A DNA stretch of 64,000 bases from positions 2,152,501-2,216,500 of the forward strand of contig NZ_CP092480.1 in assembly GCF_022429645.1 (NCBI RefSeq). Direction: 5' to 3'. This document shows positions 1 to 64,000 of the stretch, piece after piece. The DNA is from Lutibacter sp. A80 (GTDB taxonomy: Bacteria > Bacteroidota > Bacteroidia > Flavobacteriales > Flavobacteriaceae). The notes below the pieces were generated by a model. It searched no databases. It was given only the letters and a program-made list of their open reading frames with translations, and was not told the origin of the DNA. The position numbers and the translations under genes are program-made. The stretch's first letter is position 1. Each line of letters starts with the position of its first letter.

Positions 1-2923
1 TACAGATTTTGACGGTAATTTTCAAATTAGCGTAAATCCAGGCGAAATTTTAAGTTTCTCGTATATTGGTTACAAGGAACAAACAGTATTAATCAACACC
101 CAAAAAACCTTAACAATTGTAATGACTGAAAACGCTTCAAAATTAGATGAAGTTGTAATTGTTGGGTATGGTTCACAAAAAAAAGAGAGTGTTTTAGGTG
201 CCATTAGCCAAGTAAAAGGTGCAGAAATATTAGAATCTGGTGCTTCTAATATTACCAATGCATTAAGTGGACTTTCACCAGGTTTAAATATTGTTCAAAC
301 TTCTGGTCAACCAGGAGACGATGCGGGTGATATTTATATTCGTGGTAACTCAGACCCATTAATATTAGTAGATGGGGTTGAAGTTGTTGGAGGGTTTGCA
401 AATATAGACCCTAGAGATGTAGCAAGTGTTAGTACACTTAAAGATGGTGCTGCTACTGCCGTTTACGGTATTAGAGGTGCAAACGGAGTTATTATAATTA
501 CTACAAAAAGAGGGCAAATAGGAAAACCAGTAGTAAGTATAACTAGTGAAGTTACTATGAAATTTTATCCAGACAAATATGATTCTTTAGACGCATATGC
601 TGCTGAGAGTTTACGAAATGTAGGTGTCTATAATGACGCTGCTTTTGATACTGGTTTCTCTACAGAAGCTGAATTAGAACACTGGAAAAATGGAGATTTA
701 CCTTATATCTATCCAAATACAGATTGGGTTGACTTTACAACAAAAGACTTTGCAACAAGTTTTAATCAGTCGGTGTCTGTAAGAGGTGGTACAGATTTTG
801 TTAAATATTATGCTTCTGCAGGATATTTACAAGAAGGTGACATTACAAATTCTGAACAATTTTACAACTACGATCCAGAATATAAATTTGAAAGATATTC
901 ATTTAGAGGAAATTTAGACTTTACATTATCTAATACAACTCGCTTAAAAACAAGTGTTAGTAGCCGAATAGAAGATCAAAATAAAGCGCGTGGAACTGTC
1001 AGCAACGATTTTTTAAGGCTGTTTACAGTTGCTCCAGGAAGTAGTGTACCATATTACCCTGAAGAAGCTCTAGAACTTTATCCAGACCCTCTTTACCCTG
1101 GATTGGTAGAAAAAAGGTTCCCAATAAGTAGTACAATAGGTACTTTTCTTGAAGGATCAACTAATACTATAAAAACAATTTTCTCTATTGATTTTCAGTT
1201 AGAACAAGACTTAGACTTTATTACTGAAGGTTTAACATTTACGGGTAAATATAACTTTATTAGTAATTACCAAACACAAAGTGAAATAAAATTTGACTCA
1301 TCTTTAGAAACAAGACTAGATAGATACGATTTGTTACCTGATGGTACTTGGGATTCTTTTGAAGGTGCAGATTACGAACGTCCTTACGATTTTAATTTAG
1401 GAAGTGAAAGTATTAATAATACTCAAGAAATATCTTATACAAAAGCACAATTTGATTATAAACGTTCTTTTGATAGACATAACGTAACAGCTTTAGGTGC
1501 TTTTAGTCGTAATAAAAGAATTAACAACACAGATTTCCCATATTATGAAGAAGTTTGGGTTGGTAGAGCAACTTACAACTATGATACTCGTTATTTTTTC
1601 GAAATAAATGGTTCATACAACGGTGACGAAACTTTTGCTGAAGGACAACGTTTTAAGTTTTTCCCATCATATTCTGTAGGTATTAATTTAGCTAAAGAAA
1701 AATGGGTAGAAGAAGCCATACCAGCTCTTAACAATTTTAAAATTAGATATTCTAATGGTAAAACTGGAACAAAAAGTGGTTTAGGAACCAATCGTTGGCA
1801 ATATTTAAGTTTCTATGATAATATAAGTGGAACTGCATCAATAAGACCAACTTGGAGATATAACTTTGGAGAAGGTGATACAGGACGTTTATCTGTTATT
1901 AGAGAAACCCAACTTGGAAACGAAGAATTAACATGGTCTACAGTTACAAAACAAAACTTAGGTGTTGAATTTGGACTTTTTGACAATGAAATATCTGGAG
2001 AGGTTGAAGTATTTAAAGATAAAAGAGACGGTTTAATTGCCAGACCATCTGCTACCATTCCTGGTTACGCTGGTTTTGTTACCGGACTTCCTTTTGGAAA
2101 CTTAGGCTCAACAGAAAGTCATGGTCTTGAAGCTACTTTAACTTACAAAAATAGCACCGAAGGAGGGTTTAAATATTCTGCATCTGTTGTTTATGCTTTT
2201 TACGAAAACAGAGTTCTAAAAAGTGCTTCGGATGGAGCTGGTACACCTGAATATACAAAAATTGAAGGGAAACCAATCGGCGCATCTTCATTACTACAAA
2301 CAGATGGTTATTTCCAAAATATTGATGAATTAGTAAACTACCCAGTTTACGCAGGAGATCCAGGTTTAGGAGATTACAGATATATTGATTATAATGCAAA
2401 TGGAACAGTAATAGGTACTAATATTGAAGATCAAATTCGATTTGATTTACCAAAATCACCTAAACACAGTTATAGCGTAAAATTAAATGGATCTTATAAA
2501 AACTGGTCTTTAAGTGCCTTAATTAACGGTGTTGAAGGTCATAAAGGTCTTGTTAATGGAAGTTTAGCTTACGCACTTCCAGAAGGTGTTTCTTCAGCGC
2601 GTTACGACCAATTAGACTATTGGACACCTAGTAATCCAGATGCTGCATATCCTGCTTTACATGCAATTGTAAACGACCCTAATTTAGCAGCAGCTACTAC
2701 AGCTAGAATTGTTAGTCTAGACTATATTAAATTACGAAGCGTAAATCTTGGATATAAATTTAATATGGAAAAAAGTAAAAGTATTAAATTATTGAAAATT
2801 TATATTAGCGGTACCAACCTTCTTACCATTTCTGACATGAAATATGCGGATCCTGAAGGAAATTCTCCAGGTGCTTACCCATTACTACAAAGAGTTAACC
2901 TAGGTTTAAATATGAGCTTTTAA
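1..2923 (+). CDS. SusC/RagA-type TonB-linked outer-membrane receptor (5' partial)
   Basis: The reading frame is open from base 2, so the gene begins before the window; the ATG at 122 is internal. Codons before 122 read as the end of a carboxypeptidase-regulatory-like beta-sandwich (..FDGNFQISV..YIGYKEQTV), the usual N-terminal extension of SusC proteins. After it come a TonB-box-like segment (LDEVVIVGYG), a plug domain with the family motif around VYGIRGANGVIIITTKRG, and a long beta-barrel ending in an aromatic C-terminus (LNMSF). It imports oligosaccharides or other nutrients across the outer membrane using TonB energy. A SusD gene follows after 11 nt, as is standard for these pairs. The substrate cannot be read from the sequence. 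Confidence 0.95.
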   Translation, partial: TDFDGNFQISVNPGEILSFSYIGYKEQTVLINTQKTLTIVMTENASKLDEVVIVGYGSQKKESVLGAISQVKGAEILESGASNITNALSGLSPGLNIVQTSGQPGDDAGDIYIRGNSDPLILVDGVEVVGGFANIDPRDVASVSTLKDGAATAVYGIRGANGVIIITTKRGQIGKPVVSITSEVTMKFYPDKYDSLDAYAAESLRNVGVYNDAAFDTGFSTEAELEHWKNGDLPYIYPNTDWVDFTTKDFATSFNQSVSVRGGTDFVKYYASAGYLQEGDITNSEQFYNYDPEYKFERYSFRGNLDFTLSNTTRLKTSVSSRIEDQNKARGTVSNDFLRLFTVAPGSSVPYYPEEALELYPDPLYPGLVEKRFPISSTIGTFLEGSTNTIKTIFSIDFQLEQDLDFITEGLTFTGKYNFISNYQTQSEIKFDSSLETRLDRYDLLPDGTWDSFEGADYERPYDFNLGSESINNTQEISYTKAQFDYKRSFDRHNVTALGAFSRNKRINNTDFPYYEEVWVGRATYNYDTRYFFEINGSYNGDETFAEGQRFKFFPSYSVGINLAKEKWVEEAIPALNNFKIRYSNGKTGTKSGLGTNRWQYLSFYDNISGTASIRPTWRYNFGEGDTGRLSVIRETQLGNEELTWSTVTKQNLGVEFGLFDNEISGEVEVFKDKRDGLIARPSATIPGYAGFVTGLPFGNLGSTESHGLEATLTYKNSTEGGFKYSASVVYAFYENRVLKSASDGAGTPEYTKIEGKPIGASSLLQTDGYFQNIDELVNYPVYAGDPGLGDYRYIDYNANGTVIGTNIEDQIRFDLPKSPKHSYSVKLNGSYKNWSLSALINGVEGHKGLVNGSLAYALPEGVSSARYDQLDYWTPSNPDAAYPALHAIVNDPNLAAATTARIVSLDYIKLRSVNLGYKFNMEKSKSIKLLKIYISGTNLLTISDMKYADPEGNSPGAYPLLQRVNLGLNMSF

Positions 2924-2934
2924 AAATTAAAATT

Positions 2935-4854
2935 ATGAAAAAAACAAAATATACATTTATTTTAATCTTGGCAAGCCTTTTTATTAGCTGTGAAGATTAT
3001 TTAGACAATGAACAATCCTTCGAATCATTAGACCAAAACGATGTATTTAGCGACATTTATTTGGCTAAAAAATATTTAGATGGTGCTTACACCTACTTAA
3101 TTTCTGAAGTAAGTGCTAAATCTAGTACCCCAGATATACTTCCAGGTATGACAATGTCTGGAGAAGGTTACCCTGGCAGAATGGGTAATAGTGTACCTCA
3201 AAGATATATGTCGTACGCCAATTCAGATTATTTAGGTTTAATGAACCTATCACCTGGAGCTGGAACTGCTACTACACCAAATTTTGTATCTAGATATTTT
3301 GAATCTTGGAAAGGAATTAGAACTGTAAATAGTTTTCTTGAAAATAGTGATAAAATAAGTAATGCTTCCGAAGAAGATGTTAACGGCTTAATTGGCCAAG
3401 CGTATTTTTTAAGAGCCTATTTTTACCACTTAATAACAAAACGTCACGGAGGTCTTGTTTATTTAAAAGAAAACTTAAGTCTTAACGAACCTCTAGAACG
3501 AGAAAGAGAAACTTATGCTAGTAATTTAGCAGATATGTTAGAAGATCTAGATCTTGCTATAAGCTTACTTCCAATAGCATGGGAATCTGAAAATGTAGGA
3601 CGACCAACAAGAGGTGCTGCTATGGCTCTAAAATCTAGAATTACATTATTTGCTGCCAGTCCTTTAGTAAATACTTCAAACGACCAACAACCTTGGATAG
3701 ATGCTGCAACTGCTGCTTCAGACCTAATTAATTATGCAAATGAAAATGGTTTATACAACCTTGTAGACGCAAGCAGTGCTAACAGTATAGACGTTGACCA
3801 TAATGGAGCTGATCTATTTACTCCAGAACCAGAAGCTTTACTACCTTATCGAAATGTATTTGTTGGAGCAGGTAAATCAAAGACATTACCTCAAGAAGTA
3901 ATTTTTATGGAGGTAAATGATTTTACTGCTGGTGGTGGTGGAACTTTAGTTCCGCTTCCTAGAACATATTTAACAACAGGGTTTGACATAGCAAAAGGTA
4001 ACAATAACCCAATGAATATTGGAGCATTAGCTAATTTTATAGAAAAATTTGAAACAAAAAGTGGTCTTCCAATTGAAGACGACCCTTCATACAACCCTCA
4101 AGAACCATTTATTAATAGAGATCCTAGATTTTACAATGCAATTTTATTTGATGGAGTTCCATGGACAGTAACTACTGCAAATGCCGTAAACAATTCAGGT
4201 GCTGCTGATTTAGCAATTGTAAATGAAGAAGGTAAACTAGGATTAGACATTCATGACCCTGCAACACCAACTAATAGATACTGGCAAGTTTTAAATACAA
4301 CCGGGTTACGTATAAGAAAATGGATTCCAAATGGATATTATTTAACATCTGGTTGGAAAGGTCACTTAGACTACTATGCAAATAATATTGTGTTTAGAAT
4401 GTCTGAAATTTATTTAAACTATGCTGAAGCTGCAAATGAAGCTTATGGTCCAGGAGGAACTGCACCAGGAGCAAGCTTATCTGCCCTTGATGCTGTAAAT
4501 AAAATAAGAAACAGAGTGGGAATGCCTAATGTAAATGCTAAATACTCTGGTTCTAAAGATGGTCTAAGAGAACGAATTAGAAATGAACGTGCTATTGAAT
4601 TATGTTTTGAAGGTTTTAGATATGATGATATAAGAAGATGGAAAACGGCTCATTTAGAAGAAAACTTAAAAGTTGAATTTTTAGAAATGCGTTGGCAAGG
4701 TGGAGAATCAGAAATTTACCCATCAGGATTTAGTTATGAAAATGTAGAGCGCACAGATTTAAGAAAAACATTTAGTGAAAGAAACTATTGGTGGCCAATT
4801 CCTAGTTCAGAAATTGAAGCAGTACCAACATTTAGACAAACAGATGGCTGGTAA
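2935..4854 (+). CDS. SusD/RagB family nutrient-binding outer-membrane lipoprotein
   Basis: 639 aa. A lipoprotein signal ends at Cys19 (LFISC), so the protein is probably displayed on the cell surface as the lid of the SusC transporter encoded just upstream. TPR-rich SusD features are visible: GQAYFLRAYFYHLI near residues 155-170, and a C-terminal RagB part with RNERAIELCFEGFRYDDIRRW. Such proteins bind glycan before import. Spacing to susC is 11 nt, so the two are co-transcribed. The ligand is not predictable. Confidence 0.95.
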   Translation: MKKTKYTFILILASLFISCEDYLDNEQSFESLDQNDVFSDIYLAKKYLDGAYTYLISEVSAKSSTPDILPGMTMSGEGYPGRMGNSVPQRYMSYANSDYLGLMNLSPGAGTATTPNFVSRYFESWKGIRTVNSFLENSDKISNASEEDVNGLIGQAYFLRAYFYHLITKRHGGLVYLKENLSLNEPLERERETYASNLADMLEDLDLAISLLPIAWESENVGRPTRGAAMALKSRITLFAASPLVNTSNDQQPWIDAATAASDLINYANENGLYNLVDASSANSIDVDHNGADLFTPEPEALLPYRNVFVGAGKSKTLPQEVIFMEVNDFTAGGGGTLVPLPRTYLTTGFDIAKGNNNPMNIGALANFIEKFETKSGLPIEDDPSYNPQEPFINRDPRFYNAILFDGVPWTVTTANAVNNSGAADLAIVNEEGKLGLDIHDPATPTNRYWQVLNTTGLRIRKWIPNGYYLTSGWKGHLDYYANNIVFRMSEIYLNYAEAANEAYGPGGTAPGASLSALDAVNKIRNRVGMPNVNAKYSGSKDGLRERIRNERAIELCFEGFRYDDIRRWKTAHLEENLKVEFLEMRWQGGESEIYPSGFSYENVERTDLRKTFSERNYWWPIPSSEIEAVPTFRQTDGW

Positions 4855-4913
4855 TATATCTTTTTTAAAGACTATATCTAAAACATCTAACTTAAAACTA
4901 TAAAATAAAACAA

Positions 4914-7709
4914 ATGAAAATAACCATAAAAAAATTAAAAGGTTTTGTTTTCTGCGTATTTAATGTTCTCGCTATTAATATTGGTGTAGCTCAAAATACC
5001 CCATTAAAAAGTGTAGCAGCTCAAGAAGATTCGCAACAAATAACAAATAATGATGAATTTCTAAAAACACCATTTGGAGTTTTTAACATTACACAAACAA
5101 CTGGTGCTATCTTTAGAATTTCTGGTGATGAATTAAGAAAATCAGGTGGTGATAATTTAATGAACTCATTAAGAGGAAAAGTACCTGGATTAAGAATTAT
5201 TAGAACTAGTAACACCCCAGGAAATGGTGGGTATTCATATACCCTAAATGGCGGTACTCCTAACGTATTAATCGATGGTCAACCTAGAGGTTTACAAGTT
5301 GATTTAAGAGATATAGAGGAAGTAATAGTACTTAACGATGCAACTTTTAACTCTTTGTTAGGAAATTTAGGTGATAATGGACTTATTTACGTAATTACAA
5401 AAGGGAATAAACCTAGTAAACCAGTAATTGAAGTTAATTATCAAAATTCTTATAACACACCTTCTCACTTGCCTAATTTATTATCGGCTGCAGAGTATGC
5501 AACTGTAGTAAACCAAGCGGCAAATAATGATGGATTAGCTAATATATATAGCCCAGAAGCTATTGAAGCATACAAAAATGGTTCAGACCCAATTAATTTT
5601 CCAAATATAGATTCTCAAGAAACATTTTTAGAAGACTCTACTCCATCTAATTATTTATCTCTTAACTTATACGGTGGAAAAGAAGATCTTACATACAGTG
5701 CTTTTCTAGGTTATTCAGACTGGAAAGGATTAGAAAAAATTGGAGCAATTGATGGTCGAAACATTACTTTTAGAACTAAAATTAATACAAAAATTAATGA
5801 TATTTTAAAAGCTCATGCTAGTGTTTATGGTAGATTTGGACTTAACGACAGACCTGTAATTGGACCTAACGATACGTTTAGTTGGATAACAAACACACCA
5901 GCAAACGCTTTCCCTTTAAAAGTTGGAGACTCTGCTTATGTTGTTAATAATCAATATCAAACTAATTTATTATCAGAATTAGAAAATGGAGGAACAAGAA
6001 CAGATTATACTTCTAATATGATTTTTGATTTGGGTATGGATTTCGATTTTGGAAAATTTGTTGAAGGCCTTTCCTATAGTACATACATTATGATGAAAAC
6101 TTATAATGCACACTCTTTAGTTACTAATAATACTCCTGGTTTGTACACCCTAGAAAACTTTCAAGATATTACAGGGCAAGATTCTTTAGCTTTAAAAGTA
6201 AATAAAAATGAATATTTAGACCTATCTGTTGGAAGAACAGGAGGTGCAATTCAAAGAGATTTTGCTTATGGAGGTAATTTTAGCTACATCAAAAAATTTG
6301 ATGAAAGTGTCTTAAATTTAAATTTAAATCATCTTTTATATTATCAACCAAATACTAATTCTAGTCAAACAGATAAACGTAATATAACATTAAACTTAAA
6401 TGGTGCGTACGCTCTAAAAGATAAATATATTTTATATGCCAATCTAAACTCTAGTAGTAGTTCAAGATTTCTTGATGAAAATAAAACTAAATATTACCCT
6501 ACTTTTGGTGCAGCCTGGGTAGCATCAAATGAAGAATTTTTAAAAGATAATAACGTAATAGATTACTTAAAATTTAGAACATCATATGGTATAGTAGGAA
6601 CCGAATATGGTTTTGAAACTCTTTTATATTTAGATACTTGGAGTGGTGGTAGAAACAATGGTACTACTTTTCTTGGTACAACAGGAAACCCATCACAAGA
6701 TGAGCTAGGATATAGATTAAGTACAACAGGTAATGAAGCTATTGATTGGGTTGAATACAATCAATTATTTGCTGGTATAGAATTACAACTGCTTAAAAAA
6801 TTACGATTAGATTTTAATTACTTTGATATTGAAGTTAACAATCAAGTTGTAAAAGCAAGTCAACTTTATGCAAGTGCCTTAGGAAATGATGTGTATTTAC
6901 CTCAGTTAAACTACAAACAAAGTAGAAATAAAGGGTTTAACTCTAGTGTAACTTTTAACAACAACACAAATGCTTTAAAGTATTATATAAGTGCAAATGT
7001 TGGACACTATAAATCTATAGGACAAAAAATAGCTGAAGTTCAATATCCAGACGAATACAGATTACAAGAAGGTAAAGCTCAAGATCTAATTACAGGTTAT
7101 GTAAGTGATGGACTTTTTACAGCAGAAAATATTGGTGATGCACTACCTCAATTTGGAGACGTACAAATTGGAGATATTAAATATGTTGACCTAAACGGTG
7201 ATAATATAATTGATACTAGAGATCAAAAAGCTATTGGTAACAGCACTCCAAGATATAATTATGGTATTAGTGTTGGATTTGAATACCAAAATTTCAATCT
7301 AGATATTACAGGTATGGGTGTTGCAGGATATGATATTAATTTAAACTCATATTCATACTACAAACACAGCGGTTTAGGTAACTATTATGGAAGTGTAAAT
7401 AATGATTTACCTAATGGAAATGCAAACCCTAGATTAAGTACTTTAACTAGTATTAATAATTACAAAAACTCTGATTATTGGATATTAGATGGAAGCTTTT
7501 TTAAAATTGCAAACTTAGAATTAGGGTATGCAATGCCAGAAACATTAATCGCTAACACTCCATTATCTAACGTAAAAATATTTTTAAGAGGTACTAATTT
7601 GGCAGTATTTAGTAAAATGAAAGATTTAGATCCAGAAGACCCAAGTGCTGGTTTTTCTGAATACCCTATGATGAAAACTTTCTCTTTAGGTACTACTATT
7701 AATTTTTAA
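4914..7709 (+). CDS. second SusC-like TonB-dependent receptor, without N-terminal regulatory domain
   Basis: 931 aa with an N-terminal signal peptide (ends near VLAINIGVAQ). The mature protein goes almost directly into a plug domain (ISGDELRKSGGDNLMNSLRGKVPGL), with no carboxypeptidase-regulatory-like domain and no obvious VVVGYG TonB-box segment; the usual TTKKG plug end is divergent (VITKGNKPSKP). The C-terminal half is a typical SusC barrel ending in TINF. It lies 59 nt after the first susD and 21 nt before a second susD, so the operon carries two SusCD pairs. The second pair may handle a different fragment of the same polymer (inference). Confidence 0.9.
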   Translation: MKITIKKLKGFVFCVFNVLAINIGVAQNTPLKSVAAQEDSQQITNNDEFLKTPFGVFNITQTTGAIFRISGDELRKSGGDNLMNSLRGKVPGLRIIRTSNTPGNGGYSYTLNGGTPNVLIDGQPRGLQVDLRDIEEVIVLNDATFNSLLGNLGDNGLIYVITKGNKPSKPVIEVNYQNSYNTPSHLPNLLSAAEYATVVNQAANNDGLANIYSPEAIEAYKNGSDPINFPNIDSQETFLEDSTPSNYLSLNLYGGKEDLTYSAFLGYSDWKGLEKIGAIDGRNITFRTKINTKINDILKAHASVYGRFGLNDRPVIGPNDTFSWITNTPANAFPLKVGDSAYVVNNQYQTNLLSELENGGTRTDYTSNMIFDLGMDFDFGKFVEGLSYSTYIMMKTYNAHSLVTNNTPGLYTLENFQDITGQDSLALKVNKNEYLDLSVGRTGGAIQRDFAYGGNFSYIKKFDESVLNLNLNHLLYYQPNTNSSQTDKRNITLNLNGAYALKDKYILYANLNSSSSSRFLDENKTKYYPTFGAAWVASNEEFLKDNNVIDYLKFRTSYGIVGTEYGFETLLYLDTWSGGRNNGTTFLGTTGNPSQDELGYRLSTTGNEAIDWVEYNQLFAGIELQLLKKLRLDFNYFDIEVNNQVVKASQLYASALGNDVYLPQLNYKQSRNKGFNSSVTFNNNTNALKYYISANVGHYKSIGQKIAEVQYPDEYRLQEGKAQDLITGYVSDGLFTAENIGDALPQFGDVQIGDIKYVDLNGDNIIDTRDQKAIGNSTPRYNYGISVGFEYQNFNLDITGMGVAGYDINLNSYSYYKHSGLGNYYGSVNNDLPNGNANPRLSTLTSINNYKNSDYWILDGSFFKIANLELGYAMPETLIANTPLSNVKIFLRGTNLAVFSKMKDLDPEDPSAGFSEYPMMKTFSLGTTINF

Positions 7710-7730
7710 TAAGTTAAAACATAAAAAAAA

Positions 7731-9467
7731 ATGAAATTAACTAAAAACATATTAATAATTATTACATTAATGCTCTGCATTACAGGGTGTAATGATTTTT
7801 TAGAAGATACACTTCAATACACATCAGAAGAAGAAGTTATAACTTCTGGATTACGATCTAGAGGTATTATTGAAGATATTTACACGGATTACTCTTTTAG
7901 ATATTTTACTGATTTTTCAGTTGAGTACCTAACAGATAATGGAGTTTTAAATTCTTCAGAAACAAATTATGCAAATAACAATTGGGGAGCAGCTGAAAGT
8001 CACCCTTACAATTATGTTTGGCAACAATCTTATAATAATATTAGACAAGTTTATCAATATATAGATTTGGTTCATGACGCAGGATTACCTTATTTACCAT
8101 CTGAAGCAAGCCAACCTTTTAGCGATAAAATTGTTGCTAGATATTATGGAGAAGCACATTTCTTAAAAGCTTGGGCCGAATGGGAATTGTTAAAAATATA
8201 TGGTGGACCATCTGCAGATGGAACTATGCTTGGTTTTCCAATTGTAAATGGAACTTTAGAAAATGAAGAATATGCTACATTAAGTAGAAATACTTATGAT
8301 GAGTGTGTAGACCAAATTATGGCAGATTTAGATGTTGCTATTGAAAATCTTCCACTTATATATTCAGGGAGTGAAAATGACAACCCTGGATATAGCGACC
8401 TTGAAACAGGTAGAGCAAGTGGTTTAGCTGCTTATGCATTAAAGGCTAAAGTAGCCCTATTTGCTGCAAGTCCTGCTTTTAACCCATCAAATGACAACTC
8501 TAAATGGGTATTGGCAGCAGAATATGCACATGAAGTAATTGAGCAAAATGGTGGTTTAAAATCTTTACAACCTTTTAACAATAGTAGAGAAGACAACCCA
8601 GACCAAATTTGGAGAATGCGTAATTCTAGAAATAACAATTCACTAGAACAACGCCTATATCCTCCAACTTTATACGGACAAGGGGAAGTAAATCCTTCAC
8701 AAAACTTAGTGGATGCATTTCCAGATTCAAACGGATATCCTATAAGCAATGCTTCAAGTTTATATGACCCAGCAACACCTTATAGCTCTAGAGATAATAG
8801 ATTTTATAAATTTATATTTTACAACGGAGACCAATGCTTTCAATCTGAAAATTGTACAAATTACAATGCTTTAGAAATGTTTGAAGGAGGTTTAGATAAT
8901 TTTGGAGGGTTTATTCCTAACGAAGGTACAAGAACAGGGTATTATTTAAAGAAATATTTAAACAACCTAAATTTTGACCCATCAGCAATTAATGCTACAA
9001 CTACACTACCAAAAGTGTATGTTCAATTAGGTTTAACAGATATTTACTTAAGTTATGCTGAAGCTGTTTATAATGCATACGGACAAGCAGAAACTGCTCC
9101 TCCAGGTTTAAATTATTCTGCAAAAGAAGTTATCGCTGAAATTAGAAAAAGAGCTGGTTTTACATCAGATCCATATTTAGATGAAGCTGCCGCTGATGCA
9201 AATCTTTTTGAAAATTTAATAAAAAATGAAAGACGTATAGAATTATGTTTTACAGGTGAAAGATTTCACGATTTAAGAAGATGGAAAGATATTGTAAATA
9301 TAGAAAACGTTAATGGTGTTAAAATCACTAAAAACGAAGATGAAACTTTTTCTTATGACAATATACAAGTGGAAGCAAGAGGTTATGGAAATAAAAACTA
9401 TTATTTACCTTTACCTTATGATGAACTAATTATAAACACAAATTTGAAACAAAACCAAGGATGGTAA
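7731..9467 (+). CDS. SusD/RagB family nutrient-binding lipoprotein (second of the operon)
   Basis: 578 aa. The lipoprotein signal ends at Cys20 (LCITGC). Typical SusD segments are present: ARYYGEAHFLKAWAEWELL, and a RagB C-terminus with NERRIELCFTGERFHDLRRW followed by a Tyr-rich LPLP ending. It is the partner of the SusC-like receptor immediately upstream. Its last codons overlap the longest possible reading frame of the next gene, so the operon is tightly packed. Confidence 0.95.
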   Translation: MKLTKNILIIITLMLCITGCNDFLEDTLQYTSEEEVITSGLRSRGIIEDIYTDYSFRYFTDFSVEYLTDNGVLNSSETNYANNNWGAAESHPYNYVWQQSYNNIRQVYQYIDLVHDAGLPYLPSEASQPFSDKIVARYYGEAHFLKAWAEWELLKIYGGPSADGTMLGFPIVNGTLENEEYATLSRNTYDECVDQIMADLDVAIENLPLIYSGSENDNPGYSDLETGRASGLAAYALKAKVALFAASPAFNPSNDNSKWVLAAEYAHEVIEQNGGLKSLQPFNNSREDNPDQIWRMRNSRNNNSLEQRLYPPTLYGQGEVNPSQNLVDAFPDSNGYPISNASSLYDPATPYSSRDNRFYKFIFYNGDQCFQSENCTNYNALEMFEGGLDNFGGFIPNEGTRTGYYLKKYLNNLNFDPSAINATTTLPKVYVQLGLTDIYLSYAEAVYNAYGQAETAPPGLNYSAKEVIAEIRKRAGFTSDPYLDEAAADANLFENLIKNERRIELCFTGERFHDLRRWKDIVNIENVNGVKITKNEDETFSYDNIQVEARGYGNKNYYLPLPYDELIINTNLKQNQGW

Positions 9468-9487
9468 AAAAATTAAACATAAAGATT

Positions 9488-10393
9488 ATGAAAAATAACA
9501 AATTAAAATCTATTTCCAAATTATTGGTATTGGTTATAATTGGACTTAGTATTGTATCGTGTTATGATGATTTTGTTGAAGATGAATTTGAATTTACTTC
9601 AGTTTACTTACCAAAACCAACAATTGACCGTACTTTTATAATGGGTGAAGGAATGCAAATTGGAGTTGGTGTTGTACTAGGTGGAAGACTTTCTAATTCT
9701 GAAAATGTAGAAGTAACATTTTCGTTAAATGATGCACTTGTAACAGATCAAGGTCGCACTGTTTTACCTTCAAATTATTATAGCCTTGTAGATAGTGAAG
9801 GAAACCCTGCAAATAATAAAATAATTATTCCATCAGGTAAAACTCAAGGGTTTGTTTATGTAAAAGCAGATTCTATCAACTTTCTTAATGACGCATTATC
9901 TCTTGGCAATAATTATGCTTTAGGGTTTGAATTAGACAATGTAGTAAAAGCAGATTCTATTTTAACAGATTACAAAACATCCATGATTACCTTTACCTAT
10001 ATCAATCAATTATATGGTAACTACGTTCAAAAAGGACAATTTGTAAAAAATGATGGAACAACACAAGAAACTATTGAATATCCAGGTGAAATTACAGATG
10101 CCTTAGAATTAACTATGGTTTCTCCAAATACTTTGTCTTATGACGGTCTTACGGACTTAAGAGGAGCTGATAAAAAGCTATATATTACTATAGCTGATGA
10201 CAACTCAATAAGCATAAGCACAGCAGAAGGTGGTGTTCCTGTTATAGACGACGGTGGGTCATCTTATAATCCAGAAACACGTGAGGTTAAACTAAACTAT
10301 TCTTTCGAATTTAATGGTGTTAGTTATAAAGCTAATGATATTCTTGAATTTAGAAACAGAATTGTAGATGGAGTAAATCAGTACGATTTATAA
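9488..10393 (+). CDS. DUF1735-type surface lipoprotein of the SusCD operon
   Basis: 301 aa from the ATG at 9488. A longer reading from 9461 would overlap the preceding susD stop and push the signal peptide inward, so 9488 is preferred: it gives a clean lipoprotein signal ending at Cys25 (LSIVSC). After the Cys comes an acidic linker and an Ig-like beta domain resembling DUF1735/BT_3987-like N-terminal modules (VYLPKPTIDRTF, VEVTFSLN), then a C-terminal beta domain. Such lipoproteins are encoded after susCD and are thought to bind glycan on the cell surface. A strong terminator follows directly, marking the operon end. Confidence 0.75.
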   Translation: MKNNKLKSISKLLVLVIIGLSIVSCYDDFVEDEFEFTSVYLPKPTIDRTFIMGEGMQIGVGVVLGGRLSNSENVEVTFSLNDALVTDQGRTVLPSNYYSLVDSEGNPANNKIIIPSGKTQGFVYVKADSINFLNDALSLGNNYALGFELDNVVKADSILTDYKTSMITFTYINQLYGNYVQKGQFVKNDGTTQETIEYPGEITDALELTMVSPNTLSYDGLTDLRGADKKLYITIADDNSISISTAEGGVPVIDDGGSSYNPETREVKLNYSFEFNGVSYKANDILEFRNRIVDGVNQYDL

Positions 10394-10416
10394 AATTACA
10401 AAACCTAAAATACAGA

Positions 10417-10452
10417 AAGCCTCTCATATATTGTTTATGAGAGGCTTTTTTA
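10417..10452 (+). terminator. rho-independent terminator of the double SusCD operon
   Basis: A perfect 12-bp stem (10417-10428 with 10436-10447, arm AAGCCTCTCATA), 7-nt loop, followed by a T run. It lies 23 nt after the DUF1735-type gene. Confidence 0.9.
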
Positions 10453-10750
10453 GTTTAATAAAAGTAACTTACCTCTACGGAAATCCGTAACATTAAAATA
10501 TTTAATTATTGTATTTTTCGAGTAATTATATACTCTATAAAAATAGAGAACTTAAATCTTGGTGAATTGATATGTAAATATTCATACGAACCTAAAAAAA
10601 AACATAATACATTTTAGAGCAAGAAAAGTCTCTAATTTGGATACTAAATGAATAAAAAAAATGTAAATAATTGGTAAAAAAAATACTATATCATGTACTA
10701 ATTAGGTTGCTATAATTCTAACAAATCTATAAAAAAGAAGAAAATATAGG
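10453..10750. other. intergenic region with a short dyad
   Basis: No gene is visible. It contains the dyad TACGGAAATCCGTA at 10486-10499 (6-bp arms, 2-nt centre), a possible operator. No clear TTG-N19-TAnnTTTG promoter was found before the ion-channel gene, although TAATTTG-like matches occur around 10635-10645. Confidence 0.4.
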
Positions 10751-11530
10751 ATGACAACAAAACTATTTCTAAACGATAAATTTATACTTCTATTAATTCT
10801 TATAAATGCCGTAACAATATTTCTAAGTGGGTTTGAAATGTCTTTAGGCAATAGATTTACACTAGCTTTAACAGATAATCTAATAACAGTTCTTTTCATT
10901 ACCGAGCTAATCGTAAAATTTAAAGAATTTGGAATAAAAGGTTATTTTAATTCTAATTGGAGAAAATTTGATTTTATTTTAATTGCATTATCAATTCCTT
11001 CATTAATTGCCTTTATTGGAAATTTAGAAATTACAAATTTAAGTTTCTTACTTGTATTTAGAGTTATGAGAATTTTTAAATCATTTAGATTTTTAAAATT
11101 TATCCCAGGAATAGAACATCTAATAAAAGGTATTAACAGAGCATTAAAAGCATCTGTTTTCGTTTTTATTGGATTTATAATTTACATATTCATAATTAGC
11201 ATCTTATCCTTCTATCTTTTTAAAGGAGTTTCACCTGAACATTTTGGAAACCCACTAAATTCTCTTTATACTACGTTCAAAATTTTTACTGTTGAAGGGT
11301 GGTACGAAATTCCAGACTTAATAACCCATAACTTAACACCTACAACATCCTTTTTCACATACTTGTATTTTATTTTTGTTGTAATCTCGGGAGGTATCTT
11401 TGGTCTATCTCTTGTTAATTCAATTTTTGTAGATGCTATGGTTAGTGATAATAATGATACACTTGAAATTAAAATTGATTTATTAGAAAAAAAAATTGAC
11501 AAATTACTTTATAAAAACAAAAGACTATGA
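10751..11530 (+). CDS. BacNav-like single-domain voltage-gated ion channel
   Basis: 259 aa with six hydrophobic segments (S1-S6) of the ion_trans family. S4 carries basic residues every third position (FRVMRIFKSFRFLKF, about residues 100-114), the mark of a voltage sensor. The pore loop has TVEGW at residues 180-184, at the place of the TLESW selectivity filter of bacterial sodium channels, so Na+ is likely but Gly replaces Ser. S6 ends in NSIFVDAM, and the C-terminus is a short coiled coil (LEIKIDLLEKKIDKLL), as in tetrameric BacNav channels. It overlaps the next gene by 4 nt (ATGA), which implies translational coupling with a nuclease-domain protein, an unusual partner for a channel. Confidence 0.85.
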   Translation: MTTKLFLNDKFILLLILINAVTIFLSGFEMSLGNRFTLALTDNLITVLFITELIVKFKEFGIKGYFNSNWRKFDFILIALSIPSLIAFIGNLEITNLSFLLVFRVMRIFKSFRFLKFIPGIEHLIKGINRALKASVFVFIGFIIYIFIISILSFYLFKGVSPEHFGNPLNSLYTTFKIFTVEGWYEIPDLITHNLTPTTSFFTYLYFIFVVISGGIFGLSLVNSIFVDAMVSDNNDTLEIKIDLLEKKIDKLLYKNKRL

Positions 11531-13380
11531 AATTAGAAAAAATATTAGATAATGTAAACTCGCTTGAAAAGAACTCATTCCTAAAAATCATTGATAATAT
11601 AATTTCAAATCATCCGAGTAATTACAAAGAAATTGATAAAATATTATCAGACAATAACAATAACTTAAAAACTATTGATAATATAAATATTGCTAAAGTA
11701 TTTAACCTAATTACTAATGAATTTACAGAAGTAATAAAACAAGAATTTGTGAATACAACTTCTCAACTTGATATTCTAATCGATATTATTATCAGAGATG
11801 GACATAATCTTATTAAAGAAGATTGGTTTACAAATCTCTACGAAAAAGAAATTAAAGGCATTAAAAAGAAAACAACTGAATTAATTAAAAAACTTAATAA
11901 TGATAAATCAGATATTGACATTCAAAGAAAACGTGATTATTTAGTTTATAAAGCCTGTGTAAATACAGCATATTTTAATGATAATGTTTGTAATAGAGAT
12001 ACAAAAATAACAAATGATGAATTATCTATTTTATTAACTTTATCAAATGAACTTGAGCTATCACAAGAAGAAATTAAGTTAATAAATTACATTGTTATCC
12101 CTCCTACTAAATTACAAATTGAACAAGTTATCAGCGACTTAAAATCAGTAGGTTTAATTTTTTACTCCAAAAAAAATAGACAAGTTTATGTCGCTGACGA
12201 AATTGTTAGGGTTTTAAGAAAAATTCGTAAAAAACAAGTTGCAGACAAATTTTATCGCAGATTTTTAAAACAATTAAGAGAGCCTCAAATTAATCTTGTC
12301 TGTAGAAATCACAACATAGATATTAAATTACCTCTTAATGAAAAAATTAAAAATATTATCAACGAAGGTATTTCATTTTCAAAATTACTCTCAAATGAGC
12401 TTCATAAAGAAGGAACTTCATTAACTGATAAGAAAAAATTTGTCAATGAAGTTTGGAGTAAAGGATTTGAAATCTCAGGTAATTTAAAAGGGACTACTAT
12501 AGATGAAAAAATAAGTAATTTAATTGCATACTTCGATGAAATTGAAAAAGATGAAAAAGTTGGAATTTCAATAGACGGATATAGCCAATTACTTTCTGAT
12601 CTAAACGAGACTTTCCCTAGTCTTAATAAGATTATTCGAGCAGAATTTGAAATGCAAGATGAATTTGTATTAAAAAGTGAATATTTATTAGATTTCAATA
12701 TTAAACCTAGAGATATACTCGATATAATAGATAAAAAAGAACTTCTTGTTTTTTGTGAAAAATACAACTTAAAGAAACGAGGAAATCCTATTTTAAACAT
12801 CCTCGATGGTTATAAAGATGCAGATAATTTATTTATCGAAAATTATGAAAATATAGGGTTTAGAAACTTAAACGCATTAAAAGATAATGGAATAAGCTTA
12901 AAAGAAGCAGAATTAGGAATAAAATTCGAAGACATTACAAAAACAATATTTGAAAAACTTGGATTTAATGTTGATGAAGATTTAAAAAAGAAACTTAATA
13001 CTAAAAAGAATAAAATTGACCTTGTTTTAAATTTAGGAGACAATGGATTAATAATTATTGAGTGTAAAACTGTTAAGGAAAGTGGTTACAATAAATTTAG
13101 TTCAGTGACACGACAAATGAAATCATACATTGATTTAGCAACTGGAAACGGACATAATGTTGTGAAATCATTATTAGTTGCACCAGATTTCAGTGATGAG
13201 TTTGTAAACGATTGTGATGTTGATTTTGAGTTAAATTTATCATTAATAACAGCTTCTTCTCTATTAAGAATACTTGAAGCTTTTAAAAATTCAAAGCATA
13301 AACAATTTCCATATCAACTTTTAATGAAAGATGTTTTAATTAAGGAAGATAGAATAATTAAAGCTATCAATAAAAGGTAG
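11527..13380 (+). CDS. 617-aa protein with SAP-like segment and C-terminal PD-(D/E)XK nuclease domain
   Basis: The first 380 residues are mostly helical and not recognised. Around residues 395-425 a SAP-like helix-turn-helix is visible (ELLVFCEKYNLKKRGNPILNIL), a possible DNA-binding motif. Residues about 460-590 form a restriction-endonuclease-like fold: E468, D498, then E512-C-K514 (IIIECK), the PD-(D/E)XK catalytic pattern, followed by a helix with a Gln-rich RQMKSYIDL segment as in Mrr-like nucleases. It starts inside the stop codon of the ion-channel gene, so the two are made together. The likely role is DNA cleavage linked to membrane-channel action, perhaps anti-phage (inference). The N-terminal part gives no family call. 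Confidence 0.7.
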   Translation: MKLEKILDNVNSLEKNSFLKIIDNIISNHPSNYKEIDKILSDNNNNLKTIDNINIAKVFNLITNEFTEVIKQEFVNTTSQLDILIDIIIRDGHNLIKEDWFTNLYEKEIKGIKKKTTELIKKLNNDKSDIDIQRKRDYLVYKACVNTAYFNDNVCNRDTKITNDELSILLTLSNELELSQEEIKLINYIVIPPTKLQIEQVISDLKSVGLIFYSKKNRQVYVADEIVRVLRKIRKKQVADKFYRRFLKQLREPQINLVCRNHNIDIKLPLNEKIKNIINEGISFSKLLSNELHKEGTSLTDKKKFVNEVWSKGFEISGNLKGTTIDEKISNLIAYFDEIEKDEKVGISIDGYSQLLSDLNETFPSLNKIIRAEFEMQDEFVLKSEYLLDFNIKPRDILDIIDKKELLVFCEKYNLKKRGNPILNILDGYKDADNLFIENYENIGFRNLNALKDNGISLKEAELGIKFEDITKTIFEKLGFNVDEDLKKKLNTKKNKIDLVLNLGDNGLIIIECKTVKESGYNKFSSVTRQMKSYIDLATGNGHNVVKSLLVAPDFSDEFVNDCDVDFELNLSLITASSLLRILEAFKNSKHKQFPYQLLMKDVLIKEDRIIKAINKR

Positions 13381-13814
13381 TTAGTGAGAAAAATATCAAT
13401 ATTCTATAATTAAAAATTCTAAAACAATTGACTCTATCAATTTTAATTGGCTTCTTGATAATATAATTACAGTCAATTAAAAAGAACTTAAATAAAACAC
13501 AAACTAAAAGTAAATAATCTTAAGCACTATTTTAATTGATGTAATAATAATTAGAAAAAGTAGTATTATAAAATAGACGCTTCCAACTAAAATAGCTGGT
13601 GAACGTCTCTTTAATCAACACTTATAAAATTTCATCTACAACGGTGCATATACCATCTTAATTTTGCTTTAAAAAAATGTTTAGAATTTTTAATTAACTT
13701 TGAGCAAAATCAACGTTACTAAACCTTGTAAAAAACATTTAGATTTAATTAAAAACTGATTTTAATATTCAACAACTTCAAGTTGACTTAAACATAAAAC
13801 AATTTTAATAACTA
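13381..13814. other. intergenic region before the LytTR regulator
   Basis: 434 bp without a convincing gene. It holds an imperfect dyad around 13576-13610 (arms AGACG and CGTCT), which may terminate the channel/nuclease operon, and the promoter candidate at 13673-13702. Confidence 0.5.
13673..13702 (+). promoter_or_regulatory. Bacteroidota-type promoter for the LytTR regulator
   Basis: TTTTG near 13672-13676 and TAACTTTG at 13695-13702 match the -33 TTTG and -7 TAnnTTTG elements, with an 18-nt gap. The predicted start is near 13709, leaving a leader of about 105 nt. Confidence 0.55.
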
Positions 13815-14654
13815 ATGATTTCATTAAATAAGACTATTGCATATACAAAAAGCTGGAAACATACTTTTTTGATTTCTGTAGTGTTAGGAATATTAGTACC
13901 ATTACTGTTAATAAGCCTAGAACCTTTTGATAATAGTAATACGTTTTCTTACAAATATATCATCCTATCAGGCTATGCTCTTTGCATTATAATTCCTTTA
14001 CTACTAGCGCATATTATTGAAAACTATGTTTATAAAAAGCAAACTAACCGTTGGTTTGTAGTTAATGAATTTCTTTATATAACAATAACGCTCTTTCTAA
14101 TCTTTGTTTTTGCTTTCTTTTATCATTTTTTAATAGTTAGCAACCTACATACATTTACTTTAAAAGCAATTTGGGGTTTTGCTAAAGCATTCTGTTTGCC
14201 ATTTACACCAATTGTAGTGCCTATATGGCTTTATTTACGCTCTAAGTATGGTGTTATAGAAGTTCCATTAAGCAATAAAAAGAATACTAAAAAAATCAAC
14301 TCAATAACCATTACTGGGAATAATAAATCTGAAACTTTAAGCATTTTAGAATCCGATTTTATTTTTGCAAGAGCACAACAAAATTATGTAGATGTTTATT
14401 TTAAAACAGAAAAAGGTGTAGCACAAAAAACGTTTCGAAATACATTATCTAATATTATGAAACAGTTACCTAATGCTTGGCAAGTGCATCGATCGTACTT
14501 GGTAAATCTAGATTATCTTAAAACTGTAGAAGGAAATGCGAGAAAACGTTTTATAAGAATTACAGCATCAGAAGAAATCATTCCAATCTCTCAACTTTAT
14601 TATAAAGCCTTAAGTAATAGGCTTTCAAATTCGTCCCAAGAGCTTCAAAATTAG
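13815..14654 (+). CDS. membrane-bound LytTR family DNA-binding regulator
   Basis: 279 aa. The first 155 residues contain four hydrophobic segments; the last 100 are a LytTR DNA-binding domain (LESDFIFARAQQNYVDVYF, AWQVHRSYLVNLDYLKTV, RKRFIRITASEEIIPIS). There is no receiver domain, so it is a membrane-anchored LytTR regulator rather than a classical response regulator. It precedes a lipoprotein gene by about 100 nt on the same strand, which may be its target or partner (inference). What it senses is unknown. Confidence 0.85.
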   Translation: MISLNKTIAYTKSWKHTFLISVVLGILVPLLLISLEPFDNSNTFSYKYIILSGYALCIIIPLLLAHIIENYVYKKQTNRWFVVNEFLYITITLFLIFVFAFFYHFLIVSNLHTFTLKAIWGFAKAFCLPFTPIVVPIWLYLRSKYGVIEVPLSNKKNTKKINSITITGNNKSETLSILESDFIFARAQQNYVDVYFKTEKGVAQKTFRNTLSNIMKQLPNAWQVHRSYLVNLDYLKTVEGNARKRFIRITASEEIIPISQLYYKALSNRLSNSSQELQN

Positions 14655-14759
14655 CCCACACGCTTCAATTTTATACCAAAGACATCAAGTTAGTCACACT
14701 TATTTTTTGCTTTTGTTTTTATGTTTTCTATTTGTAGAGAATTTAAAAAAACAATCAAA

Positions 14760-15974
14760 ATGAAAACTTCAACACTTGTTATCTTAGTAATGTCTATCGC
14801 ACTATTTTCTAGCTGCTCTTCTAATAAATATGTTAGCTATTTAAAAGAAAATACGGAAGTCGTTAAAATGAAAGATTCTCTTCAGTTTAACTCACTAGAT
14901 GATCATTTTTATCAAAATAAACTTTTTTTAGTAGGTGAAGTACACGAAGTAGAAACATCACCAAGAATTGATTTTGCAGTATTCAGTCAAATCAATAAAA
15001 AAATAAAAGTAGATGTTTATTTGGCTGAAATGGATATGGCCCAAGGATATTACTTGCAAGAATATATTAAAGGTTCTAATGAAATTGAACTTAAAAATAT
15101 ATTAAAAAAATGGCCTGTTTTTATAGGAAGTATTTCTGAACAATACAGAAATAAATGGAAAAAAATGAGAGCCTATTACCATCAACTTCCTGAAAACTCA
15201 AAATTTAAACTTGTGGGTGTAGACAGAATAGCAGACTTTGATTTGGTTAGAAAATTATTGAAAGAGAAACTTCCTAAAAAATATCACAATGAGATTCAGA
15301 GTGATAATGACGCATTAATTTCTTGGTCTAAAACAGAACTTGAGACTATATTAGAAAACGAAAAATCTTCTTTTGATGAAAGTACTTTTAACCTATTAAA
15401 AAACATTGCATTTAATCTAGCGAATTACAAAGAAAACAGAAGTAGAGATAAATTTATGTATCAAAATTTTAAACGTTTATTTACTCAAAATCAATGGAAA
15501 AATAAGAATATTTATGGCGGATTTGGGTTTTCACATACGCTACAAGCATACCACTATACTTTTGCAGGACGTGTAAAAAAAGATACTACATTACCATATA
15601 CCAATAAAATGGTAAGCTTAAACAGTTTATATGTAGATTCTAAATTAACTGTAGATAGTAGAGCCTTGCCAAAATTTATGCAAGATAAAGGCAAGGCATT
15701 TACAAAGTTTAAGTATTCGCAAGACAACAGATTGTTTATGTACATAAAAGGGATTGCTGACTATAAAAAAGTAACAAAACCAAACACTATAAGTTTACTA
15801 AAATTAGATGCTAAAAATTCGCCTTATTTAAACTCTACAAGAGGAACAAAAGTTAAAAAACTAGTAACCATTTGGGATGCGTATGATATTATTGAAGGCA
15901 CCAATACAACAGATTATGCCCAATATATTCTATTTATTAGAAATGCAGATTGGATTCAACCTGATGAAAATTAA
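14760..15974 (+). CDS. lipoprotein of the ChaN/TraB/Tiki-like GxxH class
   Basis: 404 aa from the ATG at 14760. An upstream in-frame ATG at 14721 would place 13 residues before the signal, so 14760 is preferred. The signal ends at Cys19 (LFSSC). The mature protein has FLVGEVHEVETSPRIDF near residues 57-75 (a GxxH-type motif), an acidic LAEMDMAQG segment and a later IYGGFGFSHTLQAYH. This pattern fits the EreA/ChaN/TraB/Tiki superfamily of metal- or heme-binding hydrolase-like proteins; the exact family is uncertain. It follows the LytTR regulator. Confidence 0.5.
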   Translation: MKTSTLVILVMSIALFSSCSSNKYVSYLKENTEVVKMKDSLQFNSLDDHFYQNKLFLVGEVHEVETSPRIDFAVFSQINKKIKVDVYLAEMDMAQGYYLQEYIKGSNEIELKNILKKWPVFIGSISEQYRNKWKKMRAYYHQLPENSKFKLVGVDRIADFDLVRKLLKEKLPKKYHNEIQSDNDALISWSKTELETILENEKSSFDESTFNLLKNIAFNLANYKENRSRDKFMYQNFKRLFTQNQWKNKNIYGGFGFSHTLQAYHYTFAGRVKKDTTLPYTNKMVSLNSLYVDSKLTVDSRALPKFMQDKGKAFTKFKYSQDNRLFMYIKGIADYKKVTKPNTISLLKLDAKNSPYLNSTRGTKVKKLVTIWDAYDIIEGTNTTDYAQYILFIRNADWIQPDEN

Positions 15975-16046
15975 CGAAATAAAACAATTAACTACCTATA
16001 TGGAATTTATTTATATCTCAAACAGGATATTTTACAAGATAAATCT

Positions 16047-16076
16047 AAGCCTATAAAAAGATATTTTTATAGGCTT
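16047..16076. terminator. perfect inverted repeat, probable transcription stop between convergent genes
   Basis: 13-bp perfect arms (AAGCCTATAAAAA, 16047-16059, with 16064-16076) and a 4-nt loop, between a + strand and a - strand gene that end towards each other. The A/T-rich top of the stem lets it act in both directions, but a T run after the stem is weak. Confidence 0.6.
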
Positions 16077-16238
16077 GAGCTACAATTGTAAAAACCTTGC
16101 ATATTACAAGCTTGAAATCCAGTACTTTGAAAACATACTTATTGGACTCCCGTTCTATAAAAATAGTAAATTATATGTACAGGTTTAACTTTTAATTATA
16201 CAATATTTTGTTGATACAAATTACATTAAAAATTAAAT

Positions 16239-19070
16239 TTACTGATAAATATCTTCAGTAGAAAAATCACTTTTCTTTTTATTCAAAAAAACTTTTTTTA
16301 AACTTTCAAAATCTAAATTTTTAGATGGATTAAACTCATTACTATTCATATATTCTAGCAAACTAAATCTCAACTGCCTAGCTACAGGTCTATCAATTAA
16401 ATTGGACATCAAATCAATTGATGAAAAGATTAACTTTCCTTTACCTACTTTGGCTTCAAAAACTGTTGCTAAATTATGATTGGTTACAAAATTATCGATA
16501 ACTCGCACTATTGGTGTTACATTCAACGAATCTGTAATTATAGATTTTGAATTTATACATAAATCCCACCATTGCCAATCTGTATGAGTACTTGTTGGAA
16601 AACTTGAAAAAGCTAGATGTTTATCATCTAATAAAAGCCCCATTGTAGCTGGTTGATTTGGAAAATGAACTGGGCTCCAAAAAACAGGTACGAAACGTCC
16701 TTCAATACCTTGTAAATTTTTATAATCTGGATTTAAAAATACACTCTTCCCTATACTTAATCCTTTTAAAGCATCCTGAAAAGAAGACGTTATTAAAATA
16801 TTTTCATCATTTTCATGTACCTCTTTTGGGTAGACCCAAATATTCCAACTATTTTTATATTTCGTTCCTTTCAAATTAACTGTTACAGTTAATTTTTCAG
16901 CTGATTTAGCGTCTATTTTATAATTAATAGAACCTAAATTAATGTTATTTCCAATCAATAAATTAACATCTTTAAAACTCCCTTTTTTAACTACCTCTCC
17001 GGTTTCATCAGTTATAGCCCAATCTATTATTTGATTTTGTTTTTCTTGGAAAAAATTTGCAATTTCTATTGATGCTTTAAAAGATTCTCCTGTTTCATAA
17101 ATAGCTTTCTCAAACCTTATTAGTGGAACTAATTCACTATTAAATTGGCTAAATTCTTCAGCTGAAATTATACCTTTAGATTCCCAAAAAGCATTAAGTA
17201 AACCAACCAAAGCAGTACCTTGACCAGGAAAATCTTGTAGTTGTAATAATTGAAAGCCATCAAAACTTGGTGTTTTTAGAGCACGCTCTATTTCTTCTTT
17301 ATATAATAGTGCTGCCAACTTACCTGATGCATGTGTAAAATCTGGCGCTAAATCAATCAAACCTTTTTTTTCTAAATCTTGTTTTACAGCTATAAAATTA
17401 AGTGGCTCCAAAACGCCCGTGTATTTAGAAATTTCACTCATATCAGGATAAACCGAATATTGTCCAATTTCATGCGATATTAAAGGAATGTCAATATGTG
17501 CACTTCCCGAGGTATAATCTGCATTAAAGTGAGGCGGTTTATCATTAAAAATTCCTTGCCCACGAATCCATCCTTTATCTGTCCATTGTGCAATAAAAAA
17601 CTCATCTTCTTTTTCTGGTCTTGTACCTGTTGGTTTCTGAAAAGAAAATGCCGTAGTTGCATAAAGATGCCTATTATCTTTTGGTTTTAATTCAGCAACC
17701 ATAGTATTTAAAACATTAATATCTCCTTGTAGTTCGTTACCTAAAGCCATTAAAACAAATGACGGATGATTACCATAATCTTTAATTATCTTTAGAGCTT
17801 CTTCTTTTAAAAAAGCTGTAGTATTAGCATCTTCACCTACTTTCAAACTCCAATGTGGTAGCTCTACTTGATAATAAAAACCTGCCTCATCAGCTGCTTC
17901 AAAAGCCGCTTTTGGTGGACACCATGAGTGAAAACGCAAATGATTTAGTCCATAATCTTTCGCTTGCTTAATTAGTTTTGCCCAATCAGCTTTCTCAGTT
18001 GGTGGATAACCTGTTAATGGAAAAATTACACACTCTAAATTTCCTCTAAGAAAAATACGTTTACCATTAAGTAATAAATCTCCATCTTTTGAACTCACAA
18101 ACTTATACCCAAACGTAGTTTCAACATTACCTGAATTTGTAATAACCTCAACGGTATATAAATTTGAATTGAATTCATCCCATAATTTAAGATTTTCAAG
18201 TTTAGATATTTCAAAACCAACGGTACCATCTACTTGTTTTGTTACTGAAACTTTTTCGTTAAAAACGTCTTCCCCATCAACAGATTTTATAATACAGTTT
18301 ACCATTTCATCTTCAGCTATTGTTTGTTGAAATGTAACTTTCAACTTATTTAATTCTGAATTAGGGTAAACTTGTAAATTTTTAGGGTAGTTTTTATTTA
18401 AAGCTTTTAATGTAATATCACCTAATATTCCATTCCACTTAATTTGAGTGTGATTTGTATAGGCATGAGCCATATTTTGATTTACCTTATCAGGATATTT
18501 TGTACTTGTTACATTAATATTTGGAAACTTATTAGAGTTATCTATCACAATGGTAAGTAAATGTTTTCCTGGTGTTAAGTTTTTGCTTAGATCATATTCA
18601 TGAGCACCAACCAAACTATTAGCAGAACCTAAAAGTTCACCATCAACATAGATTGAAGACTCCCAAATAATTCGTTCTAGACTCAAAATAATCTTTTGCG
18701 CATCCCATGAATTAGGTATTTCTATTTCTTTTTGATACCAAGCTTTACCAATATACTGATGTTTTCTAGTTAAATTAGACATTACATAATTATTAATGGC
18801 TGGCACTAGGGTATTCGGTTTTCCAAGACCTGCATCATCTAATGTTCCTGGTAATTCTATTTTAGACCCTTTAAACTTTCTTGCCGCCCAATTATCTGAT
18901 GCTCCAATATTGGTTGAATCTAACTTTACCTCCCAAATACCAGATAAATCTATCTTTTCCACTTTAGCTTTATTACAACTTGTGACAATTAACAGTATAA
19001 CCACTATTACTGGTAAAAAACTAAATTGCTTGACATTCAATATGTTATTAATTGAGTTTATATATTTCAT
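16239..19070 (-). CDS. glycoside hydrolase family 2 lipoprotein
   Basis: 943 aa. The lipoprotein signal ends at Cys32 (LLIVTSC). Order: GH2 sugar-binding jelly roll (about 40-220, with YIGKAWYQKEIEIP), Ig-like domain (about 225-325), TIM barrel (about 328-620), then further beta domains. The catalytic pair is visible: acid/base E446 in ALGNELQ, nucleophile E534 in ISHEIGQ. Such enzymes remove terminal sugars (beta-galactoside, beta-glucuronide, beta-mannoside or others); which one cannot be read. It lies last in a - strand cluster with DUF5107, SGNH hydrolase and a sugar porter, and probably trims oligosaccharides at the cell envelope. Confidence 0.85.
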   Translation of the reverse strand: MKYINSINNILNVKQFSFLPVIVVILLIVTSCNKAKVEKIDLSGIWEVKLDSTNIGASDNWAARKFKGSKIELPGTLDDAGLGKPNTLVPAINNYVMSNLTRKHQYIGKAWYQKEIEIPNSWDAQKIILSLERIIWESSIYVDGELLGSANSLVGAHEYDLSKNLTPGKHLLTIVIDNSNKFPNINVTSTKYPDKVNQNMAHAYTNHTQIKWNGILGDITLKALNKNYPKNLQVYPNSELNKLKVTFQQTIAEDEMVNCIIKSVDGEDVFNEKVSVTKQVDGTVGFEISKLENLKLWDEFNSNLYTVEVITNSGNVETTFGYKFVSSKDGDLLLNGKRIFLRGNLECVIFPLTGYPPTEKADWAKLIKQAKDYGLNHLRFHSWCPPKAAFEAADEAGFYYQVELPHWSLKVGEDANTTAFLKEEALKIIKDYGNHPSFVLMALGNELQGDINVLNTMVAELKPKDNRHLYATTAFSFQKPTGTRPEKEDEFFIAQWTDKGWIRGQGIFNDKPPHFNADYTSGSAHIDIPLISHEIGQYSVYPDMSEISKYTGVLEPLNFIAVKQDLEKKGLIDLAPDFTHASGKLAALLYKEEIERALKTPSFDGFQLLQLQDFPGQGTALVGLLNAFWESKGIISAEEFSQFNSELVPLIRFEKAIYETGESFKASIEIANFFQEKQNQIIDWAITDETGEVVKKGSFKDVNLLIGNNINLGSINYKIDAKSAEKLTVTVNLKGTKYKNSWNIWVYPKEVHENDENILITSSFQDALKGLSIGKSVFLNPDYKNLQGIEGRFVPVFWSPVHFPNQPATMGLLLDDKHLAFSSFPTSTHTDWQWWDLCINSKSIITDSLNVTPIVRVIDNFVTNHNLATVFEAKVGKGKLIFSSIDLMSNLIDRPVARQLRFSLLEYMNSNEFNPSKNLDFESLKKVFLNKKKSDFSTEDIYQ

Positions 19071-19186
19071 TTCTATATTTTTATTTTGAATATTTAATTT
19101 TCTGTTGCACTATTATTTTGAATCACTCATCAAAAAAAGTAATATTAAAAAAAGGTTTTTCATAATTTTTATTTTAAAACAATACT

Positions 19187-22100
19187 TTAATTATTCAAGA
19201 AACTTTCTTTAAAATTAGCATGAATGTGAGCTGGTAAATGATATAAACTCATATCTGTTACTTTTTTAAACGTTTTAATTGCTTCATTTTGAAACCCTTT
19301 TCCTAACTGACCTAAACCAATAAGATAGTTACAATGAATCTTATTAATTACATTTAAATCTTCTTCCCAAATTAATAAATCTGGTAATGAAACTGCAAAG
19401 AAATCTAACTTTACATCGTCATTCATGTGCTCATTTCCATAATTTATTAAATTATCAAAACGCTGGTTTGCCTCTTTATTTTTACCCAATTTTAACAATG
19501 CCAAACCTTGATAAAATATCTTATCTGGTTGTTGGTCATTGTAAAATATTGCAGGACTTGGCACACTTAAACCTTTAGAAGCTAATTCAAAATATTTTTT
19601 AGCTTCTTCTATTTTCCCTAAACCTTCATAGGCACAACCTAACCAATAATGTATATCGTTCTCTTGGGCTCCTTGTAACTTTCCTTCACCTAAATTATGA
19701 GGGTAAATTTGTGCTTGCTCTAAATATTCAATTGCTTTTTCAAAATTAGCATTGCTAATATGCTTTTTAGCCAATTCTACCTGAATTGTTAAATACTGAA
19801 AAGGCACTTTACCTTCAGCTCCTTCCCAAGGATGAAACTGTCTTTGGTTTAAAAGTACAGCAGCTTTTTCAAAATCTCCTTTAATATTATATAATGAAAT
19901 TCTTTCTAAATATAAATCGTCTCTAAATTCTGTTAATTCTAAATTATTTTCTAAAAGAGCCAATCTTTTGTCAACATCAATATTTATTTTTTTGTAAAAT
20001 TGGTCTAACTCCATGAGTAAACGAGCATTTGTATTATCTAAAGAAAAAGCTTTTTCTAAATGAGTTCTAGCTAATTCTTTTTGATCTGTTTTATTGAAAT
20101 ACAATAAAGACAAATTACGGTGTGTAATTGCATATGCATCATCTAACCTTACTGATTCTTCCCAACAATTTTGTGCTTCTTTGTATTGTCTATTTGCGTA
20201 CCAAAAATTACCTAAATAATAAAATGCTTTTGCATCCGTAGGGTTTACTTTAGTAGCTGCTTGCAATGCCAACACCTCTTCTATCTTATTAGGAAAACAG
20301 TAATCTTCTGGCATTTTAGAAGCTTTTTCATAATATTCTAAAGCATTGGATGTATCTCCTTTTTGATCATAATACCAACCCATAAAATAATAAACCATTG
20401 GGTAAACTATATCATTATCATTAGTAAATATTTTTAGTAAAGAAATTGCATCATCAAACTGACCTGCCATTGCATAATCTAAAGAAAACTCGTTATAGTT
20501 ATGTGCATAACCTCTAATAATATCTTTAAAAGCTTGTAAATCTTCTTGTTTGTTTGAGATTAAATAACGCTCATATAATACTCCAAAATTGAATTTATCA
20601 ATTTCTAAAGAATCATCTATTAACTTATTTGCTTTGTCTATTTTACCTAATTTTCTTAAAATAATTACTTTTAAATGTCTTGCTTTGTGGTTATGCCAGT
20701 TTTTAATTAAAGCCCTATCTATTAAGTCTAACGCTTTTGTTAAATCTCCTCTAAACGTATCTATTTGTGCTAAGTTAAAATAACCAGCATCTTGCCATTG
20801 TGCATTCCAACATCCTTTAAAGAAGCTTGCATAAGCATCCTCTTTTTTACCTAAAAAATTAAGAGCAATACCTCTGTTAAAATAAGGTTCACCATCATAA
20901 GGATTCGGGTTGTGGTTTGTTAATGTATCAATAGCTGTATCAAAATAAGAAACCGCTTTTTCTAATTGTCCTTTTCTTAAATATAAAAGTCCCATTGCAT
21001 TATTACAACGCACATCACCTGGAGCTCTTCTTAACGCTTCTTCGTAATAATCCATCGGGTTAAAAGTTGCGTGTCTGTATTGCTCTAAATGTAAACCTTG
21101 TAAAAATAAGGCTTCTACACTCTCTATCTCTTTAGGATCTAAAGCTGCTTTTGCAGGTTCTGGAATTTCAGTTGGTAGATTTTTATCTGGTGTCCAAGAA
21201 ACTAAAACATTCCCTGTTTTATCTAAAACAACTATTTCTAAATCTTCAAATTTAGCTCCGTTTATTTCTATTAATTGGTCAAAACCATTTCTAGGAGACA
21301 ATTGAACAATCTTTTCAAATAAAACACCATTTTCACCTTTTAAAGAGATAACCCCATTATTATATGTAGAAGTTACGTGAACTTTTACACGTGCTTTGCC
21401 ATCTACAATTTCTAAATTTACCATTGCTTCTTTCGTCGCATTTTTCACAACACCTACGTTGTAATATGGCATAAAATATTGTTTAAAACTCTTTTCTTCA
21501 TACGGATGCATCCACGTAAAATCCGGTTGATTATCCGTGTAAACTCCACACATTAATTCGATATAAGGCCCATCTTCATCTGTTAAGTTTCTATCCCATG
21601 CTTTTCCAAAATCTCCATTACCCCAAGTCCATTGTTTCTTTCCAGGAGATACATTATGATCTGCAATATGCAATAAACCTCCTTTAGAATCATTTTCATA
21701 ACCTCCAACAAAATCATATTTAGACGTAATTGCCATATAACTTGTTGGCACAGGAATATTCTTATAATTAGAAATATCTGTTCCTGGTGAATAATCTACT
21801 TTATAGTATTCTCCTTTTGCAATTGGGAATTCAGAAACATCTCTTTTCCCGTGATCAAAAACTGCATTTACATCTGGTGGAAAAACAGATTGATAATGAT
21901 CATTAACTGCAACAGCAGGATTTGCCCACCACAAAAAAGTTTGCGGATGTGGTGTTCTGTTATATAATTGAGCTTTAATTTCTATATATGCTTTATCTGG
22001 ATGCAGCGTAAAACCAGCCATTCCCTTTGTACGGAACATTCTTTCTAGTTCACTTACCCAAATTGTTTTACTCCCATCTTTATTTTCTTCAATATAAAAA

Positions 22101-22495
22101 TCTGTAGGGCCATAGGTACTTGGCCTATGATGTTGTGGCCAATTAAATTCGATTCCTCCAGAAATCCAAGGGCCAGTTAAACCTACCAATGCTGGTTTTA
22201 TTACATGATTGTAATACACAAAATGACGTTCTCTCACTTTGTCATATGCCATTTGTATTCTACCACCTAATTCTGGTAAAATCATTACTTTAATGTAAGC
22301 ATTTTCTATATAAATAGCATTCCATTCTTTATCTACCTTATTATCGCTAATTTTTTCAATAACTGGATTCGGATAAACAGCACCACTACTAGCCTGATAC
22401 ACTCTTTTTTCTAAAAAAACAGGATATTTTTCAGGTTTTCCAACTTCGTAGGTAGGGATAATTACTTTCTCTTCCCAAGCTTTAACAGTTTTCAT
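19187..22495 (-). CDS. DUF5107 domain protein with TPR repeats
   Basis: About 1102 aa from the ATG at 22495 (MKTVKAWEEK); ATGs 6 and 30 nt upstream are possible but less like the family start. Residues 1-430 form a DUF5107 beta-sandwich related to aldose-epimerase-like sugar-binding folds (MILPELGGRIQMAYDK, GGIEFNWPQHHRPSTYGP, WTWGNGDFGKAWDRNLTDEDGPYIELM). Residues 470-1100 are many TPR helices (AMGLLYLRKGQLEKAVSYFDTA, YYLGNFWYANRQYKEAQNCWEES). No signal peptide is seen, so it is probably cytoplasmic. The family travels with glycosidases and sugar transporters; its reaction is not known to me. Confidence 0.8.
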   Translation of the reverse strand: MKTVKAWEEKVIIPTYEVGKPEKYPVFLEKRVYQASSGAVYPNPVIEKISDNKVDKEWNAIYIENAYIKVMILPELGGRIQMAYDKVRERHFVYYNHVIKPALVGLTGPWISGGIEFNWPQHHRPSTYGPTDFYIEENKDGSKTIWVSELERMFRTKGMAGFTLHPDKAYIEIKAQLYNRTPHPQTFLWWANPAVAVNDHYQSVFPPDVNAVFDHGKRDVSEFPIAKGEYYKVDYSPGTDISNYKNIPVPTSYMAITSKYDFVGGYENDSKGGLLHIADHNVSPGKKQWTWGNGDFGKAWDRNLTDEDGPYIELMCGVYTDNQPDFTWMHPYEEKSFKQYFMPYYNVGVVKNATKEAMVNLEIVDGKARVKVHVTSTYNNGVISLKGENGVLFEKIVQLSPRNGFDQLIEINGAKFEDLEIVVLDKTGNVLVSWTPDKNLPTEIPEPAKAALDPKEIESVEALFLQGLHLEQYRHATFNPMDYYEEALRRAPGDVRCNNAMGLLYLRKGQLEKAVSYFDTAIDTLTNHNPNPYDGEPYFNRGIALNFLGKKEDAYASFFKGCWNAQWQDAGYFNLAQIDTFRGDLTKALDLIDRALIKNWHNHKARHLKVIILRKLGKIDKANKLIDDSLEIDKFNFGVLYERYLISNKQEDLQAFKDIIRGYAHNYNEFSLDYAMAGQFDDAISLLKIFTNDNDIVYPMVYYFMGWYYDQKGDTSNALEYYEKASKMPEDYCFPNKIEEVLALQAATKVNPTDAKAFYYLGNFWYANRQYKEAQNCWEESVRLDDAYAITHRNLSLLYFNKTDQKELARTHLEKAFSLDNTNARLLMELDQFYKKINIDVDKRLALLENNLELTEFRDDLYLERISLYNIKGDFEKAAVLLNQRQFHPWEGAEGKVPFQYLTIQVELAKKHISNANFEKAIEYLEQAQIYPHNLGEGKLQGAQENDIHYWLGCAYEGLGKIEEAKKYFELASKGLSVPSPAIFYNDQQPDKIFYQGLALLKLGKNKEANQRFDNLINYGNEHMNDDVKLDFFAVSLPDLLIWEEDLNVINKIHCNYLIGLGQLGKGFQNEAIKTFKKVTDMSLYHLPAHIHANFKESFLNN

Positions 22496-22550
22496 AATCA
22501 TATATTTTTTACCCGCTTCAAACACGGACTATTATTCCCTTTTATTGTCA

Positions 22551-23315
22551 TTATTTATTGTTTGGCTGCGTTTTAAAATATTCGAAAATGGCATCGGCAA
22601 CAAATTGATGTCCTTTTTGATTGATATGATTGTTTTGTGCCATATATCCAATTAAAGGTTCTGTTCTTGCAATCTTCTTAAATAACGCATAGCAATCCAC
22701 TAAGCCAACACTATATTTTTTTGCTAAACTCCTAATTTGCTCACTGTGTTTTGCCAATTCAGTATTTTCAGAAGAAATTTCTTCCTTCAGATCTGGTGTT
22801 GGAGTTAACAAAATAACTTTTGTTCCATAAGCCAATGCTTCTTGAATCATTTGTTCCCATGCTACCTTTGCACGCTCCAAACCTATACTTCTATCGTTAA
22901 GTGCATAATCTATAAAAAGCACATCGGGTTTATAAATAAGCACCTCGTCTTTAAAGCGTTTTGCTCCCTGTTCAGCTTGTTCTCCTCCAATAGATGTTGT
23001 TATTGTATTCACAACTGAATAAGGGTAAAAATCGTTTACTTTTTTTAACGTTCTAAAAGGATACGATTGTAATCTATCTATTACTCCTCGAGTAGTGTAA
23101 CCTGTAGGCACCGAATGTCCATGAAACACTAAATTAATAGTGCGATTTTTTGGCCATTTCACTTTTAATTCGGTTTTAAGTGAATCTAAATAAGAACTTG
23201 CTATTTCTTTTTTATATTGTGACATTTCTTTTTGCTGTGCAGAAGCAAAATTTAAACTCAACATAAAAGTTAGTCCAAAAATTATCTTTTTATTTATCAT
23301 CATTAAATTCTTCAA
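22551..23315 (-). CDS. SGNH/GDSL-like hydrolase, secreted
   Basis: 254 aa with a signal peptide ending near NFASAQQ. Block I reads VFHGHSVPTGY, with GHS where most family members have GDS; later blocks are recognisable as IDYALNDRS (block III Asn) and NHINQKGHQFVAD (block V His). It is probably a periplasmic or surface esterase removing acetyl or similar groups from sugars before glycosidase action (inference from neighbours). Its start abuts the stop of the MFS gene, so the two are co-transcribed. Confidence 0.75.
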   Translation of the reverse strand: MKNLMMINKKIIFGLTFMLSLNFASAQQKEMSQYKKEIASSYLDSLKTELKVKWPKNRTINLVFHGHSVPTGYTTRGVIDRLQSYPFRTLKKVNDFYPYSVVNTITTSIGGEQAEQGAKRFKDEVLIYKPDVLFIDYALNDRSIGLERAKVAWEQMIQEALAYGTKVILLTPTPDLKEEISSENTELAKHSEQIRSLAKKYSVGLVDCYALFKKIARTEPLIGYMAQNNHINQKGHQFVADAIFEYFKTQPNNK

Positions 23316-24716
23316 TTATTTATCTTTCGTTAACTCCAATTCAATTTCTTCCAAACTCTTACCTTTTGTTTCAGGTAATTTGTTTTTTATAAACATATAT
23401 CCAGAAACACAAATTAAACTATACACCCAAAATGTACCAGAAGCTCCTAAAGCATCATTTAAAATAGGGAATGTAAAAGTTAAAATAAATGAGGCCACCC
23501 AAAGTGAGAATGTAGCTATAGACATTGCAACACCACGCAATCTGTTAGGAAAAATTTCAGATAAAACAACCCAAGTAATTGGAGCCAAAGACATGGCGTA
23601 AATACCAATAGCAATGATAACCAAAAGTAATACTGGCCAACCCGTAAACTCGAAATAGTAGGCACCTCCTAAAATAGCATATACCACTGCTAAACCAATA
23701 GATCCAAGAAGCATCAGTTTTCTTCTGCCCCAACTATCTACTGTTCTCATGGCAACAAACGTAAAAATTAAATTAACACTTCCAGTAATTACAATATTAA
23801 ACAGCATATCACCCACACTATAACCAGCTGCTGTAAATATTTCTTCAGCATAATTAAAAATAATATTGATACCACACCATTGTTGAAAAACAGCTAACAC
23901 AATTCCTATGATAATAACAGGCTTAATTGTTGGGCTTTTAAAATCTGAAAATTTCACATTTTTATTTCCACTTTCCTTCAAAGTAAGCTTTATATCACTT
24001 AATGCATGATTTGCATAGATTTCACCACCTATTTTACTTAACACTCTTAGTGCTTGAGCATCTTTATTTATTTTAACTAAGAACCTTGGACTTTTAGGTA
24101 CTAAAAACATTAGTACAAAAAACGCTATAGCTGGAATTAATTCTGCCCAAAACATCCATCGCCAACCTATTTGCCCATTCCAAGAACTTAAAATAATTTC
24201 TGGAGTATGAGTATCAGGAATTGATTCTGCAATAAAATAATTAGCAATTTGTGCTGCTAATATTCCTATTACAATAGTTAATTGATTGATGGCTACAAAC
24301 TGCCCTCTGTATTTTGCTGGAGCAATTTCTGCAATATACATTGGTGAAAGTGTAGAAGCCAACCCTATTCCTAATCCACCAATCAATCTAAAAACAATAA
24401 ATGGTGTAAATTGGTCAACATAGCCTGTTCCAAATGCAGATAATGTGAATAGTGCAGCAGAAAAAATCAACGGGATTTTTCTTCCAAAACGATCCGCAAC
24501 AAGACCTGAAATTACTGCCCCAAAAATACAACCAATTAAGGCACTACTCATAGCCCAACCTTGCAGGGTTGGCATAGAGCTAATGTTAAAAAATAATTCG
24601 TAGAAAGGTTTAGCACCGCCAATAACTACCCAGTCATAACCAAATAGAAAACCTCCCATAGCCGATACTAATGCTAAAAAAAGTAAATATGTAAAATTGA
24701 ATTTTGTGGTCCCCAT
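23316..24716 (-). CDS. sugar porter family MFS transporter
   Basis: 466 aa with 12 hydrophobic segments. Sugar-porter signatures are present: GGFLFGYDWVVIGGA at the start, DRFGRK between TM2 and TM3, VPKSPRFLVK before the central loop, DSWGRRKLM in the second half and PETKGKSLEEIE at the C-terminus. It takes a monosaccharide across the inner membrane by proton symport. It lies between a small lipoprotein remnant and an SGNH hydrolase, all on the - strand, so it likely imports the sugar released by the GH2 enzyme of the same cluster. Confidence 0.9.
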   Translation of the reverse strand: MGTTKFNFTYLLFLALVSAMGGFLFGYDWVVIGGAKPFYELFFNISSMPTLQGWAMSSALIGCIFGAVISGLVADRFGRKIPLIFSAALFTLSAFGTGYVDQFTPFIVFRLIGGLGIGLASTLSPMYIAEIAPAKYRGQFVAINQLTIVIGILAAQIANYFIAESIPDTHTPEIILSSWNGQIGWRWMFWAELIPAIAFFVLMFLVPKSPRFLVKINKDAQALRVLSKIGGEIYANHALSDIKLTLKESGNKNVKFSDFKSPTIKPVIIIGIVLAVFQQWCGINIIFNYAEEIFTAAGYSVGDMLFNIVITGSVNLIFTFVAMRTVDSWGRRKLMLLGSIGLAVVYAILGGAYYFEFTGWPVLLLVIIAIGIYAMSLAPITWVVLSEIFPNRLRGVAMSIATFSLWVASFILTFTFPILNDALGASGTFWVYSLICVSGYMFIKNKLPETKGKSLEEIELELTKDK

Positions 24717-24755
24717 AATGTTTTGTTATTTTATTATATATTCTTCCATAAAGAA

Positions 24756-24899
24756 TTAATCTTTTGTCAAACTACTGTTATACCAGTCTTTATTAGGTTT
24801 ATTAGCTTCTTTTTCGATAGATACATTTTTATTTTTACAACCACTTAAAAAAACGGCTATCAGACAAAAAAATAACTCAAATATGTTTTTTAAATTCAT
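24756..24899 (-). CDS. small lipoprotein or truncated gene fragment
   Basis: 47 aa from the ATG at 24899. It has a clear lipoprotein signal (FFCLIAVFLSGC) followed by only 25 residues rich in Lys, Asn and Glu. It sits 39 nt before the MFS gene on the same strand. It may be a genuine small lipoprotein or the 5' stump of a larger enzyme gene lost by deletion. No family is recognised. Confidence 0.45.
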   Translation of the reverse strand: MNLKNIFELFFCLIAVFLSGCKNKNVSIEKEANKPNKDWYNSSLTKD

Positions 24900-25150
24900 A
24901 TTAATATGTTTTTTTTTATAATTTGAAACAAGCTCTGCAAATCTATTTTCATATACAATTCTACTTAATTTAATTTCCACGTTCAGGCTTATTAAAATCA
25001 AAATATAACCATTATAAATCTACAACCTAAAAAATCAATTTCGGCTGATAAACTATTTTTCTTAATTTTAAGAAATGACCTTTAGATTGGTATAAGAAAG
25101 TCGAATATATTCTAAATAATGCTTTATTTTAAACTATGCATTACTCTAAA

Positions 25151-25184
25151 AGAATAAGCATAATTATTTAATTACGCTTATTCT
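25151..25184 (-). terminator. terminator of the - strand susCD operon
   Basis: 9-bp arms AGAATAAGC / GCTTATTCT with a 16-nt loop, 20 nt after the susD stop, and a T run on the - strand side. It separates susCD from the MFS/SGNH/DUF5107/GH2 genes. Confidence 0.7.
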
Positions 25185-25203
25185 CTTTTTTTAGTTTTCT
25201 TAT

Positions 25204-27174
25204 TTAATTAATATCATGTGGACCTTCATTTGCAGAAGTTGGCCAACCCGGATTTTGATAAACCGGTGAGCTATTTACATCATTATTTTCTGAAGTAATC
25301 AAAAAATGTTGCATTGCTATTGGTTTTAGATAATGTGCCATTGCCCAACTATACCCTTCATACACCAATTCATTTCCTGTTTTTTCATAAGGTCTTAGAT
25401 ATTCACTACGAGAAGGTGAAGAAACATTTGCCGAACTTGTATCATAAACTAAATCTGAATACCATTCTTGCATTGGACCCCAAAGTTTAAAGCCTTCAAT
25501 GTGGTATGGATCTGAAATTAACTGATCCATAGATCTCCATCGCTTTAAATCCATTTCACGTAACCCTTCTGCCATTAATTCTGATCTACGTTCTCTTCTA
25601 ATATTGTATAATGTAGGATCTATTAGTTGTCCTGCAGAATACGCTCCCCAATCTCCTAATGCCTCTTGCTGCATATCAGTAGCTGCAATTGTTAATTGAA
25701 AATCTGGATTTACATTAGCTCTTGTTCGAATTTGTTCCCAGTATTGCTTAGCAGTACCATCAAGTGTTCCATTTTTCTCATAAGAGGCTTCTATATAATT
25801 TAAATATGCTTCAACAGCTCTAAATACTAGACTTCCTACAGAGCCTCCTCCATTATCTGTTTGTGCTTGATCATAATTCAAGCCTTTTCTAATGGTATAA
25901 CCTGTTGTATAAGTTTCTGTAGATCCAGATTTTGTAATATCTGGTATTGGTTCTACAGGTGTGCCGTGTGTACCTACACTAGATTCATACAAAATATTTT
26001 TTTGCCCTGGTTCTTTTAGAAAAAGCCATAAACGTCCATCTCTATTTTGTCGTACATCTGTTATATAATCATCTCCTTCATATCCTGAATTATTTGCATA
26101 AATAGGCAGACCATTACTCATTAAAAATGAATCAACCATACCTTTAGTAAGTCCAATCCCGAAATTTCCTTTTTGAGAGTTCACTGGAACATTATTTGTT
26201 ATTCCTAAACCTTTATCATAATCACGCCATAATATAACTTCATCGTAAACAGACATATCTTCTGCACTAAACATATCAAAATAAGAATTTTGACTATCAG
26301 ATACCGATTGTTGTAATACTCCGTTATTTGGAGTTAATTGATAAGAGTTTGCAACTTGACTTGCTGCATTCATTGCTTGGTCAAGTAGCCAATCGATTTC
26401 AGCCTCTATACTTCCTGAAGGGTATTGATAATTTTGATTGTATTCTTTTTCTTTTCCTGGCCATCCAGTACCATTAGGCACAAAAGCTGTATTTTTAAAA
26501 TATTTAAGCCAAGTAGCTTCATAAAGTGCAACACGAGATTTCATTAAAAGGGCACTCGCTTGAGACAATCTATTTTTAGATCCATTAGACATCAATACTG
26601 ATGCTGAATCAAGATCCGATAATATAAAACGTACAACATCTGTTCTTGGATCTCTTTTACTTGCTTCTGTAAGTTCTTCTTTATTATCTGATAGTGTTGT
26701 TTTTATTATTGGAAAATCTCCAAGTGCTTGTACTTTATTAAAATATTCATAAGCTCTAAAAAAGTAGATTTCTCCAATAGCTTGTTCAATGCCTGTTAAA
26801 CTTCCCGCAATTTCATTGTTTTTCCAACTTGGCAAAACATTATTAAGGAAATAATTACATTTATAAATATTAGTAAAACTCCAATCTCCTCCTGTTTGAG
26901 ATACTTTCCATTGTCCTGGAACATATTTACTGTCGTAATCAACACCTGCCATATTATCTGTATTGGTATCTATACCAAATGTCCCAAAGTCCCATTGATC
27001 ATGTGTAGGAAACAAATCATACATATCCACAGCATAAGCATCTAATTGAGATTCTTCTTTAAGGTAATCTTCAGGTACAATATCTGATTCTGGTTTTATA
27101 TCTAAATAATCTTTACTACAACTTGTTAAAAAACTTATAATAATTACTATTAAAATTGGTTTTATATATTTCAT
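25204..27174 (-). CDS. SusD/RagB family nutrient-binding lipoprotein
   Basis: 656 aa from the ATG at 27174 (three codons after another in-frame ATG at 27183). The signal ends at Cys19 (SFLTSC). SusD marks include GEIYFFRAYEYFNKVQALGDFPI and the C-terminal RRERRSELMAEGLREMDLKRWR. It pairs with the SusC directly upstream and probably binds the glycan handled by this locus on the cell surface. Confidence 0.95.
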   Translation of the reverse strand: MKYIKPILIVIIISFLTSCSKDYLDIKPESDIVPEDYLKEESQLDAYAVDMYDLFPTHDQWDFGTFGIDTNTDNMAGVDYDSKYVPGQWKVSQTGGDWSFTNIYKCNYFLNNVLPSWKNNEIAGSLTGIEQAIGEIYFFRAYEYFNKVQALGDFPIIKTTLSDNKEELTEASKRDPRTDVVRFILSDLDSASVLMSNGSKNRLSQASALLMKSRVALYEATWLKYFKNTAFVPNGTGWPGKEKEYNQNYQYPSGSIEAEIDWLLDQAMNAASQVANSYQLTPNNGVLQQSVSDSQNSYFDMFSAEDMSVYDEVILWRDYDKGLGITNNVPVNSQKGNFGIGLTKGMVDSFLMSNGLPIYANNSGYEGDDYITDVRQNRDGRLWLFLKEPGQKNILYESSVGTHGTPVEPIPDITKSGSTETYTTGYTIRKGLNYDQAQTDNGGGSVGSLVFRAVEAYLNYIEASYEKNGTLDGTAKQYWEQIRTRANVNPDFQLTIAATDMQQEALGDWGAYSAGQLIDPTLYNIRRERRSELMAEGLREMDLKRWRSMDQLISDPYHIEGFKLWGPMQEWYSDLVYDTSSANVSSPSRSEYLRPYEKTGNELVYEGYSWAMAHYLKPIAMQHFLITSENNDVNSSPVYQNPGWPTSANEGPHDIN

Positions 27175-27187
27175 TATTTTCATCGTT

Positions 27188-30100
27188 TTAAAAGTTTAAG
27201 GTTAAACCTGCTGAAATAGTTTTTGATAATGGGTAGGCATTACCGTTACCATTAGAACCATACTGAATTGTTTCTGGATCAAAAACACTTGTTAAATTAG
27301 TTATTGTCCATAGATTTTCTCCAGATATAAAAATTCTTAATTTTTGCATTCCTACTTTTTCAACAACTTCTGTTGGAAGTGTATAGCCTAATTGTATATT
27401 TTTCATTCTTATATATGATGCATCTTGTAAATAACGTGTTTGAGATTGTTTATTTTTATCATTAAATAAAGGGCGTGGGTAATAAGAATCTAAATTTTGA
27501 CCTAAGTAATGGTTTTCATCTGCTCTAAAATAATCTGCATGCTCTGCAAGACCTGTAGACCACCAGATACCACTACCTGAAGCTCCCCAAAAATAAGGAC
27601 TACTAGAAAAATAATCTCGTTTCATAATTCCTTGAAAAAAAACTCGTGCATCAAACCCTTTATAATCTGCACTTAAATTAATTGAAAAGGGAAACCTTGC
27701 AGTGTTATTTCCTATAATTTTTCTATCTCCTGGATCATCTTCTGTCCAAGAACCTGAATCAATTTTACCATCATTATTTAAATCTTTATACATAATATCT
27801 CCTGCGGTCCATTGGCTTCCTATTGCATTTTGACCACCTTCTGGTAAAGAGGCTAAATGTGCTGCCATTTCAGCATCTGTTTTTGCGATTCCAATAGTTT
27901 CATATCCCCATATTTCTCCTGTTAATTGACCTTCTCGGTATAAATCAAAAGAATTTGTTGCATTTGGATATTTTGTGATTTTTGTTTGTGAGTCTGAAAG
28001 TAATAGCTGTATTTGGTAATTAAGGCCATTATCTAAATAATCTCTCCAGGCTACATTTAATTCAAATCCATAGGTTTTTAAATCTGTATTATTTGTCTTA
28101 GGAACTGAGGTTCCTAATGCTACTGGTAATTCTGGTGCAGGACCAACCATATCTAACGTATTACGTGTAAAATAATCTATTGAAGATGTTAAGCGACTAT
28201 TAAAAGCACTTATATCTAAACCTACATTCCAACTTTGAACACGTTCCCATGTTAAACTTTGACTTACCAATCCTGGTGCTGAACTTGTATTTGGACGGGA
28301 ACCATTAACTAACCAATCTCCACTTGCTGTATTTACCGGCATAGTTACATAAGTTGGATACCAATTTGTTGTGTTTTGATTTCCTAACTCTCCCCAAGAT
28401 CCTCTTAATTTAAATGTTGTAATATCTGCTGATATCGATTCCCAGAATGTTTCTTTGGCGATATTCCAACCTGCAGAAAATGAAGGGAATGTTTTCCATC
28501 TTTTATCATCTCTATATCTAGATGTTCCATCACGTCTTATGTTAGCTTCAAATAGGTATTTTCCATCATAATCATAATTTAAACGACCAAAAAAACCTTC
28601 TGTAGCCCAACTTTGATATTCACCAGAAACTGATGGAGCAACAGTATTACCGTTACTATCTGTCCCTGAAGTTAAGTCTAAAACTGGTGAAGAAGGAATA
28701 ATAACTCCATCTCTTTCTGCTGAGAGTTCACGAAACTTATTTAATTCTGATTGGAAACCTAAAAGCACTTTAAAATTATGCTTTTCATTTAAAGTTTTAC
28801 TATAGTTGGTGTAAATATTAGTATTGTAATAATTTTCTCTTGAAGCTTCTTCATACACACTAGATGCTGAATCTTTTAAATAAGGGCTTCCACTTACATC
28901 ATGATTAAATGTTTGTAAAACATCCCAATGACGGAAATTATTTAATGAACGAAAATTAAATTCTCCAAAAATCTCCCACCCTTCTAATGGTTTTAAAATT
29001 AATTGAGCTTGTTGATATACCCAATCCTTTTGACTTTCATCTCGTCCTCCTTCACTAAGTCCTAATGCTGGTGAAGGTGAAGAGTATAAATACCCATTTG
29101 GATCGTATAACGGAAGTACAGGCCATCCTTGACGTGCTAAATTTTGGAACAATGAATTATTAAGTTTAGATGGACGTCCATAATCTTCTCTAATAAAACG
29201 ATTCGATAAATTTACTGTTGCCCAATCTGTTATTTTTGCATTTATCTTGGCTGTTGTAGTATATCTATTAAACTTATCTCTGTTAAATTCCATTAAACCA
29301 TCTTGATCTAAAAAATTTGCAGATAAATAATAAGTTATGGCATCTCCACCTCCTCGTAAACTTAAATTATGTTCTTGTGAAAAAGAACTATCACGATAAA
29401 GTGCATCGTACCAATCTACATTTGCATTACCTTCTGCATAACCATCAGCCCATCTTTCTGGATTATTTGGATTTGGTATTATTGAAGCTGTTAATGTTCC
29501 TTGTTGGTATGCTAAAATTCTTTCCATACGCTCTTCTCCAAACATAGGGCTTTTACCTCCGTTTATATTTGCATCATTAAAATATGTAGCAAATGTGTAA
29601 GAGTCCATCATATCTGGCATATTTATAGGTGAAGATACTCTAAAACTATTATTATAATTAACAGATACTAAGCCTTTTCGTCCTTTTTTTGTAGTAATTA
29701 AAATTACTCCAAAGGGTGCTCGTGAACCATAGATAGAAGATGCTGCTGCATCTTTAAGTACTGAAACATTCTCTATATCTTGTGGGTTTATTGAATTGAT
29801 ATCTCCTTCCATTCCGTCTATAAGTACTAATGGAGCTCCTGTTGATCCATCTCCAATGGTTGCAACTCCTCGTATATTTATAGTCGATTCATCTTCTAAA
29901 CTCCCTCCTGTTGAACTTATATTTAAACCGCCTACTGCTCCTTGAAGCATTTGTGTAGCACTTTGAACTGGTCTCGACTCAAAAGTCTCTGATTCTACTG
30001 TACCTACTGAACCGGTTAAATTTACCTTTTTTTGAGTTCCATAACCCACTACTACTACTTCACTAAGACTTTCAGCACTAGATTTTAGATTAATAACAAA

Positions 30101-30448
30101 ATCGGTGGTATCTCCAATGGCTACTTCAACAGTTTGAAATCCTATATAAGATACCACTAAGGTAGTGGAGTTTGCATCTATATTGATACTAAACTTACCA
30201 TCAAAATCCGTAGTTACTCCATTTGAAGTTCCTTTGACAATAATACTAGCTCCTGGTAATGGGGCTCCTTGATCATCGGTAACAATTCCACTTATAATTT
30301 TTTCTTGTTGAGGGATATCTGAAATATCCGAGGCATTTGCTTGAATTTGAAATAAAAATATCAGCAAAAATAATGAGATAAATTTAGTCTTAAAATCAAA
30401 TTCTAAATCATAAAAATATAATCTTTTAAGATTAATAAAGTTTTTCAT
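27188..30448 (-). CDS. SusC/RagA-type TonB-linked outer-membrane receptor
   Basis: 1086 aa, full length. Order: a long N-terminus with signal peptide (ending near FQIQANA), a carboxypeptidase-regulatory-like domain (about 53-130, GIVTDDQGAPLPGASIIVKG ... YIGFQTVEV), TonB-box region (LSEVVVVGYGTQKKVNLTGS), plug domain (SSIYGSRAPFGVILITTKKG) and beta-barrel ending in LTLNF. It imports oligosaccharides together with the SusD encoded 13 nt downstream. Upstream lies a 1.1-kb non-coding region shared with a divergent AraC-type regulator gene. Confidence 0.95.
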   Translation of the reverse strand: MKNFINLKRLYFYDLEFDFKTKFISLFLLIFLFQIQANASDISDIPQQEKIISGIVTDDQGAPLPGASIIVKGTSNGVTTDFDGKFSINIDANSTTLVVSYIGFQTVEVAIGDTTDFVINLKSSAESLSEVVVVGYGTQKKVNLTGSVGTVESETFESRPVQSATQMLQGAVGGLNISSTGGSLEDESTINIRGVATIGDGSTGAPLVLIDGMEGDINSINPQDIENVSVLKDAAASSIYGSRAPFGVILITTKKGRKGLVSVNYNNSFRVSSPINMPDMMDSYTFATYFNDANINGGKSPMFGEERMERILAYQQGTLTASIIPNPNNPERWADGYAEGNANVDWYDALYRDSSFSQEHNLSLRGGGDAITYYLSANFLDQDGLMEFNRDKFNRYTTTAKINAKITDWATVNLSNRFIREDYGRPSKLNNSLFQNLARQGWPVLPLYDPNGYLYSSPSPALGLSEGGRDESQKDWVYQQAQLILKPLEGWEIFGEFNFRSLNNFRHWDVLQTFNHDVSGSPYLKDSASSVYEEASRENYYNTNIYTNYSKTLNEKHNFKVLLGFQSELNKFRELSAERDGVIIPSSPVLDLTSGTDSNGNTVAPSVSGEYQSWATEGFFGRLNYDYDGKYLFEANIRRDGTSRYRDDKRWKTFPSFSAGWNIAKETFWESISADITTFKLRGSWGELGNQNTTNWYPTYVTMPVNTASGDWLVNGSRPNTSSAPGLVSQSLTWERVQSWNVGLDISAFNSRLTSSIDYFTRNTLDMVGPAPELPVALGTSVPKTNNTDLKTYGFELNVAWRDYLDNGLNYQIQLLLSDSQTKITKYPNATNSFDLYREGQLTGEIWGYETIGIAKTDAEMAAHLASLPEGGQNAIGSQWTAGDIMYKDLNNDGKIDSGSWTEDDPGDRKIIGNNTARFPFSINLSADYKGFDARVFFQGIMKRDYFSSSPYFWGASGSGIWWSTGLAEHADYFRADENHYLGQNLDSYYPRPLFNDKNKQSQTRYLQDASYIRMKNIQLGYTLPTEVVEKVGMQKLRIFISGENLWTITNLTSVFDPETIQYGSNGNGNAYPLSKTISAGLTLNF

Positions 30449-31565
30449 ATTTGGTTGTAGTTTAATTATTTAAAATAATTTATTGAACCTTTATATATTT
30501 AGCAATTGTTAACTTAACAATACCATATAAGGCTGATTTTAATAATAGTAGTAGTTTAATAGTAGTTTTTACATCATATAATTAAAGTTTTAAAGTGATT
30601 AGTATTAAATTACAGCAAAATCATGTTTAGTTTTAATCTCTTGTACTTAAATCCTAAAACCAAAGTTCATATCTACATACTCAATTGTTGATTCATTATA
30701 AATAACTCTTGAGAATATTAATAGTTGACTAAGGAGTTACGATATTCTATCTGTTAAAGACTAAAACTCTAGTATTGAAACTAATTTTACCATACCATCA
30801 CTACAACCTGAGAATATAGTAGTGACAGTAAAATTGATTTTGTTGTTTTCATAATTATTATAATTATTGTTGTTTGGTTTTGTTACTACATTAAAATTCA
30901 CTTTTAAATATTTAAGAATTAAATACTACTTATTATTTAAAACACAGATAATTCCTTAAAAGTAGATTACACTATAATATATTTGAATTATGTTTATTAA
31001 ATTAAAAAACAAATAGATTCAAATAATAAAATAAAGGATATTAAATAACTTATCCTCATACAAACTTACATCAAAAACAAAACAAAAAAATAGAGATAAA
31101 AACTGAATATATGGACAATAATACTTTTTTATAAGATCGAATAAAATTTTAATACTTAAAAAAAGAAGTAAAAATTTTAAGTAAAAAAAATAGAGATACT
31201 TTAATAAAAAAAATAACATATAAGAAAAACCAAATCAACAAACACTTTCCTAAAGAAAAAAATACTTAGTTTTACAACGATTTAGAAGAAACAGTTATAA
31301 TTAGTTTATAGCAAATTTTAAAAAAATTAAAAAAAATTTATTTTTTTAACACTACCTTTACTAAAACACACTTAAATTTAAGGAACGAAATTAAATTAAA
31401 TAATAATATAGATAATTTCACTCTGTTATTTTATGAAGATAAATGGAAAAAATAAGACACTATCTTTAAAGCTGATTTTATTTAAGATTTTAATTATACT
31501 TGTTTTCACTTGTTAAAATTCAATTATAAATAACACAAGAAAACTTAAATACAAAAATTCAAATA
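30449..31565. other. 1.1-kb AT-rich region between divergent susC and araC-type genes
   Basis: No credible gene: reading frames here (for example 31019-31219 on the - strand) are low-complexity runs of Phe, Leu and Lys. It holds the inverted repeat at 30783-30835. The region should contain the promoters of both flanking genes, but no clear TTG-N19-TAnnTTTG match was identified on either strand. Confidence 0.5.
30783..30835. repeat. interrupted inverted repeat upstream of susC
   Basis: Outer arms AATTTTAC (30783-30790) and GTAAAATT (30828-30835), inner arms TCACTAC (30798-30804) and GTAGTGA (30819-30825). It could be an operator or an RNA hairpin at the start of a long leader. Confidence 0.5.
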
Positions 31566-32456
31566 ATGAATAATACTACTTTAAGAGATGGCTTTATAGG
31601 CCAAAAGATGATAGCATTACCAAAAACAATAATAAACATTACAAAAGAAAACCCAGTTACCAATAATTTTTACATAAGTGACTTAGGCTACTACCCAGAG
31701 GCAAGTCATCATTACCGAATAAGGGAAAAAGGTGCTAGCCAATATATTTTTATATATTGCACTAAAGGTAGAGGAGAAATCACACTAAATAGAGAAAAAA
31801 CTCTAATTTCCCCTAACCAATTTTTCATAATCCCAAAAAACACACCACATGAATATAAAGCTAACGATATAGATCCTTGGAGTATTTATTGGTTTCACTT
31901 TAACGGAGTAATAGCTCCTCAACTATACGATAGATATATTACTACAAATTCAAATAATTATAAAAATGCACCTTTTTCTATTGAAAAAATTAAACTTTTC
32001 GAAAAAATATTTAGTTCATTTGATCGAAACTATTTAGAAAACCATCTAGAATACGCTAACCTGTTAAGTTTAAACTTTATAAGCTCTTTTATCTATCATG
32101 ATTTTGAGCTGACTATTAAAATGAGTAATAATGACACCTTAGTAGACTCAATAAAAAAAGACTTATTAAACAATTTAGATAAAAATTTTACTCTGGATGA
32201 AATTGCCTCTAAATTTAACTATTCAAAATCTTATTTACATACCAAATTTAAATTGGACACTGGATATCCCATATTAGTTTTTTTTAATTTAAAGAAAATT
32301 CAAAAAGCTTGTGAATATTTAAATTATACAGATTTAAGCATAAAAGAAATCAGCTTCAAACTTGGATTTGAAGACCCTTTATACTTTTCAAGAGTTTTTA
32401 AAAATTTAATGGGGAAATCACCAAGAACTTACAAAAAAAGCCAACGTAAATTATAA
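31566..32456 (+). CDS. AraC family transcriptional regulator with cupin-like sensor
   Basis: 296 aa. The N-terminal part is a cupin-like sugar-binding domain (KGRGEITLNREKTLISPNQF, IPKNTPHEY, about 65-105). The C-terminal 100 residues are the double HTH of AraC proteins (FTLDEIASKFNYSKSYLHTKFK; LSIKEISFKLGFEDPLYFSRVFKNLMGKSPRTYKK). No signal or membrane segments, so it is a one-component cytoplasmic sensor. It is divergent from the susCD operon and is the obvious candidate regulator of that locus and its glycosidase/transporter genes (inference). Confidence 0.9.
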   Translation: MNNTTLRDGFIGQKMIALPKTIINITKENPVTNNFYISDLGYYPEASHHYRIREKGASQYIFIYCTKGRGEITLNREKTLISPNQFFIIPKNTPHEYKANDIDPWSIYWFHFNGVIAPQLYDRYITTNSNNYKNAPFSIEKIKLFEKIFSSFDRNYLENHLEYANLLSLNFISSFIYHDFELTIKMSNNDTLVDSIKKDLLNNLDKNFTLDEIASKFNYSKSYLHTKFKLDTGYPILVFFNLKKIQKACEYLNYTDLSIKEISFKLGFEDPLYFSRVFKNLMGKSPRTYKKSQRKL

Positions 32457-32907
32457 AACACTTTAAATTAACCCTCTTAATATACAATTATAAATAAAAA
32501 TAAGCACTCCCCAAATAAAGGAAGGCTTATATAATTTTAAACATTTTATATAAAAACACCAAAGTAAAAAACCTCCTGGCATTAAATAAAAAAGTTTTCA
32601 AAAAGAGTTACCACTTTTATTTATAATATATAGTCAACCCTCAGGCACAAGAGCATCTATAATTACCCTAATTTAACCTTAACAAATATATTTATAATCA
32701 ATAGTTGAAATAGTGTTTAAAGTATTATTTAAACCAAGTATTAACGTTACTATTGATGGTTTATGTATATGAGTAGTAAATGTGCTTAATTAGTGTAGTA
32801 TTGAAGGAGTTACACATCTTTAAAAATCCAATTAATTATAAGGTTATGACAAAAATCATTGGTATATTATTTGAAAACATCTAATTTTAGATATAAATTC
32901 ATTTGCT
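32457..32907. other. intergenic region
   Basis: 451 bp, AT-rich; no gene, repeat or convincing promoter seen. Confidence 0.4.
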
Positions 32908-33399
32908 ATGAAATATGTTTTTATTTTAATTCTTTTCCTATTTAGTATCTTTTCCTTTTCTCAACAATTAGAAGTTGATGAGTTAGTTGAAATTTTCAAA
33001 ACTAACTATTCAAAAGTAGAACCGCTATTGATTAATAATGGTTTTGATTTCAAAGGTGAAGACAACAGTAAATATCCGTTACATGAGATAACTTTTAGTA
33101 CAAACAGTAAATATATTTCTGAAGTTGAAACTATTGTTTTTATTTATTCTAAAAATGATTTATCATTAACTAAAAATAAAGTGATTTATATGTTTAAAGG
33201 AAAACAAAAACACAATAATTTAGTTAAACACTTAATTAGCAGTGATTTTGAATATTTGGATAGTCTTAATTCAGAAGATATGCTTGTGAAGTACTATACA
33301 CGAAAAACTGATAATCCAAAAATTTATATATCCGCATCTATCTTCATTGTACAAGATTATTTTTATTCATTAATATTTGAATTTACCATAATTGAATAA
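32908..33399 (+). CDS. hypothetical exported protein
   Basis: 163 aa, with an N-terminal signal peptide (LILFLFSIFSFSQQ). The mature part is a small alpha/beta protein with no recognised motif and no Cys. It is followed 30 nt later by another unknown gene on the same strand. Base composition and lysine-rich coding are like the neighbours. Function unknown. Confidence 0.6.
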   Translation: MKYVFILILFLFSIFSFSQQLEVDELVEIFKTNYSKVEPLLINNGFDFKGEDNSKYPLHEITFSTNSKYISEVETIVFIYSKNDLSLTKNKVIYMFKGKQKHNNLVKHLISSDFEYLDSLNSEDMLVKYYTRKTDNPKIYISASIFIVQDYFYSLIFEFTIIE

Positions 33400-33429
33400 A
33401 GAAAATATAGTTTAAAACTATAATGTGAT

Positions 33430-34248
33430 ATGGCAACAATTGAGTCAATAACAATTACGTTATATAACGGTTTATACCCTTATGTAGCCAACAGAAATAA
33501 AAAGGCTTACAGAGAAGAGTTTGAGAAAAGAAAAACATTCAACACTAAATTTGCTTTAGAGTTTTTCCCTAAATACATTGACTTTGAAAAGTGGTCTAAA
33601 AACCCAAAAGACCCTTACGATATGCTTTTAATTAATTATTGGATGATTGAGGTCCCAATTGTAGGGTTAAAATATACTAACTTGTATGGCAGTTATCTAA
33701 ATGGAAATAGAATACTAAATAAACACTTAAAAAATAAAACTAATTCTCCAATAAAAATTAGAAACATAAAAAAAAAGAAAATAAAACCAACAAAAGCAGA
33801 AATCCCGATTCTTAGCGAAAGTCTTTTAGAATTGTTAAATGAAAAACCTAAGAAAAGAGCCAAGACGAGAACCAAAACAAGAAAAATAAAAAGTGAGTTT
33901 AATAATAAACAGATGCTCCTTCACTTTGCTGATATTACTGATGAAATAGAATTAAAATTATCTAAAACTAGTACTGATAAAAAAGAATTTAATATTCTAT
34001 TTAACAAAAATATCATTCCCATAAATAGCGACTTATTAGTATTTGCTCTTGCTTATTTTGAATTAGAAAAAAAATACAGATTAGAAGCAAAATCACTTAT
34101 GACAAGGCTCTTACCTGTCGCAAAGGAAAAAGACCCAAGGTATAATGAAAATGATTTAAAAATATTTTTTAAAGAAATAGTTAATCAAAAGAAATATTTA
34201 GATGAAAAAGAAAAATTTAAAAAGCGTGTAGTATGGATAAAAAAATAA
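33430..34248 (+). CDS. hypothetical protein with basic linker
   Basis: 272 aa, no signal peptide. Residues 1-95 are one unit (FNTKFALEFFPKYIDFEKW...). Residues 95-155 are a very basic Lys/Arg-rich linker (IRNIKKKKIKPTK, KKRAKTRTKTRKIK), then a helical C-terminus. The basic stretch could bind nucleic acid, but no family is recognised. Its end overlaps the start of the next gene by 16 nt, so the two may be coupled. Confidence 0.55.
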   Translation: MATIESITITLYNGLYPYVANRNKKAYREEFEKRKTFNTKFALEFFPKYIDFEKWSKNPKDPYDMLLINYWMIEVPIVGLKYTNLYGSYLNGNRILNKHLKNKTNSPIKIRNIKKKKIKPTKAEIPILSESLLELLNEKPKKRAKTRTKTRKIKSEFNNKQMLLHFADITDEIELKLSKTSTDKKEFNILFNKNIIPINSDLLVFALAYFELEKKYRLEAKSLMTRLLPVAKEKDPRYNENDLKIFFKEIVNQKKYLDEKEKFKKRVVWIKK

Positions 34249-34601
34249 TTATATTATTTCTTTTAGGTGCTGCAATACTAACATCGTGCAAAGAAAACTG
34301 TCAAGACTTACCTAGTAGTTTTGAAAATTATCAACAAGCAAAGGCTTTAGTATTGAGTGCTAATTATAAACATTCTTATAAAGCAGATACATCAGATAGC
34401 CCTTGGATTACTTCTGCAAAATACTTGAGTTGTAATAATGTCTCAGGTTTTTTTGTTATGAAAATACGTAATAAGACTTACATCTATCAAAATATGCCTC
34501 ATCCTGTTTGGGAAAATTTCACAAAATCAGATTCAAAAGGAAGGTTTTATAATAAAAAAATAAAAGGTCGATACCAATTGAAATTGACTAAAAGAAAATA
34601 G
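34233..34601 (+). CDS. KTSC-domain-like lipoprotein
   Basis: 122 aa. The lipoprotein signal ends at Cys19 (AILTSC). Residues 60-118 resemble the KTSC domain: SAKYLSCNNVSGFFVMKI followed by TYIYQNMPHPVWENFTKSDS and GRFYNKKIKGRYQ. This domain is found in many bacterial and phage proteins of unknown role. It overlaps the preceding gene by 16 nt. Confidence 0.6.
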   Translation: MDKKIIILFLLGAAILTSCKENCQDLPSSFENYQQAKALVLSANYKHSYKADTSDSPWITSAKYLSCNNVSGFFVMKIRNKTYIYQNMPHPVWENFTKSDSKGRFYNKKIKGRYQLKLTKRK

Positions 34602-34632
34602 GATTAACTAAATATTTAATAATAAAGGTGAA

Positions 34633-34887
34633 ATGAAAAATTTATTTATTAAAGTTGTATTAACGATTATAGCCATTGGAGTTTGGGCTAATATTTATCA
34701 GAACCAAAAAATAATTAATAACCAATTAAGCAAAAAACCTCAAAAGGTAATAGTTTTAAACCAAGTTGATGTTACTGGAGAAGTCGAAATTGAAAACGAA
34801 GTTGATATAAACATATCAAAAATTGGTGGTGATGAAACGTGGTCTAGAAACGGGAGACTCGTAGTTGATGACTATTGGAATGATTGA
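34633..34887 (+). CDS. hypothetical small membrane-anchored protein
   Basis: 84 aa with one N-terminal hydrophobic segment (VVLTIIAIGVWANIY) and a hydrophilic tail containing VDVTGEVEIENEVDINI and a Trp-rich C-terminus. It is 31 nt after the KTSC-like gene and is the last gene before the integrated element. No function can be given. Confidence 0.5.
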   Translation: MKNLFIKVVLTIIAIGVWANIYQNQKIINNQLSKKPQKVIVLNQVDVTGEVEIENEVDINISKIGGDETWSRNGRLVVDDYWND

Positions 34888-35046
34888 AAAAGTATTTTAA
34901 AATTGAATAGATATAAGAAAAATAAATTTATCGTACAGAAACCATACAACTTGAACCCTATAAAAAACTCTTAACCAAAAAAGTTAATTGCCAGTAAACA
35001 TACTTATTTTTAAATTACTGACTAAATACTGACTAGATTAGAAATA

Positions 35047-35091
35047 AGAAATCCATAACTGCTTAATTAAAAGTTTGTTACGGATTTTCTT
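35047..35091 (-). terminator. displaced original terminator of tRNA-Leu
   Basis: Imperfect dyad with arms around AGAAATCCATAAC (35047-35059) and GTTACGGATTTTCT (35077-35090), placed on the - strand directly after the displaced 3' piece of tRNA-Leu. It fits the terminator that followed the tRNA gene before the element inserted. Confidence 0.6.
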
Positions 35092-35092
35092 G

Positions 35093-35107
35093 GTACTCGA
35101 GATGGGA
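35093..35107 (-). other. left attachment site: displaced tRNA-Leu 3' end
   Basis: GTACTCGAGATGGGA is identical to 53283-53297, which is the last 14 nt of the tRNA-Leu gene (- strand) plus one flanking base. The integrase gene starts 161 nt inside. The geometry (intact tRNA at one end, 3' fragment at the other, same orientation) is that of tRNA-targeting integration. Confidence 0.8.
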
Positions 35108-35253
35108 GTACCTATAAAGTTAATCATAGTTTTATGCATTTTAACTCATTGATAATTAGTAATAAGAAATTTACTTAACCATCTTAAATTAAGTTTTATT
35201 AACTTTCTAAAATATTTATCCCCCTATTAGAACCCCTATTCAATTAACTTTAC

Positions 35254-35261
35254 TATATTTG
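35254..35261 (+). promoter_or_regulatory. -7 element of the integrase promoter
   Basis: TATATTTG is a perfect TAnnTTTG match only 7 nt before the integrase ATG, which would give an almost leaderless mRNA. No TTG is found at the usual -33 distance, so strength is uncertain. Confidence 0.4.
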
Positions 35262-35268
35262 AATATAT

Positions 35269-36504
35269 ATGAAAGTTTCATTTAGTTTAAGAAAGGATAA
35301 AATAGATAAACAAGGCTTGATCCCTGTTAGAATGCTTATTTCACATAATGGCATTAGAATAAGAAAAGTTGTCCCTAATGTAAAAGTTAAAGAGAAAGAT
35401 TGGGTAAAGAAAAGCCAGAGAGTAAAATCACCTTTAAAATCTCAAGAATACAATTATTATATTGAATACAACAAAATTATAGAAGACTTAGAATCACGAG
35501 TTAAAGAAATTTTCAGATTTATTCTTTTAAATAACATTAATCCAACTGAAGATTATTTATTAAAAAAAATTGAATCTAATGAGGAAGTACATTTAACATT
35601 TGATTTTATGACCTGCTTTCAAGAATTTATTGATAAAAATAAAAGTATTAAGGCAGAACGAACAATTAAGTCCTATGTTACAACTAAAAATTTCATACAG
35701 GACTATATAGATTATTTTAATGAGCCTTTAAACTTCGAAGATCTTGATTTTGATTTTTTTGAAAAATTTAGAATTTACTCTTTTGATATAAAAAACACAA
35801 AAAACAACTATTTTTCTAAACTTATAGGAATTCTTAAAACATTTATGTCTTGGGCTTTTGAAAAAGAATATCATACGAATCTAAATTTTAAAAAATTTAA
35901 AGCCAGCGAAGATGAAACAGAGGTTATTTATTTAACAATGGAAGAATTAATGAACCTCTATAAATTTGAATTCGATTCAGATAGGTTAAGTCACGTAAGA
36001 GATGTTTACTGTTTTGGATGTTTCACAGGTCTGAGGTTCAGTGACTTAAAAGTTTTAAGAACCTCTAATATTTTTGAAGATCACTTAATGCTGAATATTG
36101 TAAAAACCAAAACAATTGGACATAAAGTACCATTGAACCAATATTCAAAGTCTATTTTAGAAAAATATAAAGACACTATTTACGAGCCATTACCAGTCAT
36201 TTCAAGTCAAAAATTTAATAAGTACATAAAAGAGTGTTGTGAAAAAGTTAAAATAACAACACCTACAATTATTACAAGATATATAGGGCAAAAAATAGTA
36301 AATAAAACTGTTCCAAAATATGAAGTAATTACGAGTCACACAGCACGTAAAACATTTGTAACCAACTCTTTAATACTAGGCATGAAAGAAATGATTGTTA
36401 GAAATATTACTGGACATAAGAAAGAAGAATCATTTAGAAAATATGTAAAAATCGCTGAAGATTTTAAGAAACAAGAAATGGATAATACATGGAATAAGAT
36501 ATAA
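35269..36504 (+). CDS. tyrosine recombinase (element integrase)
   Basis: 411 aa. Residues 1-100 are an arm-type DNA-binding region, 110-210 a SAM-like core-binding domain and 220-405 the catalytic domain. The catalytic residues are in place: R256 (GLRFSDL), H357-x-x-R360 (HTARKTF), H383 (ITGHKK) and nucleophile Y392 (FRKYVKI). It should drive integration into and excision from the tRNA-Leu 3' end. It sits 161 nt inside the left attachment copy. The unknown 474-aa gene starts 10 nt after its stop. Confidence 0.93.
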   Translation: MKVSFSLRKDKIDKQGLIPVRMLISHNGIRIRKVVPNVKVKEKDWVKKSQRVKSPLKSQEYNYYIEYNKIIEDLESRVKEIFRFILLNNINPTEDYLLKKIESNEEVHLTFDFMTCFQEFIDKNKSIKAERTIKSYVTTKNFIQDYIDYFNEPLNFEDLDFDFFEKFRIYSFDIKNTKNNYFSKLIGILKTFMSWAFEKEYHTNLNFKKFKASEDETEVIYLTMEELMNLYKFEFDSDRLSHVRDVYCFGCFTGLRFSDLKVLRTSNIFEDHLMLNIVKTKTIGHKVPLNQYSKSILEKYKDTIYEPLPVISSQKFNKYIKECCEKVKITTPTIITRYIGQKIVNKTVPKYEVITSHTARKTFVTNSLILGMKEMIVRNITGHKKEESFRKYVKIAEDFKKQEMDNTWNKI

Positions 36505-36514
36505 AGACTGAAAA

Positions 36515-37939
36515 ATGAAAAAGAAAATTTTTTTAATAAAGCGCAATGAAAAAATTCTACTTGAAGACCCTAATCCAGAGGCTTTTACATTAGACATCAA
36601 TAAACTAAAAGATAAATACCCAATTATAGAAGAGTCTAATCACAAGAAATTCAGGGATAAATACTCTAATTACATTACTCATGAATTCACACCTCACTCA
36701 GAAATTTCTTATGATAATATATATAAGATTATTTTCAGTAAAAATCTTGGTATAATACCTCTTTGTAATAATTTTTTAGAACATATTTATAGTCTTCCAC
36801 CAATAACGAAGATAATATCTATATTAAATCATGCGGTTGCATTAGAAAAAGAGAGATTAATTTATACTGAAGTAGGGAAAATAGCTCTTACAGAATTTGA
36901 AAGGTATTTAGATGATGAATTAGATATTCCTTCTAAAAATCCAAAGAGTTTGTATAATCTTTATTCTAAATGTTCATTTAATGAGGTTGAAGAACTACAA
37001 TGTAAAAGTGTTTATTTCCATACTTTCTATTTCTGTACATTAGGAGAGAAAATACCAAAAGAAATGGAAAATATATTTGAATTTTACGATTTAAAAAATT
37101 ATCAAAAGAGAATTGAAAATAAGATTTCAATAATTAATCAAGATAGCGAACTCTTAATGTTTAGCCCTTTACTATATGATTTTAATCAATGGTCTAAATT
37201 AATACATTACGAATTTTCAATAATAACGAATGAATATTTAAGATTATTATTTAAAAAAAAAATATTGAGTTCTCTCAATCAGTTAAAAAATAGAATTGGG
37301 TATGATAAAATTCCAAACCTACATAATGATAGAGTACATATACATGGGAAAATCTATTTTACACCTTCTGATATAATTAAACCTAGATTTGAAAACCCAC
37401 TATTAAAATATATAGATTTTATTAAAAATTTTATATTTGATAATTCTTCACCATCTAATAATAATCAATTAATCTCAAAATTAGGTAGAAAAGTTAATAA
37501 GAAAATACCCCTTAATGTTAGTCCAAAAAAACTAAATTCTATTTTTTTAAATTTTTTTAAAATAAATATGATATCTATTGATGATGATATTGAAAGTAGA
37601 ATTAAGCGCTTTATAAAAAACTGTTTTGACATAAAGCCAAAGTATTCTTTTGAATCAAAATCAATTGAAACAATTAATTTTTTAGATTTTGATTTAAGAG
37701 AAAAATTATCAAAACTTTTATATGTTTTAAACGAAATAAATATTATTACATACAATAGTTCAAGACATCTATATTTAATTTTAATAATTGAATTAAAAAA
37801 TAATAATAACGAGAATATAGGGCTTAGTGAAAGCACTTTAAAGCCATTATTTCAGGAATTAAAAAATGAAAAAATCAAGATTAATAACATAATTAAAGAG
37901 ATTGGTTTTGAAAGCCAAACAACCTTGAAAAACCTTTAA
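36515..37939 (+). CDS. hypothetical protein of the element core
   Basis: 474 aa, no signal or membrane segment; rich in Lys, Ile and Asn. It is mostly helical by composition. Around residues 345-440 there is a segment with regular hydrophobic spacing (IPLNVSPKKLNSIFLNFF ... FDLREKLSKLLYVLNEINII) and a C-terminal STLKPLFQELKNEKIKI stretch. The position, 10 nt after the integrase and before an excisionase-like gene, resembles RteC-type regulators of Bacteroidota elements, but the sequence gives no firm match. It may regulate excision. Confidence 0.55.
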   Translation: MKKKIFLIKRNEKILLEDPNPEAFTLDINKLKDKYPIIEESNHKKFRDKYSNYITHEFTPHSEISYDNIYKIIFSKNLGIIPLCNNFLEHIYSLPPITKIISILNHAVALEKERLIYTEVGKIALTEFERYLDDELDIPSKNPKSLYNLYSKCSFNEVEELQCKSVYFHTFYFCTLGEKIPKEMENIFEFYDLKNYQKRIENKISIINQDSELLMFSPLLYDFNQWSKLIHYEFSIITNEYLRLLFKKKILSSLNQLKNRIGYDKIPNLHNDRVHIHGKIYFTPSDIIKPRFENPLLKYIDFIKNFIFDNSSPSNNNQLISKLGRKVNKKIPLNVSPKKLNSIFLNFFKINMISIDDDIESRIKRFIKNCFDIKPKYSFESKSIETINFLDFDLREKLSKLLYVLNEINIITYNSSRHLYLILIIELKNNNNENIGLSESTLKPLFQELKNEKIKINNIIKEIGFESQTTLKNL

Positions 37940-38103
37940 TCTGTATAACCAAGCAAATGCCCTTTTTAAAAAAAATTCCCTCCTTTAATCTATTATAAAC
38001 ATTGAGTTTATGGTAACCAAAAAAAATTGGTTACTTGTTAACTCTGTTGTTTAATCCAAACTTTGCCAAAAGAAATTTAAGTTTAATTAAAACTAATATC
38101 AAT

Positions 38104-38415
38104 ATGGCAAATAATGTATTATTCTACACACACACAAAAGACGACTTAAAAAGAACCGTTCGGTTAATCCTTAACGAGCTAAGGCAAACTGAATTAATTG
38201 ATTCATCAATACCTATAGATGATGAAAAACTAAGTCAGTCAGCTGCTGCTCAATTATTAGGCATATCAATAACCTCTATAATCTCCTGGAGAAAATCAGG
38301 GAAAATTCCAAGAGATGCGTATATGCGTATTGGTAGACCCATTTTTTATTCAAAGAAAAAACTTTTAGAATACGCAAGAAAAGACAAGAGTTTAGTTACT
38401 CCTAGTCGAAAATAA
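38104..38415 (+). CDS. excisionase-like helix-turn-helix protein
   Basis: 103 aa from the ATG at 38104; an in-frame ATG at 38035 adds 23 residues of low family character. The C-terminal half is a MerR-like winged HTH of the excisionase family (KLSQSAAAQLLGISITSIISWRKSGKIP, then IGRPIFYSKKKLLEYAR). In Bacteroidota elements this type of gene lies between integrase and replication genes and helps excision or regulates the replication module. Confidence 0.8.
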   Translation: MANNVLFYTHTKDDLKRTVRLILNELRQTELIDSSIPIDDEKLSQSAAAQLLGISITSIISWRKSGKIPRDAYMRIGRPIFYSKKKLLEYARKDKSLVTPSRK

Positions 38416-38464
38416 AAAATTATAAATTTTTCTTACTTAAATATCAATTAATAAAATTAATAGT

Positions 38465-39547
38465 ATGGGTTTACACAATAAATATCTTAATCAAGCAAAT
38501 TTTTTTACAAGGAGTCTTTTTAAACTTGATAGAGAAATCCATAAAGATATTGTATACCTCATTCAAAGTAAGATTGATTTTTTTGGTAAGTCTAAGAATA
38601 TTATCAACATATCGTTTGATGATTATTTGAAAGCTAAAAATATTACAAAAAACGACACATACTCTTTTGTCCAATTCCACGAGTTTGTTGAAGAAATTAA
38701 ACAAATAGGAGGAGCATTCTATAACAACATTAATAATAGTTTCATTTCATTCAATATTGTTGATAATGTACAAATTGATTATGAAAATTCAGAAACCTTA
38801 AAAATAGAACTTGGTAAGTTTGGCAAAGTTTTCTTTTTTAAAGAAAAATTACAGGAATATATTAAAGAGATAACACCACAAGGCAAGCCCCAAAAATATT
38901 GTGGACATACCCAAATTGAAAATTCGGCTTTCAAAATTAATGGAATAAGGAGAAAAAAATTCTTTGAAATAATTTCTCAGTTCAAAAATACAGGTTTTTG
39001 TAAAATTTCAGTAAATGAACTTAAAATGTATCTAGGCTACATTGAAATATACGATAAAACAACTCTAGAACCTCTCAAAAGAGATAAACAACTTAAACTA
39101 ATATTTATACCTAAAGATAAATATGATTTTAAAGATAGTTACCCTAAGTATAGTGTTTTTGAGAGAGATTTTTTAGCTCCAGCAATAAAATCAATAAATA
39201 AAGATGTAAGTAAGGATATAAATAATTTAAAAATATCAAGAAAGAAAAAAACTGGAAGAAAAATCACTCATCTAGAATTTACATTTAATGCTCTAGGTAA
39301 AGATTTATCTGAAGAAGAAACTAAATGCCTAAAACACTTTCAAGATTGCGGTTTAGATAGGACACAGGTAATATTTTTACTTAAGAGAATTGGCTATAAA
39401 GAAATGTATGGACGTTGGATGGAAAACGTAGAAAGAAAAGTAATTGAAGGAGAAAGTGAGGCAAAATATTATGAAAGAAAAACACATAAGGAAATAATAA
39501 ATATTTCAGGATATTTATACAGTGTTTTATTCTCGGAATTACAATAG
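38465..39547 (+). CDS. Rep_3 family replication initiator
   Basis: 360 aa. N-terminal and central winged-helix domains are visible: FFTRSLFKLDREIHKDIVYL near the start, FFEIISQFKNTGF...ISVNELKMYLGY in the middle, then the family hallmark YSVFERDFLAPAIKSINK and GRKITHLEFTF. Proteins of this family bind iterons and open the plasmid origin. A 21-bp iteron array lies 37 nt downstream, so the element can probably replicate as a circle after excision (inference). Confidence 0.85.
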   Translation: MGLHNKYLNQANFFTRSLFKLDREIHKDIVYLIQSKIDFFGKSKNIINISFDDYLKAKNITKNDTYSFVQFHEFVEEIKQIGGAFYNNINNSFISFNIVDNVQIDYENSETLKIELGKFGKVFFFKEKLQEYIKEITPQGKPQKYCGHTQIENSAFKINGIRRKKFFEIISQFKNTGFCKISVNELKMYLGYIEIYDKTTLEPLKRDKQLKLIFIPKDKYDFKDSYPKYSVFERDFLAPAIKSINKDVSKDINNLKISRKKKTGRKITHLEFTFNALGKDLSEEETKCLKHFQDCGLDRTQVIFLLKRIGYKEMYGRWMENVERKVIEGESEAKYYERKTHKEIINISGYLYSVLFSELQ

Positions 39548-39583
39548 TTATTAACAAAGATTATTTATATGAAGTACTGTTTT

Positions 39584-39820
39584 AAGGATACAACCTTACA
39601 CTTTAAGGATGCAACCTCACACTTTAAGGATGCAACCTCACACTTTAAGGATACAACCTCATACTTTAAGGATGCAACCTCATACTTTAAGGATGCAACC
39701 TCACACTTTAAGAATGCACCCTCACACTTTAAGGATGCACCCTCACACTTTAAGGATGCACCCTCACACTATGTTAAGGATGCACCCTCACACTTAGATA
39801 AGGATACACCCTCACACTTA
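39584..39820 (+). repeat. iteron array (probable replication origin), 11 units
   Basis: Eleven direct repeats of AAGGATGCAACCTCACACTT plus T, starting at 39584, 39605, 39626, 39647, 39668, 39689, 39710, 39731, 39752, 39776 and 39800. Nine units follow at 21 bp; the last two steps are 24 bp. Units up to 39689 carry CAACC, later ones CACCC. The array lies directly after the Rep_3 gene, as iterons do. Because the period is a multiple of 3, a frame stays open from 39569 to 39877 and would encode a 102-aa peptide repeating KDATSHF. A second frame is open too, so the ORF is probably a by-product. Confidence 0.8.
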
Positions 39821-40003
39821 CGCTCGGCAACACTAGTATTTACAGGTGCTACAGAGTGTCTAAAATACTACTGTTAAATAATGAAAATGAATAAAACTTC
39901 TGTATTTATAATACGAAAAAATGAATAAATATAAAATTAGGTAAAGGGAAAAAATAGTTTTCCCAACTTAAACTTGATATTAAATTTTAATAAAAGTAAA
40001 ATC

Positions 40004-40609
40004 ATGAAAAAAATCACCACAAATGTTTTAAAAAAAATATACAAAGAAGAAGCTGAAATTTATTTCGGAAACTTAGGAAGATATTTTATAATTGATGAAA
40101 ATAATAAAGATTACCTAAACTATCTATGCCACTATTTTGCTGAAAGCTTAGATTTTGAAAAAAAATTTGGAGGAGAACTTAGAAAAGGACTTATGGTTAC
40201 TGGCAAACTAGGTACAGGTAAATCTTCTTCTTTTGATATTGTTCAGAACATATCCAAAAAACACAAATTTACATCTTTATGGTTCGCTAAAAGATCAGCT
40301 AATGAGATAGTAACAAAATACAATGAAAGCCCCTTAAAAGACTCTATAATAAGGGACGCTTCAAGAGGCAAACTGTATTTCGATGACCTAGGAGCTGAAA
40401 AAGAAGCTTCCAATTTCGGAAAAGAAGATATTTTCGTGAGAATTTTTGAATTAAGATATGAGGCATTTAAAGAAAAAGGAACCAAGACTTTTATAAGCAC
40501 CAATTACTCAATATATGACATAAAAAAAAGATACGGAATTAGGCTATATGATCGCTTTAAAGAGATGTTTAATCTTATAGAACTAAATGGTGAAAGTAGA
40601 AGATTTTAA
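40004..40609 (+). CDS. DnaC/IstB-like AAA+ ATPase (helicase loader)
   Basis: 201 aa from the ATG at 40004; an in-frame ATG at 39974 adds 10 residues. Walker A is GKLGTGKSS (about 67-75), Walker B LYFDDLG (124-130, D127/D128) and a sensor segment TFISTNYS follows. The C-terminal arginine segment YGIRLYDRFKEMF is as in DnaC-type loaders. It probably loads the replicative helicase at the iteron origin just upstream. Confidence 0.8.
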   Translation: MKKITTNVLKKIYKEEAEIYFGNLGRYFIIDENNKDYLNYLCHYFAESLDFEKKFGGELRKGLMVTGKLGTGKSSSFDIVQNISKKHKFTSLWFAKRSANEIVTKYNESPLKDSIIRDASRGKLYFDDLGAEKEASNFGKEDIFVRIFELRYEAFKEKGTKTFISTNYSIYDIKKRYGIRLYDRFKEMFNLIELNGESRRF

Positions 40610-40685
40610 AAAACATTAAAATTAATTATAATGAGGATAATAACACATCAATAATAATTAATTATTCGATAAACTTAGGTTTTAG

Positions 40686-40740
40686 CAAGGTGTGTTATCG
40701 ACAGGTCGATAACTCAAAATCCTACGAAGTTTTGACCTTG
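40686..40740. other. candidate origin of transfer (oriT) with nested dyads
   Basis: Three dyads: GTTATCGAC-AG-GTCGATAAC (40694-40713, perfect 9-bp arms), TCAAAA / TTTTGA (40714-40719 / 40730-40735) and the enclosing CAAGGT / ACCTTG (40686-40691 / 40735-40740). It lies just upstream of a mobC-like remnant, the normal place of oriT in mobilisable Bacteroidota elements. Confidence 0.5.
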
Positions 40741-40808
40741 ATTTATGCTCCTTACAGTTGCAGAAATACCTAAAAATTAAAAATTTCAATACCCCCCCTT
40801 AACTATAT

Positions 40809-41066
40809 ATGAAAAAATCAAGAGCATTAAAAACCAAAAACAGAAGACCATTTTTAGAAGACGGCTTAAAAGGAAATGAGTTAAAAAACTATTTATTTAA
40901 TCATAAAGTTGATAAAAGAATTAAATAAGATTGGAGTTAACATCAACCAAGCCGTAAAAAAATAAACAGTTTTAATACAAAAGATTAAAAGACAAATAAG
41001 CAAATAGAAAACTTACTATCATTTATGGATAGAGTAATGCATCTTCTTAATCAATTGTTATTTTAA
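40809..41066 (+). pseudogene. decayed mobC-like mobilisation gene
   Basis: The first frame (40809-40928) gives 39 aa. At its stop, the next frame continues as LNKIGVNINQAVKK (from 40921), close to the MobC motif LNxIGxNxNQ. After a second slip the first frame resumes (KINSFNTKD, stop, KTNKQIENLLSFMDRVMHLL), ending at 41066. Two frameshifts and one in-frame stop thus break one continuous protein of about 85 aa. MobC helps the relaxase nick oriT. No relaxase gene follows, so mobilisation functions have been lost. Confidence 0.55.
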
Positions 41067-41103
41067 CTAAAAAAATCAAGCTAAACAGCTAAATAATAAT
41101 AAT

Positions 41104-41469
41104 ATGAAAATATATTTAAACTTAACAACCCTGCAAAACTTGCTTTCAATTTTTGAAAAAGCTCCATACAACTATCTTAGTTCAAATAGGAACAGTATTT
41201 TAACACATAATGAAATGTTACATAGAAAAATTTTAAGCCCAATGGGTATTCCTCCAATTTCTAACAAAGAATTGGTTTTTAGAAAAATTTATGAACTCAA
41301 CAATATTGAATCAAAAAAACAACTGTATGGTCTCTACAAATCTATTGAATTTATTAAATTTTACGGTTTAAACATTTATGAAATTAGCCTTATTATTGAC
41401 GAAATTGTATTTGAAATCGAGAATTATTATTTAACACCAAATAGAACCATTTTTAACCCCTTTTCCTAG
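41104..41469 (+). CDS. hypothetical protein
   Basis: 121 aa, no signal or membrane segment. It is helical, with HNEMLHRKILSPMGIPPISN in the middle and a C-terminal LIIDEIVFEIENYY. It is in the position where a relaxase gene would follow mobC but has no relaxase motif. No family is recognised; it could be an element accessory protein. Confidence 0.45.
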   Translation: MKIYLNLTTLQNLLSIFEKAPYNYLSSNRNSILTHNEMLHRKILSPMGIPPISNKELVFRKIYELNNIESKKQLYGLYKSIEFIKFYGLNIYEISLIIDEIVFEIENYYLTPNRTIFNPFS

Positions 41470-41892
41470 TTTACAACAAATAAAATTGATTCAATTATAA
41501 TCCTTAAGACAATGTATATCTAAACTCATTTTTACAGAGGAATTTATTTATAAAATTATTGGCAACATATCATCAACATTAAGATATATGAATGATGTAA
41601 GTCATGTCATATATGTGATAAATGTTATATATGTAATAAATGTTATATATATAATAAATATTATATGTCTAAATTTTCAGGAAGAACTTTTTTCCCTTTT
41701 CCTTAAAATATACTTGAATTAATTAATTGGGGTGTGTAATTACGCATTATTAAATTCAAATATATACGTCATTTATATCATATAAATCATATAAGTCATA
41801 TAAGTCATATAAGTCATATAATTAAACAACGAAATTGTGGGGGTGTGTAATTACGCATTTTCAATAAATACATCAAAAATTTATAGTAAAAA
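41470..41892. repeat. non-coding repeat region between element core and defence cargo
   Basis: No gene. It contains three 18-bp tandem units ATAAATGTTATATATGTA (41618-41671), five 9-bp units TCATATAAG (41778-41822), and two copies of GGGGTGTGTAATTACGCATT (41729-41748 and 41840-41859) flanking the 9-bp units. It may be a partition site, a second replication element or a recombination scar. Confidence 0.65.
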
Positions 41893-41924
41893 TTTGAGAT
41901 AAGTATCATTTTTTACTACTTTTA
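41893..41924 (+). promoter_or_regulatory. promoter of the AbiE pair
   Basis: TTTG at 41893-41896, a 20-nt gap, then TACTTTTA at 41917-41924 (7 of 8 to TAnnTTTG). The predicted start is near 41931, only 10 nt before the GTG start codon. Confidence 0.5.
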
Positions 41925-41940
41925 TAAAAATTTTACTAAA

Positions 41941-42732
41941 GTGAATGCTAAGGATTATATAAAACAATTATTATCTATTGAGAATTTCTCCTTTTCACTT
42001 GAAGAAATTACTCAGCAAACAGATAATAAAGGAACATCACTAAAATTTGAACTTGCCAGATTAATTGAAAAAAAAGAAATTGTAAACCTTAGAAAAGGTT
42101 TTTATTTGATTATCCCTCCCAGATATTCAAGACAAGGACAGATTCCTATTCAACTTTACATTGAGAAACTTTTTAAATATTTAAATAAATCTTATTATTT
42201 AGGATTTTATACTGCAGCAAAATTCCACGGAGCAAGTCACCAACAATCACAAAAAGAATATGTGATGATTCAAACACCTTCATTACCTGATATTAATAAA
42301 AACTCTGTTGATATTCGGTTTTTCACAACAACTACTTTGACTAACAAAAATATTATTGAAAAAAAATCAGATGCAGGAATTTTTAAAATATCAAGCCCTG
42401 TACTAACAACTGTTGACTTGATTCACCACCAAACTAAATTAGGGGGACTCAATAGAATGCTTGCAATTATTGAAGAGTTATCTGAAGAAATAAATGAAAT
42501 CGACTTAAGTGAATTACTCACCTGGTACCCACATAAGAGTACTTTACAACGATTAGGCTTCATTCTTGAATTAGTTGAAGCCGATGAAAAATTAATTGAA
42601 ATACTATCAAAGTATTTTGAAAGAGATAATTATTATCCTGTTTTATTAAGCCCTAGATCATCAGAAAAACCTGGAGCAGTAAATAATAAGTGGAAAGTGG
42701 CTATAAATATTAAACTAGAAAGCGATTTATGA
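41941..42732 (+). CDS. abiEi: AbiEi-type antitoxin (transcriptional regulator)
   Basis: 263 aa with a GTG start. The N-terminal 60 residues are a winged HTH (FSLEEITQQTDNKGTSLKFELARLIEKKEIVNLRKGFYLI), as in AbiEi antitoxins, followed by the AbiEi core (YYLGFYTAAKFHGASHQQSQ, KISSPVLTTVDLIHH). It binds its own promoter and neutralises the AbiEii toxin. It overlaps the toxin gene by 4 nt (ATGA), the usual antitoxin-first order of this type IV pair. Confidence 0.88.
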   Translation: MNAKDYIKQLLSIENFSFSLEEITQQTDNKGTSLKFELARLIEKKEIVNLRKGFYLIIPPRYSRQGQIPIQLYIEKLFKYLNKSYYLGFYTAAKFHGASHQQSQKEYVMIQTPSLPDINKNSVDIRFFTTTTLTNKNIIEKKSDAGIFKISSPVLTTVDLIHHQTKLGGLNRMLAIIEELSEEINEIDLSELLTWYPHKSTLQRLGFILELVEADEKLIEILSKYFERDNYYPVLLSPRSSEKPGAVNNKWKVAINIKLESDL

Positions 42733-43520
42733 TCCCAAAACCAGATATAGCAAAATGGCAAGCCCATGCACCTTGGAAACAATTTTACCAGATAGAACAA
42801 GACTTAGTTATTAGTAGAGCCTTAATTGAAATCTTTTCAGATGATTTTCTCCAAGAAAATTTGGCTTTTAGAGGTGGTACAGCTTTACATAAGCTATATT
42901 TAAATCCAGCACCAAGATATTCTGAAGATATAGATTTAGTTCAGATAAAACCTGGACCTATAAAACCAGTAATGCAACGCATAAATGAAGTTATTACATT
43001 TTTTGAAGAAAAAAGAAGTACAAAAATAGGAGGTCATGGAGCGAAAGCATTGTATAGATTTAATTCAGAATATGAGGATATTCGTCTCAGGTTAAAATTA
43101 GAAATAAACTGTAAAGAACATTTTAATGTATTAGAATGGGTTGATTTTCCTTTTGAAGTAAAAAGCGAATGGTTTTCTGGTAAAGCTAAGATTAGAACTT
43201 ATAACATAAATGAACTCTTAGGAACAAAAATGAGAGCTTTATACCAGCGTAGCAAAGGACGAGATTTATTCGATTTAGATTATTCAAGGTTGAATATGGA
43301 ATTGAATACTGAAGAAATAATTGAAAGCTTTAAAGAGTACACAACCTTTTCTACAGGGAACAGACCCCCTAGTCAAAAAGAATTTTTACAAAATATTGAA
43401 GAAAAAGAGCAAGACCCAAATTTTACAGGAGACATGGAAGCTCTTTTGAGACCAGAAATAACATACAACCAAGAAGCTGCTTTTAAGTGGCTTAAAAGTG
43501 AATTGATAGAAAAAATATAA
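42729..43520 (+). CDS. abiEii: AbiEii-type nucleotidyltransferase toxin
   Basis: 263 aa. The nucleotidyltransferase motifs are visible: FRGGTALHKLY (about 48-57) with the following SEDIDLV (D67 and D69), a central LRLKLEIN, and KMRALYQRSKGRDLFDLDY near 165-184. AbiEii toxins modify tRNA or other targets and stop growth, protecting the population from phage and stabilising mobile DNA. All key residues appear intact, so the pair is probably active. It ends 75 nt before the tracrRNA terminator. Confidence 0.88.
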   Translation: MIPKPDIAKWQAHAPWKQFYQIEQDLVISRALIEIFSDDFLQENLAFRGGTALHKLYLNPAPRYSEDIDLVQIKPGPIKPVMQRINEVITFFEEKRSTKIGGHGAKALYRFNSEYEDIRLRLKLEINCKEHFNVLEWVDFPFEVKSEWFSGKAKIRTYNINELLGTKMRALYQRSKGRDLFDLDYSRLNMELNTEEIIESFKEYTTFSTGNRPPSQKEFLQNIEEKEQDPNFTGDMEALLRPEITYNQEAAFKWLKSELIEKI

Positions 43521-43595
43521 GTTTAAATATATAAAAAAACTGTTTTAAATAAATTTAACCCATTTATACCCCTAGTATAATTTTAATTAAACGTT

Positions 43596-43680
43596 AAAAA
43601 AAGACACTCAAATTAATGAGTGCCATTTTAAATGTTTTCACAACGGAATAATCCTTATTGTGAATTGCTTTCTGATTTGT
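43596..43680 (-). ncRNA. tracrRNA of the type II-C system
   Basis: On the - strand, the first 24 nt or so (to about 43657) are complementary to the 5' half of the crRNA repeat: the + strand here reads TTGTGAATTGCTTTC, then T instead of A, then GATTTGTA. Next comes a nexus-like GGATTATTCC segment, then the terminator hairpin GGCACTCA / TGAGTGTC (43603-43624, 8 bp with one G-U) and a T run ending near 43596. A perfect -7 box, TATATTTG, lies at 43685-43692 on the - strand. It is transcribed away from cas9. Confidence 0.85.
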
Positions 43681-43684
43681 AATT

Positions 43685-43692
43685 CAAATATA
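43685..43692 (-). promoter_or_regulatory. -7 element of the tracrRNA promoter
   Basis: On the - strand TATATTTG, a perfect TAnnTTTG, placed so that transcription would begin at or just before the anti-repeat. No clear TTG at the optimal -33 distance. Confidence 0.5.
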
Positions 43693-43772
43693 CACAAAAA
43701 GAGAATACTATTTAATGACACAAATCATTTTTGATAAAATTTTTTTTTAGTAAATTCAAAGTTTAAAATTGT

Positions 43773-43804
43773 TTTGAAATTAATCTTTATCTATTCTATC
43801 TTTT
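43773..43804 (+). promoter_or_regulatory. cas9 promoter
   Basis: TTTG (43773-43776), 20-nt gap, TATCTTTT (43797-43804; 7 of 8 to TAnnTTTG). The start is predicted near 43811, about 40 nt before the cas9 ATG. Confidence 0.5.
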
Positions 43805-43851
43805 TTTAGAATTAGATAAGGGTTTCTTCTTATAAAAAAGTTGTATTACAC

Positions 43852-46800
43852 ATGAAAAAAATATTAGGATTAGACCTTGGAACAGCGTCTATTGGATGGG
43901 CTTTGGTAAAAGAAGCTGAAGTATTAACTGAGAAATCTGAAATTATTAAATTAGGTGTACGAGTTAATCCGTTAACAACAGATGAACTAACAGATTTTGA
44001 AAAAGGTAGACCTCTTTCTGTAAATGCAGATAGAACATTAAAACGCGGAGCTAGAAGAAATTTACAACGATTTAAATTACGTAGAAAGAATTTAATTGAA
44101 ATACTTTGTAAATATGATTTAATTTCAAAAGATACACCATTAACTGAAATTGGTAAAGAAACTACACATCAAACATTAGCGTTAAGAGCAAAAGCAGCTA
44201 AAGAAAAAATTGATTTAGATGAATTTGCCCGTGTATTATTAACGATAAACAAAAAGAGAGGATATAAAAGTAGTAGAAAAGCTGTAAGCGAAGATGAAGG
44301 TGTTGCAGTAGATGGAATGGCTGTTGCAAAAGAGTTGTATGAGAATAATTTAACACCTGGTGAATATGTTTTTGCTTTATTAAAAAAAGATAAAAAATTT
44401 ATTCCAGATTTTTATCGCTCAGACTTACAAGAAGAGTTTAATAAAATTTGGGAAACACAAAAACAGCATTATCCATCTATTTTAAGCGATGAACTATTTC
44501 TAGAATTACAAGGTAAAAACAAAGGTGCTACTTGGAAAATTTGTGAAATACCTTTTAATATTGTTGGAATAAAATTAGATGGTACTGCTAAAGAACAAAA
44601 ACTAAAAAAGTATCAATTACGAGCAGAATCACTTCAAAGTAAAATAAGTTTAGAACATTTAGCTATTGTTTTACAAGAAATTAACAATGAACTAAATAAA
44701 TCTAGTGGTTATTTAGGGGCTATTAGTGATAGAAGTAAAGAATTATATTTCAATAAGCTAACTGTTGGTGAGTATCTGTACAAACAAATTAAAGAAAATC
44801 CACATACATCACTTAAAAATCAAGTCTTTTATAGACAAGATTATTTAGATGAATTTGAACAAATTTGGGAAGTACAAGCAAGATATCATTCAATTTTAAC
44901 AGCAGATCTTAAAGAAGAAATAAGAGATATAATTATTTTTTATCAGCGTAAATTAAAGTCTCAAAAAGGCTTGCTAAGTTTTTGTCAGTTTGAAAGTAAA
45001 GAGCAAGAATACATAGATGCTCTTACTGGGAAAACAAAAAAGAGAACTATTGGACCAAAAGTAATTTCTAAATCTTCACCTTTATTTCAAGAGTTTAAAA
45101 TTTGGCAAAACCTAAATAACTTAGAGTTTAAACCCAAAAAAAACTTAGAGAACAATAAAGAAAAATTTGTATTAGATGAAGAAACAAATCAATTACTTTT
45201 TGAAGAATTAAATATAAGAGGAGATTTAAAAGCTAATGAAGTTTTAAAATTTTTAGGCAAAAAACCGTCTGAGTGGAAATGTAATTTTGAGAAAATTGAA
45301 GGGAATAGAACCAACCAAGCATTGTACAATGTTTATCAACAAATATGCGAAATTGAAGGTTATGGGTTTGATTGGAATAAAAAAACAGCGATTGAAATAA
45401 AAGATGAGCTTAAAGTTGTATTTCCTCAAATAGGAATAAAATCAACTATTTTAGATTTTGACACTACTGTAGAAGGAATTGATTTTGATAAGCAAGACAG
45501 TTATCAACTTTGGCATTTATTATATGCTGCAGAGGATGATGGAAAAATTAGTGAAGCCGATAAAATTGTTTATGGCAACTTAAATGTAAACCTTAAAAAG
45601 AAATTACACTTAAAATATGGATTTAAGCCTGAGTATGCAAAACTATTGTCTTCAATAAGTTTACAACAAGATTATAGTAGTTTATCTACAAAAGCAATAA
45701 GAAAAATATTACCATATTTACAAAATGGAAACGAATTTTCTGAAGCTTGTAAATTAGCCGGTTATAATCATTCTAACTCTTTAACAAAAGATGAATTAGC
45801 GAAACGTACTTTGAAGGATACTTTAGAATTACTTCCTAAAAATAGCTTAAGAAATCCTGTAGTTGAAAAGATTTTAAATCAAATGGTTAACCTAATCAAT
45901 CAAGTAATTGAAAGGTATGGAAAGCCCGATGAAGTACGTATAGAGTTAGCTCGTGAATTAAAAAAATCTGCCAAAGAACGTGCAGAAATGACTAGCTTTA
46001 TTTCAAAAGCTACTACTGCCAATATTGATATTAAAAAAACAATTACAAAAGAATACGGTATACCTAACCCAACTAAAAATGATGTTATTCGCTATAAGTT
46101 ATGGCAAGAGTTAGCTCCTTTAGGTTATAAAACAATATTTACTGGTAAAGAAATTTCGCCTCAACAATTATTCTCAAAAGAAATTGATATTGAACATATT
46201 ATACCAAAAGCATTACTATTTGATGATTCCTTTTCAAATAAAACATTGGCTTTTAAAAAAATTAACTTACAAAAAAGAGATAGAACTGCTCTAGATTTTA
46301 TTGAAGAAGATTTTAATGATCAAGTTGACAATTTTAAAAGTAGGGTAGAAACACTTTTTAATAAAGGAAAAGGCTTAATTAGTAACGGAAAGTATAAAAA
46401 AATGCTAATGAGCAAAGAGAATTTACCCGATGGTTTTATTGAACGCGATTTGCGTAACTCCCAATATATTGCAAAAAAAGCAAGAACAATGTTGTTAGAT
46501 GTATTTCCAAATGTTGTCGCAACTACTGGAGGTATTACAAATAAATTGCGTGAAGATTGGGGATTAATTAATATAATGAAAGAACTTAACTTACCTAAGT
46601 ATAAAGCATTGGGTTTAACTGATATTGAAATAAGAAAAAACAATAAAGAAGTTGAAGTAATAAAAGATTGGACAAAACGAAATGACCATAGACATCATGC
46701 AATGGATGCTTTAACCGTTGCTTTTACATCTCATAATCATATACAATATATTAATAATTTAAGTGCTAGAAAAAATAAAAAAAATGAAAAGCATACATCA

Positions 46801-48036
46801 ATATTGGGAATTGAACGTTTAATAACGTTTAAAGAAAATGGAGGAAAACGAAAATTTAAAGCTCCAATTGAAAATTTCCGTGAAGAGGCTAAAAAGCATA
46901 TTGAATCCATTTTAATTTCTTTTAAAACTAAAAATAAAGTTGTTACAAGAAATGTAAATAAAATAAAACAAGGTAAAAATAGTGTTTTAGAAAAAATACA
47001 ATTGACTCCTAGAGGTCAATTACATAAAGAAACAGTTTATGGTAAATTAAACGAGCCTATTGTTAAACTTGAAAAAGTGAATGCTAAGTTTACACCTAAA
47101 AAAATAAATGAAATTACTAAACCAATATATAGAGAAGCATTACTAAATAGATTATCTAAATTTGGAAACAATCCTAAAAAAGCTTTTACAGGTAAAAATA
47201 GTTTAACTAAAAATCCAATTTATTTAAATGCTGCTAAAACTAAATTAGTACCAGAAGTAGTAAAAACTAAAAGTTTTAACACCAATTATACTATTAGAAA
47301 AGAAGTAAATCCAGATAACTTTAAAAATGTTAAAAGTTTACAAAAAATAATTGATGTTGGTGTACGTAGAATTTTAGAAAAAAGATTAAAGGAATTTGAT
47401 AACAAGCCTAAAGAAGCTTTTTCAAATTTAGAAAAGAATCCAATTTGGTTAAATAAAAATAAAACTATTGCAATTAAAAGAGTTGCTATAAGTGGTGTAA
47501 AAAATGCAGAGCCTTTGCATGCTAAAAAAGACCATTTAGGTAATAAAATTTTAATTAAAAATAAAGAGCAAGCTATTGATTTTGTAAGTACAGGTAACAA
47601 CCATCATGTTGCAATTTATAAAGATGAAAAAGGAAAATTACAAGAAAAAGTAGTTTCTTTTTATGAAGCCGTAGCAAGAGTAAATGAGGATTTACCTATA
47701 ATAGATAAGCATTATAATGAAGCATTGGGTTGGCAATTTTTATTTACAATGAAACAAAATGAGTTGTTTGTATTTCCATCGGATGATTTTAATCCGTATG
47801 ATAAAGATTTGTTAGATATAAAGAACGCTAGTTTAATTAGCAAATACTTGTTTAGAGTTCAAAAAATTGCAACAAAAGATTATTTTTTTAGACATCATTT
47901 AGAAACAACGGTACAAGATGTGAAAGAATTAAAAGAAATAGTATATAAACGAACTGGTTTGTCAGGGATTGAGGGTGTTATTAAAGTTAGAACAAATCAT
48001 TTAGGAGAAATAGTTCAGGTAGGTGAATATGATTGA
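43852..48036 (+). CDS. cas9: Cas9 endonuclease, type II-C
   Basis: 1394 aa, long for II-C but usual in Bacteroidota. RuvC-I is LGLDLGTASIGWAL (D8); the Arg-rich bridge helix is around residues 60-85 (RTLKRGARRNLQRFKLRRKN); RuvC-II is VRIELAREL (E698); the HNH domain has DIEHIIP (H782) and a following KINLQKRD; RuvC-III is HHAMDAL (H949, D952). All catalytic residues are present, so it should be an active RNA-guided DNA nuclease. It works with the divergent tracrRNA upstream and the array downstream. cas1 follows after 55 nt, with a hairpin between them. Confidence 0.97.
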   Translation: MKKILGLDLGTASIGWALVKEAEVLTEKSEIIKLGVRVNPLTTDELTDFEKGRPLSVNADRTLKRGARRNLQRFKLRRKNLIEILCKYDLISKDTPLTEIGKETTHQTLALRAKAAKEKIDLDEFARVLLTINKKRGYKSSRKAVSEDEGVAVDGMAVAKELYENNLTPGEYVFALLKKDKKFIPDFYRSDLQEEFNKIWETQKQHYPSILSDELFLELQGKNKGATWKICEIPFNIVGIKLDGTAKEQKLKKYQLRAESLQSKISLEHLAIVLQEINNELNKSSGYLGAISDRSKELYFNKLTVGEYLYKQIKENPHTSLKNQVFYRQDYLDEFEQIWEVQARYHSILTADLKEEIRDIIIFYQRKLKSQKGLLSFCQFESKEQEYIDALTGKTKKRTIGPKVISKSSPLFQEFKIWQNLNNLEFKPKKNLENNKEKFVLDEETNQLLFEELNIRGDLKANEVLKFLGKKPSEWKCNFEKIEGNRTNQALYNVYQQICEIEGYGFDWNKKTAIEIKDELKVVFPQIGIKSTILDFDTTVEGIDFDKQDSYQLWHLLYAAEDDGKISEADKIVYGNLNVNLKKKLHLKYGFKPEYAKLLSSISLQQDYSSLSTKAIRKILPYLQNGNEFSEACKLAGYNHSNSLTKDELAKRTLKDTLELLPKNSLRNPVVEKILNQMVNLINQVIERYGKPDEVRIELARELKKSAKERAEMTSFISKATTANIDIKKTITKEYGIPNPTKNDVIRYKLWQELAPLGYKTIFTGKEISPQQLFSKEIDIEHIIPKALLFDDSFSNKTLAFKKINLQKRDRTALDFIEEDFNDQVDNFKSRVETLFNKGKGLISNGKYKKMLMSKENLPDGFIERDLRNSQYIAKKARTMLLDVFPNVVATTGGITNKLREDWGLINIMKELNLPKYKALGLTDIEIRKNNKEVEVIKDWTKRNDHRHHAMDALTVAFTSHNHIQYINNLSARKNKKNEKHTSILGIERLITFKENGGKRKFKAPIENFREEAKKHIESILISFKTKNKVVTRNVNKIKQGKNSVLEKIQLTPRGQLHKETVYGKLNEPIVKLEKVNAKFTPKKINEITKPIYREALLNRLSKFGNNPKKAFTGKNSLTKNPIYLNAAKTKLVPEVVKTKSFNTNYTIRKEVNPDNFKNVKSLQKIIDVGVRRILEKRLKEFDNKPKEAFSNLEKNPIWLNKNKTIAIKRVAISGVKNAEPLHAKKDHLGNKILIKNKEQAIDFVSTGNNHHVAIYKDEKGKLQEKVVSFYEAVARVNEDLPIIDKHYNEALGWQFLFTMKQNELFVFPSDDFNPYDKDLLDIKNASLISKYLFRVQKIATKDYFFRHHLETTVQDVKELKEIVYKRTGLSGIEGVIKVRTNHLGEIVQVGEYD

Positions 48037-48046
48037 TAATTAACAC

Positions 48047-48077
48047 AGCCTATTTATTTTTAGAAAATAAGTAGGCT
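48047..48077 (+). other. intercistronic hairpin between cas9 and cas1
   Basis: 14-bp stem (arm AGCCTATTTATTTT, 48047-48060, with 48064-48077; one G-U pair) and a 3-nt loop, 10 nt after the cas9 stop and 14 nt before cas1. There is no T run, so it may tune or process the mRNA rather than end it. Confidence 0.6.
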
Positions 48078-48091
48078 TAAAATAATTAGTT

Positions 48092-48988
48092 ATGATAAAG
48101 CGTACATTATTTTTTAGCAACCCAACTTATTTAAGCACCAAAAATAAGCAGTTGATAATTCAATATCCAGAGGAGGATAAAGAGATGAAAACTGTACCAA
48201 TTGAAGATATTGGAATGTTGGTGTTAGAAAATCAACAAATTACGATTACCAATGGTTTATTAGCTAAATTAGTACAGCATAAAGCAGCTATTGTTAGTTG
48301 TGATGCCTTTCATTTACCAATAAGCTTATTACAACCTTTGGTAGGGCATAGTGAGCAGGCTGAACGATTTAGAAATCAATTAAACGCCAGTATTCCATTA
48401 AAAAAGAATTTATGGCAACAAACAATCAATGCAAAAATAACGAACCAGGCAGCTCATTTAGATTTGATACATATTCCTTCAAGGAAGATGTATAAATGGG
48501 CTTCCGAAGTAAAAAGTGGAGATTTAGAAAATCATGAAAGTAGAGCCGCTGTTTATTACTGGAAAAATATATTTAATATTCCAAATTTCATAAGAAATCA
48601 GCATGGAGATGCGCCAAATAATTTATTAAATTATGGTTATGCTATTTTAAGAGGCATTACCGCTAGAGCTTTGATAAGTTCTGGAATACTGCCAAGTGTG
48701 GGTATTTTTCATCATAATAAATACAATGCGTATTGTTTGGCTGATGATATTATGGAGCCATATCGGGTTTTTGTAGATATGTTGGTGAGGGAAATAGTAG
48801 AAAAAGAATATACTATTAAAGAATTAACGACCGAATTAAAAATGGAATTATTAAAAATTCCAGCAATGGATGTGCTAATTGATGGTAAAAAAAGCCCATT
48901 AATGGTAGCTTTAAGTAGAACCACCAATAGTTTGTATGAATGTTTTTCAGGAAAAAGTAGAAAAATTTTATATCCAATACTTAAGTAG
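48092..48988 (+). CDS. cas1: Cas1 integrase, type II-C
   Basis: 298 aa. Metal-binding residues are visible: E149 (NHESRAAVYYW), H207/H208 (GIFHHNKYNAY) and the acidic LADDIMEPYR near 217-222. The N-terminal beta domain (MIKRTLFFSNPTYLSTKNKQ) and the C-terminal helical domain have the usual length. Cas1 with Cas2 inserts new spacers. No csn2 or cas4 is present, which is the definition of subtype II-C. Confidence 0.96.
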   Translation: MIKRTLFFSNPTYLSTKNKQLIIQYPEEDKEMKTVPIEDIGMLVLENQQITITNGLLAKLVQHKAAIVSCDAFHLPISLLQPLVGHSEQAERFRNQLNASIPLKKNLWQQTINAKITNQAAHLDLIHIPSRKMYKWASEVKSGDLENHESRAAVYYWKNIFNIPNFIRNQHGDAPNNLLNYGYAILRGITARALISSGILPSVGIFHHNKYNAYCLADDIMEPYRVFVDMLVREIVEKEYTIKELTTELKMELLKIPAMDVLIDGKKSPLMVALSRTTNSLYECFSGKSRKILYPILK

Positions 48989-49017
48989 TATTGATTCTGT
49001 TCACTCGGACTGTATGA

Positions 49018-49371
<354 letters not shown>

Positions 49372-49479
49372 AATTTAAAAACGCATTAAGTTTAATAAAG
49401 TTAATGTGGAATAGAAATATATTTTAATTTCTAGTAGACTACTTAACTTGCAGGTTATTAGTTTTTTAGAATCTAATAC

Positions 49480-52400
49480 CCTGCGAATGCTAAGTAAAAA
49501 TACAAATCTGAAAGCAATTCACAACTAGTTAAGGATTAAACGACCTATTGGCACACCTGCGAATGCTAAGTAAAAATACAAATCTGAAAGCAATTCACAA
49601 CTGTTTTATTGTTTTTCATAATTATTGGTTTCCTGCGAATGCTAAGTAAAAATACAAATCTGAAAGCAATTCACAACATATTTTATTGTGCTTATTGTTA
49701 AATTTATCCTGCGAATGCTAAGTAAAAATACAAATCTGAAAGCAATTCACAACTAGTCTGTCTAATTCATGTTTATTTTTCCACCTGCGAATGCTAAGTA
49801 AAAATACAAATCTGAAAGCAATTCACAACCCAACATCACCTGTTATAATACCATATTCACCTGCGAATGCTAAGTAAAAATACAAATCTGAAAGCAATTC
49901 ACAACTATGCTTGTAAATTTAAACCGTAGCTATGCCCTGCGAATGCTAAGTAAAAATACAAATCTGAAAGCAATTCACAACTAACTTCGTAAGCTCTTTC
50001 TGTTAAACTATCCTGCGAATGCTAAGTAAAAATACAAATCTGAAAGCAATTCACAACTAATATGTTATTATCAAATCGTTTTATTTCCTGCGAATGCTAA
50101 GTAAAAATACAAATCTGAAAGCAATTCACAACGATCCAAAGCTGTTATTATTGGCTTTTATTCCTGCGAATGCTAAGTAAAAATACAAATCTGAAAGCAA
50201 TTCACAACTACACCGTTAAAACCTTCTTGCACCTGTAACCTGCGAATGCTAAGTAAAAATACAAATCTGAAAGCAATTCACAACTTATTGGATATTCAAA
50301 AGATGAATTACATCCTGCGAATGCTAAGTAAAAATACAAATCTGAAAGCAATTCACAACTGTGGTGCCAACTATCCGTTCCGTTTGCGCCTGCGAATGCT
50401 AAGTAAAAATACAAATCTGAAAGCAATTCACAACTGCAACAGCAGTTTCAATTTGTTCATCTTTCCTGCGAATGCTAAGTAAAAATACAAATCTGAAAGC
50501 AATTCACAACTTAGTTAAACGAACTCTTTTTGCTTCAAAACCTGCGAATGCTAAGTAAAAATACAAATCTGAAAGCAATTCACAACTATAGAATATGTTG
50601 AAGCGTAAACAGTTATCCTGCGAATGCTAAGTAAAAATACAAATCTGAAAGCAATTCACAACTAATCACTTGAAACATAAATGTAATTGTTGCCTGCGAA
50701 TGCTAAGTAAAAATACAAATCTGAAAGCAATTCACAACTAAAATAGGCTCAATACTTTCCTCATTGTTCCTGCGAATGCTAAGTAAAAATACAAATCTGA
50801 AAGCAATTCACAACATTACGTCCTCTTCCCAGTCTCCGCCCATACCTGCGAATGCTAAGTAAAAATACAAATCTGAAAGCAATTCACAACAAGGTGCTTT
50901 ATCTTATATTGAAAAATATACCTGCGAATGCTAAGTAAAAATACAAATCTGAAAGCAATTCACAACTACTCGGTAAAACCCATTCCTTTTTCTTTCCTGC
51001 GAATGCTAAGTAAAAATACAAATCTGAAAGCAATTCACAACTCTCCCCCTCGTATTTTTCAACTCCAATTACCTGCGAATGCTAAGTAAAAATACAAATC
51101 TGAAAGCAATTCACAACTCTCCGTCGGGGCGGATTGAAAAAGTTTTACCTGCGAATGCTAAGTAAAAATACAAATCTGAAAGCAATTCACAACTACAGGC
51201 TTTTCGGATTTACCAGAGCCAAACCTGCGAATGCTAAGTAAAAATACAAATCTGAAAGCAATTCACAACCCCTTTTTATTAGTTCTTCGTTTTTTTCGCC
51301 TGCGAATGCTAAGTAAAAATACAAATCTGAAAGCAATTCACAACTTGTGGTATGTTAGTTTCAAAAGAAATTTTCCTGCGAATGCTAAGTAAAAATACAA
51401 ATCTGAAAGCAATTCACAACATAAGCTCCTTAAATTGTATTGTCCGTACACCTGCGAATGCTAAGTAAAAATACAAATCTGAAAGCAATTCACAACTAGC
51501 TGTGCGTAAATAAACTTGTAGGTTGACCTGCGAATGCTAAGTAAAAATACAAATCTGAAAGCAATTCACAACAAGCGGATGGTGTGTTAGTAATTTTGCG
51601 TCCTGCGAATGCTAAGTAAAAATACAAATCTGAAAGCAATTCACAACTCATTACTTCGCCATCCATACGACAAGTTGCCTGCGAATGCTAAGTAAAAATA
51701 CAAATCTGAAAGCAATTCACAACTGTTGACAATTTAGGTATTGGCGGTGAGGCCCTGCGAATGCTAAGTAAAAATACAAATCTGAAAGCAATTCACAACT
51801 AGGATTGGTTTAAATATTGCAAATTCAGGCCTGCGAATGCTAAGTAAAAATACAAATCTGAAAGCAATTCACAACCGCTAAGGCTGAGAACTCTGCATTT
51901 AACACCTGCGAATGCTAAGTAAAAATACAAATCTGAAAGCAATTCACAACACCTATTGCGTTCATCATTTGCTCAATAGACCTGCGAATGCTAAGTAAAA
52001 ATACAAATCTGAAAGCAATTCACAACTAATACATTACCACCATTTGCCAATGCTTCCCTGCGAATGCTAAGTAAAAATACAAATCTGAAAGCAATTCACA
52101 ACTCTGTATTTGTCATATGTTCAGAATCCTTCCCTGCGAATGCTAAGTAAAAATACAAATCTGAAAGCAATTCACAACTGGGTACTCACATGGCGGTTTC
52201 TAATCACGCCTGCGAATGCTAAGTAAAAATACAAATCTGAAAGCAATTCACAACCCTGGTGTTGCTATTATATAACCTGCATCTCCTGCGAATGCTAAGT
52301 AAAAATACAAATCTGAAAGCAATTCACAACCTTTTAGCTATTGAGTATCTGTGTATTACTCCTGCGAATGCTAAGTAAAAATACAAATCTGAAAGCAATT

Positions 52401-53140
52401 CACAACAAAGATATAAAAAAGGTTACAGATTTAGAACCTGCGAATGCTAAGTAAAAATACAAATCTGAAAGCAATTCACAACAGACGAATTTAAAGTACA
52501 AACAGTTTGGAGCCTGCGAATGCTAAGTAAAAATACAAATCTGAAAGCAATTCACAACAAAACCGCTAAGGTATTAACTGTTGCTTTACCTGCGAATGCT
52601 AAGTAAAAATACAAATCTGAAAGCAATTCACAACTATGTCTACATATTCCGACATACTATAAAACCTGCGAATGCTAAGTAAAAATACAAATCTGAAAGC
52701 AATTCACAACCTCTTTACCTTTATTATCTAAATCTTGTATCCTGCGAATGCTAAGTAAAAATACAAATCTGAAAGCAATTCACAACTAACTGATAAAAAG
52801 TCGTTTTAAAATTCACCTGCGAATGCTAAGTAAAAATACAAATCTGAAAGCAATTCACAACTTAATCCAGTTCTGCATAAGCGTTACCATTCCTGCGAAT
52901 GCTAAGTAAAAATACAAATCTGAAAGCAATTCACAACAACCAAACTATTTAATAAGAATTTACGAAACCTGCGAATGCTAAGTAAAAATACAAATCTGAA
53001 AGCAATTCACAACAGAAAACAGCGAAATCAACAACAAGAAAATCCTGCGAATGCTAAGTAAAAATACAAATCTGAAAGCAATTCACAACGTACTGTTTGG
53101 GTTTAATTCGGAGAATTTCCTGCGAATGCTAAGTAAAAAT
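49480..53140 (-). CRISPR. type II-C CRISPR array, 48 full repeats plus a truncated 49th
   Basis: The repeat is 46 nt (on the + strand from CCTGCGAATGCTAAG to AAGCAATTCACAAC) and all 48 full copies appear identical; spacers are 29-30 bp, period 75-76. First repeat 49480-49525, last full one 53044-53089; a 22-nt partial repeat at 53119-53140 ends the array. In crRNA sense the repeat begins GTTGTGAATTGC, and the tracrRNA anti-repeat pairs with that half, so crRNAs are read from the - strand, towards cas2. Each repeat contains TTG-N19-TATTTTTA on the - strand, a near-consensus promoter. Confidence 0.97.
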
Positions 53141-53245
53141 GTAGAATTCTTCCTATATAGATTAACTATAATTTTTGCTTAAACACAACAATTAGGCTTG
53201 ATCGCCAAACTCATTTAACCCCCTAAACAAACCCCTAAAAAACAA

Positions 53246-53281
53246 AAAACTCTTGAAAATCAAACGATTAACAAGAGTTTT
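53246..53281 (-). terminator. terminator of the tRNA-Gly/tRNA-Leu unit
   Basis: 10-bp perfect arms AAAACTCTTG / CAAGAGTTTT (53246-53255, 53272-53281), directly after the 3' end of tRNA-Leu on the - strand. It lies on the element side of the attachment core, so it was brought in by the element to replace the displaced one near 35.05 kb. Confidence 0.75.
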
Positions 53282-53283
53282 AG

Positions 53284-53369
53284 TACTCGAGATGGGACTT
53301 GAACCCATACGGACATTACTGTCCACTGGATTTTAAGTCCAGCGTGTCTACCAATTCCACCACTCGAGC
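53284..53369 (-). tRNA. tRNA-Leu(UAA)
   Basis: 86 nt, with GCTCGAG acceptor arm pairing with CTCGAGT, a long variable arm (class II), anticodon TAA in CTTAAAA, and the T-loop GGTTCAAGTCCC. CCA is not encoded. Its 3' 14 nt are the attachment core of the adjacent element. Confidence 0.97.
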
Positions 53370-53393
53370 ATTGGTATTTTATATATGTTGTAG

Positions 53394-53465
53394 AGCGAAA
53401 GACGGGATTTGAACCCGCGACCCTCACCTTGGCAAGGTGATGCTCTACCCCTGAGCTACTTTCGC
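53394..53465 (-). tRNA. tRNA-Gly(GCC)
   Basis: 72 nt; acceptor arm GCGAAAG / CTTTCGC, anticodon loop CTTGCCA (anticodon GCC), T-loop GGTTCAAATCC. It precedes tRNA-Leu by 24 nt on the same strand, so they are co-transcribed. Confidence 0.97.
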
Positions 53466-53594
53466 AGTCATTATTTCTTTATGAACGTAGCACTTGATAT
53501 CTCAATTGCGAGTGCAAATTTAAAACTATTTTAATAATAGCAAAGACTTTTTTGAATTTTATTTTAATTTTTTTTTAATCTCCTTATTTTAAGG

Positions 53595-53624
53595 TTGTAA
53601 ATGTGTAATAATAAAATATCTTTG
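53595..53624 (+). promoter_or_regulatory. promoter of the cytochrome oxidase assembly cluster
   Basis: TTG (53595-53597), 19-nt gap, TATCTTTG (53617-53624): a perfect Bacteroidota sigma-ABfr-type promoter, with a predicted start near 53630. Confidence 0.8.
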
Positions 53625-53642
53625 CACAGATTCAAATAACAA

Positions 53643-54548
53643 ATGCACCTAACTTCAAATAGTTTTAAAAATAAAATGAATTTCTCAGCAATTTTTAGTG
53701 ATTTTAAACAATTAACAAAAGTAGGTTTATCACTTAGTGTTGTATTTTCTTCTATTGCAGGTTATTTATTAGCTGCCGAAAAAATTGAAATTTACACACT
53801 AATTCTATTAGCTATTGGAGGTTATTTAATGGTTGGGGCTTCTAATGCTTTTAACCAAATTATAGAAAAAGATACCGATGCTTTAATGAAACGTACTAAA
53901 AACAGACCATTACCAACAGGTAGAATGCACGTTTCTATGGCTCTTGTTATTGCAATTACATTTACAATTGTTGGATTAGCAATTCTGTATAGTATCAACC
54001 CTAAAAGTGCTTTATTTGGCGCTATCTCTATATTTTTATATACAAGTATTTACACACCTTTAAAAGCAGTTACACCTTTAGCTGTTTTTGTGGGCGCTAT
54101 TCCAGGTGCCATTCCTTTTATGTTGGGTTGGGTTGCAGCCACAAATAATTTCTCTATAGAGCCAGGAATGTTATTTTTAATTCAGTTTTTTTGGCAATTT
54201 CCACATTTCTGGGCTATTGCTTGGTTACAATACGATGAGTATAAAAAGGCAGGTTTTAACCTAATGCCAATGGGACAAAAAAACAAAAAAGCAGTTATTC
54301 AAATTATAATTTACACTTGCTGTTTAATTATTGTTTCAATAATACCAGTTTTAAAATTAACAGGAAGTTTTTATATTTACCCAATTACTGCTTTAATTTT
54401 AGTTGCTTTAGGTAGTACAATGCTGTATTATGCATTAAAATTATACAAACATCAAACAAATAAAGAAGCCAGACAATTAATGTTATCAAGTGTTTTATAC
54501 ATTACATTAATTCAGGTAATTTATGTAGTAGATAAATTTTTACACTAA
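53643..54548 (+). CDS. ctaB: protoheme IX farnesyltransferase (heme O synthase)
   Basis: 301 aa, a UbiA-family membrane enzyme with about nine hydrophobic segments. The prenyl-diphosphate-binding motif NAFNQIIEKDTDALMKRTKNRPLPTG and the later YDEYKKAGFNLMP segment are typical. It attaches farnesyl to heme B, making heme O for cytochrome oxidase. A start at 53676 (MNFSAIFSDF) is also possible; the promoter at 53595-53624 allows both. It leads a cluster of oxidase genes. Confidence 0.93.
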   Translation: MHLTSNSFKNKMNFSAIFSDFKQLTKVGLSLSVVFSSIAGYLLAAEKIEIYTLILLAIGGYLMVGASNAFNQIIEKDTDALMKRTKNRPLPTGRMHVSMALVIAITFTIVGLAILYSINPKSALFGAISIFLYTSIYTPLKAVTPLAVFVGAIPGAIPFMLGWVAATNNFSIEPGMLFLIQFFWQFPHFWAIAWLQYDEYKKAGFNLMPMGQKNKKAVIQIIIYTCCLIIVSIIPVLKLTGSFYIYPITALILVALGSTMLYYALKLYKHQTNKEARQLMLSSVLYITLIQVIYVVDKFLH

Positions 54549-54560
54549 AAAAATTAAAAA

Positions 54561-55142
54561 ATGAAAGTTACTTTAGACGAAGAATATAAACAAGCCAAAA
54601 AAAAGTCTGCTAAACCAATGCTATGGGTTTCTATGATTAGTATGACTATGATGTTTGCAGGTTTAACAAGTGCCTATGTTGTTAGTAGAAAAAGAGCTGA
54701 CTGGGTTGCTTTTGATTTACCAAATGCATTTTATACAAGTACAATATTAATTATTATAAGTAGTATTACTTTTTTACTAGCTAAATTTTTTATTAAAAAA
54801 GACAACCGACAGTTAACAACCATCACTCTTTTAACTACCTTAATTTTAGGAATTGGTTTTGTATATTTTCAATTCGAAGGTTTTAATCAATTATTTAATG
54901 CTGGATTTGTTTTTGCTGGCGAACAAAGCACTGTAAAATCATCTTTCATTATTGGTATTTCTCTTGCACATATTGCACATGTTGCCGCTGGAATTATTGT
55001 GCTTTTGGTTGTAACTACAAATCACTTTCTAAAAAAATACAATTCTAAAAATACACTTGGACTAGAATTAGGTGCTATTTTCTGGCATTTTGTTGATATC
55101 CTATGGATTTATCTGTTTTTATTTTTCTATTTTATCAGATAA
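54561..55142 (+). CDS. cytochrome c oxidase subunit III family protein (short)
   Basis: 193 aa, five hydrophobic segments. COX3 features: MMFAGLTSAYVV in the first segment, SLAHIAHVAAG and the conserved end FWHFVDILWIYLFLFFYF. It lies 12 nt after ctaB and 57 nt before a second, larger COX3-like gene. Flavobacteria usually have both; the shorter one may be an accessory or structural subunit of the caa3-type oxidase. Confidence 0.88.
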   Translation: MKVTLDEEYKQAKKKSAKPMLWVSMISMTMMFAGLTSAYVVSRKRADWVAFDLPNAFYTSTILIIISSITFLLAKFFIKKDNRQLTTITLLTTLILGIGFVYFQFEGFNQLFNAGFVFAGEQSTVKSSFIIGISLAHIAHVAAGIIVLLVVTTNHFLKKYNSKNTLGLELGAIFWHFVDILWIYLFLFFYFIR

Positions 55143-55199
55143 TAAAAAAAAAATGTATTTTTGGCACAACTAAACTAAAAAAATCAAAACAAAACTTAT

Positions 55200-56180
55200 A
55201 TGGAAGCAACTGTTGCTACTAAAACTAATGGAAAAATTTGGGATGGTGGATCTAACAAACCATTAGGTGCTAGCTATGGTAAAATGATGATGTGGTTCTT
55301 TATTTTATCAGATGCACTTACATTCTCAGGATTTTTAGCTGCCTACGGACTAATACGATTTAAATTTATTGAATCTTGGCCAATTGCAGATGAAGTATTT
55401 ACGCATTTCCCTTTTTTACACGGAGTACACGCTCCAATGTATTATGTGGCTTTAATGACCTTTATTTTAATATTTTCATCCGTAACAATGGTGTTAGCTG
55501 TGGATGCTGGTCATCAAATGAATAAAAAGAAAGTGACATTTTATATGTTTCTTACTATAATTGGTGGGCTTATATTCTTAGGTTCTCAAGGTTGGGAATG
55601 GAAAAATTTTATTAACGGATCTTATGGAGCTGTACAACTAAACGATGGTAAAATTGTTCAATTTGTTGACGCTACAGGCCATCAAGTTTCTTTAGAAAGT
55701 TTTGCCAAATCTTCAAATTCGGAAAGAACGCTACACACAAAAGATAAAGGATTATGGTTTGTTGAAGAATCTGCACTAGCAGCTTTTACAGTAAAAGAAG
55801 TAATAGATGGATTTAATGCAAATCCAGACATTTCAATAAGAACTGAACTTATCAATCCAGAAACAAAAAAGAAAACTATTATACCGCGTGAAAATGCAAT
55901 GGCCTACTTAAACGAAGCTAAAATGGTAGTTAATGGAGCTAATTTAAAAGTAAATGAATACGGTAAAACTATATTTGCCGATTTCTTTTTCTTTATAACT
56001 GGTTTTCATGGATTTCACGTATTTACAGGGGTTTTAATTAATATTATTATCTTTTTTAATGTAATTATAGGAACTTACGAACGTAGAGGACATTATGAAA
56101 TGGTTGAAAAAGTAGGTTTATACTGGCATTTTGTAGATTTAGTTTGGGTATTTGTATTTACATTTTTCTATCTAGTTTAA
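55200..56180 (+). CDS. cytochrome c oxidase subunit III with inserted soluble region
   Basis: 326 aa. Membrane segments at the start (MMMWFFILSDALTFSGFLAAYGLI) and end (FHGFHVFTGVLINIIIFF, YWHFVDLVWVFVFTFFYL) are COX3. Between about residues 135 and 255 there is a hydrophilic insertion (IVQFVDATGHQVSLESFAKS and following) absent from ordinary COX3 proteins. It is a non-catalytic oxidase subunit near the proton-uptake path. Confidence 0.9.
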   Translation: MEATVATKTNGKIWDGGSNKPLGASYGKMMMWFFILSDALTFSGFLAAYGLIRFKFIESWPIADEVFTHFPFLHGVHAPMYYVALMTFILIFSSVTMVLAVDAGHQMNKKKVTFYMFLTIIGGLIFLGSQGWEWKNFINGSYGAVQLNDGKIVQFVDATGHQVSLESFAKSSNSERTLHTKDKGLWFVEESALAAFTVKEVIDGFNANPDISIRTELINPETKKKTIIPRENAMAYLNEAKMVVNGANLKVNEYGKTIFADFFFFITGFHGFHVFTGVLINIIIFFNVIIGTYERRGHYEMVEKVGLYWHFVDLVWVFVFTFFYLV

Positions 56181-56199
56181 TTCATTAAAATTATTAAAA

Positions 56200-56556
56200 A
56201 TGACAGCACATTCTCAAGAACATACATCGCACACAAAATTAATTTGGAAAGTATTTGGTATCCTTTCATTTGTAACAATTATTGAAGTTGTTTTAGGTAT
56301 TATTAAACCAGATTCGCTTCACTTAACAACTTTCTTAGGAACAAGTCCTTTAAACATTATTTTTCTTGTACTAACAATAGTAAAAGCATACTATATTACT
56401 TGGTATTTTATGCATATGGTAGAAGAAAAAAAGAGTTTAAGACGCTCTGTTGTTTGGACTTCAGTTTTTCTAATATTATATTTAGCTACTTTATTATTAA
56501 TTGAAGGAAGCTACCTAAACGATGTTTTAGCTCCACTAGTAAAATGGAATTACTAA
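56200..56556 (+). CDS. prokaryotic cytochrome c oxidase subunit IV family protein
   Basis: 118 aa with three hydrophobic segments. It starts with a His-rich tail (HSQEHTSHTK), then VFGILSFVTIIEVVLGII, TIVKAYYITWYFMHMVEEKK and LILYLATLLLIEG, typical of small CtaF/COX4-type subunits. It lies 19 nt after COX3 and before a strong terminator, ending the first part of the cluster. Confidence 0.85.
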   Translation: MTAHSQEHTSHTKLIWKVFGILSFVTIIEVVLGIIKPDSLHLTTFLGTSPLNIIFLVLTIVKAYYITWYFMHMVEEKKSLRRSVVWTSVFLILYLATLLLIEGSYLNDVLAPLVKWNY

Positions 56557-56583
56557 TAACACTATCAATTTTTTAAATCGAAG

Positions 56584-56616
56584 AAGGTGGTTTTATTAAC
56601 CACCTTTTTTTATTTT
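56584..56616 (+). terminator. rho-independent terminator after subunit IV
   Basis: 9-bp arms AAGGTGGTT / AACCACCTT (56584-56592, 56598-56606) and a T run. A TATTTTTG box at 56611-56618 just after it may start the next transcript. Confidence 0.8.
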
Positions 56617-56629
56617 TGTAAAAAACACA

Positions 56630-57280
56630 ATGAAAAAATTCTGGATACTTTTCAGTTTATTTATTTTACCACTAGTTTTTTATATTTTTCTATCTAAAGG
56701 AATTTATAAATATGCAAACTTACCAATATTAACAGAAAACGTACAGAATGTAAATCAGTTTTCTAAAGAATCAAAAACAGCTACTTTTACCGAAAACTTA
56801 ACTGTGCTTTGCTTTTTAGGTAATGAATTAAACACAGCAAAAGGTAGCATGTTTAATCTTAATCAAACAATTTACAAACGTTACTACCAAAAACCGTATT
56901 TTCAAATTGTTGCAATAGTTCCTAAAGAATCAAAAGAAGCTTACCAAGAAGCAATTGCAGAACTTTCAGCCTTTACAGATATTAGTAAATGGAATTTTAT
57001 TTATACCGATAAAACAAACATTAACATTCTATTTAACAGCCTTAAAACACCATTTTCTTTAAATGCAGCATTATATTCTGAAAACGCCTATATTGTAGAT
57101 ATGGAATTACGCTTAAGAGGAAGAAAAGATGATGAGGATACTAAAGATGGAAAATTATACGGATATAATATGAAGTCTGTTGCAACGTTAAAAAATAAGA
57201 TGAAAGATGATATTGACATTATCTATTATCAATTAAAAAAATCTGCTGAAAAAGAAAAACGAAGAAAAAGAGAAATCTAA
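56630..57280 (+). CDS. hypothetical membrane-anchored thioredoxin-fold-like protein of the oxidase cluster
   Basis: 216 aa. One N-terminal membrane anchor (ILFSLFILPLVFYIFL), then a periplasmic part with a thioredoxin-like pattern (LTVLCFLGNELNTAKG, FQIVAIVPKESKEAYQEA, NFIYTDKTNINILFNSL) but without the CxxxC of SCO proteins, and a basic C-terminus. It sits directly before SCO. It may be a redox-dead SCO-like chaperone in copper-centre assembly (inference). Confidence 0.6.
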   Translation: MKKFWILFSLFILPLVFYIFLSKGIYKYANLPILTENVQNVNQFSKESKTATFTENLTVLCFLGNELNTAKGSMFNLNQTIYKRYYQKPYFQIVAIVPKESKEAYQEAIAELSAFTDISKWNFIYTDKTNINILFNSLKTPFSLNAALYSENAYIVDMELRLRGRKDDEDTKDGKLYGYNMKSVATLKNKMKDDIDIIYYQLKKSAEKEKRRKREI

Positions 57281-57373
57281 TCTTATAAAACGAGCATGTT
57301 AAAAAGTTTATCACCCAACGAAACGATTAATAACTAACAGTAGGTGACTTTAAAAAAACAATAATATAAACAC

Positions 57374-58000
57374 ATGAAAAAATATTCATACGTAGGCATT
57401 GCTTTTATTATATTAATATTTGGTATTTATGCTGTTCCAAAAATTGTTAACAGATTTAAAACACCTGAACTCGTAACAATTGGAAAAGTTCCAGATTTTA
57501 AATTTACAAATCAAGATGGAGAACAAATTTCAAACGCATTTTACAAAGACAAAGTGTATGTTATAGAATTCTTCTTTACCACCTGCCCTACTATTTGTCC
57601 AAAAATGAATGCCAATATGGTAAAACTCCAAAATGAATATTATGGAAATTCAGATTTTGGAATTGCTTCTTTTAGCATCAATCCAGAATATGATACTCCT
57701 GAAATTTTAAAAGAATACGCAAAATTACACGGAGCTACTTTAAAAAATTGGAACTTTTTAACAGGCGATAAAGAAACTATTTACAATCTTGCAAATAAAG
57801 GAATTGCCTTATATGCAGGTGAAAATAGTGAAGCCGAAGGTGGTTTTGAACATTCTGGAATGTTCGCTTTAATTGACAAACAAGGAAATATAAGATCTAG
57901 AATGGATAAATTTGGAAACCCAATTGCTTTTTACGATGGTTTAGAAGCTAAGAGTATTCAAATGATAAAAGAAGATATTGCAATTTTATTAAAAGAATAA
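57374..58000 (+). CDS. SCO family protein (copper chaperone of cytochrome oxidase)
   Basis: 208 aa; N-terminal membrane anchor, then a thioredoxin fold with TTCPTICPKMNANM (CxxxC copper ligands, about residues 74-78) and the later His ligand in FEHSGMFALID. It delivers copper to the CuA site of oxidase subunit II. Its stop shares one base with the next start, so DUF420 is co-translated. Confidence 0.93.
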   Translation: MKKYSYVGIAFIILIFGIYAVPKIVNRFKTPELVTIGKVPDFKFTNQDGEQISNAFYKDKVYVIEFFFTTCPTICPKMNANMVKLQNEYYGNSDFGIASFSINPEYDTPEILKEYAKLHGATLKNWNFLTGDKETIYNLANKGIALYAGENSEAEGGFEHSGMFALIDKQGNIRSRMDKFGNPIAFYDGLEAKSIQMIKEDIAILLKE

Positions 58001-58515
58001 TGAGTACAGAAATTAAAAAATATAATAAATGGATTGTAATTTTATCTATTGCAATTCCTGTAGTTGTAGCAATTTTATTTGGTGTTAAAATAGATGCCGA
58101 ATTACCAATATTTTTACCGCCAATTTACGCTAGTATAAACGCATTTACAGCTTTACTTTTAATTGTAGCAGTATGGGCAGTAAAAAATAAAAAAATAAAA
58201 CTACATGAAAAATTAATGAAAACTGCTATTGCTTGCTCTGTGCTTTTTTTAGCAATGTACGTGGCCTATCATATGACTTCAGAATCTACTAAATTTGAAG
58301 GCGAAGGAGCTATAAAAACAGTTTATTTTATTATTTTATTTTCACATATATTACTTTCTATTGCTGTAATACCTTTTGTTCTTATTACTTATGTTAGAGC
58401 AATTACTAACAATATAGAACTTCATAAAAAAATAGCACGTATTACGTTTCCTTTATGGCTGTATGTTGCAATTACCGGAGTTATAGTGTATATTATGATA
58501 GCTCCATATTATTAA
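58000..58515 (+). CDS. DUF420 membrane protein (CtaM-like oxidase assembly factor)
   Basis: 171 aa with five hydrophobic segments and conserved His residues (KLHEKLMKTAIACSVLFL, YVAYHMTSES, ILFSHILLSIAVIPF, IELHKKIARITFPLWLYVAITG). DUF420 proteins (for example CtaM of Bacillus) are needed for cytochrome aa3 oxidase assembly. The gene overlaps sco by 1 nt. Confidence 0.88.
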   Translation: MSTEIKKYNKWIVILSIAIPVVVAILFGVKIDAELPIFLPPIYASINAFTALLLIVAVWAVKNKKIKLHEKLMKTAIACSVLFLAMYVAYHMTSESTKFEGEGAIKTVYFIILFSHILLSIAVIPFVLITYVRAITNNIELHKKIARITFPLWLYVAITGVIVYIMIAPYY

Positions 58516-58529
58516 AAGAAGATTTTTAA

Positions 58530-58748
58530 ATGAAAAAAATAAGCATTTTACTACTATTAATTCTGGCTTTTTTAAATAAAGCTAATGCACAATGCGCCAT
58601 GTGTAAAGCCGTTGTAGAGAGCGGTGGTGACACATCTCAAGCAGAAGGATTAAATAGTGGTATCCTCTATCTAATGGCTTTTCCTTACCTTTTAGTTGGT
58701 GTGCTTTTATATTTTATTTTTAAATACAGACGAAAATTTAAACTTTAA
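58530..58748 (+). CDS. small membrane protein with exported CxxC motif
   Basis: 72 aa. A signal peptide ends near KANAQ, followed directly by CAMCKAVVES (CxxC), a short loop, then one membrane helix (LMAFPYLLVGVLLYFIF) and a basic tail. It follows DUF420 by 14 nt. A role in metal or heme delivery to the oxidase is suggested by the neighbours and the Cys pair, but no family function is known to me. Confidence 0.65.
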   Translation: MKKISILLLLILAFLNKANAQCAMCKAVVESGGDTSQAEGLNSGILYLMAFPYLLVGVLLYFIFKYRRKFKL

Positions 58749-58812
58749 CACATCTATAAGTAACATAAATTGTAACAAATAATAAATTTAGTCGTCTTAT
58801 AGTAGAATCAGC

Positions 58813-58861
58813 TAAACCGCATCAATTAGTAGTGTTCTAATTAATACTTCTATTCGGTTTA
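58813..58861 (+). terminator. probable terminator dyad after the oxidase assembly genes
   Basis: Outer arms TAAACCG / CGGTTTA (58813-58819, 58855-58861) and inner arms AATTAG / CTAATT (58824-58829, 58837-58842). A clear T run is lacking. Confidence 0.4.
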
Positions 58862-58900
58862 ATTTATTATAATAAATTAAAAACTAATAAACGCTTTTAA

Positions 58901-60268
58901 ATGAGAACTAAAATTATTACTATTCTAGTACTTGCATGCTTCTTTTCTACAAATGCACAAAACAAAAAATGGACTTTACAAGAGTGCATTAATTATGCCA
59001 TAGAAAATAATATTTCTATAAAACAACAAGAATTAAGCAAAGCACTAATTAAAGAAGATATAACAACAGCAAAAGGAAGTTTTTTACCTTCATTAAGCGC
59101 TTCAGCCTCACAAAATTTCAACTTCGGATCTTACATCGATAATTATGGAGGACGAGTATCTAGAGATAGTCGTTCAAATAGTTTTGGAATAAGTTCGGGG
59201 GTAACACTTTATAATGGTAACATAAATAAAATAAACTTACTTCAAACTCAAAAAAGTTTAGAAGCAGCGGGCTTCGATTTAGAAGAAAACAAAAATAGTA
59301 TTATGCTATTTGTGGTAAATTCTTACTTAAACGTACTATTAAATAAAGAAAGTATTGTAATTGCTGAAGATCAAATTTTAATTAGTAAAAGTCAAGTAGA
59401 AAAAACACAAGCTTTAGTGAATGCTGGAGAAGTACCAAGAGCAAATTTATTAGAAGCTGAAGCAACTTTAGCAACTAACGAGCAGCAATTAACTACAGCT
59501 CAAAACACCCTAGATTTAGCGCTTTTAAATTTAGCGCAATTACTACAAGTTTCTCATAAAGGTTTTGACATTGAAAGTGTAACTTTAAATATTGATTCTG
59601 CTTCTTTAGTTTATAATGATACGGATGCTATTTTTAACACAGCATTAGCTAGTTTACCTGAAATTAAAAGTGCAGAAATTGCTGTAGAAAACTCAGAATT
59701 ATCTGTTGATAGAGCAAAAGCAGGTTTTTTACCTTCACTTTCTTTTGGTGCCGGAGTAGGAACATCATACCAACACAACCAAGGTTCTAAAGATGTGCGT
59801 GCTATTTTAGATGAAAATAACAACGTTGTTTATGTTCCTAATGGTTTTGGACAACAACTTGAAGACAATCTAGGATTTAACGCTGGTTTTTCTTTAAGTA
59901 TTCCAATCTTTAATAAATTTCAAACAAAAACTGCTGTAGCAAAAGCTGAAATCAATCAACAAAGAACCGAATTAGCTTTATTAGATAAGCAAATTAAATT
60001 AAGAGAAACCATTGAGCAAGCCTATGCAGATGCAAAAGCAGCTTTAAATCAATATATTTCAGCTGAAAAAAGTTTATATGCTCAAAATGAATCTTTTAAA
60101 AATGCCCAAGAAAGTTATAATGCTGGAGTAATGACTTCTTTTGATTTTGACCAAGTAAGAAACAGGTTAGTTAGTGCACAATCATCCATGGCTAACGCTA
60201 AATACAACTTTGTATTTAGAACTAAATTATTAGAATATTACCTAGGCATTCCTATTGTTTTAAATTAA
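58901..60268 (+). CDS. TolC family outer-membrane efflux protein
   Basis: 455 aa. A signal peptide ends near FFSTNAQ, then KWTLQECINYAIENNISIKQQ opens the first OEP repeat; the second starts near AEIAVENSELSVDRAKAGFLPSLSF. The Ala/Gln-rich coiled helices and the C-terminal VFRTKLLEYYLGIPI are typical. It forms the outer-membrane exit duct of export pumps or type I secretion. No inner-membrane partners lie beside it; a terminator follows at once. Confidence 0.9.
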   Translation: MRTKIITILVLACFFSTNAQNKKWTLQECINYAIENNISIKQQELSKALIKEDITTAKGSFLPSLSASASQNFNFGSYIDNYGGRVSRDSRSNSFGISSGVTLYNGNINKINLLQTQKSLEAAGFDLEENKNSIMLFVVNSYLNVLLNKESIVIAEDQILISKSQVEKTQALVNAGEVPRANLLEAEATLATNEQQLTTAQNTLDLALLNLAQLLQVSHKGFDIESVTLNIDSASLVYNDTDAIFNTALASLPEIKSAEIAVENSELSVDRAKAGFLPSLSFGAGVGTSYQHNQGSKDVRAILDENNNVVYVPNGFGQQLEDNLGFNAGFSLSIPIFNKFQTKTAVAKAEINQQRTELALLDKQIKLRETIEQAYADAKAALNQYISAEKSLYAQNESFKNAQESYNAGVMTSFDFDQVRNRLVSAQSSMANAKYNFVFRTKLLEYYLGIPIVLN

Positions 60269-60291
60269 CCAATTATAAAATAATCAATTTA

Positions 60292-60326
60292 ACATCCAAC
60301 TTTTTTAAGTTGGATGTTTTGTTTTA
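60292..60326 (+). terminator. rho-independent terminator after the TolC-type gene
   Basis: 11-bp perfect arms ACATCCAACTT / AAGTTGGATGT (60292-60302, 60307-60317), 4-nt loop, T-rich tail. Confidence 0.9.
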
Positions 60327-60346
60327 TAGCACATTAATTATCTTTG
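60319..60346 (+). promoter_or_regulatory. tsaB promoter
   Basis: TTG (60319-60321), 17-nt gap, TATCTTTG (60339-60346). The -33 element overlaps the tail of the preceding terminator. The predicted start is near 60352, about 13 nt before the start codon. Confidence 0.55.
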
Positions 60347-60364
60347 CAACTAAATTTCTAAAAA

Positions 60365-61042
60365 TTGGCATATCTCTTAAATATTGAAACAGCAACAAAA
60401 AACTGCTCGGTTAGTTTAGCTAAAGATGGAAAAACTATAGCTTTAAAAGAATTAAATGATGGTGGTTATTCTCACGCTGAAAAACTTCACGAATTTATTA
60501 AAGCAGTAATAGATGAAGCAAAAATATCTTTGTCTGATTTAAACGCTATAGCTGTTAGTAAAGGTCCGGGTTCTTATACCGGTTTGCGCATAGGAGTTTC
60601 TGCTGCAAAAGGACTTTGTTTTGCTTTAAACATTCCTCTTATTTCAATTAATACTTTACAATCTTTAGCTCAATCAATTCCTACAGACAAAGGTTATGTT
60701 ATTCCTCTTTTAGATGCCAGAAGAATGGAAGTATACAGCGCTGTTTATAAACAAAATAACAACGTTAGAAGTGTACAAGCTGAAATTATTGACGAAACAT
60801 CTTTTAATGAATATTTAAGCAAAGACACCGTTTATTTTTTAGGTGATGGTGCTGAAAAATGTAAAAATAGTATTCTCCATAAAAATGCAAATTTTATAGA
60901 TAATAAGTTTCCTTCAGCAAATGAAATGTCGGCACTATCTTATATAAAATACAAAAAAAACGACATCGAAGATGTCGCTTATTTTGAACCTTTTTATTTA
61001 AAAGATTTTGTAGTTACAACAGCTAAAAAAAGGTTTAATTAG
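60365..61042 (+). CDS. tsaB: tRNA threonylcarbamoyladenosine biosynthesis protein TsaB
   Basis: 225 aa with a TTG start (MAYLLNIETATKNCSVSL). ASKHA-fold marks: IETATKNCSVSLAKDG, a central SHAEKLHEFI and GPGSYTGLRIGVSAAKGL, and LLDARRMEVYSAVY. TsaB dimerises with TsaD to make t6A37 in ANN-decoding tRNAs. It stands alone and is convergent with the MscS gene. Confidence 0.93.
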   Translation: MAYLLNIETATKNCSVSLAKDGKTIALKELNDGGYSHAEKLHEFIKAVIDEAKISLSDLNAIAVSKGPGSYTGLRIGVSAAKGLCFALNIPLISINTLQSLAQSIPTDKGYVIPLLDARRMEVYSAVYKQNNNVRSVQAEIIDETSFNEYLSKDTVYFLGDGAEKCKNSILHKNANFIDNKFPSANEMSALSYIKYKKNDIEDVAYFEPFYLKDFVVTTAKKRFN

Positions 61043-61070
61043 CTGCCTAAACTACAAATACTATAATTTA

Positions 61071-61877
61071 TTATTTCTTAATTTCAACTTGATGAGGATA
61101 AGGAATCTCAATACCTGCTTTATCTAATTCAATTTTTGCAGCTTCCATAACATCAAAATGTACCGTCCAATAATCTTTAGTAGCAACCCAAGGTCTTACA
61201 ATATAATTAACTGAACTATCAGCTAATTCAGACAATTTAATAGCTGGTGCAGGATCTTTTAGAACTTTAGGATGATCTAATAAAATTTTCATTAATACAT
61301 CTTTAGTTTGTTTTATGTCTGCATCATAACTTACCCCAAAAGTTAAATCAACTCTGGCTATATCCTCTTCAGAATAGTTAATAATATCTCCATTAGATAA
61401 AGTACCGTTTGGTAAAATTATCAATCTATTTTGTGGTGAATTTAATTTAGTAACAAAAATTTGAATTTCTTTTACCGTACCCATATGCCCTTGTGCTTCA
61501 ATGAAATCTCCAACTTTAAAAGGTTTAAATATCATTATTAAAGCTCCTCCAGCAAAATTAGCTAAAGAACCTTGTAAAGCTAAACCAACAGCTAAACCTG
61601 CGGCTCCTAATATTGCAATAAACGAAGTTGTTTCAACTCCAACTTGAGATATAGCTGTTATAAAAATTATTATTTTTAAGATCCAACCAATTAAATCTCC
61701 TAAAAATTTTTGAAGCGTAACATCTACACCCCTTTTATCCATAACTTTTCTAATAACTTTCACAACTTTTTTAACAAGCCATAAACCTATTATTAAAATT
61801 AATAATGCAACAATTACATTGCCTATGTTATTAGTTACAAAGTTAAGTACTAAGTCTAAATACTTTTGATAATCCAT
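61071..61877 (-). CDS. MscS family mechanosensitive channel
   Basis: 268 aa. Three N-terminal hydrophobic segments, the third with the Gly/Ala-rich pore helix (ILGAAGLAVGLALQGSLANFAGGALIMIF), then the beta domain (FKVGDFIEAQGHMGTVKEI, RLIILPNGTLSNGDIINYS) and a C-terminal alpha/beta domain. It opens on membrane tension to release solutes under osmotic downshift. Length is close to E. coli MscS (286 aa). Confidence 0.93.
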   Translation of the reverse strand: MDYQKYLDLVLNFVTNNIGNVIVALLILIIGLWLVKKVVKVIRKVMDKRGVDVTLQKFLGDLIGWILKIIIFITAISQVGVETTSFIAILGAAGLAVGLALQGSLANFAGGALIMIFKPFKVGDFIEAQGHMGTVKEIQIFVTKLNSPQNRLIILPNGTLSNGDIINYSEEDIARVDLTFGVSYDADIKQTKDVLMKILLDHPKVLKDPAPAIKLSELADSSVNYIVRPWVATKDYWTVHFDVMEAAKIELDKAGIEIPYPHQVEIKK

Positions 61878-62065
61878 TATATTTATGATATTTAATTATT
61901 ATTAAAAAATTCTAAAAATTGTAAGAAAAATAACCCTATAACCAGTTTTATCTTTCTAATTATATATGACACAAAAACACCTGTAATTGTCACACAAATA
62001 TTATACAAAGTAAAAGAAAAGTAATATTTCTTCAAAATTATAACTCATTGATTTAATTATAAGTT

Positions 62066-64000
62066 TTAAAAATTAATTTTCAGCTTATTTAAAGCTTCTT
62101 CTACATTTTCTATTGGCAATTGACAAGTACCATCCACACATACATAAATTAAATTTTTAGTTTCAACAAACCTATTTTTCATTAATGGAATTGTACTGAG
62201 TTTAGAACTTCCTCCAATTAATTTATTTGGTATATAATGCTTATTTATTTCTGAAACTATATGTTCAGAAGCTTTACCTAAAACTGCTATTTGATAAAAA
62301 TTACCTGAAAAATTACACATTAACTGTAACCAATTAGAATATCCTGATCCGTAATTATATATTTTATGCGCTATATTTTGAAGCATTTGCTTACTTATAT
62401 CTAAAAAATAACTATTCGAAAAATAATAACTTAATTTAAACAGGTTATTTGCCATTATCGAGTTTGAAGCTGGCATAACATTGTCTTCAATTTCCATTTT
62501 ACGTGTTATTAGTTCATTATCTTTATTAGAAGTAAAATAAAACATTTTTCTTTTTTCATCAAAAAAATGATCTAAGCAATAATCTACTAATTGCTTGGCT
62601 GTATTTAACCAAAGTTCTCCTGAAGTTGCTTCATATAAAGAAATATACGCATCAATTACAGTTGCATAATCTTCTAAAAAGCCATTTATAGTACTACTCC
62701 CATTTTTATAACTATGATTTAAACTACCGTCTTCTTGTAATTGTTTTGTGTAAATAAAGGTTGCATTTTTTATTGCTACTTCTAAAAAATGAGGCTCATT
62801 AAATACTTTATAAGCATCTATGTAACCTTTTAACATTAATGCATTCCATGAAGTTAACGATTTATCATCTAATCGAGGTCGTTCTTTTTTAGCACGTTCT
62901 TTTAATAAAACTTTTTTCCAAATTTTAACTTTGCTCTCTAATTCTAAAACTGAAATTGAATTCTTTTTAGCAATTTCTACATCATCATTTTTTCTAATTA
63001 ACACATAATTATCATGCTCCCAAAAACCATAATAATTTACATTATAATATTCAGAAAACAGCTGAAAATCATTTTTTAAAATAGCTTCTAACTCTTGTTT
63101 TGTCCAAACGTAAAAAGCACCTTCTTCTAATTTTCCTTTTGAATTTACACTATCTGCATCTAATGAAGAATAAAAAGCTCCTTCATTATTTGTTAATTCA
63201 TCTTCAACAAACTGAAGCGTTTCGTAGACTACGCTTTTATATAATTTATTTTTTGTGGCTTGGTAAGCTTCAGCATATAAACTTACTAACTGGCCATTGT
63301 CATACAGCATTTTTTCAAAATGTGGCACATGCCATTTTTTATCAACTGAATACCTAGAAAAACCTCCTCCAATTTGATCGTAAACACCACCATAAGCCAT
63401 ATTAGTTAACGAGGTATTTACATAGGTTAATATTTCAGAATTATTTGCTTGGATAGCGTAACGTAATAAAAAACTATAATTATTTGGCATTGGAAATTTG
63501 GGAGCTCCTCTTCTACCTCCTAAATCAAAATCCATATGCTGTTTCCATTCATCAATAACAGTTTCTAATTCTGAAACTGAAAATTCTTCTCTATTACTAT
63601 TTAAGGAAATTAAATCTGTATTTTTTATGCCTTCTGTAAGTTTTACGGCATAATCTATTACTTGATTTGGCTTTTCTTTATACATTTTACTCAATTGACC
63701 TAAAGCTTGTATCCAATTTTCTTTTGAAACATACGTTGCTCCCCAAATTGGTCTTCCATCAGGCAGCGCTACACAATTAAGTGGCCAACCTCCACTACCA
63801 GTCATTAATTGAATTGCATTCATATAAACTTGATCAATATCTGGACGCTCTTCTCTATCAACTTTTATAGAGATAAAATGTTGGTTCATAACCGCTGCAA
63901 CATCTTCATCTTCAAAGCATTCATGTTCCATAACATGACACCAGTGACAAGATGAGTAACCAATTGAAATAAGTAATAATTTATTTTCTTTTTTTGCAGA
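62066..64000 (-). CDS. DUF255 thioredoxin-domain protein (YyaL-like), 5' partial
   Basis: The frame continues past the window end; the ATG at 63931 is internal. Just before it the codons read LLISIGYSSCHWCHVMEHEC, the CHWCH active-site-like motif of the N-terminal thioredoxin domain. The following part is an alpha/alpha barrel (WPLNCVALPDGRPIWGATY, GGVYDQIGGGFSRYSVD, HFEKMLYDNGQL, DADSVNSKGKLEEGAFYVW), as in YyaL and SPATA20. It is likely cytoplasmic; its substrate is unknown. Confidence 0.92.
   Translation of the reverse strand, partial: SAKKENKLLLISIGYSSCHWCHVMEHECFEDEDVAAVMNQHFISIKVDREERPDIDQVYMNAIQLMTGSGGWPLNCVALPDGRPIWGATYVSKENWIQALGQLSKMYKEKPNQVIDYAVKLTEGIKNTDLISLNSNREEFSVSELETVIDEWKQHMDFDLGGRRGAPKFPMPNNYSFLLRYAIQANNSEILTYVNTSLTNMAYGGVYDQIGGGFSRYSVDKKWHVPHFEKMLYDNGQLVSLYAEAYQATKNKLYKSVVYETLQFVEDELTNNEGAFYSSLDADSVNSKGKLEEGAFYVWTKQELEAILKNDFQLFSEYYNVNYYGFWEHDNYVLIRKNDDVEIAKKNSISVLELESKVKIWKKVLLKERAKKERPRLDDKSLTSWNALMLKGYIDAYKVFNEPHFLEVAIKNATFIYTKQLQEDGSLNHSYKNGSSTINGFLEDYATVIDAYISLYEATSGELWLNTAKQLVDYCLDHFFDEKRKMFYFTSNKDNELITRKMEIEDNVMPASNSIMANNLFKLSYYFSNSYFLDISKQMLQNIAHKIYNYGSGYSNWLQLMCNFSGNFYQIAVLGKASEHIVSEINKHYIPNKLIGGSSKLSTIPLMKNRFVETKNLIYVCVDGTCQLPIENVEEALNKLKINF

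Follow-up and report, generated by a model that had tools for sequence, protein, structure and literature searches.

The segment at 35093–53297 of the window (the whole 64 000-nt stretch that was analysed) is, with high confidence, an integrative element that encloses a CRISPR-Cas locus, and it belongs to a family of defence carriers whose target in this bacterial family is the 3′ end of tRNA-Leu genes; this judgement is separate from whether the element still moves. The element measures 18.2 kb and is inserted at tRNA-Leu in the 3.93-Mb genome of a marine bacterium. The sequence data show its boundaries, arm sites, gene content, family architecture and enclosed CRISPR locus; its features are listed in Table 1.

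Table 1. Features of the element and its flanks (window coordinates)
Feature	Position	Strand	Remarks
Displaced former tRNA-Leu downstream region	35015–35092		terminator hairpin, older arm-like repeat; outside element
Left attachment core	35093–35107	+	copy of tRNA-Leu 3′ end
Left arm motif	35220–35238	+	CCCCCTATTAGAACCCCTA
Tyrosine integrase, 411 aa	35269–36504	+	PF00589, PF13102, PF17293
474-aa protein, family not recognised	36515–37939	+	matched in part (43% over 121 aa) by integrase-adjoining protein of G174
HTH_17 protein, excisionase-like	38035–38415	+	alignment of relatives starts at 38104
Rep_3-type replication initiator (Rep3_C)	38465–39547	+	
21-nt tandem repeats, iteron-like	39581–39812		behind rep
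DnaC/DnaI-like ATPase	39974–40609	+	NCBIfam matches below their cut-offs; 52% to G174 element protein
AbiEi antitoxin-type protein	41941–42732	+	
AbiEii toxin-type nucleotidyltransferase	42729–43520	+	final 185 nt identical in G026
tracrRNA region	43521–43851		upstream of cas9; anti-repeat at 43658–43684
cas9, 1394 aa	43852–48036	+	TIGR01865
cas1, type II	48092–48988	+	TIGR03639
cas2	49030–49371	+	TIGR01573
CRISPR array	49480–53140	+	48 identical 46-nt repeats and one truncated repeat, 48 spacers
Right arm motif	53219–53237	+	CCCCCTAAACAAACCCCTA; between array and tRNA
Right attachment core	53283–53297	+	within tRNA-Leu
Intact tRNA-Leu(taa), target gene	53283–53369	-	

Element boundaries

The 15-mer GTACTCGAGATGGGA stands at both ends of the element, and its right copy completes tRNA-Leu(taa) at the 3′ end. 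When up to two mismatches are allowed it has no other match in the window (0.04 expected), and the whole 3.93-Mb genome contains only these two exact matches, at 35093 and 53283. An earlier reading of the DNA made without database searches (the sequence-only reading) had proposed this pair, and had placed a tyrosine integrase 161 nt inside the left copy; the pair is borne out as unique, and the integrase ORF starts exactly 161 nt past the left core. The arm motif CCCCTA-N6-CCCCTA, which was picked after inspecting both ends, occurs exactly at only two places genome-wide, 35221 and 53220; at one mismatch it is found at eight further places, compared with 10 for a reversed control, and is therefore not special at that stringency.

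DNA that formerly followed the tRNA gene now lies outside the left core. The 60 nt left of the core aligned to the DNA after tRNA-Leu with scores of 81 in G016 and 63 in G017, the best of 300 shuffles scoring 34, and the flanks joined across the element resemble the tRNA-Leu downstream DNA of G016, in a comparison across species. A core pair, a tyrosine integrase and paired arms characterize a tRNA-targeting tyrosine-integrase integrative element, and all of them are present here. The cores, the 161-nt geometry and the arms link a single integrase to both ends, so that the cas9-cas1-cas2 genes, the tracrRNA region and the 48 spacers lie inside the element.

Gene content

The integrase, HTH protein, Rep_3 protein, iteron-like repeats, DnaC-like ATPase, AbiE pair and CRISPR-Cas locus listed in the sequence-only reading were all recovered, and only its mob remnant was not confirmed: the ORF at 41104–41469 has no match in Pfam or PADLOC, and tblastn of proteins from the loci of eight integrase relatives against 40.6–42.2 kb gave no match. 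The Rep_3 protein matched three plasmids, from Elizabethkingia and Chryseobacterium, at 34–37% identity.

Type II-C systems have cas9, cas1 and cas2 without csn2 or cas4, plus a tracrRNA and an array. With three cas genes, an array and an anti-repeat upstream of cas9, the locus is type II-C-like. The count of 48 spacers made in the sequence-only reading is correct; they are all different and 29–30 nt long, and direct reading of the sequence places the truncated repeat at 53120. No further ORF of at least 80 aa lies between cas2 and the tRNA gene. Searches of the spacers against phages, plasmids and the loci collected for comparison yielded no protospacer that convinces; the best matches to phages are short pieces with E-values of 0.03 and higher.

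Integrase relatives

Relatives of the integrase are 46–66% identical to it, and that of G021, a genome of the same genus, is 87% identical. Eight of 11 relatives were extended to their loci, leaving out the three most distant (36–39% identity). The 161-nt spacing between core and integrase start is exact in the window and in six of the nine relatives read (five of the eight extended, plus G021); no tRNA-Leu-type core fragment was found in L104, L106 and L107. A full core pair with tRNA-Leu delimits elements of 15.0–19.4 kb in three relatives from the same bacterial family (G056, 15.04 kb; G174, 19.12 kb; G130, 19.37 kb), which resemble the window element in their integrase (60–66% identical), the 161-nt spacing, arm sites at both ends and the carriage of defence genes. 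The G174 element occupies the same tRNA-Leu(taa)–tRNA-Gly pair as that of the window and has arms of the window type, exact at the right end and with one mismatch at the left. These elements differ from ours in their defence genes, which are DISARM DrmA in G130, AbiD in G056 and a weak ApeA match in G174, and in showing no homologues of the window cas genes in the stretches read, as was the case for all eight extended relatives. The order integrase-Rep-cas9, which the sequence-only reading suggested looking for in other genomes, was not seen in those stretches, nor in a sample of 299 genomes where Rep matched at E ≤ 1e-20 in its own genome only.

Within the genus, five other genomes among 38 have integrase matches at E ≤ 1e-30, four of them at 32–34% identity and the fifth being G021, which shares the arm motif of the window. 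The host block outside the G021 core sits ∼105 nt from tRNA-Leu in G023, with no insert between; for an integrase of this type, the site is thus occupied in G021 and empty in G023. The G021 assembly is split here over three contigs: one of 3.4 kb carries the integrase, another has tRNA-Leu at its edge, and cas9 is on the third.

Contents and terminators around tRNA-Leu vary within the genus, which would suit a chance origin of the 15-mer pair in a region pieced together from unrelated insertions. We give that account a negligible probability, considering how few matches are expected at two mismatches, the exactness of the 161-nt spacing in seven genomes, and the confinement of the exact arm motif to the two ends. 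The arms, the spacing, the core pairs of three relatives and the displaced tRNA-downstream DNA together uphold the central proposal of the sequence-only reading, that a CRISPR-Cas9 locus lies within a tRNA-Leu integrative element.

The tRNA-Leu site in the genus

The DNA upstream of ctaB was read in 35 of 37 relatives in the genus, G024 and G035 being left out for their partial ctaB matches. Several stretches are shortened by contig ends; tRNA-Leu is present in 34 of the 35 (the L063 contig ends first). None of the 34 has, in the stretch beside tRNA-Leu, homologues of the three window ORFs at 33.0–34.6 kb, and genes further left gave only family-level matches (21–34%), to SusC/SusD-, AraC- and other genes. 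Extra core-like copies with up to two mismatches occur in L067, L071, L073, L078 and L080, unaccompanied by a homologue of the window integrase. A hydrogenase block lies within 20 kb of tRNA-Leu in eight genomes; the large-subunit protein had no match in G000, in a search run without a positive control.

At this tRNA, cas9 is also present in two genomes of the genus, G001 and G026, and in Aquimarina intermedia, and neither an integrase nor a second core was recognised in the stretches read at these cas loci. The segment from the integrase to AbiE is also absent from the remainder of the G026 and G001 genomes. Such an arrangement had been named in advance as grounds for abandoning the claim; it does occur in part. 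As far as G026 is concerned, the enclosure claim is kept because this genome retains element DNA of the window, namely the abiEii 3′ end and the tracrRNA region. These are identical at 514 of 516 aligned sites (99.6%, with 24 gap columns), divided into 185/185 for the abiEii 3′ end and 329/331 for the tracrRNA region, which contains the gap columns. Adjoining host DNA of G026 is 90.8% and 87.8% identical to that of the window, and its Cas9 is only ∼27% identical. The G026 locus is decayed.

These loci invite a different history, in which CRISPR-Cas was resident by tRNA-Leu first and recombination between tandem elements subsequently added the integrase segment, the composite never having travelled whole. 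It would account for cas9 at this tRNA where no integrase was recognised, for the Cas1 proteins of the window, G001 and G026 falling into one starred five-row group (with Flavivirga and Aquaticitalea), and for the last repeat being cut at different points in the window and G026, whose array-tRNA junctions differ. Yet an element that integrates into a tRNA 3′ end separates the tRNA from whatever DNA was there before, and a resident locus would be expected left of 35093; both ends are marked by one arm motif that has no other exact copy; and the stretch from array to tRNA has in three genus genomes ∼50 nt in common (the terminator end) and little else. We therefore regard a resident locus as improbable and prefer insertion of one element enclosing the CRISPR-Cas locus.

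Presumed mobility

Excision and transfer of this element, and activity of its CRISPR system, are inferred; its movement would proceed as follows. The integrase would recombine the 15-bp core using the paired arm sites on both flanks, with the HTH_17 protein, which we take to be excisionase-like, probably serving as excision factor alongside it. Integration would rebuild the tRNA gene and push outward the DNA that formerly followed it. An excised circle could probably replicate or persist by means of the Rep_3 protein, the iteron-like repeats and the DnaC-like ATPase. The cargo is AbiE and the complete type II-C-like CRISPR-Cas system. As the array adjoins the tRNA end, transfer of the element would take the immune memory along.

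No relaxase, coupling protein or conjugation gene was recognised in the element, setting it apart from a self-transmissible ICE; an IME would have either a relaxase, not recognised here, or a recognisable oriT. The element proteins scanned had no match to the Tn7-type transposition genes of a CRISPR-associated Tn7-like transposon. Transfer would therefore need a helper or some other route. The G056 relative, in contrast, has DUF5712, TraG-type, TraO and TraQ matches, and G174 has DUF5712. This difference, like the decay of the G026 locus at the same site, would suit a true integrative element that has since become immobile, its transfer functions lost and its CRISPR locus ordinary chromosome. 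We think this possible but doubtful: the reading frames of the integrase, the HTH_17 protein and Rep are open, the sequences of cores and arms are intact, and the near-identical cargo-flank DNA in G026 points to recent exchange. Its likelihood is not to be added to those of the other accounts, since it is compatible with enclosure and concerns present mobility only.

Possible exchange of cas9

Frequent replacement of the whole cas9 gene emerged as a side result. In the clearest pairs the first break falls in the RuvC-I codons, no more than ∼50 nt from the start codon, and the second at the stop codon or shortly past it. Judging from the G026 locus and the Flavobacterium pairs, Cas9 may be exchanged independently of the tracrRNA and repeats, and in Flavobacterium also of Cas1. 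We are evenly divided over a broader reading, in which the elements would be mobile chassis that keep their RNA parts and adaptation genes while homologous recombination repeatedly swaps the entire cas9; interchangeable Cas9 proteins only ∼27% identical would then serve one repeat/tracrRNA system, perhaps escaping anti-CRISPRs or changing the PAM. None of the paper titles surveyed describes whole-cas9 replacement, though the search was partial and does not imply absence from print.

Comparison with other Cas9 loci and known systems

In Mesonia mobilis, copies of a tRNA-Pro 3′ 13-mer lie 12.9 kb apart with a 16-nt arm repeat at both ends, enclosing an integrase gene and a cas locus, which makes this a second candidate element carrying Cas9. 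No second core was found in the stretches examined from Leeuwenhoekiella, whose integrase lies by tRNA-Arg, and from Salegentibacter flavus, where the integrase lies by tmRNA, and the stretches examined around ten other Cas9 loci of the genus, some ended by contig ends, contain no tRNA gene. An orientation test on 80 loci gave 13 cases, and in 12 of them the locus is faced by its nearest tRNA (11 of 12 without G001); the distance for L159 is unreliable, array detection having failed there.

Integrative elements with Cas9 are already known, and the window element is a further one; the view in the sequence-only reading that Cas9 loci are usually chromosomal overlooks CampyICE1 and the Vibrio type II-B islands. 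CampyICE1 is a Campylobacter ICE with a type II-C Cas9 (PMC8743540); like the window element it bears an integrase, lies beside a tRNA gene and carries CRISPR arrays, but it spans 70–129 kb at tRNA-Met, with a sole Cas9, conjugation genes and at most three short arrays, whereas ours is 18 kb, at tRNA-Leu, with a complete cas9-cas1-cas2 set, a 48-spacer array and no recognised transfer genes, in another phylum. Vibrionaceae islands likewise combine CRISPR-Cas, including type II-B Cas9, with integrases and tRNA genes, one type III-A island being at tRNA-Leu; they differ in subtypes and hosts, the available parts of the report give no arm-site evidence, and for some islands its authors were unsure if CRISPR arrived with the island or later (PMC6360697). 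The Persicobacter plasmid pPP11 (NZ_AP025303.1) is also from Bacteroidota and shares cas9, cas1, a related array and an AbiEi gene with the window; it differs in being a plasmid, and its Cas1 is 47% identical. No paper title surveyed describes a flavobacterial tRNA-Leu Cas9 element, a partial search from which absence in print should not be concluded.

Significance

The evidence that a complete Cas9 system with a long spacer memory resides on a small site-specific element is sharply bounded, and it opens the transfer of acquired immunity to direct test. The element family carries differing defence genes at tRNA-Leu, and this member suggests that CRISPR-Cas9 immunity can arrive by transfer, besides inheritance.

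Element ends

The 15-mer pair that the sequence-only reading took as the ends of the element was recovered: a search at up to two mismatches gave two matches in the window (0.04 expected), and the complete 3.93-Mb genome holds two exact matches. One copy completes tRNA-Leu(taa); from the other (left) one it is 161 nt inward to the integrase start, as had been read. The 48-spacer memory was also confirmed (an array of 48 identical repeats and a further, truncated one, with 48 distinct spacers), as was the gene content in general, save for a mob remnant, for which no scan gave support.

An arm motif, CCCCTA-N6-CCCCTA, was chosen by reading the ends first, and was then tested genome-wide. Its window sequences are CCCCCTATTAGAACCCCTA, directly ahead of the integrase, and CCCCCTAAACAAACCCCTA, directly ahead of the tRNA. 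There are no exact matches elsewhere in the genome; at one mismatch there are eight further places (reversed control at up to one mismatch, 10). Among same-family genomes with related integrases, G174 carries an exact copy at its right end and a copy with a single mismatch at its left, while G130 and G056 each have an arm motif of their own at both ends. Chance origin is disfavored because the exact matches are unique and the relatives have paired arms. That the right arm sits beyond the array places the CRISPR locus inside the element.

Integration would displace the former tRNA-downstream DNA outward, beyond the left core. The 60 nt left of position 35093 scored 81 and 63 against the DNA following tRNA-Leu in two genomes of the genus, G016 and G017 (best of 300 shuffles, 34), a likeness expected from such displacement. 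Further out, a short segment matches DNA beyond the array beside the tRNA in the congener G026 (84% over 69 columns); this alignment suggests an older layer at the same tRNA hot spot. Two arm-and-terminator-like segments lie just outside the left core, which suggests older integrations layered at this tRNA. The interval from tRNA-Leu(taa) to ctaB is a hot spot across 34 genomes of the genus, with widely different contents and several alternative terminator types.

Coordinates of the features discussed
Feature	Sequence	Positions
Segment matching G026	window	34899-34966
Two arm-and-terminator-like segments	window	34899-35092
Left core	window	35093-35107
Integrase gene	window	35269-36504
cas9	window	43852-48036
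Right core	window	53283-53297
tRNA-Leu(taa)	window	53283-53369 (-)
cas9 replacement, counterpart in G026	L055	8760-13364
Cas12f/Cas12u-matching protein and neighbor, G130	L101	9475-11374
Mesonia mobilis locus	L147 (G338:C8)	72100-111900

Related integrases

At E<=1e-60 the integrase was found in 12 of 299 sampled family genomes, including the window's own, and eight relatives were read further. Like the window, five of these have a GTAC-N7-GGGA fragment exactly 161 nt ahead of the integrase start; the other three (L104, L106 and L107) have no such fragment there. The 15-mer recurs at the tRNA-Leu 3′ end 15.04 kb away in G056, 19.12 kb in G174 and 19.37 kb in G130, and the G174 site is a tRNA-Leu(taa)-tRNA-Gly pair, as in the window. 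The G332 fragment is identical to the end of a tRNA that sits on a different contig. For G087, where the element end was not found, the closest tRNA end is one base off the fragment. Defense cargo differs among these relatives: DrmA of DISARM in G130, AbiD in G056, a weak ApeA match in G174, and AbiE with a type I methyltransferase near the G087 integrase. The G056 element also has family matches to Rep_3, Toprim, DUF5712, TraG-type, TraO and TraQ; the window element retains integrase, HTH_17, Rep_3 and DnaC-like ATPase, with AbiE and CRISPR-Cas as cargo. The G130 element encodes a 365-aa protein with Cas12f/Cas12u model matches, adjoined by a 267-aa protein; the Leeuwenhoekiella (L208) and Salegentibacter (L210) cas loci have nearby ORF pairs that are alike in size, the one property compared.

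Within the genus (38 genomes, E<=1e-30) six genomes give a match to the integrase, the window's included. That of G021 is 87% identical to the window's, again 161 nt from the core, with CCCCTA-N6-CCCCTA ahead of the gene. Outside the core lies about 1.85 kb of host DNA whose counterpart in G023 (80% identity) stops ~105 nt from tRNA-Leu with no insert. For this integrase type, though not for the window's own copy, G021 shows a filled site and G023 an empty one. In G021 three contigs are concerned (loci L220, G021:C61; L190, G021:C128; L221, G021:C107): the integrase with core and arm motif is on one, tRNA-Leu at the edge of another, and a G026-type cas9 on the remaining one, which ends after cas9. 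They are possibly one broken-up CRISPR element.

Cas9 loci at tRNA genes

Cas9 homologs occur in 13 of the 38 genus genomes, counting the window's. Relatives with the cas locus at this tRNA and neither integrase nor second 15-mer had been named beforehand as evidence against a mobile unit, and they deserve weight: the locus adjoins this tRNA in G001, G026 and Aquimarina intermedia (L143), and the stretches read showed no recognized integrase and no second core. G026 appears to be a decayed cargo end, shared through recent exchange, because its DNA is nearly identical to the window's at the abiEii 3′ end (185/185) and tracrRNA region (329/331 aligned sites, 24 gap columns), against more diverged host DNA (90.8% over 7.05 kb; 87.8% over 3.7 kb), and because neither its locus nor any other part of its genome has the remaining AbiE operon or the segment between the integrase and 41.6 kb. 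The leader matches at 104/108. In G001 similarity to the tracrRNA region covers about 114 nt (82%), and its locus showed no arm motif. The CRISPR repeat is identical in all three genomes.

In a Cas1 scan (the best 80 of at least 320 loci) 12 loci had a tRNA in their flanks. Islands targeting tRNA genes have the tRNA 3′ end towards the locus, and when the nearest tRNA per side is taken, 12 of 13 point this way (one-sided p=0.0017; 11 of 12 excluding G001). A candidate second Cas9 element, with a different integrase, is in Mesonia mobilis, where two copies of a tRNA-Pro 3′ 13-mer, 12.9 kb apart, enclose integrase and cas locus, and each end carries a copy of a 16-nt arm repeat. In Salegentibacter flavus (L115/L210), whose cas9 locus comes with an AbiE pair and a DnaC-like gene, an integrase and tmRNA adjoin the array; no second end was found, the contig starting at that point. 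Leeuwenhoekiella parthenopeia (L141/L208) has array, tyrosine integrase and tRNA-Arg consecutively, with three TGGTAGC arm-like repeats and no second core in the 27.6 kb examined. Persicobacter plasmid pPP11 (L214, NZ_AP025303.1) carries cas9, cas1, a related array and an AbiEi gene.

Apparent exchange of whole cas9 genes

We compared 74 Cas1-Cas9 pairs (the window, G026 and those 72 of the 80 loci whose genes are full-length), splitting Cas9 at 45% identity to the window's. On quick trees, the Cas9 tree having long branches, group changes once on the Cas9 tree and 26 times on the Cas1 tree, at least 10 of these forced by starred branches; the shuffled mean is 24.5, so membership of a Cas9 group shows no linkage to the Cas1 tree. 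Flavobacterium loci L124 and L127 match at 96% identity through 4.3 kb that reaches 52 nt into cas9, then encode different Cas9s, and match again at 97% over 2.1 kb from about the cas9 stop. Among between-group pairs alignable over the cas9 start (n=242, pairs not being independent of one another) similarity ends 30-80 nt into the gene in 211 and passes 300 nt in none; 409 of 467 same-group pairs reach beyond 300 nt. Conserved RuvC-I codons alone can lengthen an alignment by about 50 nt. In many pairs the break on the 3′ side falls as far as 1 kb past the cas9 stop. Between the window and G026 similarity ends 47 nt into cas9, and the exchanged block may also take in cas1 and cas2, since that DNA is only 78% identical. 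Replacement pairs are the window with L055 (G026), L124/L127, L128/L146 and L132/L135.

From the anatomy and established knowledge of tyrosine-integrase elements, the window element would excise and re-integrate with its spacer memory co-transferred; since no transfer genes were recognized, a helper or other route would be needed. We infer from the intact genes that its CRISPR locus may be active. Cas9 on tRNA-inserted elements has precedents in CampyICE1 (PMC8743540) and Vibrio islands (PMC6360697); the window's is compact, complete, well-bounded and from another phylum. The more surprising observation is cas9 replacement: as the alignments indicate, two deeply diverged cas9 groups appear to swap as whole genes within conserved loci, with breaks near the RuvC-I codons.
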